Origin: Polytrichum commune
Lineage: Eukaryota > Streptophyta > Polytrichopsida > Polytrichales > Polytrichaceae
DNA length: 64,000 bases
Reading direction: 5' to 3'
Assembly (NCBI GenBank): GCA_950295325.1
Contig: OX485808.1
Coordinates: forward strand, 5,334,501-5,398,500
How positions within the stretch are numbered: the stretch's first letter is position 1; each line of letters starts with the position of its first letter. The notes under the pieces are model-generated. The model was not told the origin of the DNA, did no database searches, and worked only from the letters and a program-made list of their open reading frames with translations. Shown here in pieces: positions 1-64,000 of the stretch. A program made the translations under genes and the position numbers.

Positions 1-1
1 T

Positions 2-2002
2 CCTATACTGGTGGCACATCTTCACGTGTTGTTCCCTCATGTTTTCAGCGATGTGTTTGTCCGTGTATTTCAACATGGACTGGGTCCAGTGAAAGTGACA
101 AGTCCTCTCTCGATCGTCCATGCGATCCTCCTTCTTGCCGTTCCCGTATACGACCCGGACGGCATTCCAGTTTGCCTGCGCACTATCCGCCATGAATCCT
201 TTGAAGTAAGGCCTTTCGACGCCATGTCTCTCCATCACTGCGTTGAGGTTTTTCCAGAACACCATCTGCGCATCAATATCCTCGGATTGCATGTCGCAAC
301 ATGCGATGGTCATCACACGGCAATAAGTCGAGTCGTAAACATGACAAGCCATGGTGGTCCACTGCCTCACCCGTTTGACGTGGTCGAACATTATCCAAGC
401 ATTCTCGAGGTCCCCCTTGGGCTGCATTCGCTTCACCAAGTCCACCCCACTTCCAGGCCCCACCTCCGACATCTTGAACACGAAGACCTTGTCAAGCTCT
501 GCACCTTGACCGGGAAACATGTTCTTTTGCACAAAAGCCCAGTTGCTGAGACCCCGCAAATTGGTAATGCTATCCATCACACCATACCTCCTCAAGTATC
601 TAAAGGTGACGACCTTATTCCGGATGTTGGGCGAGGCCATGTCCTTGCATCGGTCAAGCACCAGAACGAGTTCCTCAAAAGTAAGCGTCTTTGGCGGATC
701 GTCCTCGGACCTCAACAAGTAGTTGCCAACAAGCATCTTACTTGCTTCCAACACAATTGCACTCTTCGTGGCATGTGGAGTCTTCTCGATCTGATCTTTG
801 ATGAGGCTACTAATTTTGACCTTCGTATCTCTATAGTCGCCAACTTTAACAGGATGCTCATGGGTTCCAAGGTGGATGCAAACACGGGTGTTGTTACGCT
901 TGCCCGATACATAATAGATCTTAGCTCTACAAGTGGCAAGACAAGCGGGAGGTTCCTTACACACCTTGCAAACCAGAGTCGAATCTTTGGGAGGACCCTG
1001 GCCAACAACAAATGCTTGCAAGGTACATCCGTCAAACTCTGTCTCGTTCACTTCGAAGATGCGATGCTCACGGGTCAGGTAGGCGCACTCCTTATTCTCA
1101 CACCGCAGGTGACCGACACAACTTGAGAACCGAAAAGAGAGACCCATATCATTAGTCATGTTGGTCGTGATGGTTTTGGTCCAGACATGACCATCGTATC
1201 GTTTATCCATGCCCTGCATAGATTTTGCTTGCGTCTGTGAGGCTGAAGTACCAGCAAGAGGCAACTCAAACATGACATCACCGTTAAATATTGCAGGCAA
1301 GTACTCAACTCTCTCATGTCTAATGGAATTGTAGTCATGCTTCTTTAGGAGATTCTTCTTCCCTGGCCTAGTAGCCAACTTTTTCAAACAGTCTACGATA
1401 CTGACGCACACACATGAAGAAGGCGGTTGCAATGGAAGACACTTATCTGAAACAACTACAGGAGACTTCGACTGACCAGAATGGTTGGGTGGACTAGGAA
1501 CGAAAGGCGTGGATCTGTGAGGACTGTCATCGTCGTCTGATGAAAGGGTGATGACTGAATTAAAAGTGCCCGGTTCAACCTTAACTTTTGCAAGAAGAGG
1601 AGTCTTTGGTCCTGGCTCTACCTTGACCTTTACATCAGTAGGAAGAGGGGTATGCATAGTGCACGTAGATGAACGGCTAGGGGTAAGAATTTCCGTAGAT
1701 GCTGCCATCTGGGAATCTGTCAATCCATAGACCCTATACCTGCCGGGAGCAAGTCTCCACATCTTGCAGTCATTCTCATCACGAATTGATAACTGGCCAA
1801 TTGTGTGAGTTAGTTCAGACGTGAGGTCATCGAAAACCTCCTCCTCAATACTAATAGTGTCTTCTAGAAAAGTGAATCTAAGACTCAAACGCTGACTAGA
1901 TACTGAAGCATGTCCGTTCTCATCCACGCGAAAGGTAAGAGGAATGCCCATGCCATGGGCGAGGAGCACAGCCAACGCAGCGGTTGAGACTGAATCCGCC
2001 AT
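2..2002 (-). CDS. Mutator-like (MULE-type) transposase, N-terminal part, truncated by window edge
   Basis: Reading the minus strand from an ATG at 2002-2000, the frame stays open for 667 codons to the window edge with no stop. Residues about 110-160 include short acidic/KVE patches and VITLSSDDDD, which resembles a SUMO-interacting motif. Further on is a Cys-rich segment (CENKEC, then CKVCK, then a closing THEHPV with H-x-H), like the WRKY/GCM1-type zinc finger that precedes plant MULE catalytic domains. Near the open end come DSTYCRVMTIA, FKGFMADSAQ and CHFHWTQS, matching in order and spacing the first Asp, second Asp and C/H-F-H-x-x-Q stretch of MULE transposases. The third acidic residue would lie outside the window. 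The role would be DNA cut-and-paste transposition in the nucleus. The family call is from motif memory; the open frame is directly seen. Confidence 0.72.
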   Translation of the reverse strand, partial: MADSVSTAALAVLLAHGMGIPLTFRVDENGHASVSSQRLSLRFTFLEDTISIEEEVFDDLTSELTHTIGQLSIRDENDCKMWRLAPGRYRVYGLTDSQMAASTEILTPSRSSTCTMHTPLPTDVKVKVEPGPKTPLLAKVKVEPGTFNSVITLSSDDDDSPHRSTPFVPSPPNHSGQSKSPVVVSDKCLPLQPPSSCVCVSIVDCLKKLATRPGKKNLLKKHDYNSIRHERVEYLPAIFNGDVMFELPLAGTSASQTQAKSMQGMDKRYDGHVWTKTITTNMTNDMGLSFRFSSCVGHLRCENKECAYLTREHRIFEVNETEFDGCTLQAFVVGQGPPKDSTLVCKVCKEPPACLATCRAKIYYVSGKRNNTRVCIHLGTHEHPVKVGDYRDTKVKISSLIKDQIEKTPHATKSAIVLEASKMLVGNYLLRSEDDPPKTLTFEELVLVLDRCKDMASPNIRNKVVTFRYLRRYGVMDSITNLRGLSNWAFVQKNMFPGQGAELDKVFVFKMSEVGPGSGVDLVKRMQPKGDLENAWIMFDHVKRVRQWTTMACHVYDSTYCRVMTIACCDMQSEDIDAQMVFWKNLNAVMERHGVERPYFKGFMADSAQANWNAVRVVYGNGKKEDRMDDRERTCHFHWTQSMLKYTDKHIAENMREQHVKMCHQYR

Positions 2003-2708
2003 GGCGAGTAGAGACTGAGACCAACTCAACTGGATTGATATTGCTATGTAGAAAGGCAATCAAGAGAGGCGCGTGCCAATGCATTTATTGAATTGATAAT
2101 GGCCTACTCTAGAGCATCACCAGCTGATGAGAATGGAATTCGATAATTTGGAGGCTTGTAGGATAATTGGCTTGTGAGGCCAAATCCACCACCCTTAAGC
2201 GTCCTAGTCCGGGTGATGACTTTGAGAATCATATTTATCTATTACAACATTGAACCATGTGCAAGGTAATTTTCATGTTCAAATGAACATGTATTGTCTC
2301 ACTCATTGTGCTTTATTAATGTCGGCCTCTTGGCTTGTGCTAGAGTTGGCTTTCTCAAGAGTCCAACCCTCGGCTTTAGCCGCACATGCCCTTACGGACA
2401 TTTCCCTCACTCTTTTGATCTTCACCCCATTTATCGTGCCATTGCAAGAGTCCTTCACATTCTCCATTAATAATGCAAGTGAGTTATTTTGACCGGGAGG
2501 TTCAAGTGTTGAAAAACACTTTATTCAACGGCTAAACACACTCATACAAACCCACACGTAGCACAAACTAGCCTAATGGGTCTAACTACTTAGCCACCCC
2601 TAAAATGGTCTAATGTAATCTAGTTTTTTATGTGCTAACACCCACTAATTGGGCGTAGCCTTGCTAACCCCTAGATGGTCTAAAAGGATTTGTTGCTAAA
2701 CTCCTTGG

Positions 2709-2989
2709 CTGCATATGCCACAGTCTCGGATGGTCTCCCTCCAGCAGCCTAGCTGCATACCCACAGTCGGATGGTTTCAACTCCAGCAGCCTAGCTGCAT
2801 ACCCACAGTCTCGGTGGTCTCACCTCCAGCAGCCTAGCTGCATACACACAGTCGGATGGTCTCACCTCCAACAGCCTAGCCGCATACACACAGTCGGATG
2901 GTCTCACCTCCAGAAGCCTAGCTGCATACCCATAGTCGGATGGTCTCACCTCCAACAGCCTAGCTGCATACCCACAGTCGGATGGTCTA
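2709..2989. repeat. 42-bp minisatellite, about 6.7 copies
   Basis: The phrase GCCTAGCTGCATACCCACAG followed by TCGGATGGTCTCACCTCCAG recurs with a 42-bp period. Copies differ by a few substitutions and small indels (for example TCTCGG in place of TCGG). It is non-coding in all frames. Confidence 0.85.
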
Positions 2990-3314
2990 CAATACCCGAA
3001 TGGGTATCACAACTATTAGTTGCATCTTAATGCAACCCCTCCCATTCCCTAATCACATGTTTTCTAAGTTTGTCTTCTTCTTTCCTTTTCCTTGCTCCTA
3101 AATAATGAACTACCTAACACACTAATTTCACTAACTACTAACTAATCAACACGTGCAATATTAAACTCTAAGAGCTCCCTCACTTGGGAGGCATTGTGAG
3201 GGGGAGCTTAACTAACTAACTTCACTAAAACTAATGTCACACACACGTGGCTCAAGCTCTTAAGAGCTTGCTCCCTTGAGAGCGCTTGATGGAGAGAGAT
3301 GAAAATGAGAGAAA

Positions 3315-3372
3315 AACACCTTAAGTAGCAAAGAGGGAGAGAGGGAGAGAGGGAGAGAGGGAGAGAGAGGTG
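3315..3372. repeat. GGGAGAGA purine microsatellite
   Basis: There are repeated GAGAGGGA units on the plus strand (CTCTCCCT on the other). It is a simple-sequence tract. Confidence 0.8.
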
Positions 3373-4636
3373 AGGATAGGGTGAGAGGATTAACACCTCC
3401 AATCACAATCCTTTAACCCTCTCCTCCAAAGTAGGGACTAATCCCCATCCACCAAGCTTCCTTCTTCCTAAACTACCAAGGTGGATCCAAAAATGGGCAT
3501 TTAACCCGCGGAGCTCACCTTGTTTCACCTTACCCCCTACTCACAAAATCAAGGCATACTCTTATTGAATTCAACCTTGAAATAATCACACAACACATTC
3601 TAAAGCCTAAACTTAAATCCAAACCACACTTCACTCTTTTTATGTCTTGTGAATAATCATAACACATCAAAGTCAACTAAAATTGGTTTCGAAGAGTTAA
3701 TCACCACATGTGGGCACCATTTTGGGCTCACATGGCTGTTTGCTAAAATTATTATAGGAGCTGTAAAATTGATGGGCAAGGGTGATGGAAGATATGTCAG
3801 CGCATAAATAGCTGTGTGAAATGTCTGGCAACCGAATTTAGGCACAACCGACGTCATTTATTGGATCAATTAAATATCTATCCAATTTAGAATAAGAGTT
3901 TTAGAGGTAAGTCGATTGCCCTCGGCCGCAATTTGAAGGATGAAAATAACAATTATGCAATATTCTAAGTAAATCATTGAAGGGGTATATTAAATTGGAA
4001 TGTAGTGGAGATTTAGACAATGTGTAAAACACCATAAAAGTCCTCTCAGATTGCAGAAAAATGAGCTGAGTTTGTGAATGAGGTAGTATCTCAGATGCAT
4101 GCCGTGTATCCATTGGACGGTGTGACACCTTCGATCGTAAAGCAAAGGAGAAGGAGAAAACCCCTATTCTCTAGTTCAAAGCAGATTAGGCGTGCTAGGA
4201 TGAAAAATGCAGAGACTAATAGAATGCGGTTTGCAAACTTGGACGGTACCGTCAAGTCGTTAACGAGCCAATTTGCCAAGCTTCCAGTCGAGATTGTACA
4301 AAATCAAGTTGTCAAACAAGAGGTTACTTTACTTTCCCACTCAATGTGTGAGACCGAGCTCCAACTATCGATGGACTTCAGTATTGTCGAAGAGAGTCAA
4401 ATATTTGATTGCCCAATCGTTAATTAATGTTGTTTTTTATATTATAAATTTCCAATTAGGTTAGGTTGGAGCCATATGTATTGCTAGCCAAACCAATCAA
4501 CTAAAGTCCATCCATTGCTGTCCCAGGAAGTCGGCAGAAAAAAGGAGCTGCTCACAACGACAACAACCAAGCAATTCAAATTGAGCCAGGGTATGTTGTT
4601 TGAACCTAAGGTGTAAGATTTTGTTATTGATATTTT

Positions 4637-5580
4637 TTTAGGAAGTGTTTGCGAAGTGAGGCCACCGAGTCTGAGTCATGTTCAGAGTTTGTGAAGGGTA
4701 TTGGATGGTGGTGGTCGAGTCCAACCACCACCTCTGGATTTTTTTTGAAGTGTTTGCGAAGTAAGGCCACAAAGTTGGAATCAATTTCACGGTCCGTAAA
4801 GGATGTGGATGGTGGCGGTCAAGTCCGACAACCACCTTTGGATTTTTTTTTATAGTGTTTGCAAAGTGAGGCACCAAATTGAAATCAATTTCACGGTTCG
4901 TAAAAGGTGTGGATGGTGGTGCTTGGGTTCGACCACCATCTCTGGATTTTTTTTTAAGTGTTTGCGAAGTAAGACCACCAAATCGGAGTCAAGTTCAAGG
5001 TTCGTAAAGGGTGAGGATGGTGGTGGTCGGGTCCGACCACCACCTTTGGATCTTTTTTTTTAAGTGTTTGCGAAGTGAGGCCACCGAATCTGAGTTAATT
5101 TCACGGTTTGTAAAGGGTGCCGATAGTGGTGGTCGGGTCCGACCAACACCTCTAGATCATTATTTTTTTGAAGTGTTTGCAATGTGAGGCCACCAAGTGG
5201 GAGTCAATTTCACAGTTCGTAAAGGGTGTGATGGTGGTGGTCGGGTCCGACCACCACCTCTGGATCTTTTTTTTTTAAAGTATTTGCAATGTCAGGCCAC
5301 CATGTGGAGGTCAATTTCACGGTTCGTAAAAGGTGTGATGGTGGTATCGGATCCCACCACCACCTCTCGATTTTTTTTTTAAGTGTTTGCGAAGTAAGGC
5401 CACCGAGTCTAAGTCAATTTCACGGTTTGTAAGGGTATGAATAGTGGTGGTCGGGTCTGACCAACACCTCTGGATCATTATTTTTTTGAAGTGTTTGTAA
5501 TGTGAGGCCACCAAGTAAAAGCCAATTTCACGGTTCGTAAAAGGTGTGATGGTGGTGGTCGGGTCGGACCACCACCTTTG
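4637..5580. repeat. Satellite array A, about 106-bp monomers each with a 12+2+12 hairpin
   Basis: Monomers read roughly GTGTTTGCGAAGTGAGGCCA, then a variable middle, TTTCACGGTTCGTAAAGGGT, then a near-perfect inverted repeat (GGTGGTGGTCGG, GT centre, CCGACCACCACC), then CTCTGGAT and a T-run. Centres at 5031, 5137 and 5245 give spacings of 106 and 108 bp. About nine monomers occur before the solo LTR. Monomer bodies diverge more than the hairpin core. Confidence 0.9.
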
Positions 5581-6554
5581 TGTCGCGCACCTCTCCATGA
5601 GGAGTGTCCGAAACACCATGGGCACAAGGGGGACCCCGGAGTGACACCCGGGACTTGTGGCGCCGTTGGTGAGAGGGCCCAAGTGATCCTAGTGTGAGTG
5701 AGGGCCCCGGGCATTGGGAATGCCTCCCACCCACGAAGACTAGGAGGCACAAGGGTAAGGCCATGAGTTATGCGTAGCTCATGGCGTGGTGATTCTAGAA
5801 AGCTCAAGAACACCTTAATCGGAGGTGTGAGCTAGGAGTTATGGCCATTTGAGTGGGGCGCTGTCCCGGGACAGCGCCCTGGTAGAGCAGTGCCTGGGAG
5901 TGATTCCCGGGACTGCCAAGGTTCAAACAGGCATAACTTCCTGAATACTTGCCCGAATGGGGCAAGTGAGGAGTCCATCGGCATCTACGTGAAGCGTACA
6001 TGAAGATGGAGTGGTTGGTTGTTATGATCAGACATCATACAAGGAAGTTATGATGGTCTGAAGCTGCTAGGGGGTTCTAGGCCCAGCAGCTAAAGGAAAA
6101 TGTCCACTTGGCCCCAACTCTTGGTAGAGAGACAAGAGGTTGGTTGACGGTGGGGTAGGGGCCCCGCGTGAAGTCCTAGAGGCTTATATGGGTGAGGTGG
6201 TGTGGCCTCACCCACCCAAGGCCGAACGGCAAGGCCTCCATGGGCATTGGCCCATTGTGAGGCCATAGTTGCCTAGTATGGTTCGGGTTGTTGTAGTGTT
6301 GCTCCGGCAATGCAATGATCAACATGGGATTGGACTTCCATTGATGGAAGTCCACATATAGGAATGGGTTCCCGATTAAGGGGTGATTCCCGAAAGCAAA
6401 GTAGGAGGGTTGGTTCCCTCCTATGAACTATAAGGTCCGGGGTGAGAGGAACTAACCATTAGCATGGCGGTATGCGAATGGTTAGCGCTCGTAACCTTTG
6501 CTAGGAAATGAAAATTGGCAAGATGGTCAAGGAGGGCTAGCAAAGGTTGCGACA
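5581..6554. mobile_element. Solo LTR (974 bp) with 5-bp target duplication CTTTG
   Basis: The segment starts TGTCGCGCACC and ends GGTTGCGACA, so it has the TG...CA ends of an LTR within a short terminal inverted repeat (TGTCGC/GCGACA). The five bases before it (5576-5580) and after it (6555-6559) are both CTTTG. Satellite array A resumes directly on the right, so the LTR inserted into the array. It is more GC-rich than its surroundings, carries no long frame, and has a possible TATA-like CTTATATGG near 6182. No primer-binding site or internal retrotransposon domain is next to it, which fits recombination down to a single LTR. Confidence 0.85.
5856..5879. repeat. 24-bp perfect palindrome inside the solo LTR
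   Basis: Arms GGGCGCTGTCCC and GGGACAGCGCCC meet with no spacer. It is the longest perfect, spacerless palindrome I noticed in the window and is wholly GC-rich at the outer ends. Confidence 0.9.
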
Positions 6555-6559
6555 CTTTG

Positions 6560-7410
6560 GATCCTTTCTTTTGAAGTGTTTGCGAAGTGAGGCCACCAAG
6601 TGGGAATCAATCTCACGGTTCGTAAAGGGTGTGATGGTGGTGGTCGGGTCCGACCACCACCTCTGGATCCTTTCTTTTGAAGTGTTTGCGAAGTGAGGCC
6701 ACCAAGTGGGAGTCAATCTCACGGTTCGTAAAGGGTGTGATGGTGGTGGTCGGATCCGACCACCACCTCTGGATCTTTTTTTTTGAAGTGTTTGCAAAGT
6801 GAGGCCACCAAGTCTAAATCAATTTCACGATTTGTAAAGGGTATGGTGGTGGTGGTCGGGTCCGACCATCACCTCTGGATTTTTTTTTTGAAGTGCTTGC
6901 AATGTGAGGCCATCATATGGAAATGAATTTCAAGGTTCGTAAAGGGTGTGGATGGTGGTGGTCGGGTCCGACCACCATCTCTGGATTATTTTTTGAAGTG
7001 TTTGTAAACTCAGGCCACCGAGTCGGAGTCAAGTTCACGGTTTGTAAAATGTGTGATGGTGGTGGTCGGGTACGACCACTACCTCTGGATTTTTTTTAAA
7101 ATGTTTGCGAAGTGAGGCACCAAGTCGAAGTCAAATTCACAGTTCATAAAGGGTGTGGATGGTGGTGGTCGGGTCCGACCACCACCTCTTGATTTTTATT
7201 TTTTTAAGTGTTTGCAATGTGAGGCCACCAACTAGGAATCAAATTCGCTGTTCGTAGAGGGTGTGGACATTAGTGGTCGGATCCGACCAGCACCTCTTGA
7301 TATTTTTTTTTGGAAGTCTTTGCGGTGTGAGGCCTCGGAGTATGACTATAAGGGAGGGTTTCTTAAGGGTGGTGAAAGGTGGTGAAAGGTGGTGGTCGGG
7401 TCCTACCACC
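6560..7410. repeat. Satellite array A, second block
   Basis: This is the continuation of the roughly 106-bp monomers after the solo LTR, again with the GGTGGTGGTCGG / CCGACCACCACC hairpin in each unit (for example near 6650, 6755, 6967 and 7168). Monomers become more diverged toward 7300, where the unit changes into the 320-bp type. Confidence 0.88.
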
Positions 7411-8640
7411 ACATCTGGTTGCAGAGCTAGAAGCCCCTAACAGCTTCAGACGTCCATAACTTTCAGGTTTGATGTTTGATGCTCACATATGACCATTCTA
7501 TCAGCATCTACGTTTCACGTAGATCAGGATGGATACCTCACTTGCCCCATTCAGGCAAGTATTGAGGAAGTTATCCTTGTTGAAAGCTTCGCAGTCCGGG
7601 AGAGGTGCGTCACAGACCTCCACCTTTGGATTCTCTTTTGTTTTGATGTTCTTGCGATGTGAGGCCTCTGAATATGAGTCTAGGGAGTGTTTCTAGAGGG
7701 TGGTGAAAGGTGGTGGTCGGGTCCGACCACCACATCCGGATGCAGAGCTAGAAGCCCCAGCAGCTTTAGACATCCATAACTTTCAGGTTTGATGTCTGAT
7801 GTGCACATATGAGCACTCTATCAGCATTTACGTTTCACGTAGATCAGGATGGATACCTCACTTGCCCCATTCAGGCAAGTATTGAGGAAGTTATCCTTGT
7901 TGAAAGCTTCGCAGTCCGGGAGAGGTGCGTCACAGACCTCCACCTTTGGATTCTCTTTTGTTTTGATGTTCTTGCGATGTGAGGCCTCTGAATATGAGTC
8001 TAGGGAGTGTTTCTAGAGGGTGGTGAAAGGTGGTGGTCGGGTCCGACCACCACATCCGGATGCAGAGCTAGAAGCCCCAGCAGCTTTAGACATCCATAAC
8101 TTTCAGGTTTGATGTCTGATGTGCACATATGAGCACTCTATCAGCATTTACGTTTCACGTAGATCAGGATGGATACCTCACTTGCCCCATTCAGGCAAGT
8201 ATTGAGGAAGTTATCCTTGTTGAAAGCTTCGCAGTCCGGGAGAGGTGCGTCACAGACCTCCACCTTTGGATTCTCTTTTGTTTTGATGTTCTTGCGATGT
8301 GAGGCCTCTGAATATGAGTCTAGGGAGTGTTTCTAGAGGATGGTGAAAAGAGGTGGTCGGGTCCGACCAACACATCCGGATGCAGAGCTAGAAGCCCCAG
8401 CAGCTTTAGACGTTCATAACTTTCAGGTTTGATGTCCGATGCTCACATATGACCACTTTATCGGCATGTACGTTTCACGTAGATTAGGATGGATACCTCA
8501 CTTGGCCCATTCAGGCAAGTATTGAGGATTTTATCCTTGTTGAAAATTTCGCAGTCCGGGAGAGGTGCGCGGCAGACTACCATCTTAAGATCAGTTTTTT
8601 TTAATAAAATTTTGTAATATGAGGCCACCAAGTTTTAGTC
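7411..8640. repeat. 320-bp higher-order tandem repeat, four units
   Basis: Units begin with G-G-(A/T)-TGCAGAGCTAG at 7417, 7738, 8058 and 8378, so the period is 320-321 bp. The two central units are almost identical; the outer ones are diverged. Each unit is one satellite-A monomer (including its GTCGGGTCCGAC hairpin core) plus about 235 bp whose reverse complement matches parts of the solo LTR at 5581-5596 and about 5905-6107. Each also has small hairpins: ATCTACGT/ACGTAGAT and ACTTGCC/GGCAAGT. A degenerate last monomer fades out near 8640. Confidence 0.88.
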
Positions 8641-8778
8641 TAATGGAGGGTTTCTAAAGGGTGTTGGAGAGGTTGAGTTTAGTGTTTGAGTTGCATTTGT
8701 TTGATTTCTGTTTTGAGGGGTGATGTTTGATTGTTACGTAGACTGGGGCCACATAGAGTTCCTTTTGTACAGATTGGT

Positions 8779-11368
8779 ATGATGTCGATTGTGAGTGGAG
8801 GTGTGGAGGTTGCAACTGGAGGGTCATCAACAAGCGTTTCGGGGAGTCTTTGCAGAGGAACCATGGACTTGGAGGTTACGCACGGGTCGCCTGATGTAGG
8901 CATTGCACCAAGGAAGGGAAAGGGAAGGGTACGGCGCATTCCTCAGTCTGAGTCCAGTGAGAGTGGAGATCGCGACGACGGTGATGAGTCGCAACCTTCG
9001 CTTGGGATGGATTCGGTAGGGGATCATAGTCACCATCTTTCTGCTAGTTCTAGTCAAGGCCAGAGTAGTGGTGATGGAGGCCATTTTGAGTCACCTATGG
9101 AGCGTGCTCGAAGGCAAGTTAAGGACCTGACGAAGGTTGGGAACAATATGCAAGCCACATTACTCCATGGCAATATGTATGAGGTAATCGAAAGTATGAG
9201 GCGGCAGCCCGTCTCAAAAGCAGTCCTTCGAATTCCATTGTGTAGGATGGTTCACATGCCCATGGTTAGACCTACACTTCGATGTGATGTTGTTAAGTTG
9301 ATGGGAGCGTTTCGGTATGGGTACAAGCCCCATTCAGGTGTTATTTATGTGTCTGTGAAGGATGACGAGGGTCATATCAGGGTTGTCACTCAAGAGGATG
9401 TACAACAATGGAGCCCTTGCTGGATTCAAGAAAATAATACATTCGAAAACTGCTTGAAATCAGATCCTGACCTCGTGAGCTTGAGTGGCTCAATGTTCTT
9501 TGTTTATGATGGTAACCATAGGCTCTTAGCTTGGAAGGAGGTGATTGAAACTCTTCATGCTGAAGATCAACATTGGGTTTCAAAGAATGGTAATCCCGAA
9601 TGCGTTGTACTTGATACCGCTGGAGGTCGTGGAGATATCCTCACTGCCATGCACGATATTAACAGGTACTTTATTATTGATCTCATATTGTTTTTTATCC
9701 TCTTATTTGGCGCTTCACAATTTATGCAATCTGACATGCCAATTGTGCAGATCCAATCAAACGGCACATGTGAAGACTAGCTTAGTTCATATTCTTCACC
9801 GTATTCGGAAATACGGATCGTATGACATTGAGTACTTCAAGCCCATGCTTACTCCGGAGCAAATCAAATCATGCCTCACGAAGTCAAAGAAGACGTGGTA
9901 CCCATTTACTAGAGATTTGATGGTCAACTTCATCTTCAGTGTAAGGATCTCAATTCCTTTTGGTTTCTCCCTTATCCGCAATCATTTGATTTGAGAGTTT
10001 AGTTTTGATTTTGTGCTTCATTCTTCAGGATGACATAGTCCAAGTGGGTAGTGAGGCTGGGCAGTTATACTTGGAAGAGGTGGATGAAAGCATGCATAGC
10101 GATTCAGGACTCCAGGAATATGTTGACAAGGCTATTGCTAAGAAGAAGGAGGAGCTATTTACCTACTTCAACAAAGCCCAATCAGTTGCTAATTCAGCCG
10201 TAGGGGAGGGCTTCATGGAAGAGGTGAGTGAATTTTACTTGGATTTTGATTTCGACTCAAGACCTTAGCTCTGCCTCTGCTGATGCATTACTTCCTTGGA
10301 CATACAGGTTATTGCGCATTATAGTGCACACGTTGCTGCCAAAGTTGAGATGTCACTAGAAAAACTGCAGATGGTGGCAATTGCAGCGGTTGAGCCCAAG
10401 TACAAAGTGTGTTGGCTCAAGTGGTGGAACAGTTCAGAAACTGTTCGAAAGGACCTCAGGTTTCCAAAATACCCTGCTGGTGAGGACACGCTCAAGAAAT
10501 GGATGGACCGTGCTGCTCTTTGGGCAGGGATAGAGGAGAGTGCCACTCAAGAGCTTGTTGGTTACATAGCACTAGTGGGTGGGGTTGATAAGTCCAAGGA
10601 TGTAGAGAGTCTTGAGGACTACATTGACACTTGGCGGATTTGCCTTTGGGACAAGGCATTTAACTCCTTCTTATCTGGTTCTGATGCACACAATAAATCC
10701 CTTGTGTTTGATAAAGTCAAGGATGGGGATCTTCTTGTGAAGCAGCTTTGCCTCAGGTATGAGTTAGTTATTTATTCATTTCATTACATTTTATTTTTTT
10801 CAATGCCGATGGTTGCTTGCGGTTTTGCTTTAGTGTGATGTTATGTGTGCCTTGCTCATTCATGATTTTTTACCAATCTCATCTAGTGTCTTTTGCTGAA
10901 TTTTGAAGGTATATGAAGCACGTTCTTTTTAAAGTTGGGGCAATTCGGAAGCTACCTCCTTGTGTGCAGGGGTGGTGCGATTCTTCTTCACCGACCTTCA
11001 TCTTCTCAAAGGCACAGAAGAAGAACTTTAGTAGAGAGCATCTCATTGAATGTTGTTGGTACATTGAATGTCCTAAGGGCTTTGTGCCTGACTCAGAGTC
11101 TGAGATCAAGAAATCCTTAACTGTCACACAGGATCTCCCTAATGATGATGATGCACAAGAAGTTGAAGAGATTGTTGTTCTTGAAGTTTCACCTACCTTG
11201 GATGGAGAGAAGTCTTATGGTAAGAAGAAGCTTGCTGCGAAGACTTCAACAACTGGAGTGTCCAAGAACAGTAGAGCAATTGTTGCTTCAGTGGTTGCCA
11301 CTGGATCTGCCACAGTTGAAGACACTCTGATGGGCGAAGCTGATAGTGAGCCCTTTCTACTCACTTAG
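8779..11368 (+). CDS. ParB/sulfiredoxin-fold-like protein, N-terminal half of a ParB-methyltransferase fusion
   Basis: The start ATG at 8779 follows a good acceptor (TTTTGTACAG, ending 8772). Exons that keep frame are 8779-9665, 9751-9940, 10029-10223, 10308-10756 and 10909 onward; every junction is GT-AG. Residues about 20-130 are Ser/Gly/acidic and basic low-complexity. Residues about 165-310 look like a ParB-type nuclease fold: a VLRIPLCRMV strand, then YDGNHRLLAW at about 243-252, which carries the family's D-G-N/x-H-R-x-x-A signature. The next 330 residues match nothing I know; they are helical and Trp-rich (WLKWWN, KKWMDRAALWAG). The frame ends at TAG 11366-11368 after an acidic/Lys/Ser linker, yet it stays open in the same phase beyond the stop into the methyltransferase region. 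The TAG is therefore probably a mutation inside one fused gene. ParB-like domains act on or bind DNA; the role here is unknown. Confidence 0.6.
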
Positions 11369-12832
11369 AGCCATGTGAAGGTACCAACTCCTCCCTCTCT
11401 ATCTCAGCATCCTTCTTCTGAGAGCAGACCGCAAGTCCTTGTCATCAACGACTCCATTCTTAAGCAGCAGCAGTTCTTTCGTGAGGTGCGCAAGTTTGTT
11501 GTATCATGCTCTCTTTCTCGCTCATGGAGAATCCACGGCGTGCCTTCATTGCGTGGAGCAGCTGACTTGGTAATTGCAGACTTACCGGAAGGTCTGCCAG
11601 TTCCAACTGTCTCGGTGCCATCATCAATAGTACCCACTTGGAATGAGAAGAGTGAAGACTACTTGCAGGAGTTGTTTGATTTTGCAGATGAGATTCTACA
11701 CGATAATGGTGTCTTGTTACTTTTTTTTTCCATTTGATAATGGAGAGTTCCTTGAGGACATTGAGAGGTTTTATGATTATTTTGGCTTTGCTGTGTGTAA
11801 GGAGTGGATGGAGGTCAATTTCTTGCCCATTAGCTCGGCAAGGATTCCCAATACCACCACGAACAGATTCAATATCCTTCTTCTCAAGCGGGTTTCGCGG
11901 CCCGAGGACTCCGTGTCTTGGACTTCTACATTTTCCATTCGTTATGTACCAGAGTTGGTGGCACATGGTGTGGACGTTGGCCTCAACAACACATTGATTA
12001 ATTTCTGCACCAATCCACTCATGGATGGTGCTCGACCGTGGAGAGGCCCAAGAGAGAAGGATGAGTACTTCTTTTCATGCCTCATTATGGCTCTAACCAC
12101 AGTCGGGGACTTGGTTATTGATGTTGCAGCTGCCACTGGTATGAATTTCACTTCATTGATGTCCTTGATCTGAATTCAAACTAATCACTTTGTGAATATG
12201 GTACTTATTACAAATTGTTGATTTCTTTGTAGGCAATTCTATTCGTGCTTGCAAGAGTACTGGCAGGCACGTACTGGGCCTGGAGAGTGACAAGAAGTTG
12301 TTTGGGGCTGTTCTTCAGCCTATGATGTCTATTGCTCCACCACCTCCACCTCCTCCACCTCCTCAAGCCCATGTGCCAATTGCAAAGAAACCAAAGAAGG
12401 TTGTTGCAGTGGAGCGGCGTCGTGTTGAGGACTCTGAGTAAGTACGTACCGCTTACTCTTTCTATTTCATTGGTCAATATTCATAGTTTTCTTAGAACCA
12501 TGATATCACTTGTGCCTAAACTCTTTAAAATGTTGCAATATTGTAGAGACTATCCTAGTCCAACTAAGAGTTGGAGACTCCCTTCGTATGCAGAAGAAAT
12601 TGCTAAGCTACAAGCCCTACAAGCATCTCCATCTCTCCAGTCAAATGCCTCTCCGAAGTATAACCCTCGTGTTTTGAAATTCTTAGATGTTGATGCAGAT
12701 GTTGATTTTGAGATTGGTTTGACTGACATTCAAGCCAGCCCTAGTGATTGTGTTGGTGGTTCTATTTCTCTATCCACCAGCTTTGTTGGTAACGGTTTGA
12801 TTTATGTGGATGATGAGGCTATTAGTGAATAG
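11369..12832 (+). pseudogene. DNA methyltransferase-like (beta-class, N6A/N4C type) domain, C-terminal half of the fusion, frameshifted
   Basis: This continues the phase of the preceding exon (10909-12138), then uses exons 12233-12437 and 12547-12832. The nine-T run at 11721-11729 shifts the frame: with eight T the protein runs on as LLLFFPFDNGEFLED, while as written it stops at once. The domain order suits permuted beta-class DNA methylases. AADLVIADLPEGLP sits in the motif IV position (usually DPPY/W, so degenerate). Next is FADEILHDNGVLLLFF, then TTVGDLVIDVAAATGNS and GRHVLGLESD, resembling motif I (GD-V-DPFxGSGTT) and the following R-x-x-x-G-x-E. The tail has a Pro run (12336-12363), a Lys/Arg patch and a final acidic 95-residue exon. 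The full fusion would be about 1146 residues. Catalytic competence is doubtful given DLPEG. Confidence 0.55.
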
Positions 12833-13974
12833 ACCTTAGTTTTGTTTTTCTCAACCAGTCAATCATATCTCCAATTTGGAGAGCCATTGTAATGGCTACT
12901 TTTATGTTTTCAAACTGTGTTAATCTCATTTTTACCACTGAATTACAACTATAATCAATCTTTGCCTATGGTGCATCCATACCCTAAACCCTCGCATGAA
13001 ACATGCATGAGTTATATGTTTTTGAGAGAAATTAGAAAAAGTTAGTATGGCTATAAAAATGAAAATAAGCTACAAAGAATTGAAGAGTAGAAGTCTTTGA
13101 GAAATCATAAGAGAGAAAAATGAAAATTAAGATAGATAGGGCATTGATGTTATCCAAAGAGTTAATCATTAGAAGAGATCATTGGCAAATAAACAACCCA
13201 AAAATGAGTTTTCTCAAAAGGAAAAATAAAAGAACAAAAATCAAGAATGTAAAAATAAAAATAAACAATGGAAAATGGATTAAAATTTAAAAAATTTAGA
13301 AATGGCAAATGGAAAAAAAACAAGAAGAAAAAAAAATTGAAGGTAATAAGTCTTTAAGACTGAGAAGTGAGGAAAATTAAAATTAAAGATGGTAGGGCAT
13401 TGATGAACAGAAGGGATGATTCACAATTGAACAACCAAAAGAATTAGGATTCTATAAGGGATAAATTAAAAAGAATGTTAATAAAAAGAAATTGAACATA
13501 GAAGATAATAAGTCTTTGAGAAGTCTTTAATGTTAATAAAAAATAATTTAAGATTGATTGGGCATGGATGTTAACCATTTAGTGAATAAACAAAAGAGAT
13601 TAGTGACAAATGAACAATCACATAAATTTTGATTCTTAAAAGGAAAATGGATAAAAGATATTGAGATAGATAAGTGAAGGCCGATGCGCGGCTCTTGAAC
13701 TTTGACCTCATCATGACGCCAGCCCTAATTGATGCATGGAAATTGTGATGAACCCTACACCCTAAACCAAAGCGGTGGAAACATGTACAAAGACTATATT
13801 TTTAGATTGAAAATCCACAGTTATACATATCAAAAGTTTAAATTAGTAATAAAGTTGTCAAAAAATTCCACGGTTATAGGAGTTGATTCACCTTAAAATG
13901 GCATTCCAAATGTCTAATTTATGCTCTTCAACCTCTACTTTTTGCTCTCCGCTCTCCGCTCTTTGCTCGCATAC

Positions 13975-14160
13975 GACCTTTCCCCACCTCTCAACCTTTC
14001 TAAAACTCTCCACCTCTCAATCTTTCTAAAACTCAAGCTCTCAAGCTTTCTAAAACTCTAAACCTCTCAAGCTTTCTATAACTCTCAACCTCTCAACCTT
14101 TCTATAACTCTCAACCTCTCAACCTTTCCTACTCTCAAGCTTTCTTATTCTCAAGGTTCT
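13975..14160. repeat. CT-rich minisatellite (TCTCAACCTTTCTATAACTC units)
   Basis: Imperfect units of about 25 bp, reading CTCTCAACCTTTCTATAACT with variants (AAGCTTTCTAAAAC), repeat seven or eight times. Confidence 0.75.
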
Positions 14161-14789
14161 AACAACACAACAAAATAACATTCACAATGAGGCTCTAAAA
14201 TTGGCAAGGGCTTCGCCGCACCTAAGAGCTCCTCTCCTCCTCTGCTCCAAATGACAAATGAGGAGGAGAGAGAGGGGCGCGGGGAGGTAGCCGGCGCCGC
14301 TAGGGTTTCCAAGCGGCGGCCACGTGGCTAGTGGCCACTGGCGAGGGCTGGGATGGGGGAGGGGGATGGGGATGGGGATGAGGGGATACCATGGGGACAT
14401 GGAGGGATGAGGGTTCAGGAAAAATGAAATAGGAGATGGGAGGAGCTTAGTTTAGGGACATAAATTTAACTTTCCGTATCCCCTTAGTACCTCGACATAT
14501 GGATTCCTTGTAAACATATTTTAGAAAAGTATGTTCAGATAATTTGTATTTAACAATTCATGTCATTTAGTAGGTTTTCGATGAAGAATCCACCCCCAAG
14601 ATGCAAATGTCGTTTTCATGAACGAGACATCTTTAAAGTTCTTCAATGGTTCCTCAAATAAATATTACATATATAAATGACTCAATTTGAATTGTGGAGA
14701 GGGGCTATCTGATTCTCCACAAGAGGTGGATGAAAATTCAATTTTCAATACGATGTCATTAATTTAATGAGGTGTTAGCTTGAACCACC

Positions 14790-15135
14790 CTTAATATGAT
14801 ATTTAGTGTTAGATACTCTAAATACAAATGCATAGTACACTAAATATCAGTAACCCTATGAGAGTAACTACTATTCATTGTGAACTCAAACACTTAATTT
14901 CAACTATAATGGTAATATGTGGATGTCGCATGCACAAATTTTGTGTAAGGAAATTAATATGAAAAAAACAATTAACAATGATAAAAGCATAAAGGACATG
15001 GTAGTAGGAAATGTGGTGGTCCATTTAATATGTCCAACACTAATTATCAAAAAATTGAAATTTAGTATTGACCATGATAGTGTAACAACACTATATTATA
15101 CAATCAAACACTAAATATCATATTTAGTGTAGTGT
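14790..15135. mobile_element. MITE-like inverted-repeat element with ACTAAATAT / ATATTTAGT ends
   Basis: Both sides carry CACTAAATATC or its complement, and the right side ends with the palindrome CACTAAATATC-ATATTTAGTG. Its left segment (AACCCTATGAGAGTAAC with flanks) occurs in reverse orientation at 60600-60660, so this is a dispersed family. Exact ends and target duplication are not clear. Confidence 0.45.
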
Positions 15136-15320
15136 ATTTTAGCCATGTGGTCGCATGTTTTGCTAGTAGTATCAATAATTGATAGTATGAGCTTCCCATA
15201 AATTAAGTTAGTGCGATATGGATTATTTAGGAGTCGATATTGTTTGTGTATATAATGCATTGAAGTAACGATCTAAACCCTAAGCCCACAAACCACATAG
15301 ACAACTTTCACAAACTCTAT

Positions 15321-15353
15321 ACCCTAACCCCAAACCCTAAACCCTAAACCCTA
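15321..15353. repeat. Interstitial telomere-like repeat (CCCTAAA)n
   Basis: Three to four CCCTAAA/CCCCAAA units of plant telomere type. They are too short to be a chromosome end. Confidence 0.75.
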
Positions 15354-16197
15354 CATATTTTTATCTTACCAACCTTTCTTATATATGGCCATGTTGTGGT
15401 CTATGCGCATCATGTCAAAATGATCTACCAATGTTGGTTCGATTGGAAATTGCTTTATTTGGGTCATAGCAACTATAATAATCTAGACTCATGCCAATAA
15501 TTGTCATTTTGATATAAAACATTGGTTTAGGGGGTGAAGAGTGAATTTTGAAATGCTAGCCCTTTCACCTTAATAGTTTTTAGTGCAATTTGATCACAAA
15601 ATACACACTTAGTCTTATTATAACATGAATGGTTTAAGACTTCAACTTAAATCAACAGTTTAAGCTATGGTCATGCACATACTTCTTGTTGCAAATAATA
15701 CAAATATATAATTGTAAGTGCATACTATTGTATGCACCATTCTAAATTAGTTATCCATTTCCACACCATGGTGGACCTAAAGTGAATTTTCAATAGGACG
15801 TCAAGTCATTTAATTAGGTGTCAACTTGAACTAACGATCGAATACTAGTGCATTAAACTTTAATTTTCACCAATGATGAATTGCAACAATGAGTCATATT
15901 AATATGGGCCGATGTTTGGTGAGCCTCCAGTTCCAAATGTCCTCAATCTACCTAGCACAAGTCACTATGGATTAAGCGATTTTTTATTGGTATTCATGCA
16001 CTTGGTGACCATATTACAAGCATTTTTTTTATGTGAATCATATGATACCTACAATTTTAAGGGATTCCACAATATGTTCTTAGTCACTCTTACCTCATTG
16101 TGTGTGTGAATATATATATCACTTAGACCTTCATCAATTCACTTGGACTTCACACCTTAGTCGCAAATAATTAATACTCAATGTTAACCCATCAACC

Positions 16198-16285
16198 CAT
16201 ATATATATAATATAATAACCCATATATAAAATATAGACATATAAATTATACATATAAATATAGACATATAGACATATAGACATAT
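16198..16285. repeat. AT-rich microsatellite (ATATAT, then ATAGACAT units)
   Basis: Simple TA repeats merge into repeated TATAGACATA units. Confidence 0.75.
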
Positions 16286-16430
16286 TTTCGTGCGACCTTG
16301 GTAACAACTAAGGTGTGTGACGGATTTATAAATTTACAGTATGTTGCGTGCACGCAAGACATGTTCCATACATAATGCTATTTATATATTGCGCATGGAT
16401 GGAATGACATATTGTTAGGTCAAAGTAGGC

Positions 16431-16456
16431 GGCGGGAATCCGCTTTTTAAATAGCA
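16431..16456 (+). promoter_or_regulatory. Possible promoter: GGCGGGAA E2F-like site plus TTTAAATA
   Basis: GGCGGGAA (16431-16438) matches the E2F core and is followed within about 10 bp by CTTTTTAAATAG, a weak TATA-like sequence. It lies upstream of palindrome array B and the DUF7869-like gene at 18110. The second DUF7869-like gene has a similar arrangement (TTTCCCGC sites plus TATAAA at 60220-60318), which supports the call. Confidence 0.35.
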
Positions 16457-16658
16457 TCCAAGGGATTTTGAACCATCGGGGGGAAGGTACTTAAAGCTCT
16501 TCCCCCCACATAAGAGCTCTTTTCTGCGGTACATCCAAGTGTGCGCTCCACAGACCTGACTGGAACGCGCTCAAACCATTTTCTTATGCGCCAACCCTAC
16601 ACCTCCTAGGTCCACTACAGACTGCACATACCCGTATATACCGCCGCAAATACCGGAT

Positions 16659-17969
16659 GTTTACGAACGCACGTTCGTAAACGTGAGTTGGTAGCACATG
16701 TACAAGAGGTACATAGATATGATGTGAGTTGTTTACGAACGTGCGTTCGTAAGTTGATCACAACCGTACTCGACATTGAATTACTTATAGACAGAACTAG
16801 GCACGAAAATTGTGTCGATTATATACGAACGTACGTTCGTATATCTGCCTTCAAGACCCAAACGCACATGAATTCCCGTGTAACCGTTTTCTCCAACGGA
16901 ACATCTGATGATGGGATATTTACGAACGCACGTTCGTAAATATCACCTGGGATTATTTTTCAAGAATCCATAAACATTCCTTAATTTATACACTTCCGTG
17001 CATTGGCCACGTTAACAATATGGAAGTTAAATACGAATGCTCGTTCGTATTTCGCACTACCATTTGTGTCCACGGAGTATTATGTTTTCCAATTTTACGA
17101 ACGCACGTTCGTAAATACCACCTGTCCACCGTCCACGCATCCACCAACAGACCTATTGACGCAAGCATGTGTGGAGGACTACACCATGTTTAGGATAGAT
17201 ACGAACGCTCGTTCGTATTTTTCACTACCATTTATGTCCACGGAGAATTATGTTTTCCAATTTTACGAACGCATGTTCGTAAATACCACCTGTCCACCGT
17301 CCACGCATCCACCAACAGACATGTTGACGCAAGCATGTGTACAGGACTACACCGTGTTTATGATAGATACGAACGCTCGTTCGTATCTGTGCAATCATGA
17401 TTTTAATGATAGATGTCGATTGTCATTTTCCACTGGATATTGGATTTCATGTATCCCTGTAACGTGGCTATAGATATCTCTATTCGGACGTGTCCAATTA
17501 TTTTTGCCTAACACTGTCGCGGTTGTAACATACATATGATCGATGCTATGCATCCGCCCCTAAGTTTTGGTTGGAACTTACGAACGATCGTTCGTGTACA
17601 TAAGCACTCCATTTCGGCTGTAGCTAACGAACGATTGTTCGTAAACACTTGCCCATCAAATACACGCCCCTCAAATATGATGCTTACTGCATGTGAATAA
17701 AGTGGCAAGTATATTTTAGGTGCTCTTATAATATGTCCCATTTAGATTTTATTGTATATTGGGTTGATGTTTTCGTCCTCGCGTTCATGAATATATGTGT
17801 TTGTGTTGTCCCTTGGTGGTGGACAACCCTTCCAATGTTTTATTGGCGACTCCACCCAAAGCCCTTCACGGGTAATATATATTGGAATGGGGTTCCGTTG
17901 TGCAGGGACGTCTGAGTCCCGTCTAGGATTTGCATGTCATGGGGCTGTTGTCGAACGCACGTTCGTCTT
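16659..17969. repeat. Palindrome array B: twelve ACGAACG-NN-CGTTCGT sites
   Basis: Twelve inverted repeats share the core ACGAACG, a 2-bp centre and CGTTCGT. They are centred near 16670, 16742, 16832, 16929, 17040, 17104, 17208, 17272, 17376, 17588, 17635 and 17959. Centres differ (CA, TG, TA, CT, AT). Outer arm bases also differ but usually stay complementary: GATATTT...AAATATC at 16915-16944, AGAT...ATCT at 17365-17388, ATAT...ATAT at 16821-16844. Between 17029 and 17388 two of the sites are carried on a tandem unit of exactly 168 bp. The array ends about 140 bp before the likely start codon of the downstream gene. Confidence 0.92.
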
Positions 17970-18109
17970 CATATGTGAGGTCCCGCAACGGTGTGGCGAG
18001 TGTTGGTTGTGATTTTTCAGCCATATATGTAGGCATATCTCGTATCCGCTTTTGTATGCGTTGCGGTTGTTGTTGTGTTGGTCATTTATTGGTGGTTTGT
18101 TTAGGTTGG

Positions 18110-21100
18110 ATGGCGATGCACGTTGGATATAGTTCATTGGAGTTGTCCACAAAAGCTTCCTCTTCCGATGGTGACTGTGAACTATCTTCGCCATCGGCGG
18201 GTAGTCATAGCATGACAAATGCCATGGGTGGGTTTGTGGATGCATCCTCCCACGAATCATTTGAAGCGCACGAACAATCTATATGTTCCGGGGATGACAA
18301 TGATGACATTCTGTTATGTGCCGGTTTCGGTAGGGAGCAATGGGTGGGCCTTGATGTTGTTCTTTTCAACGATGTTGGTGTCCCGGTGGCAGATGGCATA
18401 TGTAGAAACTCCGATCCCCGTGATTGTGTGGATGCCAACCCCCTTGGTCCCGATGATGTGGGTGTGTGCATCTTGAATTCTTTGTTTCCGCTTGATGTCC
18501 CGGTGACATGGAGATTTTCCTTGCGTCGATGGCCTCTTTGTCGGGTTCTCCATGACGGAGTAAGCTTGTTGGACCATGAGCGCCGCCATAAGCAAACGCA
18601 ATTAGCTTTGTTGGTCAAAATACGTCCTCGCAAAGGCCTACGCAGATATGATTCTAACCGTGTACCTCGTGGAGATAAGGAACGTCGACGGGATCGCATA
18701 TTGGGAGACGAATCTATCCGTCTTGTGTCCGCCAAGGACTGTTGCCAGAGGAAATGTTGCCAATTTTTCCCGCAGGAGAAAATTAAGTCCGTACGTCAAG
18801 AGATGTGGGTTGCCAATTTCCGTATGAAATCGGCAAAGAAACTCGAGGTCCACAGAAATGTCCACATTGACACCCATGGGCATAAGGTGGTCACACTTGA
18901 GAATGTGGAAGTGTGTTGTACTGCGTGGTATACCATCCACGCCATGTCAAAGTCTGACTTTTATAGGTTTCAAAAATATTCATTGTTGGGTCGCCGCTCT
19001 CGATTTCATGGCAATTCGGGTACAAAAAAACCTAGGGAGGCTACACTCCAAGCCTCCGCGACACTCTCCACCATCATAGTCCCATTGGCCGATGCAATGC
19101 CCCACAAGACGAGGACATTGTCGTCAGGGGAGAAAGTTGTACAAATGGTGTTGCCCACGGGTACAAAATGGAAGAACATATTAACGGACATCAATGAAGT
19201 GGGTCGCATAGCGGGATGTGGGCCCATTTCTTTGTCCAAGTTGAGTGTGATTAAAAACCAACAGTTTGCCGAATACATTTTGAAGAGACCTGGGGACAAG
19301 TTCGCTAGGTGTACGACGTGTGAAAAATATAAAGGTCTTCGAGACGCCCACCCCATAGGCACCGAATCCCACACTAGACACCAAACAAAATATATTGAAC
19401 ATGTCAACAACCAAGAGGCTCACTGTCAAGATTACTACAAGAACCGTGCTCTATCCATAATGAGGCCTACAGAGGTTCTAACAATCATCCATGATAAAAT
19501 GGACCACGCCAAGACCGCATGCCCTTGTTATGCACGCAAAATAAAGGCCACGGATGGTCTCTTCAAGTTGCCTGTATCTGTCACAGGTTTGTATTGAATC
19601 ACAAATATGTATTCAAATTCTCTCAAATTTTACTGGGTGTGTTTGCCAAATGTCCAATTTCATACCTCCGTTTGGAGTTGTCGTTGTTATTGTTGTTGTT
19701 TAAGCATCGTTTGTTTTTTTCCACAGGGATGATTGCCCACGGCCATGGAGACGTAAAGTATGCCCATTATGGGTTGGATTTTTACCCTGGCGATGCTAAC
19801 CACACAGTGGGTTCATTTACAAAACTCTTGCGCGATCTGGAGAAGCCGCCGTTACATTCATCACGTGCACTTTTTGATGGTTGTGGAACGACACCCCTTT
19901 ACGAAACAGTGCTTGCGGGGAAGGAGGTTTGTATGTCGTCATTGCCAGAACCACCGGGAAAACCTATTTGTGCAAAACCATTGCCTCCAACTCTTCACGT
20001 TCAACTTGATAATTGCGCGAAAGACAACAAATGTTGATATGTATTTTGTTTTTGGTCATTGCTCGTGGCGAAAGGAATCTTCAAGGAGGTGTTTGTGTCA
20101 TTTTTTATAGTGGGACATACACACGACGACATTGATGCATCATTCGGATGGTGGAGCATGAAGTTGCATGAAGAAGATTTTCCAACCATACCTCTTCTTA
20201 TGAAATTATATATGGATTTGGACCATATGCCAGTAATTCCGCACATGATTGAGGAAGTACCAGATTTCAAGGCCTTCATCAAGTCATACATGTTGAAGGG
20301 AGGGGACCGTTTGGTGGGGCATACCAAAGCACAACAATTCCGATTCTATATAAGGGAGGATGGTCTCCCAGCCATGCAATTCAAGCTTTTGTGCACATCT
20401 CCTAATCGGGGCCCGGATGATGGTATACTTGTATGGCGTCAAAATAATGATGGCAAATGTTTGCTCCCAGATGGGGATCCAAAGCCTTGCAAACCCGACC
20501 CCATGAGGAATGGGCCGGAAATCATTAAAGGCATATCCGGATTCATTGAATATTGGAAAGAGTTGTGTGAGGAGGACATCACTAGACGTGTTAGAGATAC
20601 TCATGAACCTTTGATTGCGTATTGGGATCGCATTCGTTCCGCCCTAATGACACTTGGTGGTGACACCTGTACAACTTTAACACAAGGATTTTGGCCACAA
20701 AGTCGTTTGACGGTTGTCGAGTCCGACACCATGGTTTTTAGCAATGGAGACGTTTGTGAAGAGTTCGCAATGGACGAGCATTACGTTGGCCCTGCCCGCA
20801 ATCGACCGGCACCGTCGTTTCGTGTAGGTGTTGATTGCCATGAAAGTTATTTGGTCCTTGTACGAGCAGGGGATGAGGAACATCCCAAGCCAATTTGGTT
20901 GGTGAAAGCATTGTCTTCACCCAATTTTGTTCGAACTAGCCCCAACTTTCGTCAGATTGAGGTGGAATATTATCGTCAAAGTACTAAAGACCAGAACGTG
21001 CTACGCACTTATTTAGGTTGGGACACCAAAAAGAATTTTAAATGGACAGTGGACTTAGCGTACACACCGGTTTGGATAAACACGGATACTATACTTTGTG

Positions 21101-21246
21101 CTTGGAAGCTGCGCAAAGGGTCCAAAACAGAAACAATGACCATCCCCCAAAAACATATAGATTTTGCCAAAGACAACTTAGCACGTATTGCAGCGGCAGA
21201 AAATGACGCCGAGAATGGATATGAAGCGGAAGATGGAGATGTGTAA
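18110..21246 (+). pseudogene. DUF7869-like putative transposase, copy 1, one nonsense codon
   Basis: Exon 1 is 18110-19586, the GT-AG intron is 19587-19726 (140 bp), and exon 2 is 19727-21246; the same intron position occurs in copy 2. The protein would be about 998 residues. Order: an acidic N-terminus, a conserved WVGLDVVLFND block, a basic region, a Cys cluster (CCQRKCCQFFP) and VCCTAWYTIHAMSKSDFY. Then come HDKMDHAKT near the end of exon 1, QLDNCAKDNK, and VGHTHDDIDASFG in exon 2. The last three carry the acidic residues expected of an RNase-H-like catalytic core of the DUF7869 type. TGA at 20035-20037 cuts the frame right after AKDNKC; copy 2 has AGA (Arg) at that position. The frame is open again to 21246, so the lesion is recent. 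In-frame codons continue upstream to 17930 through a palindrome, but I prefer ATG 18110, downstream of a possible acceptor (TTTTTCAG near 18019). Confidence 0.7.
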
Positions 21247-23128
21247 ACATAACATAGGTGGGAGTTAATGGCGAAAAACATGGGCGATTAGTAGATTTGG
21301 TTTTTAATAGACTTAGTGGACTTGTCACACTCCATTGTGGTATACGTTTGGGATGTGCCATCCAAATTCATAAGAGCCTTACTTATGGGATGCGCACCCC
21401 AAACTCTATAATGACATAAACCTTTTGTTTTTTTTGGAGTGGATTGTTATTTTCCACATGGAGCTCACTTTTCATTTTAATTAAAATTCTCTATTTTTAG
21501 TAATAAGAATATCCTTTATGTACGAATTTTTAAATCGTCATGTTCTTGATGTTTCCAATATTCCGTATGCCCACAATATTGGCATCCCAAACTATGGGCA
21601 TATTTTATTTTGAGACTTTCAAAAGTCTCCAATTAACGAATATAGTGTTTTGTTTGTTTGATTGCAATGCCCCTGACAAAAATTTAGCCTACTACATTGG
21701 ACTTCATGAATGCAGTCATCCCACTAGCATAATAACAAAATAACTTTGTCCAAAGTAAATTACCCCAATTCTTAACATAAGTGGACGGTGTCAACACATA
21801 TACATCCCAAATAGTTTTTGACCCAAACTATTTTGCATACTTTCAAATCTTTCAGGAATATATCCTCCAATTGTAAAACAACAAATAAATACCAGATGGA
21901 TACCAACAACCATTTACAAGAAAACAAGAAGACACTATAAATCAAATGAATGAATTAGAATTTATCTATACCCAAGATGACGCTTTGATTAACTATTTTT
22001 GCAACTCATTCTCCTTTACATCACCAAATGGAAAACAAATACTCACAATAAATGTCCCTTAAATTCCATCACTTGAGTCATTTCACCTTGGAGATAATAT
22101 TGTGATTATAGTCACAATCATATGTCATTTCACTAGAGTCATGTCGGAATTTGACTGAAAATCACAATGCTAATTAATTTGCAAAATACAAAATTTCAAA
22201 AACTAAGTGAATCAAGTTGAAAATCAACAAAACAAATTTGTTTTGCAAATAGAACCACATGCACCCACCTCATGCAATAAATTTACACCATTAGCTGGAT
22301 TTGTCATAGCCAAGAGTTTCTCGAATCCATTTCTACGAATTGATATTATTGTTCTCTTGCTAGCATTAAGCATGGCATCCCATACCTCGGCAATCCTTGA
22401 TTGAGGAGAAGTTCCTCATTGTACTTACAAAATACCTCCTATGGCATCAAAACTATCTCATGATCTATAAACAACAAATAATGCATAAGTCTCAAAGTGA
22501 TATTTTAGAGGAACCCAAACACAACTGAAAGGAAGACAAATCACCATGCATCTTATATTGATATTGTGTGAAGATCTCTAATTTTTAGTGTACCAAGTAC
22601 CATTGACCCTCAAATAATTTCATAAATTATATTTTTAGTTGATGAACCTTATTTTTAAAAAATAAATAAATATTCCTTTTGAGGTGCACGAACCAGCTAT
22701 GGTGCTACGGTATCATGTTGACAAATGAATGTGGCCCGTCAGTTGATCAAATCCCAAGTATTGCAATTGTGAAGTTGGAGCTCAGTGAGGATGGCGTTCT
22801 TGTGTTGTCTAATTCTGAAGACGAGATTGTATTGCAATGAATTTCTCTAACACATCACCTTTCCTTTAAAAGAGTGCCACTCCTACACCTTCCAAAATGT
22901 CAAATAGATGTCACCTTCGACATGCACCAACATTAAGGGTGAATGTCACACTTGTCATCATTATATCTATGTCTATCCACTTGGCTTCCATGTGATCACA
23001 ACAAAATTTCAGGTGTGCGAGATGTTTAGAAAAATAACCAAAGTACACTTTGTACATGGGGTGGAAATACCTTTTCCGGCCTTGAGGCTCATTAGATCTA
23101 CCCAATGTCCGGGGAGAACCGGTATTTA
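21247..23128. other. Intergenic, no supported gene
   Basis: AT-rich. A short coding-like fragment near 22735-22840 reads SIAIVKLELSEDGVLVLS and then stops; it may be a relic of a larger protein. Nothing else is recognisable. Several CATCCCAAA words occur between 21357 and 21810 without clear structure. Confidence 0.4.
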
Positions 23129-24260
23129 GGGCCGGTTTACACTATGGACCATGAAGTCGGACCATGGAAGATGGCCTTTGTCAATGGTCCGACTTCCATG
23201 GTCTGACTTCATAAAAAAAATAGTTTTGAGAGCCTTGGGCCCCTCACTAGGTGTAAACCGAATGTGGACCAAGAAGAATGACCACACACCAAAAAGTGAA
23301 GGTGCTGATTTTTTTAAGACATGCCCAAAAAGGACAATTTTGGAAAAAAATTAAGTTTGATCATTCCTTGTCTTCTCTTGCAATGGGCTTCACTTGTCTT
23401 CACTTCTTGTTAAATAAGTCAAAGATGCGGCTTGCAAATCTTCTCACAACAATTTTTACAAAATAAAATAAAATGAACAATTTAATTTGTACATGCTCAA
23501 TGTAATTTGCATGTGACATGTACCTTGTGTTGTCACTACACTAAATAGGATATTTAGTATTTGATTATATTTAATGTTGTTACCACCCTCCCTTGCTCAA
23601 CACTAATTTTCAATTCTTTGATAATTAATGTTAGAAGATTTCCCATTGCACTTCTTTTGACTACCCTGATCTACAGTCTTTAAACCACTACAGATTTGTC
23701 TTTTTTGTTTTGCAACTGCATTTTGTAAACATTTTGGGGTGTGTAATATACCGTTGGAAATGTATTTTTAAGACCTTTCCAACGGTATATTACAAGCCCC
23801 AAAATTCCAAACATTACATTTGGTAGACCAAAAAAACAAATCTGCACTTGAATTCTTGAGTTCTAGATGTCCCACGTTGTTTGGTGAAACACGTGTGAGC
23901 CGGTTTAAGGGGTAGGGCAAGGTGCTAATATGTCTCATGGGATATGGTATAATTAAGGCATATAAAAGGTAGATTCATTAAAAATTTATTGAAATGGTAT
24001 TTCTCTGACATGGGCCCTTACCTTTTCCTACTAGACCACCTCTCTTGCCTCTCTTGCCTCTCTCACCGCAAAACCCGTTGGACCATGTCAGTGCATTTAT
24101 TCGGCCTTAAAAATTATATTTTGGGGACCTCGACCTTCATGGTCCCTCTGCCATTTTTTCCTTAGTGTGAACCGAAGTTGTTCCGGGAGAACTTCAACAA
24201 CCAATCAGCTGCCTTGCAAAGCCCTGGTCCAACTTCATGGTCCATAGTGTAAACCGGCCC
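23129..24260. mobile_element. PIF/Harbinger-like non-autonomous element, TTA target duplication
   Basis: The left end GGGCCGGTTTACACTATGGA is matched in reverse complement at the right end (TCCATAGTGTAAACCGGCCC), with a terminal inverted repeat of about 36 bp including GACCATGAAGT. TTA flanks both sides (23126-23128 and 24261-24263), the 3-bp duplication typical of PIF/Harbinger. Length is 1132 bp with no transposase frame. Inside is a strong hairpin, TAATATACCGTTGGAAA against TTTCCAACGGTATATTA (about 23747-23803), and a fragment of the ACTAAATAT MITE family (about 23535-23640), which looks nested. Confidence 0.8.
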
Positions 24261-24829
24261 TTAGTGTAATGGTGGCGGGTTGGTTTTGTGAAAAGTGCGG
24301 TGGAATTGGGAAAGTGGAGGATATGAAACCAGTGTTTTTTTTTTTTAAATTTTTTTAAAACGGATTTCAACCGGCAACCATTTTGAAGAGGAGGATTTTT
24401 ACCCGGATGATTTGAGAAATAGGCAGATTTCATCCGATTTGATTCATCTAGGGCCAGATATCATTTGGTTCTAGGGTTTAGGTTATGTGTTCGTTGTAGG
24501 CTTGTAGCAATTTGGTGAATGGCGGACATGCGAAGCTTTTGCTTCATTATTGCATTTCAATATTGACGGCTAGTGTTGTTGCTTTAACAGTTGAAGAAAC
24601 CTGTGTAGAACTTTTTGAAAAAAATATATCCCACAATTTGTTCCCACCCCAAGCAAACGAGTGGAAGCAAATTTCACAACACTAACATAGTCATCACTAT
24701 TATGAACAAATAGTAAGTTCTTCACCTTAGTCAAATGATATTTTGAAAAAAGGATTGGTATTTATTTCACTAACAAGTGTTGACTTATGGATAAATGTCC
24801 AAAGTCATGTACAAGCGGGACAATTTTAG

Positions 24830-27820
24830 AAGATGGGGAATGAACATGGACTTGAGGTTTTTCCCTATCGTTGAGCATGTCGAAAGGAGTCCAATATCTT
24901 GTTGTTACCTGCCTCCCATGTACCCACTACATGCTTAAATCCAAATGCACAAATGTGGTTAGTTTTCTCTAAATAGATTGGGTGTCCCACTTCTGCTCAT
25001 AAGCCACCTTAGCTTTCATTTTGGTTTTGTCTTTTGCCAAAATGACCAGAACATGGCCTCTGATTTTGTGCACCCTTTTAGTGTCTCTATAAACCTTTGC
25101 AATTGTTGCAAAAATTTGTTCATGTTCCCCCGAAATGAAGGGAACCCCCTTTTAGTGACCTTCTGCACAGTGTGAAAATTGGGCACGGTATAATTTTAAG
25201 TCAAATAAATCACACAATTTCTTATTGCCATACATTTTCATAGCCAAAGGAAAAGACTTTGTGTTTTCCGTAAACCTCTTCCCACGGTCCGATTGGTTAA
25301 GATTAACTGCTACATCTTGAAGGAAGTTCCAAAGAGTGGGCCTCCCTCCAAAAACCCTTGATCGATGTGTGGCTATTATGTTTGTACAATTTTTTTGCAT
25401 GTTATGTGAATTTGCACATAATCTAGCTGATTCCTTTAATGTTGTTCTTGTTACTTCTAAATGCGCAACTTTGGCCTTTGCAGTTCGGTGAAGGAACCTT
25501 TCGTGTCGAAGCTTCTTCATGACATTTCTACTATGATTACTAAGTTCGTTAATACACAAAGAACCAATCCTCCTCCCCATATTGATGCCTTGGGTCCCCT
25601 CCTCTCTATTGCACGATCTTCATGTGTGACTCTTAATCTAAACTCATCCTCCCCAAGGATGCTATGGTAAGTGGCATACGTCATCCCAGGAAAGGTTTCT
25701 CTAGTCATATCAACTCTAGTACACGTGCGATGTCTAAAACCACCGTTTACATTTATGTCGACCCCTTCTACGGGAAACGCAACCCTGAGTTGGGCTTCCT
25801 CATACCAATTCCTAACAGCATGTGCGGCATGCAATATAGAATCAATACAATATTGTTTACCTCCTATGGAACACAAGGGACCTCTTAAGCCCCAACACAA
25901 AAATTGCATGACAAATGATTTATCCTATGAAGGACTTTCACCTGCCTGGCTTCTTTGGCCGGAATGTCTAAACCAACTATGAAATATTTATGGTTTGAGA
26001 CCACGCTTTGGCCTGATGCGTGACTGAGCATTCTCTCTTCCTACTACAACTACATCCAACTACTTGTCTTTGCTAGTGGTCTCAACAATATCAAGAAGAA
26101 GAAGAAGAAGAAGTCCAATCTCCAAAGGAGGTTAGAGTGAATAGAGTGTATGTTTGTAAAGTATCCTTGGCCCTAAAGGACAATCACATTAGATGTGAAA
26201 CTACTTCACCCTTTGCAGAGAGTAGACACTACATTTAATACTGGTAGTCATTACTAGTAACCGGTAGCATGTAAGCATCATTAGTAGAAATCGTCCTAAG
26301 ACCATTTAGAGAGTATGGTATAGTGGAAATTCATTCTTTGGTGGGTTTTGGAGGTCAGTGATAGGTTGTCGATTCTCTAGTCTTCATTTATGGATTAGTA
26401 TAGAATGTGCATACTGTGTGACGAGTATGTTGATTTGTTTGAATGCACTCTTGATTTTCACAACATTGAGTTTAAGTTTTGTTTCCAAGCTTTTCATTGA
26501 TGGGATGTGTGTTGTGGCTCTTGCACCTACATCTAAGACCATAGGTGGGGCTATGTTCCAACTCTTGTTGTGATGTTGTTGTTGAGTGGTTGATATTTTG
26601 TAGTTTTCATATCGAGGGTTCTGCAACAAATTTATCAATGCAATATGTAAATTCTATGAATTGAATGGTGAGTTCTGGTGTAAGGAATTCAAGTGGGAAG
26701 TGGTTGTATGGGTGGCCTATGACGCACAATATTTCGCACAATATGTCGGGTTTAAACCTAGCATTACAATGGCATCTTTGGGCACCACATGTGCATGGCT
26801 GTAGTTATATTAATATTGTGTTCTTCTTCACGTAGTTCATTATAAGTTCATATGTTCATAAGTGTGTAATGTTTTGATATTTTATTTGATATAATAAGTT
26901 TACGTAGTTTCCAGACAACTTTGTTGTGCCTTTTTGTTATTAGCGCATGAATTTGTTGTTTCTTGCACATAAGTAGTGCATGTAATTATGTATATGCATC
27001 TAGTGAGTTACATATAGGGCATGTTATCGATGGATAGGCTTCTCTACCAAAAAAAAGTTACTTTTGGACATGACCCATATACTGTCTAGTTTGGAATTTG
27101 AGTAGACATGTTTTTTGATTATCCGTAATAGCGGGGTTTGTCCAAAACTCAACAACATTGACATTTCTGGTGGACGCAAGATGATTTTTTTAGATTCGCC
27201 TTCAAGTTTTCTTTGGTTGGCAGAGGTCCATATAGTCCACACAGTAGGTGCACTTCACCTTCACCAATAAACACTTAGCAAAATCCAATGATGCATCACC
27301 ATGAACAACAAACAGATGTCGAGGCGACTCAACATATGCATTTACGTGGTCTATTACCTCGATGCCCTTAACAATTAATCTCAGTCTTCAAGACCATCTC
27401 TAGCCTAGGGCAAGTGATTATTGAAGTCGAGACCTCTATTGTTACAAAATCTCTTTACGTGGGCAATGGTGCCAACATGGCTCTTCTTAAAATTTGAGAA
27501 TAGATTGTTCACGTTGTTTTTTTGGTGCATCCTAGACAACCCCCCTATCTCCTTAGGGCAATCGTGACATATTATCTTGATGATCCCTACATTATCTCAC
27601 CTCAAGACTTTAGTGACCATCGATGATCTTCCAAAGAATTTTTTTTAAGGCGACCTTAAGTTTGTCATGACCCTCAAGGTACATCTCCATAGCTAACTTT
27701 GGTATAAGAGTGGATTTCAAAAGATACTCTTGTGAGCCATGTTGCACTTCCTCGCCACTAACCCTAGTAGAGGACATGTGGTGGCTAGGGTGCGTGTGAG
27801 CCCAATTTCGTGTCCACATG
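24830..27820 (-). pseudogene. Decayed transposase-like gene, many frameshifts
   Basis: On the minus strand, blocks that look like real protein follow one another in different frames. PKLAMEMYLEGHDKLKVALK lies near 27650-27720. ICHDCPKEIGG, with NLFSNFKKSHVGTIAHVKRF, lies at about 27430-27580. A block with HVNAYVESPRHLFVVHGDAS and CTYCVDYMDLC lies at about 27200-27375. MTRETFPGMTYATYHSILG lies near 25670-25730, and RPTLWNFLQDVAVNLNQSD with FPLAMKMYGNKKLCDLF lies at about 25190-25350. A one-base slip near 25565-25580 joins two of them. The C-x-x-C, H and Asp-rich arrangement resembles transposase-associated proteins, but I cannot name the family. The stretch 25990-27000 between blocks shows no coding signal and may be an intron or insertion. 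Confidence 0.4.
26094..26113. repeat. AAG microsatellite
   Basis: Six or seven AAG/AGA units. Confidence 0.7.
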
Positions 27821-30780
27821 TCAACTTAATCACAAAAATCGTTAAAACCATTGAATTGGTGTTTGCTTGAATTATCAGAAATATAAAAAGAGTGAAAGTC
27901 TAGAGTGGGATTTGAATTAAGCTAAGGGGTTAGGTAGGAGTTAGTTTTGCACAAGAAACTTAAAAGCATGGATGTGGGAATTGGTTAATTGATTAGGTGA
28001 GGCTTAGGGTTAAAGGGGGATGGCTATGGTTAGTGTTTATTTTAGGTAGGGGGGTTGGTTATGTTGGGCTGGCAGTTGAATTTGGTTGAAGATTGGGAAC
28101 GGGATCCTCGGATCCAGAGGGGAAGTGCTTGAGCGGCGGCCAAGAGCCATGCTCTCTCTCTCTCTGAAAAACAGAAGCTCTCGAAAGCGGTAGCAGGCGG
28201 GAGCCTTGCCCAAAGAATTGAAATGTTTTCTCCTGGGAATGCTAGCTGCCGAGATGGGGGAGGTGGCTAAGTACCAGGTGTGATGGCGAACAGTGGATGG
28301 GAGGAGGCAAGTCAAAAGTTGGTGTTAGAGCAGCACGGCTCTGCCGAGACCTGGAATGAGGAAGAGGCAGGGTAGCATGCGCAATGTTGTTAGCCCATGG
28401 TTGAAATCAGGTTGTAGGGCGTTGACTGGGAACTTACCGGAGTCAATGCCTGGGTTACAAGGGTATCTACAATCCCCAAGACCAGCAACTGGTGACGAAG
28501 GCAGCGGCGCTAACGGCCATGGCTGTGCCAAATTCAACTACGGGTGACGACTTCGGAGAGTGTCGATTCCTGGGGTCTCAGGTTCGTTCGTGAGTGGTTG
28601 GTTGTCATTATCCATTACAGAGCATCTAGAAGGGGATTACTGGGAGCGCAGGGTGGCTCTACTCCATCAGGGTAGCTACTTGCGGGAGGATGCATTGAGA
28701 GTCCGGTTAGTTCCAACTAGGCCGAATGAAGGAAGGGCAGTAGGCATTCGGAGCAGGAGGTGGAATTCGAGATGCAAGGTTGCTGCGGCCCTGACCTGAT
28801 GTGCTTGGGTGCGCAATTCAGAGGGTCTTCCCGTGATCTGTGATCAAGGCTAGCGGAGCGGCAGCTGCGCAGAGAGTGGCGCGAGGAAGGGGATTGAAAT
28901 GGGCAGAGGCTAGGCAGGGAATCAAAGGTGAATTCTGGGACACAAGTTGGATTCTCCATTCCCCTAAGACATCAACTGCTCACAAGACAATGTTTGGTGG
29001 AATCGCCACCGAGTAAGCAGTTGAAGCTAGGAGGGGAAGTCAGTCAAAGGTGTAACGGCCTGGGTTGGTAAGAACCTCAGTGTGTGAGGGGATTCTGAGC
29101 TACAACTCACTTCATCGACCGACTACAAGGATATTGTACCGAAACAGGGGCAGTAACGAAGGAAAAAGGACTGCCGAACAGGGCCTAAGGGCTTTACCTC
29201 TGTTCTCGGGTTTAGGATTGGACTGAGTTGTCGAAGATGTGGGACATGTACAAGGTGGAAGCTCCAGGGGACTCGGTGGAGGTAGGTAGGAGTTGGATTG
29301 ACAAGCAAGGCCGGTTGTAGCCTTGGCTTATTGGTCACTAGATCACGGATTGATTGAAGTTAGGTTTGTTAAGATTTGAGTAAGGTGTGGAGCAGGAATC
29401 GGGAGGTGGCTTCGTAGGGCTTAAGTGAGTGATGAACCTCGGTGAGAGGCATCATTTAATTGAGTAGTTGATTTAGGACCTCTTGGGCAATACATGGACT
29501 TGATTGTATTGTGAGTTGTGTGCGTGTGAGGCTTGAGTATTTGTGAATGCTCATGGTCTAAGTTAATAAAAGGATGGTGTCAAGTGCACTATTCATTAAT
29601 GGAGAAAGCGAATGTGTAATGCTCATGGAGGACAACTAGTAGTATTGGTGAACATGGGATCTCTCACCTGGATTATGACGCACTGAAAGGTGGGGGTGAA
29701 CCTGGCTCACAGTGCGGTTCCAAAGGATTCGCATGATGTGGTTGCACATGGATGGAGTCATGGACATGAGTGTCGTTGGACACAACATGGGCGACAACCT
29801 TCTCCACGTGGCAACACTTTGGCGCCATGTGGTCTCACTATCGGCACATATAACATGTACATTGGAAGGGATTGTGTCCAAAGACTCGAGCCTCATCTAG
29901 ACCCGTACCCCTTCCTTAACATCAAAAAATGAAATGGTCAATCAAAGACATTTTTCTTTTCCAAACTTGACCTCAAAATAACATTACAATCACCCTCTTC
30001 AACATGGACATGACCAAAGAAAGTGGGGTTGAGAGTCTTCTTGCTCCAAAGTGTAGAGTTTTACCCTAAGCGACATCGCATTTGGCTCCAAACCCTAAAA
30101 TTGTATAAACCCAACCCCATTGTCCCAAACATCCAAACAAAACCACAAATATAAGAAGAATAGCACCGTAAACCCAAAACAACAAGCATGAACAAAGCAA
30201 CGGCTAGAGAAATCCCTTATCAAGTACATAAATTTGCTTGCAAACCATGGAATGACTTGATTAAGCTTCACAACCCTAATCCGCAAAGTTGTTTTATAGC
30301 CAAATCACGCTCCACAATAATGAACCCCCTAAACTCTCTCCAAAGAAATGCATGTATCACGAATGATGCAATTGCTCAAATTAGTGCACAATCTTCTCCA
30401 TTGAGGAATTGCTAGGCGGGTAGAGCACAACATGCATTGAAACATTCAAAAGCGTAAGTAGGGCGCAAAATTGTGGGCAACCACAACCTTAGATGCTCAA
30501 CTGAAAGTAGAGAGACCTACGCGTGCAAACAACATGCAAACCTTCTTGATGAGTTCATCTTTGAAACAAATGAGAAAACAACATATTTCCATCCAAATGG
30601 TCTATTTTCAAGATGAGGTAGGGAAACTCCCCAAATAGGTTCCTACCATCCATTTTTGAGTACCCTATGTGTAGTTCCACCAAAAACAATAATTCAATAC
30701 ATTACAAAGTATTGTATCATATTTATAATATTGTATGTGAATATAAATGATGCTATATTACCTTGAATGTTTTTAAAATA
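27821..30780. other. Intergenic; GC-richer patch 28040-29340
   Basis: No gene is supported. Bases 28040-29340 are clearly richer in G and C than the surroundings, start and stop fairly sharply, and carry only short frames on both strands without motifs. A CT run lies at 28147-28164. It could be an old retroelement part or inserted foreign DNA. Bases 29900-30780 return to AT-rich sequence. Confidence 0.35.
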
Positions 30781-41777
<10,997 letters not shown>

Positions 41778-44700
41778 CTGCACTGATCTCCAGCACACCC
41801 AACATCAGAAACACACAAATTCCTATCCCTGCTGCATTGAATCATGCCTAGTTAGAGTTAATGAAATGATTTAGAGTAAAACTGCCTTTTTAACGTCAAA
41901 TGATGTTGTTTTCTGATGAGTCTGTGTAGCAGGACAAAATTCTCACAGAAACTTCGCAAACTCCCAAACAACAAGTATTGTTTTGGGGAGCAAGTTGCGA
42001 CCAGGTGCACTTTACGGTAGAAATAGCATAACCCGTGAAAATAAGGTGATTCGTATTGAAGATGTGGTCTAACAATCATGAGAAAATTTTCCAAGATAGA
42101 CGAGAAGGATTCATGAAGAATGCAAGTTGTTTCATATTTTCCTGCCTTATACAAAAAATGCTATAATTTTTCAAAGTAGAAAGTTGTCCAACCCCCTACT
42201 CGTTCACTACATTCTCCCTACACTGAACACGGTAATCCGCATTTTCATACAAAACATCGTCTAAATCGGTTACCTCATGAGTACATTAACACTAGACTCC
42301 CATTGGCTACACTAAGTGTACACGCATTGAAGTTGCCGCCGAGCCATGATCGGTTTTAGAAGTGGTTCTTCACCATTATGACAATGGTCTAGTGCACGGC
42401 TAGAGAGTGGTTAACGGGTTATGGTGTTTCTACCTTATATGGACTACACAAGGTAGATAAGTCTTAAATGGTTCCTTTTCCAACTAGCCCACTTCTGCTA
42501 GAATATGAAACACGCGATTAATACAAGATGGTTCGCAAATGCAAGTAAAGGCCATGACCTCTTTCCTCATAACATTTGGAGCATGTATGAATATCTTATG
42601 CATGGTCAAAGTGAAGATTCTCATGCTCATTAAATAGCCGTGTGGGTCACCCCCAATTATGTTGACTATTGAGCTTAAAATGGTTATTGCAATTTGAGCA
42701 TGCAATCCATTCTTTTTTAAACACATGTCCTTTTGATATCCATTCTTGGAGCCACACCAAACTACATAATACTTAAATGTGAGTCTCCTAATAAGAAAAC
42801 TAATGGAATAAGGGATGTTACCTTAATGAGCGAGAGGATATTGAATGACGAGCTTCAATCTAGCAACTAGACATCCATTGATGACTCACCCGTTTTGGGA
42901 CACGATTGGATTGCTCATGGATGCAAACTATAGGTTATGGTTGAAATGTCCTCTGTGTGGATAATATACATGTCAAGATTGGTTTTGGGAGTGCCATCTA
43001 TTTAAATGAGCGTCAGGTTTTTGTCATGAGTGGACAGTAGTGGCCCATGTGCTTCACCTTTGCTCACAAGCACATGCCCAACAACTCCATCAACATTGGT
43101 CATTACAGGAATCACGGTTCCTTACCACTAGTTTTGTTTCATTGAATGGTTATATAATACATAGCTAGAATAGACTTCCGGTTCATTTTCATATATTTCA
43201 AACCCGTGTAATGGAAGAGAACCAGTGGTAAGGAACTGCGATTCCTATAATGGGCGTGATTGTTCAACATATCTCTGCAAATGTTCTTATGGCCCCAAGA
43301 CTCTCTTTAGATCTTGGTGATCAAGGTAGTTATAATGGGAACCAAGATATTTGAGAAAACCAAAAAGTATGGCACTAACATTGACTAAAAAAAACATGTC
43401 CAACATTCCAATCCAACTGATCTATTAGATTTCAGAAATTTTACAGTCATTTGCTGAAAAGTAGGCAATTGCGCTCCAAACATGCTTCTGGCATAACACA
43501 AAAACCATAGCAAACACCAGCTTCTCGAACAACCCCATTGTTGATTACTTAGCCGGATTTTGTGGGGAAGGCTTTGCTTGAACAATTTGTGGGCAAGAGT
43601 CATCTCCCAAGTTTCGAACTGCAAACCTCACAAGAATCCTGATTTATTAGACAACCTTCCTTGGATTGGCCTCAGCATGTGAAGCCTATCTTTTCATCAT
43701 GATATAATATGTGAATACAGGACAAGGTATCCTCAATAGAGTCATCCGTGAAGTCCCTCAACATAAGACAAAACCATGGAGCTCCTTCTTTTGAAAGAAA
43801 TTCTATCAAGAGCACATTAGCTCGTTGTGTCCACCCATCCTAGTAGAATGAGCTAGAAAGCTGGTATCTAATAGCCTAACACCAACCTTTGATTATCATA
43901 ATTGAAGAACTAAAAAAATTTTGTCAAGGGATTTTATCCATAAGCTGTGAAACTCACATTTTAGCCCTACTCAACGGGACTTTGATCCCAGGACTCTATA
44001 AATAACTCTGATATATAATGGATTTTCTGTCACTAGAAAAAGCATCATCGGGTCTCTAATGGGGTCTCTAGTTTCTCCAATGGCCATACAGCTGCCTGAC
44101 GTACCCTGAAGTCATGCATGTATGAATTCCAAGAGATGCTAGGATCAATCAAATTCAAAATAACAGTAGCCGGATCTCAAAATTGCAGCTAAAACTTCTT
44201 GACCACAAGCTCAAGAACAATTAATATACCTGAGGGCAACTCAGGGTAGCAAATGAAGCGAGCACCCCTAAAATGTAGCTGCAGGTTTGGCCTACTCCTC
44301 CATGCAATCTCTAAATAACATGCCTCCGCCTGCTGCCCAAACCAAGCAACCTCAAATTCTTGATCACATGCAGAAAATATGAAACAACCCAACGAACAAG
44401 ATGATCAGAACGGAAATTACCTGAAGAAATATTCTATTGAGTGATTCAACAGGCACAAGAGAAGATATGATCCAGTCCAGGTCATGAGTTGCCGGAAAAC
44501 AATGATTCTGCAAGAAAGTCACGAAGAAAGGAGACGAAATTAAATATCCAGAGAGGCCAAAGCTCCAGGTTAGCAGTACTGTAAGGATTGGATGTCAATT
44601 ACGTGGGAGGACAGTATTGCAAGCAACCTTGTCACCTCAAGAGGCGTCGACTTTAAAGCAGCAACACATGCACCTTAACTCATTTTCAGCCTCCACGCTT

Positions 44701-47700
44701 TGACTTCAGTAGCTCATCTAGCACAATATATGGACAGCAACAACCTCCCTATCTCATGAGGGAGCCTCGCAGCACAAGACCTCATAAGGGCTTGAGAATA
44801 ATTCAGATCATTCTAAGAGCGAGATTATCACCTCTTGCGTGAGTGTCGGAGACAATGCACCTCTTCACGCTGGGGGAGAGAGATTTGAAAATAATGTCAT
44901 CAGAAGGTTTTTGGAAAAGGCATGAGGGTACATATGATGACTCATGTTAAAGTGAGCCCTTCAATATCCTATCATGTATGAAAAGTTGGTGGAAATTAGA
45001 AACTTCCCAGGAAATTATGTGCACTCAAGCTAGTTATAGGTTACCGACAACAATTTGTCCATCTACCCTTTTCTTGGATAGTCTATCAAGGAACCTCACT
45101 TTCTCTACACCCAACTAAAAGGGATTTGACAATCGGCGCAAAATGACAACCACTTGGAAAGCATTATAGGGTCTATCAGAATGAGAAACCCTTGACATCC
45201 ACCACCGCCAATACTTATATTTGATGTTCTCAAGCATGCCTTTCTCGTTAAAGAGTGGACCTCTTTTCACCTTTAAACATGTAAAATAATCAAATTACTT
45301 TTATCCCATGAGTAGACTTTCTCAATCATGAATGGCAATTGTACTTGAAGCAACCACTAACCGACCCAAAGCAAAATCATTATGGGTTACCACATCTCAA
45401 ATCATAGACTTGGCATTTGAAAGTTGTCAGTGGTCACCTATCCCAATCCCTAGAGATATTAGCTAATGCCATTTGTTCTTTTACAATGAAGTTGGAAATG
45501 TGGCACAAAATTTTACAGTACTGGAGTGTTCCCTCTACAACTCCATTGGAAATAGATTTCCTTCCCTATTTCAGAACGCAACACTAGACAATCTCAAGTC
45601 TCTTTTTTTCAATCAAATACCGCATATATGAGCACAATGAGTCATGCAAGATTATAGCTTGAGATTCCAAATCATAGATTGTTGCTAAAAGTTAGTTTCA
45701 CATTTGCGAATCCAATAAAAAAATCTAACTCTTAAACCCAAGTTGGGAATCATGGCAGGCAGCAAAAACCAACCATTCAAGACATGCCAACCTTGACCAG
45801 ATGAAATCTTGTAACATATCAACAATTTTCAATATTTGTCAACCATGTTGAAAATCCCGTAATGTGAAAGAGAGTTTTTTTCCCCCTCGAGTCCGGTGAA
45901 TCTAAGTTCATCATCATTCCTGTGGCTTTGTGCTTCTAGGAACCCTTTATTTATTCTATAGTTTTGCAGACAGCTGAAATATCAACCAAGTCAAGTTCAT
46001 GGTCACCGGTCCCACATTGCAGCATGTCCACGCGTGCTACATTGAAAGTGGTAAGTACTCTGGATCATTGAAGGGACCTTGAAACTTCGACACATTTTTC
46101 AAATTTCAACTCATGCACTTGACACCCTCAGTTCCCATTACGTGGGGTGTTGTGTGGTTCGTTTTTCTAAGGCTTCTCGTACTTCCACTCATTGAATGTC
46201 GGTGGCCAAAGTTGTCATACATTAAGGTATGTGGGTGTTATTTATTTCGTTTTTCATGTTCTCCAACTTTTACCAATTACATTTACACAACAAAAACTCG
46301 TGTTGCATTAGCAAATCTACGATGAAACATGTGCAAAAACCATTTTGAAAATTGGACCTCTTCTTATTTAGTTATGATTATCGGAGGTGTATGGTTGTTG
46401 ATATCTTAACTAGATACATAGGTTCTCCCAATTGTGATCACTATTGAGTGTAAGAGTAATTAGTAATATTTGAAGATGTCCTCCACTCTCTTTCAAACAT
46501 GTGCCTTTATGAAGTTTGTTCTTTGATCTTCACCAAACCACATAGTACCAATCAAATATAGCCTAGGTTCGAAGAAGAAAGCGAGCCACTTCAAACCCAT
46601 CTACCTTAATAAATCTATGATGAAGGGAGTGCAAAACTCCTAAGTAATCATTGGGTACTAGGATTATCCTTTAACCTTTAACTACCCCGGGGTCCTTCCC
46701 ATGGAAACTACAAAATTTAAACCAACTCCAATCTTTACTTCTTTTCAACCTTGTACTACAATTTTTTTTTTGATGATGAACCTTTTGCACTTGTAGTCGC
46801 CCACATTTCCACATTTGTTTCCTCTTTCTTTGTCATATGTTTGTTTTGGGCATGTAGCCTTTTTTCTTGGAAACCTAGTTGAACATGTGTCCATCTTCCG
46901 TAGACTCCCACCACCACCACCCCACTACACATGACTACCAATTACCTTTACACAACAAAACTTGTGTTGTATTAGCAAATCTACAATGAAATATTAGCAA
47001 AAGAAAATCATATTGAAAATAGGACTTCCTTTTATGTAGAACTATCATTTTTGTGAAAGGATATGTTTGTTGATTTTCTAAAAAAAAACCCACCGTTTAC
47101 ACCTAATTATGTGGTTTCCTATGGTTTACCATTTGAAAATGGTACTATTGGTAAAACGTTATAGCAACACGTAAGTCCAAATGGTAAAGCAAATTAATAG
47201 GTTTAAATGGTTCACATAGATCCTCCTATTGAGTGTCAAGTGAATAACAAAATCATGATCATTTTTGTTTGTGAGCGGGAGACTATTCCAACCACGAATA
47301 AGTAGCTAAGAAAAAAAGAACACATGACTGCACATGTATGAAAATGGGTTATCATTTGCATGTCCTATGTTCGTCATGCTTAAGTTAGGGTGCCTAAAAT
47401 TACCATAACAATTCAAAGGTTGGTCTATAGCTTTTGATCGTCCCACCTATGTAGTTGTTTCCCTTGATTGTCTATGCATTAGTGCTATGCGGTGGTTCTC
47501 ATGTAGAGTCCCGACTCCCTTACCCTACAATGGCAAGTGGCACCTCCCTTCTTCTTTTTCTTTTTTCTTTGTTGCATAGGAAGGGCGGGGATTTTTCTAG
47601 CAACCGGAATTGTCTCCCAGTTATGGATAAAAACTGCCACTACTCCATGTATAGCCAAAAATTTCTAGGATATAAAACTTTTGGGCCTTGAGAAACCATT

Positions 47701-47913
47701 AAAGTATGTGTCATATCCATTAAAGTATGTGTCATATCCATAAAATTATGATCTTGATTAGCTTATGAAAAAAAAAGATCATGACTTGTTCCTCTTGTAC
47801 ATAATCAAGATCTTGACATAGCAAGCCCAATCAAGGTCTTGACACAACAAGCCCAATCAAAGGTTTTCAAATATCCTCACGCCACTTTCAAATTTGTAAC
47901 ATTCACTACTACA
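41778..47913. other. Intergenic, presumed receptor-kinase 5' region and AT-rich DNA
   Basis: It should contain the kinase promoter and signal-peptide exon, which I could not pick out. A hydrophobic stretch ICVFLMLGVLEISAG is encoded on the minus strand at about 41785-41830, in another frame just upstream of the first listed exon, and may be part of it. Otherwise there is a foldback at 43102-43251, a diverged direct duplication (46265-46370 and 46934-47045), and no supported gene. Confidence 0.4.
43102..43251. repeat. Foldback with 28-bp arms
   Basis: ATTACAGGAATCACGGTTCC with CTTACCACT (43102-43129) pairs with AGTGGTAAGG and AACTGCGATTCCTATAAT (43224-43251), with three mismatches and a loop of about 94 bp. 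It is a small inverted-repeat element or hairpin RNA precursor; no target duplication was identified. Confidence 0.6.
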
Positions 47914-47929
47914 AAAACATGGCTTATAT

Positions 47930-48480
47930 GACTGGACATATGACTACTTTGAGTTTACAAAACACTCAAATTTTTTTTGACTTCCTAGTCGTTTCAGGTT
48001 AGTCTAATAAGGCATAGTCAAATGTTACGCAGTCTAAAAAACATGGTGTACATTAGACTATGGGCTGGGTATGCACATTAGACTATGCTTTTGAACTTTA
48101 CATTAGACTATAGTTAGTCAATAAAACATTGATACATTAGACTACATGTAGTCGCAAGTAACAAAGTACATTAGACTACATGTAGTCACAAGTAACAAAA
48201 TACATTAGACTACGGGTAGTCAAAACACATAGAGACATTATACTATGGGTAGTTAATAAAACATACATAAGTAGACTATGGATGGTCAAATAAACTACCG
48301 TGATGATTCATCTTGACAAACATTCTGAGACATAATAGACTACTCCTAGTCAATAAAACATAGTTTGTTGTGGCGTTGTTGACTACTTGGTGTATAGTGA
48401 TTGACTATATTATGGTAGGGTTTATTAGTCAATAAGAACATGACTTATATGGTTAATTGACTATTATTTGTGTACGATAT
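47930..48480. repeat. CACTA left subterminal repeats
   Basis: Short units such as TTAGACTATGGGTAGTCAAT and AGTCAATAAAACAT repeat in both orientations about every 30-50 bp. In CACTA elements such repeats are the transposase-binding sites. Confidence 0.8.
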
Positions 48481-49327
48481 ATGATGTTGGGCATAATTGA
48501 CTAGTCGTTTGTCTACTTGGAGTGCAAAGAACTTCAACATCACAACATCTTACAGTAAAAAAGGAACATATTGCACTGGGTTCTTTTGCAAATTGACTAA
48601 GAAAAGATGGCAAGTTGTGTCTTTTAAACCAATCAAACACATTCATAAGACTGAAATTAGTCTCCATTAGAGTCAATAAAACTTGCAACATGAGGCTAGA
48701 TAGACAAAAAAAGGTATGTGGACCTTTACTATATATGAAGTCATGACAGTCTACAATGAGTTCCCTAATCCACCAAGAAGAACCAGATCCTCTTTCTCCA
48801 CAAAATTGGTGCAAATTGAGAGTCCTTCATCCGTACTTGTGGAGGATTCCCCGCAAGATTTGGATATTGTAACTTCGCATCTTGCGCCTACACTTTGTTT
48901 ACCAAAACACTAAAACATCCCTCTGGAATTTCATCTCCGTTGTAGTTGTCACCTGGACAACCTGCAATTTGTCCTTGAGCAACTAAACTAAAATTCGGAT
49001 CCATTATATCCACACCTACACATCCCTTCCACTGCATACATCCACAAACAAATCACATGTTAGTTTCAAGTGAACATTCTCTTCTAATGTATTTGAGCAA
49101 TTGGTATTCAAACACTCGAAACAACCCAGCTGATTCTCTTTCTGCCTGTCTCTCAAACTAGAAGACAAACATCAATATGAATTAGCACGGCCAGGAATAC
49201 AAAGTATACAAAAGTATATGGGTTTATGTAGAGAGCCTCCCATTCTAAGAATCCTAGAGGAAAAATGGCACCTAACAAAAGAAAATCACATGTGGATCAC
49301 ATTTGGAATGATTTTTGCTCTTGCCTC

Positions 49328-49465
49328 AAACCCTTGCCTACTCTTGCTTCAAACCCTTGCCTGCTCTTGCTTCAAACCCTTGCCTGCTCTTGCTTCAAAC
49401 CCTTGCCTGCTCTTGCTTCAAACCCTTGCCTGCTCTTGCTTCAAACCCTTGCCTGCCTTGCCTGA
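49328..49465. repeat. 23-bp tandem repeat inside the CACTA element
   Basis: AAACCCTTGCCTGCTCTTGC plus TTC repeats with exact 23-bp spacing (starts 49328, 49351, 49374, 49397, 49420 and 49443). The related AAACCCTTGTCTC phrases continue less regularly to about 49830, and TTGCATTCCT/CACTTGC units follow to 50055. Because 23 is not a multiple of 3, the frames cycle through three peptides; it is not convincing as coding. Confidence 0.85.
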
Positions 49466-50378
49466 TTGTATGTTCAACTCTTGTTTGAGATGATTTCTGG
49501 TTTGTCTTGTTGAAACCCACAATCTAAAACCCTTAGAACTACCACTTAGAAACCTTGTCTCAAACCCTTGCTCAAACCCTTGTCTCAAACCACTTCAGAT
49601 CTCAAACCCTTGTCTGAAACTCTCAAACTACCACTTAGAAACCTTGTCTCAAACCCTTGCTCAAACCCTTGTCTCAAACCCTTGCTTGCTTGAGATGATT
49701 TCTGATGATGTCTCAAACCCTTGTCTAAAACCCTTAGACTCAAACCCTTGCTTGCTTGAGATGATTTCTGAGATGATTTCTGCTATCTTGTTGAAATTCA
49801 AACCCTTGTCTGAAATCCTCAAACTACCACTTAGAAACCTTCAGTAGGAAACCCTCACTTACAAACTCTCACTAGGAAACCCACAATTGTCCACCCTTAC
49901 TGTTCCTCACTGCATTCTTGGATTCTTGCATTCCTCAATTCTTGCATCCGATTCTTGCATTCCTTGCTTCACTTGCTTCACTTGCAATACATCTTGCATT
50001 TTTTGCTTCACTTGCAATACATCCTTGCATTCCTTGTTCCACTTGTTTCACTGGCCTTTCCCACCTCCATAGAACCATGTTTCCGCCTTTTTTTTAAACG
50101 TTCAAATTCTAAATGCCCTATGTAGTCAATAAGTTACCTTTTGACTCACAATATGTGACATCCAGTCAATAAAAAAATATTTATAAGCACCTCTGTGACT
50201 TATGTAGTCAATTAAGCACCTATTGACTAACCTTAGTGTACATGGCAAAGACCTATGTATTGCAATATCCTACATGGTAAATAGTGTTTTAATTAATTTT
50301 GTGACATACTAATATGTATATTAGCATAATGTATCAATATAATTATTATGGTATTATCTAATAATTGTTACAGCAAAC

Positions 50379-52948
50379 ATGGTGGAAGGGGAACTTGATC
50401 CCAACACCATGGAGGCTGCCCTTTGTGCTAGAGAAGAACTACAAGCAAATCGTCTTAAGCTGCATGAATATCGTTGTCCATGCAACAAATGTCATGGTTC
50501 TCAAGTGCTAAACCGAACGACGATACGAGCACATCTCCGAAAGTTCAAGCGTGACGAATTCTTCACACAATCAATTCTGGTGAGTTTTTATTTATTCATG
50601 CAATGTTGATAGTTGGATCAATTTCATTATTTGCAACATAATGTAGATAACATGGACATCAAAGCTTGATGTTTTATATTTATGTATGGTGTAGGATAAA
50701 CAACGCCCACAAGTGAAAAAATCAATGAGCTTGGCATTAAAGGCTTTCCTGAGGGAAGGCTTTCCCAAGCAAGAAATGTCAGCTTCATTTGTGCCTAAGG
50801 CCATAACCCAATTGGTCAATTTTGACGTGGGGAAGAACTATGGCCAATGGCCTACTCTACCAATCCCACGGATGACCCCCTTCACATGGTGGAACCGTCA
50901 ATGGGAAATTAGAATATCCACATTTCCGTACATGGGTTGGGGTCTATTTACACTTCAAAATTTGGAAGCAGAAGAAGAACTGATTTCATTTACGGGGCCT
51001 TGTTACACCACCAACCAATACAAGAAGATGCAATGTTATTTTCCAAGAGTAAAATGCTATGCATTGAATGCGGAAAAAACATTTTACATTGATGGGGATG
51101 TGGAAAAAGACAATGTTGCAGGCTATATCAATAGCTCTATTGATAGGCGTGAGGAGATTGAGAATGTCATTTGGAAATATTATGATGTGGATCCTGGACC
51201 ATGGAACAAGAAAGAATGGGGATATGTAATGACTAGGTCAACTAGGCCTATCAAAGCAGGAGAATAACTATTTGCATACTATAAAGTAAATTTTTGAGAC
51301 TTTGAGGTTAGCAATGGACCAAATAACCATTTTTTACTATAAATTTCAAAACATTTTATTTTTGTCTTGGTTGACTTGAGAACTTTACACTTTATTATTT
51401 AATTTCAAAATTTGGCAGAGACCGGATCCCGAGTTGGCGCCATTGGGTTGTGATCCTTATTCATTGTCAAATTGTGAATATCCTCATACATTGGGTCGTC
51501 ATGGCAATCGAATTCAAGCACCTTGTACATGTTCATTCAATGAAAGCATAGATCCTGAAACTAAGTTGCATCGCATGTGTAATGAAGCATTTATCCGCTA
51601 TGACGAAGTCCATGGAAATAGCTCACGCGAAGATGACATCCCTGATGAGGTGGAAAATGATGAGGATGGGCATACATTGGACTCAGGAGATCCTGTGGTG
51701 GACCCCAATTTGGATGAATTACTTAAGTGGGCTAACATTCCTTTATATCCAGGGAGTAAAGTGAAGCTCTTATAGGCTGTGTTGCTTATTCTTAATACAT
51801 GCACAGTGCATGGTACTACGAATGGCCATGTAGATGAGTTATTAACTCTCCTTTCTGAGGATATATTGGAGCCGGGCAATTTGTTGCCGAAATCAAGATA
51901 TGAAGCCAAAAAATTTCTAAGAAACCTTGGATTGTCCTATGACTCTATACACGCTTGCGAAAATGGATGCATATTGTATCGTGGGGAGCACAAGTATCTT
52001 GACAAATGCTCAAAGTGCGATTGCAGCCGATATGTGAAAGGGTCGTCCACAGTCCCGCGAAAAGTACTTCGCCACTTCCCTTTGATCCCAAGACTTAAAC
52101 GAATGTACCGTTGCAAATCCATAGCTGGGTTTATGCAACATCATGCACATAATCGACCAAAAGATACAGGATCTCTTGAAACAAGTGCAGAAAATGAGAA
52201 TTTGGTGCGATCGGTAGCAGATTCCAAGGCTTGGAAACACATTGACAGTATGTGGCTGGATTTTGCTGTTGAGACCCGTAACATACGATTGGGTCTAGCT
52301 ACAGACGGGATGAACCCATTTGGTGATTTCAACTTGAAACATTCTACATGGCCAGTGGTACTTTTAAACTATAATCTACCTCCATGGCTTGTGACAAAAA
52401 GATTTTTCGTCATGTTGGCTCTCATCATTCCTGGGAAAGATGCGGTTAAGGATCATAACTTTGATGTTTATTTAGCACCTGTCATTGAAGAATTTCTCCA
52501 GCTATGGCAAGGAGTGTGGACATATGATGTTGCTGCAATTAATGGTAACCATCGCTTCTTGCTGCGAGCTGTTTTGATGTGGACCATACATGATTTCCCA
52601 GCCCTAGGTCTTGTTTCAGGGTGTGTAACCAAGGGTTACAAGGCTTGTCCAAATTGCGGGCCAAATACAATTGCAAGGTACTCGAAACCTATGCGGAAAA
52701 TGATCTATACCGGTCATAGACGCCTACTCGCTCGCCCACATCCTTACTGAAAAAAGAAAAGCTGGTTCAATGGCAAGATAGAAAAAAGGACAAAACCACG
52801 AGCACTCTTGACAGACGAGATTATAAAAAATGCTACAGAGCGGGATGAATGGATTGCTAAAGGGGGAAAACCTGGAGCCATAAATGACCCTGTACACTTA
52901 GAGGACAATTCAGATTACCTTGGAATTTCATCTTCAGATGAAGAATGA
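50379..52948 (+). pseudogene. Transposase-associated finger + SET domain + TNP2 (Transposase_21) fusion, three nonsense codons
   Basis: Exons 50379-50579, 50695-51285 and 51419-52948 are joined in phase 0 by GT-AG introns, giving 773 residues. Exon 1 has RCPCNKCHG ... IRAHL, like the transposase-associated domain before TNP2. Exon 2 is a SET domain: YMGWGLFTLQNLEAEEELIS, YIDGDVEKDNVAGYINSS and IKAGE then LFAYYK, covering the G-x-G, N-H-S-like and G-E-x-L...Y-Y motifs of SET methyltransferases. Exon 3 is TNP2: YEAKKFLRNLGL, HACENGCILYRGEHKYLDKC, RLGLATDGMNPFGDFN, WPVVLLNYNLPPWLVTKRFF and GYKACPNCG. Stops: TAA 51265-51267 (inside SET), TAG 51773-51775 and TGA 52748-52750. Each is one C-to-T change from CAA, CAG or CGA. 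The frame ends at TGA 52946, before the usual TNP2 C-terminus. The intron that joins SET to TNP2 is inferred from good splice sites and phase. Confidence 0.75.
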
Positions 52949-53149
52949 ATTTCATACCGGCTTGTGTATCTCATACGTACAAAGTAGTTATTACAAGGTG
53001 CACATAGCCATGCTTCTAATTCAATTTGTATTTGATATGCCCAAACTTTATGTAGGATCATGTGCCATGCATGCATACAAATTATTGAGTAAAAAAAACA
53101 ACATATGCAATAGATAGGTTGCTTGCTACCAATAATGTATGAACCCTCA

Positions 53150-53434
53150 AGTTTTTAAGACTGTAGTTAGTCTAAATGTGTGATTGGGTCTTGAGTCAAA
53201 AAAACATATTCAATGCATAGTTTGCTCGCTCCCAATAATGTATGCCTCCTCTGACTTTGTGGACTATGTTTAGTCAATAAGTGCGATTGGATTGTTGAGT
53301 CAAAAAAACCAAGGGTGATTTGGGACTATGGTCAGTCACAAAAACCACCCTGACTATGAGGTCGGGCTGCCTCAGTTAAATAAACATGGATAGTCAATTG
53401 TGCCGAGACATTAAGCCATGTTTTTGTAGTAGTA
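53150..53434. repeat. CACTA right subterminal repeats
   Basis: TTAGTCTAAATG, TTAGTCAATAAG, GGTCAGTCACAAAA and GATAGTCAATTG mirror the left-end repeats, and the terminal inverted repeat closes the element. Confidence 0.75.
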
Positions 53435-53460
53435 ATTTTTCATATTCATGATATAAATAA

Positions 53461-53492
<32 letters not shown>

Positions 53493-55326
53493 CTTTAGAG
53501 ACCTAGAATATGTTTCTCTTCGCAAGAAAAATAATTCCTTGCAATTATTCCTCCTAAACAGATGTAAACTCTCTTAATTAAACAGTTATAGATGCCTCAA
53601 CCTTAGCGTAAGTCCTTAATGATAATTGACTTAGGTTGTACAAGTATTGTGGTCTTTTGTATGATGATACCAGGCCCACCAAACCTGAATACCGTAAGTA
53701 ATACAAGAATATCTTCTCGTTAGATGGGTTCTATCATATAATTAATGATACCATGGATTCACCTACATACCATACTTCTAACCTTCACTCTTTGTGTGTG
53801 CAAGTGGAACCTAACGTAAACCTAATGTAAGTAGGTGCTAAGATGACACAAACCAATACTTCAGCTAGGATTATATTAACAATTTCCGGTTACAGAAGGT
53901 CTTTTGAATAATTATTCGCCCAGGCGGTAGGATAGACCAATAGATGAGCTCCATGGACGAGTTTCTGTCGTGGAGAACAAGTAATCATGGATGAATGAAG
54001 GTGGGATGGGGGGGATGAATGAAGGGGCGAGGACATTGTTAGTTGAGGCTCGAGCTCTGTGTATTATATCAAGGCCATACCATTAATGATACCATGGATA
54101 CACTTGCATACCAAATTCTACTGTTGACTCTTGCATGTGCAAGTGGGGAAACCTAACATAGGTTAGCAAGGATAATTAACTTGGGTGCACAAAAATCTTG
54201 TGTCTCGTGATACTAGACCACTCATTGATTTGATTTTATTTTATTCAAGATGTTTTTCAAGACAAAATGCTTTATTATCATATGTGACTTTTGACTTAGA
54301 TTATTTGTGCCATTTTGGATGGATTAATCATACAAACCACAAGTTTGTATGAAACTTAAGGTCTTATATGGTCCCAAATGCATTTAGGGGCTAAGTTCTT
54401 TTCTACAACTAATCATACCATGCATTCACTTGTAGACCAATTCAATAGCATATGCAAGTGGAGAAACCTAAGGTTGAGGCATCCATAGTTGACCATGTCC
54501 ATTTAACTGCTCACTAGACTACCTACAATTCTATCTTAGATGAGATTTATCAAGGTTCATGCAAACGGAGTTAAGGTTTATGTGGTGGCAACTTTGTGTT
54601 CACTGAGAAACCAAAGTAGATGGCGGTATGAGTATGAATGTTATCAGCTACTTCCATTTGTAGCAATTTCTAGCAATTTCCATACTCATGATTTTATTTT
54701 TATTTTATTTTTAAAAAATCATTCTTCTTAGAAACTCAGAATATGATTCTCTTCGCAAGAAGAATAATTCCCCGCAATTACTCCTCCTAAACAAATAACA
54801 CTATATTCGTTAAATTGAGACTTTCTCTAGTCTCAAATTAATATATGGATCAAAGAACTTGAAGAGGCCCGAAACTATATTGTCAACAATCTCAATTATA
54901 TTATATGTTCTAATATCCCAAATCTATGATGTGCGGACATAAGCACATATGGTAGAGCACTTGACACCAACTTCATCAACAAAAACACATTGGGTAGAGC
55001 ACTCCAAACAAGTTTCACCCACAAAGCATATAAAATATTTTCTATTATTAGCATGCTCAATAGAATATAGACATTGCAACATACAAAGTGCCTGTAATAA
55101 ATGCATATTTTTTCATTCGACAATATAGTCCCAAACATAATAATAAGATGAACTTCATGTTTTTTTGAAATATAGTAAATGGATATTCATCCAACTCCAA
55201 ACAATATAGTATTCGTAAGTTCTACCCAAACTCTGCCCCAATTTTGAAGAGCACACATATAAGTAATTTATATTGCTATAATTACGTATTAAACTATAAT
55301 CATGCTAACACAATCCTACCAACTTC
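53435..55326. other. Intergenic with diverged local duplications
   Basis: A TA microsatellite lies at 53458-53493. A segment of about 95 bp containing TTCTCTTCGCAAGAAAAATA is repeated at 53494-53590 and 54723-54817. Another (ATGATACCATGGATTCAC ... TGCAAGTGG) appears three times near 53740, 54090 and 54415. No gene is supported. Confidence 0.5.
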
Positions 55327-58300
55327 TCATTCAACGTGGGTTGCTTCTTGTGCAATCCGAGCAAGGTTGTCTTTTGCAAAAGTTATGTACTTTTGAGGGA
55401 TGGACACTGATCCACTATGGTTTTTCCGTGGTTTCCATGCTATGAATATGGAATCTGTATCTACCCAAGATGGACCGTGCTCAGAATCCACCTTCCACCG
55501 AAAGTTAGGGTTTGTATCCCAGCCTGTATAATGCCGAATCACATCTTCATTCTTTGCTGTCGGTTGATAGTACTCCACTTGTATTTGTCGAAAATGAGGG
55601 CTGGAAGTTACAAAATTGGGTTTGGACAAAGCTCTTGCCACCCACACTGGCTTCGCATATGTCTCGTCTCCAGGACGCAAAATGAGCATATAACCTTCAT
55701 GACAATCCACTGCAATGCGGAAAGATGGTGGGGGACGACTACTAGCAGGCCCCACGTAATGGTCGTCCACATCAAACTCCTCTCGAACCTCTCCATTTCC
55801 CAAAAGACTAGGCTCCGAAGCTTGTACATCGACTCGTGTTTGTGGCCAAAATCCATGCCTCAAAGTATGAGGGCTATCTTGGTGGAGGTCTGCCAAGGCG
55901 GCACGAACACGTGTCCAATAATGTATCCAACTCCCATAACGATGCCAACATGATCCGCCAACATCCGCTATTTTCAAACTCTCCCAATATTGTATGAAGC
56001 CTGATATACCTTTCAAAATATCCTCTAAATTCTTCATGGCTATTGGCTTGCAAGGCCTAGGCTCCCCATCCGGTAACATGGTCTTTCCATCCGCATCCAC
56101 GCGCCACACAAGAAGACCCTCCGGCGGGCTCCAATCTTGTGTCGTGCACAACAACTTGTATTGCATGGCCGGGATACCATCGTCACGCATATAGAAGCGG
56201 AATTGTTGTGCCTTCGTATGCCCGATCAATCGGTGAGCTCCACTTCGAATATAAGGTTCTATAAATGCCTTGAAGTCTGGCACCTCCTCAATCATATGGG
56301 GGATGACAGGAACATTATCCAAATCCATGTACGACTTCATCAATAACGGGATTGTAGGAAAATCCTCCTCCCGCAACTTCATGCTCCACCGCCCAAAAGA
56401 TGCATCAATATCATCGTGCGTGTGGCCTACCAATAGGAAGGACACAAAAACCTCCTTGAAAATGCCTTTCCCAACCAACAACGACCAATATGCAAATACA
56501 TATCTACTTTTATTGTCTTTGGCACAATTGTCCAATTGGACACGCAAAGTGGGAGGCAACTTCTTGGCAATCACGGGTTCATTGGGTGGCTCTGGCAACG
56601 AATGGAAGCATACATCTTTTCCATCCAACACTACTTCATATAGAGGTGTTGAACCCGTGTTTTCAAATAACAATCCTGAAGAATAGGCTGGCGGTTTCTC
56701 TAAATCACGTAAAAGCCTTGCAAATGACCCTATCGTGTGGTTTGAATCTGCTGGATACAAATCAAGAGCATAATGAGCAAACTTGACATCACCGTGTCCA
56801 TGTGCAATCATTCCTGCAATGCCAACCCAACGTGATTAGATATAACTAAACCATTTTGAGTGAATCCATGTTCTCAAGTACATCACGGAATAAAAAAACC
56901 ACAACATTTAGGGTATGTCATGACATTGTTTCAAAGTTCACCTGTAACCGATACAGGCAATTTAAAAAACCCATCCGTGGCCTTGATTCGATTTGCAAAA
57001 CATGGGGAGGTTGTTTTGGCATGGTCCATTTTGTCATGGATGACCGTAAGAACCTCCAAGGGCCTAGAGATGGACAAAGCTCTATTTGTGTAGTAATCAT
57101 TACGGTGTGCCTCTTGCATGTTTACGTGCTTGAAATAGTTCAATTGATGCGCTGCATATGACTCGGTACCCATCGTGTGTGCATCCCGGAGGCGCTTCAA
57201 CTTCTCGCAATTATAGCACCTGGCAAATTTGTCCCCTCGTCTTTTTGTAATGTATTCGCTAAAGTTTTGTTTCTTGATTGCACTCAATTTTGACAATGAA
57301 ATCGGCTCCAACCCAATCTTCTCGCCAACTGCATTCACGTCCAACAATATGTCTTTCCATTTTGTGCCTGTGGGAAGAACTTTCTCCACAACCTTTTCAC
57401 CGGTTGTGAGTGTGCGTGTTTTGTGCGGCATTGCATCGGCAAAGGGGACAATGATGGTTGCTAGAGTGGCCGTTGTTTGCCTTGTTGTTTCCCTAGGCTT
57501 CTTTAAACCCACGTTACCATGGTGACGGGACCGGCGACCTTTTTTGGCATGAGCAACTTGTCTATAAAAGTCCGCTTTCGACACACCGTGAATGGTGTAC
57601 CATGCCTTACAACACACGTCTATGCTTTCAATGGTGATGACCTTGCGACCCGTCCCATTCACATGTATCGCCCTATGGACATCAAGTTTTCTTGTGGATC
57701 TTAGACGGAAATCACCAAGCCACATTTCTTCGCGGATGGCCTTCAATTTATCCCTTGGAAACAATTGGCAACAACAATGCACACAACAATCCTTTGTGGC
57801 AACTTCTCTAATGGACTCCTCCCCGAGCAACCTTTGACGTTTACAATCAGTTGCAGACGGAGCAGGACGTGCCAATGTATCGTACTTTCTTTGACCCTTG
57901 CGCGGCCGCATGTTTGATTGCACCTCCTTTTCGTTTTGCATGTGTCGTTGCTCATGTTCACGCAAGCTATCAATTGTGACATTCCTCAATGGCCACCTGC
58001 GGAGGGAGAACCTATGAGTGGGATCCACCTCGGAATGAACGACCGATTCCAATATGACAACCCCAACGTCCTCGGTGCCAAGCGGGTTTTCATCAATGCA
58101 ATCTTGCGGATGGGTGTTACGGCAAATCCCCTCCGCCACAACAACTCCACTATCGTTAAGAAGTATCACCTCCAAATTCACCCACGAAGCCCTTGAAAGT
58201 CCCGTACATTCAACAATGGGACACTGCGGTACGGAAGACGAAGGTAAATCCAAATGATCTTCATCCGCACTGTCAGCCATAGAAGCCTCCCCGACAATGT

Positions 58301-58379
58301 CTAGGTCATCATTAGATGCACATGGCCAAGTGGCCATGTCATCAGATGACCAATCCCCTATTTCACTAAACCCATCCAT
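55327..58379 (-). CDS. DUF7869-like putative transposase, copy 2, intact
   Basis: Exon 1 is 58379-56942, the GT-AG intron is 56941-56814 (128 bp), exon 2 is 56813-55327, and the stop is TGA 55329-55327. The product is 974 residues with no lesion. I start at ATG 58379 (MDGFSEIG) because an acceptor (GTGTGTAG / GCAG) lies immediately upstream; an in-frame ATG at 58400 is the alternative. Residues about 1-50 are acidic. Residues 66-84 are WVNLEVILLNDSGVVVAEG. The Cys cluster CCVHCCC is at 198-204. HDKMDHAKT is at about 447, QLDNCAKDNK at about 571, and VGHTHDDIDASFG at about 607-619. These match copy 1 at nearly every block. DUF7869 proteins are RNase-H-like and usually tied to mobile DNA; that role is family knowledge, not shown here. 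No terminal repeats were found, so it could be a domesticated gene. A palindrome array lies in the 5' region. Confidence 0.8.
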
Positions 58380-58584
58380 TCTGCCTACACACATGAACAT
58401 TGAACATTGTCAAAAAACCACAAAAATTGTAGGTTCAAATCGAAGAACACAAAAACCATCTTATATAAACAAAATTGCAAATACTCAGTGCTCATACAAG
58501 TTCATATGACTACTATGCCATTGGGTTTGTAAAGGTTTCGGGTGGCCAGTGGACACACTGTCATCCAAATCCCATCCACACTTA

Positions 58585-59026
58585 GAGGCTGGGTTTGGGT
58601 CGAGCGACCCAAACCTTTTGGGAGGATGGGTTCAGGCTCAATACAGAGAGCACCCACATTTAGGGGGCTGGGTTTGGGTCGAGCGACCCAAACCTTTTGG
58701 CAGGATGGGTTTAGGGTCACGACAGGGAGCACCCATACTTAGGGGGCTGGATTTGGGTCAAGCGACCCAAACCTTTTGGCAGGATGGGTTTAGGGTCACG
58801 ACAGGGAGCACCCATACTTAGGGGGCAGGGTTTGGGTCGAGCGACCCAAACCTTTTGGCAAGATGGGTTTAGGGTCACGACAAGGAGCACCCATACTTAG
58901 GGGGCTGGGTTTGGGTCGAGCGACCCAAACCTTTTGGCAGGATGGGTTTAGGGTCACTACAGAGAGCACCCACACTTAGGGGGCTGGGTTTGGGTCGAGC
59001 GACCCAAACCTTTTGGTAGGATGGGT
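58585..59026. repeat. Palindrome array C, first block (six 79-bp units)
   Basis: TTTGGGTCGNNCGACCCAAA starts at 58593, 58673, 58752, 58831, 58910 and 58989, a period of 79-80 bp. The centre is AG in all six; one copy has a changed left arm (GTCA). The rest of the unit is CTTTTGGCAGGATGGGTTTA, GGGTCACGACAGGGAGCACC and CATACTTAGGGGGCTGG. It lies about 210-650 bp upstream of the start codon of DUF7869-like copy 2. Confidence 0.93.
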
Positions 59027-59857
59027 CTCGGGGGGGGGGGGGCACTGGCGAAAAACGTAGGAACTACGTGCGATAAAATATAGGGTCTTGTATAAAAATT
59101 TGGCGTAAAATTTGTAAAATTATTAGATGTAGTATAGGGTGTTCTGGGATTGTAAAACATGATTATATGTAATATAGCATTTGACAAAACATGATTAAAT
59201 TACCTAAGTGGTACATATAAAATAGCATGGAGAAAAAATGATAGTTTCAAAAATTAAATACTTTGCCACCAAAATATAAAACCGGCCCCACTTTAGACCT
59301 TTCAAAAATTGCATAAATGAAAAAAAATGCCGGCTAATTGCCTAAATACATTAGGAAATGGGGGCTATCAACCGATAAAATTTGCACTCTCTAGGCCCAC
59401 TCTCGGGTAAAAATTGAAAAATCTGAGCTACCTCCAGAAAGCTCGGCATTCAGCACGTGGCATTCAGCCATTTCCTCTACAGAACTCCCTGGACTCTGCT
59501 CCCGCCCTCTCTCACCCCCGCCTCCATCAACCCTAGTTGGCAGACCTCAACTTGGTGCAAGAGTGGCACTCTGCTTCTCTGAGGCCCTGGAACAATTGGA
59601 GGATTCGGCTTCCAAACAATCGAAAACAATCAAGCAATCACCACCGGAAGCCTGGACATATAAGTAATATAGGGTATCATAAAATCAACCATCCAAGAAT
59701 TTATAATTACCAATAGGGTGCAAATAATTACAACAATTTACCATTATTTCAAAAATTAGCATCCCTTATAATCCTTTCTCATAGGTAAATAGCCCCCATT
59801 TTAATAGGTCATTATCGCAGGTGTATGCAAAATATACAAGGGAGTGCCCCCCCCGAG
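59027..59857. mobile_element. Mutator-like element with G-run termini, 8-bp target duplication GGATGGGT
   Basis: The left end is CTC followed by 13 G and CACTGGCG. The right end in reverse complement is CTC, 8 G, CACTCCC. GGATGGGT flanks both sides (59019-59026 and 59858-59865). A subterminal TGCGATAA occurs at both ends. Length is 831 bp with no long frame. It splits palindrome array C, whose unit sequence continues cleanly across the insertion. Duplication length (8, possibly 9) suggests Mutator or hAT. Confidence 0.72.
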
Positions 59858-60010
59858 GGATGGGTTCAGGCTCACAACAGTGAGCACCCACACTATAGGG
59901 CTGGGTTTGGGTCGATCGACCCAAACCTTGAGGCAGGATGGGTTCAGGCTCACAACAGAGAGCACCCACACTGTAAGGCTGGGTTTGGGTCGACCGACCC
60001 AAACAATTCC
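59858..60010. repeat. Palindrome array C, second block (two units)
   Basis: Units start at 59906 and 59984 (78 bp apart), with centres AT and AC. The surrounding unit sequence (GGTTCAGGCTCACAACAG, AGCACCCACACT) matches the first block. Confidence 0.9.
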
Positions 60011-60219
60011 GCAAAATCCGCCTATATATTCGGGTGATTATCTATTAATCTATATATAACCTATTTGGGACAACTGAACTCGTAGATGCTTGTTGTAATT
60101 AACTGCTCATGAATGGAAGCGTACACAAACCGTGTATTACAGCTCCAACTTAGAGAGCTTGCAGCAATCTCAGGATTGGGACATGAAAGAAAGAACCAGC
60201 ATTTGGGGGGGTTCGGCTC

Positions 60220-60318
60220 TTTATACTACCCGCCTCCGCTTTGGGCATCCTCTTTGGATGCCTTTCCCGCCTGGTCTCCTTTGGACGTTAATTCAAACCT
60301 TCTGACTCAATTTCCCGC
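60220..60318 (-). promoter_or_regulatory. Possible promoter of DUF7869-like copy 2: TATAAA with two TTTCCCGC sites
   Basis: On the minus strand TATAAA reads from 60225 to 60220. Upstream (higher coordinates) lie TTTCCCGCC at 60263-60271 and TTTCCCGC at 60311-60318, both good E2F-type sites. Transcription would run left through array C, probably as a 5' untranslated region with an intron ending at the acceptor just before ATG 58379. The parallel with 16431-16456 is the main support. Confidence 0.4.
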
Positions 60319-60394
60319 TTCTTGTCAATAATAGACAATGTATATTTAGCTTGGCTCTTCGTTGCCCCAACCATCAAATGAATAATTCAACATA

Positions 60395-60790
60395 TATTTA
60401 AAGTTGTTACCACCCTAACTTGGTCAACACTATTCTTCAACTCTTTCATAATTAGTTTTATACATGAATACACCACCACCTTCCCTATTGCCATCTTCTT
60501 TCTCCTTTTATCATTGTTGTATTTTTTTCTCACATCCTTACTAATACCAAATCCCTATATGTAACTTCCATATATCACCATAGTGGATATTTAGTGTTTG
60601 AGTTTACATTTAATGTTACTTACTCTCATAGGGTTAGTAATAGGAAGTGTATGCGTTCGTTTTAATTGTATCAAACACTAACTATCATATAACTAAAACG
60701 GATATAAAGATTTTGATACACTACATATGAACGCATACACTGAATACCAATAACCCTATGACAATATGTAAGATTATATCTATTAAGGGG
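60395..60790. mobile_element. MITE-family relative, reverse orientation to 14790-15135
   Basis: Bases 60585-60660 (GGATATTTAGTGTTTGAG ... TACTCTCATAGGGTTAGTAA) are the reverse complement of 14850-14905 with modest divergence. ACTGAATACCAATAACCCTA recurs near 60740. Ends are not defined. Confidence 0.4.
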
Positions 60791-61569
60791 TTTTACTCTA
60801 CTTGTAGTCAAACATTATGGTATATTTCAAACAATATATTGACAAAAGATGTGCCTGTATTATAAAACTTCATATACTAAAAGTCACTAAATATAATAGT
60901 TAATGCAATTATTTAGACTCTCACATGAGGACTTATATTTTGAAAACAAATAATTAATGTCATGACAAACTTGAATAATTTGGTCAACTTTCAATTTCCG
61001 CTAATTAAAAGAACATATGTTGTGTTGTAATGTGTGCACCCAATATTGCTTCATCCTCAAGGCTCCAAGTGTGACAATAACCTAGTACCTATGTGGAAGT
61101 CATTAATGGAACCATAAACCACAAATGACATTTGGCACGTTCAATCTTTCAAGGATGTTTGAACCTATCGTGAAGTCCCTTGAACTCTACCAATGTGTGT
61201 GAGCAAAACATGCAAAGTTCAAAAGATATGTCCTCATATTATTCACAACATGAAATCTACCTTAAATTAATATATAATATTTCACTATTCCAAATAACAT
61301 GTTAACATGAACAACATCCTATCCATTATAATCTAGTTCTTATGCTCTTCTTACCAGGTGACAAGGTTATAGGTTAATATTGTATCACCTACTTGTGAGC
61401 ACAATATCATTTATTTCCTTTAGTGCGTTCATTCGTGAAAAACCACACATCCATCTTTCACGTTTGTGAATTAGGATGTTGTGATGACAATATACATTTG
61501 TATTGGAAACTACAAGCACCAAGGCCCATGTCATTTGACCTATGCGCCATCCAGTTATGGTTTGTGTTG

Positions 61570-61589
61570 TTTAGGGTTTAGGGTTTAGG
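61570..61589. repeat. Interstitial telomere-like repeat (TTTAGGG)n
   Basis: Just under three TTTAGGG units. Confidence 0.7.
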
Positions 61590-62395
61590 CATCATCAAAC
61601 ATCAAACTGAATGTTTAAATGACTTCATATGATATATGAACTCCATGGGGTTGCAATAGATACATTTGTAATCATTTGTTTCTCCCATGTACTTCAAATG
61701 TGAACTTCTAAGTACATATATTAATGTTCACTCTAATGCTACTTGTTAGGGTATCCATTATAGACTAGAGCATTGTCCTCTACCAACAACCATCATATAA
61801 ATTACAATACATAATCCTAAACTGTTAACCATGTGAATGGTTACCATATTTATATTATTGCACCGTGTAATTGCCTTTGTGGATTGCAATATAATTATGA
61901 CTTACTCCTCTTAGACTTTGTAACACTCTCATATGATTCCGTAAATTACATTATTCATACACCAAAACGATAATGGCTACATTCTACGATGTTATCAATT
62001 CCAACGGGTGATCATTCAATTGAACACCATTAAAATATGAGTTGGCGATGGTGTTAATTTTGTGGAATACCTTAGTCCACGTAGGTTTTTAAGTGGTATT
62101 GAATTGCCGCTAATGAATAGCTGGTTAGAAGGCCGGGGCCGGGCGGCCAAGAGAGGCGCCGGCCCTCCTATGTCCCGCACCTAGGGGCAAGGACAACCAG
62201 GAAGGCAATCTCCCTAGGGTGGCAGGTGTCAACACCACAAGCCTCGCGGGCAACCACCTTCACCAAGGAGGTGTCGACACTTGGCAGGGTGTTGGCCCAC
62301 GAGGCTTCTGAGCCGTTGATGTGCCTGGCGCAATCTAATGGCCCGGATTCGAGGGTTTAGGGTGACCCCTTCCGCTCTCTCCTTCTCTCCCCTCC

Positions 62396-62418
62396 TTTTT
62401 TTTTTTTTTTTTTTTTTT
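62396..62418. repeat. Poly-T run of 23
   Basis: A simple homopolymer following a CT-rich stretch. In a plus-strand reading it could be a polypyrimidine-rich leader. Confidence 0.85.
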
Positions 62419-62591
62419 CTTCATCTCTTCCTCCGCGCCAAGCGCCGCTCTTGGAAACGCCGCCGCCACTTTCCATAGCACCGCGCCAAGCGCTTCCACT
62501 CCCACCTGTTTATTTTGTCTTGGACGCGCCGCTTCCCGCTTCTTTCTCTTCATTTCTCTCCTCCTCTCTGATGCTTATCCTCCTTGGCTTT

Positions 62592-62868
62592 GATTCTATT
62601 ATGTTTCTCACGCATTGAATGACTTCAGTTTGGTTTTGTTGTGTTGAAGTCCTTTCTTGTTGCAGAGTGCATGCAGTGAGTGACATCAGATTAGGGTGTG
62701 ATAGAGAGGTAGTCTCCTCCTCTTTTCTGATTCTATTTTGTTTCTCTCTTCTTGTTGTAGAATGCACGCATTGAGTGACTTTAGGCAGGTTTTGTTGTAT
62801 TGAACTCTTTTCTTGTTGTAGAGTGCATGCATTGAGTGACATCAGATTCGGGTGTGATAGAGAGGCAG
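62592..62868. repeat. 137-bp tandem duplication
   Basis: GATTCTATTNTGTTTCTC starts at 62592 and 62729. Both copies contain TTCTTGTTGNAGAGTGCATG and GTGACATCAGATTNGGGTGT. The repeated CTTGTTGTAG/CAG words look like splice acceptors. Confidence 0.7.
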
Positions 62869-63189
62869 AGTTCTTTCAAATTAGGCCTTAGCTTGCAAGA
62901 ATCAGGGTGTTTGTGAGAGGGTTTTAGTGTGCTTGTGAGAATCACAGTTCATCTCAGGTGTTTCTGAGTGTAGATTTTTAGTGATATCATAGAGATTCTG
63001 GGTTCTGGTTCTAAAAATCAGATTTGAGAGCAGCTTGAAAGACTGTGATCAACAAGGCATACAATTTCACTTGACCTAATTTGCTTCATTTATTTAGGGT
63101 CCTGTTTCATATACAATGTATAAGCATTGTATATCTTGTCTAAACATTAAACATGTTATGGAAATTCAACAGTTTTGGGAGACGACCCA

Positions 63190-63932
63190 AACCACAATTT
63201 AAAATCTAATAAAACATTGAAAATTGGCTTGAAAATTAAGTTAAAGTTTGGGTCGTTCGACCCAAACTCTTGCCTCATCATGTTTGGGTTGATCGACCCA
63301 AACAGTGCAGGGAGACGAAATAAACCACAATTTAAAATCTAATAGAACATTGAAAACTATCTTGAAAATTAAGTAAATGTTTGGGTCGAGCGACCCAAAC
63401 ATTGCAGCGTCATGTTTGGGTCGTTCGACCCAAACTATTGCCTCATCATGTTTGGGTCGATCGACCCAAACAGTGCAGGGAGACGAAGTAAACCACAATT
63501 TAAAATCTAATAGAACACCTAAAATTATCTAGAAAATTAAGTAAATGTTTGGGTCGAGCGACCCAAACATTGCAGCCTCATGTTTGGGTCGTTTGACCCA
63601 AATAAAGCATATACCCTCAATCCTAAACCCAACTCAAATGATGCCCAAATTAAAATCCTCCAAACATAAGGACTGGGTCTGGCGTCCCCAAACAGAAATT
63701 TATATTTAATGTTGCCAGAAATTGAAATTGGTGGACTCATAGATATAAGCATATACTATACTAATACAACAATACTCTCTAACGAGGACCTATCAAGAAC
63801 ACGCGCAACATGGGTTCAAGGTTTGGGTCGATCGACCCAAACCTTGAATTCATGATGTCAAATATAATAAATTTCTCTCAATCCTCCAAATGTTAAATGC
63901 ACTTTGCAATACTTTGGGTCGATCGACCGAAA
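63190..63932. repeat. Palindrome array C2: nine TTTGGGTCG-NN-CGACCCAAA sites
   Basis: Sites start near 63247, 63283, 63380, 63415, 63451, 63548, 63583, 63823 and 63913. Centres are TT, AT, AG, TT, AT, AG, TT, AT and AT; three sites have one arm mismatch. The triplet AT-AG-TT repeats with an exact 168-bp period (63283 to 63451, 63380 to 63548, 63415 to 63583). Between them is CAGGGAGACGAA(A/G)TAAACC and AT-rich filler. The array ends about 30 bp before the start codon at 63961. Confidence 0.92.
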
Positions 63933-63960
63933 CTGACATTCTCGATTTCTTGAATTACAG

Positions 63961-64000
63961 ATGGCCCCTAAGAAAAGACCAGGTGAAAGGTGGTTCATGC
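63961..64000 (+). CDS. Start of a gene cut by the right edge (MAPKKRPGERWFM)
   Basis: ATG at 63961 directly follows the acceptor-like TCTTGAATTACAG, and 13 codons stay open to the window end. The basic start M-A-P-K-K-R-P is common in DNA-binding proteins, but no family can be named. I infer a gene because the layout (palindrome array, acceptor, ATG) repeats that of the other genes here. Confidence 0.4.
   Translation, partial: MAPKKRPGERWFM

Follow-up and report, generated by a model that had tools for sequence, protein, structure and literature searches.

Introduction

CACTA transposons encode TnpA, a protein that reads a repeated CpG-containing motif in subterminal position. In the VANC/VANDAL system of Arabidopsis, each element family has its own motif, repeated in tandem in noncoding regions that include introns and the stretch 5' of the transposase gene; the motif varies by family, and that of VANC6 is also described from an unrelated element (PMC5735166, PMC10398659). 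VANC motifs are 8-9 bp long and all point the same way in their arrays; the stem 'palindrom' is absent from the main text of the report (PMC5735166). Silencing is also offset by VirB, a ParB-superfamily protein (PMC10653881), and unrelated lineages of fungal DNA transposons carry one kind of accessory gene, for a TET/JBP dioxygenase, that is thought to aid silencing escape (PMC12730594). The literature searched by title and abstract, outside subscription papers and preprints, yielded no description of palindrome arrays of the kind reported here.

We analysed a 64-kb stretch of DNA (the window), for which an earlier note had proposed matched arrays of dimer-binding sites comparable to those of VANC, an interpretation that our data partly support. 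Judged from sequence, several jumping-gene families each have their own palindrome spelling on a common geometry, and the palindromes look like docking sites for self-recognition. As in VANC/VANDAL, the motif is particular to the family and is repeated in tandem within noncoding regions of the transposon that carries it. Unlike there, the sites are palindromes of 18-26 bp with a fixed 2-bp centre, the adjoining genes are others, and some sites lie within coding frames.

Palindrome arrays and their genes

Perfect inverted repeats (arms of at least 8, spacer 0-4) numbered 67 in the window, 13 of these rows being supplied by one AT repeat at 53465, versus 4-15 in six dinucleotide shuffles; for the subset with a 2-bp centre, the counts were 30 versus 0-4. 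The three arrays proposed earlier proved real: a fuzzy scan of the window retained 20 of 24 matches for A, 12 of 17 for B and 17 of 101 for C, the discarded ones being weak (3-6 mismatches) or overlapping. Arrays A and B lie among the following features.

4637..8400, no strand: array A, 20 sites GGTGGTGGTCGG-NN-CCGACCACCACC, in tandem units of 103-108 bp and 320 bp
8779..12832, + strand: 'ParB-methylase' gene, downstream of A; MFFVYDGNHRLLAW in exon 1 and, as read by eye, stretches resembling a methylase in later exons
16659..17969, no strand: array B, 12 sites (TTT)ACGAACG-NN-CGTTCGT(AAA)
18110..19588, + strand: DUF7869 gene copy 1, exon 1, 58% identity to copy 2
19729..21246, + strand: DUF7869 gene copy 1, exon 2 (PF25273), in-frame stop at 20035-20037
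21633..21649, - strand: terminal repeat sequence AACACTATATTCGTTAA, 3' side of copy 1

The retained sites span 4711-8370 in A and 16663-17966 in B. The 2-bp centres were GT (17) and AT (3) in A, and CA (5), CT (3), AT (2), TG (1) and TA (1) in B. Array A does precede the gene called 'ParB-methylase', a name taken from motifs read by eye; the frame of this gene in the window is apparently broken, by a stop close to 11366 and a shift of frame close to 11720, unless these places fall in introns. Its relatives occupy at least 134 places in the genome (133 scored of 1105 candidates). The 20-bp A pattern has 50 exact sites in the 408-Mb source genome, and all 50 lie upstream of close copies of this gene, at distances of 213-6169 bp, these copies being seven of the eight closest among the matches listed. 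The earlier reading of matched arrays of putative dimer-type sites is thus well supported. Of 11 readable ParB-methylase copies chosen on protein sequence only, five had repeated palindromes; in the stretch covered for the other six, four showed no palindrome of this kind and two a lone one. Motifs A and E accompany this gene, and motifs B, B', C and F accompany DUF7869 and NIF-domain genes.

The location of palindromes in gene 5' regions was confirmed for A, B and C, with the extension that introns hold palindromes too and that a few fall in coding exons, judging from the reading frame. All arrays had further been said to stop just ahead of a splice acceptor and ATG; by eye this fits B and C (ATG at 18110, 58379 and 63961) but not A, whose last site ends ~0.4 kb before the ATG, with no acceptor shown there.

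The C element

Array C belongs to a transposon of 16,555 bp (E1) that extends from window position 54797 to L009:7451 in the continuing genome stretch.

54793..54796, no strand: 4-bp target duplication AAAT, with its partner after the right terminus at C6:5405851
54797..54824, + strand: left terminal inverted repeat of C element E1
55330..56811, - strand: DUF7869 gene copy 2, exon 2 (PF25273, E=4.2e-42)
56937..58379, - strand: exon 1 of DUF7869 gene copy 2, with an approximate 3' limit
58592..60004, no strand: array C, 5' of DUF7869 copy 2, 8 sites GTTTGGGTCG-NN-CGACCCAAAC in 79-bp units
63245..63932, no strand: array C, 5' of the divergent accessory gene, 9 sites
63961..64000, + strand: accessory gene start, continuing in L009; FWLIDGQHSVEAS in exon 1, NIF phosphatase domain in the final exon

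Of the 17 C sites, 8 fall in 58595-60002 and 9 in 63248-63931; their centres were AG (8), AT (5), TT (3) and AC (1). Both gene copies match PF25273, which corroborates their assignment to DUF7869, and the accessory gene matches the NIF phosphatase domain (PF03031, E=1.8e-11). C arrays do lie 5' of two genes, as claimed, but within a single element, whose second gene begins at the right edge of the window. With ends defined by comparing four copies, all four C elements (16.6-18.6 kb) have matching terminal inverted repeats and 4-bp duplications (AAAT, AAGT, CCTT and TTAT), and each holds a DUF7869 gene together with a divergently oriented gene for a NIF phosphatase domain, with palindromes 5' of both and in introns of the NIF gene. 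Repeats at 14794-15134, 23534-23635 and 60403-60690 were considered as transposon ends and dropped, as they look like small separate repeats.

The palindrome families had been called unrelated. This does not hold for B and C, since copy 1 (B) and the C element have a terminal repeat sequence in common; the other end of the copy 1 repeat was not found within the 64-kb window. Among the 150 + 150 matches listed, 18 of 23 DUF7869-NIF pairs within 25 kb are divergent, the random expectation for pairs within this distance being a mean of 2.8 and a maximum of 9. The literature searched (subscription papers and preprints outside its scope) returned no paper under the name DUF7869, viral contigs contained neither a relative of DUF7869 exon 2 nor a C-pattern match, and AlphaFold models of the two DUF7869 exons gave no usable fold (mean pLDDT 32 and 36).

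The proposed association of palindromes with genes was also borne out as far as the matches listed reach, and the note's refuting case, palindromes equally common far from these genes, was not observed within that scope. Palindromes of these kinds stood 5' in five of six DUF7869 copies picked by protein, as a single site in one of the five, and none of these kinds was found in the sixth; one of six random 10-kb stretches had repeated palindromes, and that stretch held the accessory gene. Motif specificity is not strictly private, since a second kind of element carries C arrays as well (L011-L013, L020-L021, L036), and L042 and L043 combine B' sites with one B-type site; that the gene in L011/L020 might be a MULE is only a guess, from a SWIM match below the cut-off (E=0.076). 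A motif common to two element kinds would suit host transcription factor sites captured by transposons. We regard such capture as improbable, because each family has its own motif, a per-family change not expected for a host factor, because motif changes accompany the element's own proteins, and because five of the six random stretches are without repeated palindromes.

Genome-wide counts and palindrome geometry

In the source genome, the exact C motif has 9231 sites and exact B (TACGAACGNNCGTTCGTA) 4680, and three further motifs, B', E and F, have 1382, 997 and 644, respectively; reversed-palindrome controls gave 0 for each of these and for A. The geometry is strict: 9231 C half-site pairs are inverted with a spacer of 2, against 2 with spacers of 3-8 and a single pair in direct order at 0-8 bp, unlike the one-orientation motifs of VANC. 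Half-sites measure ~8-12 bp around the fixed 2-bp centre, those of the DUF7869/NIF families 10 bp.

Perfect arms reach 17 bp, as might be expected if selection acted on a hairpin or cruciform, in RNA or DNA, and not on protein binding. We consider this very improbable, since core deviations in A, B, C and D comprise 0 symmetric versus 108 one-sided changes, a one-sided decay that argues against hairpins, and since larger loops should be acceptable in a hairpin, whereas spacers of 3-8 are nearly absent. In smaller sets, symmetric and one-sided deviations numbered 1 to 12 (B'), 2 to 6 (E), 1 to 0 (F) and 1 to 2 (L037 type), partly reflecting differences between subfamilies. At C position 11 the arms agree in 71% of sites versus 31% across arrays, a figure inflated by the many sites that are tandem copies; for this reason, and given the one-sided core changes, we did not count it as evidence for hairpins.

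Many palindromes are part of tandem repeats with units of 32-320 bp, and neutral tandem-repeat turnover could have amplified them by chance. To this explanation we give the least credit of all: the same core recurs in unrelated flanks and in differing tandem units inside one element, exact cores dominate (127 of 176 C sites), and matching intron positions retain a palindrome despite different sequence. Indeed, palindromes occupy matching places with differing sequences in the B and C elements, and likewise in B' for the stretches seen; the first intron of the accessory gene has a palindrome 8 (C), 5 (B) or 18 (B') bases past the end of the exon, and its sequence differs from type to type.

Accessory proteins as candidate readers

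On this sequence evidence, we hold it somewhat probable that the arrays are cognate sites of dimeric, sequence-specific proteins encoded by their own transposon family, in VANC/VANDAL-like anti-silencing. A homodimer would read both halves of the palindrome. The reader is probably the accessory protein, namely a DG(Q/N)H protein whose fusion partner would be the NIF phosphatase domain in DUF7869 elements and a methylase-like portion in elements of the other kind. Occupied promoter and intron arrays would then keep element genes open against silencing, as VANC does. As in fungal TET/JBP transposons, for which the abstract mentions no cognate DNA arrays, an accessory gene occurs in more than one transposon kind, but the protein here is a different one.

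DGQHS is present in all four aligned NIF-gene sequences, an interrupted fifth copy outside the alignment (L017) having DGQYN, and all 13 ParB-methylase sequences that were aligned share GNHR without change. When profiles of both accessory kinds were compared, the DGxH motif aligned at a probability of 1% (P=0.048), which is not significant. A methylase relation was also sought between the second exon of the NIF gene and pieces of the A gene, and the comparison gave no support.

The DG(Q/N)H(S/R) stretch of the accessory genes presumably recalls ParB-like domains, with their DG(E/Q/N)(H/R)R-like motif. The sites resemble those of bacterial ParB-parS in being palindromic and putatively of dimer type; unlike that system, they reside in nuclear transposons of a plant-like genome, and the ParB N-terminal domain gave no significant profile match (best ParB-named profile phrog_1033, E=0.43). 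The DGxH domain had nothing significant in Pfam, NCBIfam or PDB, and Pfam on the accessory gene returned, besides NIF, only HAUS-augmin3 below the cut-off (E=7.5e-4). By analogy, we tentatively raise the unlikely case that at least two transposon kinds have a eukaryotic ParB-parS counterpart, in which a ParB-like protein would load at the family palindromes, spread along its own element and block silencing with a methylase or NIF effector, motif and protein co-diversifying into mutually blind families.

Divergence of motif and protein

Across seven copies with a motif, representing five motif types, motif distance appears to track protein distance in this small sample. DUF7869 exon-1 identities and half-site mismatches were 96%/0 (C-C) and 97%/0 (B'-B') within a motif, 83%/1 (F-F') and 59-65%/1 (B-B') between close motifs, 56-58%/5 (C-B) and 49-54%/4 (C-B') for C against B and B', and 30-39% with 4-7 mismatches for F or F' against other motifs. 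Motif divergence alongside element proteins, albeit in a small sample, is a further likeness to VANC/VANDAL, and the VANC comparison may accordingly stand for layout and co-divergence but not for motif type, VANC motifs being short and of single orientation.

The same tracking of exon-1 divergence, together with palindromes 5' of DUF7869 in most protein-picked copies, would fit binding by the DUF7869 transposase itself, the palindromes then serving in transposition or autoregulation in the manner of the subterminal repeats of CACTA elements. We deem this possible though unlikely. The motif is repeated and contains CpG, as TnpA sites do, but is strictly palindromic and internal: exact sites in E1-E4 begin at least 2.7 kb from either terminus (in E1, ~3.8 kb left and 2.7 kb right), so the C palindromes are not subterminal at either end. 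Palindromes also lie inside accessory gene introns, and elements whose accessory gene is a different one (A, E) have arrays of this kind too.

Under the favored reading, in which the accessory protein binds, tandem duplication would let motif and protein change jointly, and through this joint change families would stop recognising each other. If true, a single genome holds at least six parallel pairs of protein and palindrome that have already diversified, with site numbers in the thousands for some, a source of orthogonal dimer-site pairs in which new DNA-binding specificity in selfish elements, and silencing escape, become directly testable.

Palindrome arrays and half-site geometry

The three palindrome families (A, B and C) that an earlier note had described in the window were borne out, with 20, 12 and 17 sites retained out of 24, 17 and 101 fuzzy matches, respectively. 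The window holds 67 perfect inverted repeats (arms of 8 bp or longer, spacers of 0-4 bp) vs 4-15 in six shuffles; of those with a 2-bp centre there are 30 vs 0-4. We then took exact spellings, including the further ones B', E and F, to the whole genome (407.8 Mb, seven large contigs; window at C6:5334501-5398500), which returned 9231 sites of C, 4680 of B, 1382 of B', 997 of E, 644 of F and 50 of A. F had first been seen in L041, a stretch fetched for a DUF7869 copy chosen by protein. As a control, each of the six patterns was reversed, giving another palindrome of identical letter content, and all six reversed patterns yielded 0 sites genome-wide.

The C half-site GTTTGGGTCG forms 9231 inverted pairs at 2-bp spacing and 2 at 3-8 bp (spacings counted, 2-8); direct pairs 0-8 bp apart occur once genome-wide, whereas the reversed control for that search had 1 hit on one strand and 3 on the other. 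One of the eight L041 sites has a spacer of 0. Ten bp of the C half-site are conserved and position 12 is at background. The outermost base, at position 11 counted from the centre, changes from one array to the next and is often the same in both arms (agreement 0.71 between arms vs 0.31 across arrays, in 155 distinct contexts). Variation in the 2-bp centre is broad for B and C, and slight for A and a further spelling, D. Core deviations in A, B, C and D were all one-sided (symmetric to one-sided, 0:6, 0:16, 0:68 and 0:18), which argues that the DNA is read base by base, and against selection for pairing. In smaller sets these ratios were 1:12 (B'), 2:6 (E), 1:0 (F) and 1:2 (the type found in stretch L037).

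Elements carrying the C arrays

Four copies of the C element were delimited, the first running from the window into the fetched stretch L009:

E1, window 54797 to L009:7451: 16,555 bp, target duplication AAAT
E2, contig C1: 18,084 bp, target duplication AAGT
E3, contig C1: 18,616 bp, target duplication CCTT
E4, contig C1: 16,952 bp, target duplication TTAT

All four thus have 4-bp target duplications, and they carry the terminal repeat AACACTATATTCGTTAAATTGAGACTTT, with one E3 end diverged. Each carries a DUF7869 gene and a divergent accessory gene whose end is a NIF phosphatase domain, identified by Pfam in E1 and by tblastn with the E1 exon in E2-E4. Sites exact over 9-bp half-sites (20, 38, 18 and 25 in E1 to E4) are placed 5' of both genes and in the introns of the accessory gene. 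Among the best 150 of 1491 DUF7869 candidates and the best 150 of 965 NIF candidates, 23 pairs lie at most 25 kb apart (in 18 of which the genes are divergent, at a distance of 12-20 kb), vs a mean of 2.8 and a maximum of 9 in 500 random placements. Phosphatases of the NIF family carry DxD; the domains at L009:5214-6062, L028:5674-6450 and L023:5238-6017 read DLN instead, so that the enzyme may be inactive, judging from its sequence.

In the B element of L028, palindromes are placed as in C, that is, in the 5' array, introns 1 and 2, and exon/intron 3. Downstream of exon 1, palindromes begin at base 8 in C (GTGAGTAT-GTTTGGGTCG), at base 5 in B (GTGAG-TTTACGAACG) and at base 18 in B' (L023, one of six random stretches). 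Sites at L009:4401 and 4470 and at L028:4620 and 4996 fall in predicted coding exons of the accessory gene, within these spans:

L009:4401-4490: palindromes within the accessory-gene reading frame
L028:4620-5011: palindromes within the accessory-gene reading frame

Association with gene families

All 50 exact A sites lie 213-6169 bp upstream of copies of the ParB-methylase gene. The copies concerned are seven of the eight closest (77-100% identity), the eighth being a fragment, and none of the 123 more distant matches listed (133 of 1105 candidates scored) had A sites nearby. By eye, three ParB-methylase places (C1:10936998, 15223937 and 19862127) are flanked by E sites among the C1 matches listed. 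Twelve ParB-methylase copies, one of them masked, were chosen by protein, and their upstream stretches were inspected for palindromes whose centre is 2 bp long or self-complementary. Repeated palindromes were found in L029 (2), L032 (7), L035 (7), L037 (5) and L036 (six D and six C), and single ones in L031 and L034. L030, L033, L039 and L040 had none of the sort; in L040, a palindrome whose centre is 3 bp long occurs twice. An inner core, TCGG-NN-CCGA, is common to the motifs of A, E, L029 and L037, which differ in the outer arm. Another palindrome, approximately GGGCGCTGTCCC-GGGACAGCGCCC, is not arrayed and lies upstream of ParB-methylase genes:

Window 5856-5879: this palindrome or a close variant
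L029:230: this palindrome or a close variant
L030:279 (oriented): this palindrome or a close variant

Six DUF7869 copies were likewise chosen by protein (L041-L046). Eight F sites were present in L041, six and four B' sites in L042 and L043, 15 C sites in L044 and one F-like site in L046; L045 (about 20% identity) had no palindrome. The promoter regions of L042 and L043 each hold two spellings, B' distally and one B-type site near the gene:

L042, minus strand, oriented: B' sites 142-756; B-type TATACGAACG at 1268
L043, minus strand, oriented: B' sites 191-486; B-type TATACGAACG at 1220

Repeated palindromes were absent from five of six random 10-kb stretches, and the sixth, L023, proved to be a NIF-gene locus; these stretches gauge roughly the share of sites outside such elements. 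Over the first 2.16 Mb of C1, the C sites listed (the first of the 9231) all fall in E2-E4 or in a second kind of element, with a ParB-methylase relative and a gene with a weak SWIM match. In this second kind (L011-L013, L020-L021, L036), C arrays of ~32-bp spacing occur together with D palindromes CCCTGTGCGTTAACGCACAGGG.

Candidate reader and possible role

In a small sample, we set DUF7869 exon-1 identity against half-site mismatches, obtaining 96% and 0 for C-C, 97% and 0 for B'-B', 83% and 1 for F-F', 59-65% and 1 for B-B', 56-58% and 5 for C-B, 49-54% and 4 for C-B', and 30-39% and 4-7 for F or F' vs the others (the F' half-site being taken from one arm; the outermost base of the other arm is different). 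As putative palindrome binder, the DUF7869 protein ranks as the chief rival. We favour the accessory protein as the putative reader, since it is apparently what both element kinds share and has sites in its own introns. Accessory genes of both kinds contain a DG(Q/N)H stretch, reading DGQHS in all four aligned NIF-gene sequences and DGQYN in the interrupted L017 copy; GNHR is invariant in 13 of 13 ParB-methylase sequences. We take the stretch to be reminiscent of ParB-like domains. ParB-like identity of the DG(Q/N)H region received no significant support from any library searched, and a profile comparison of the two accessory kinds was centred on this motif, not significantly.

Published accounts of VANC (PMC5735166, PMC10398659) describe motifs that accumulate through tandem repetition, in introns as well as 5' regions, and that change between families. 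The arrays here resemble that description in all these respects, and differ in their strict palindromic geometry and in the genes involved. Because the layout matches, anti-silencing would be their most likely role. The CpG ratio of E1-E4 is 0.74-0.78, vs 0.47-0.68 in five random stretches and 0.43 at window 24-50 kb. This is compatible with low methylation and with youth alike and does not discriminate between the two. Against the view that the arrays are cognate sites of the elements' own proteins stand the C spelling shared by two element kinds and the lack of repeated palindromes, in the stretch inspected, from roughly half of the ParB-methylase copies sampled. A counterpart of ParB-parS in these elements would be categorically new if true, and we consider it unlikely.

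Palindromes outside the arrays

One identical 23-bp palindrome, ACACTAAATATCATATTTAGTGT, occurs at window 15108-15130 and 36344-36366 and probably derives from a small repeat element. A CACTA-type tnp2 gene (window 51776-52747; PF02992, E=5.7e-64) is without an array; upstream of it lies a single palindrome, TATCAATAG-CT-CTATTGATA, at window 51126-51145.
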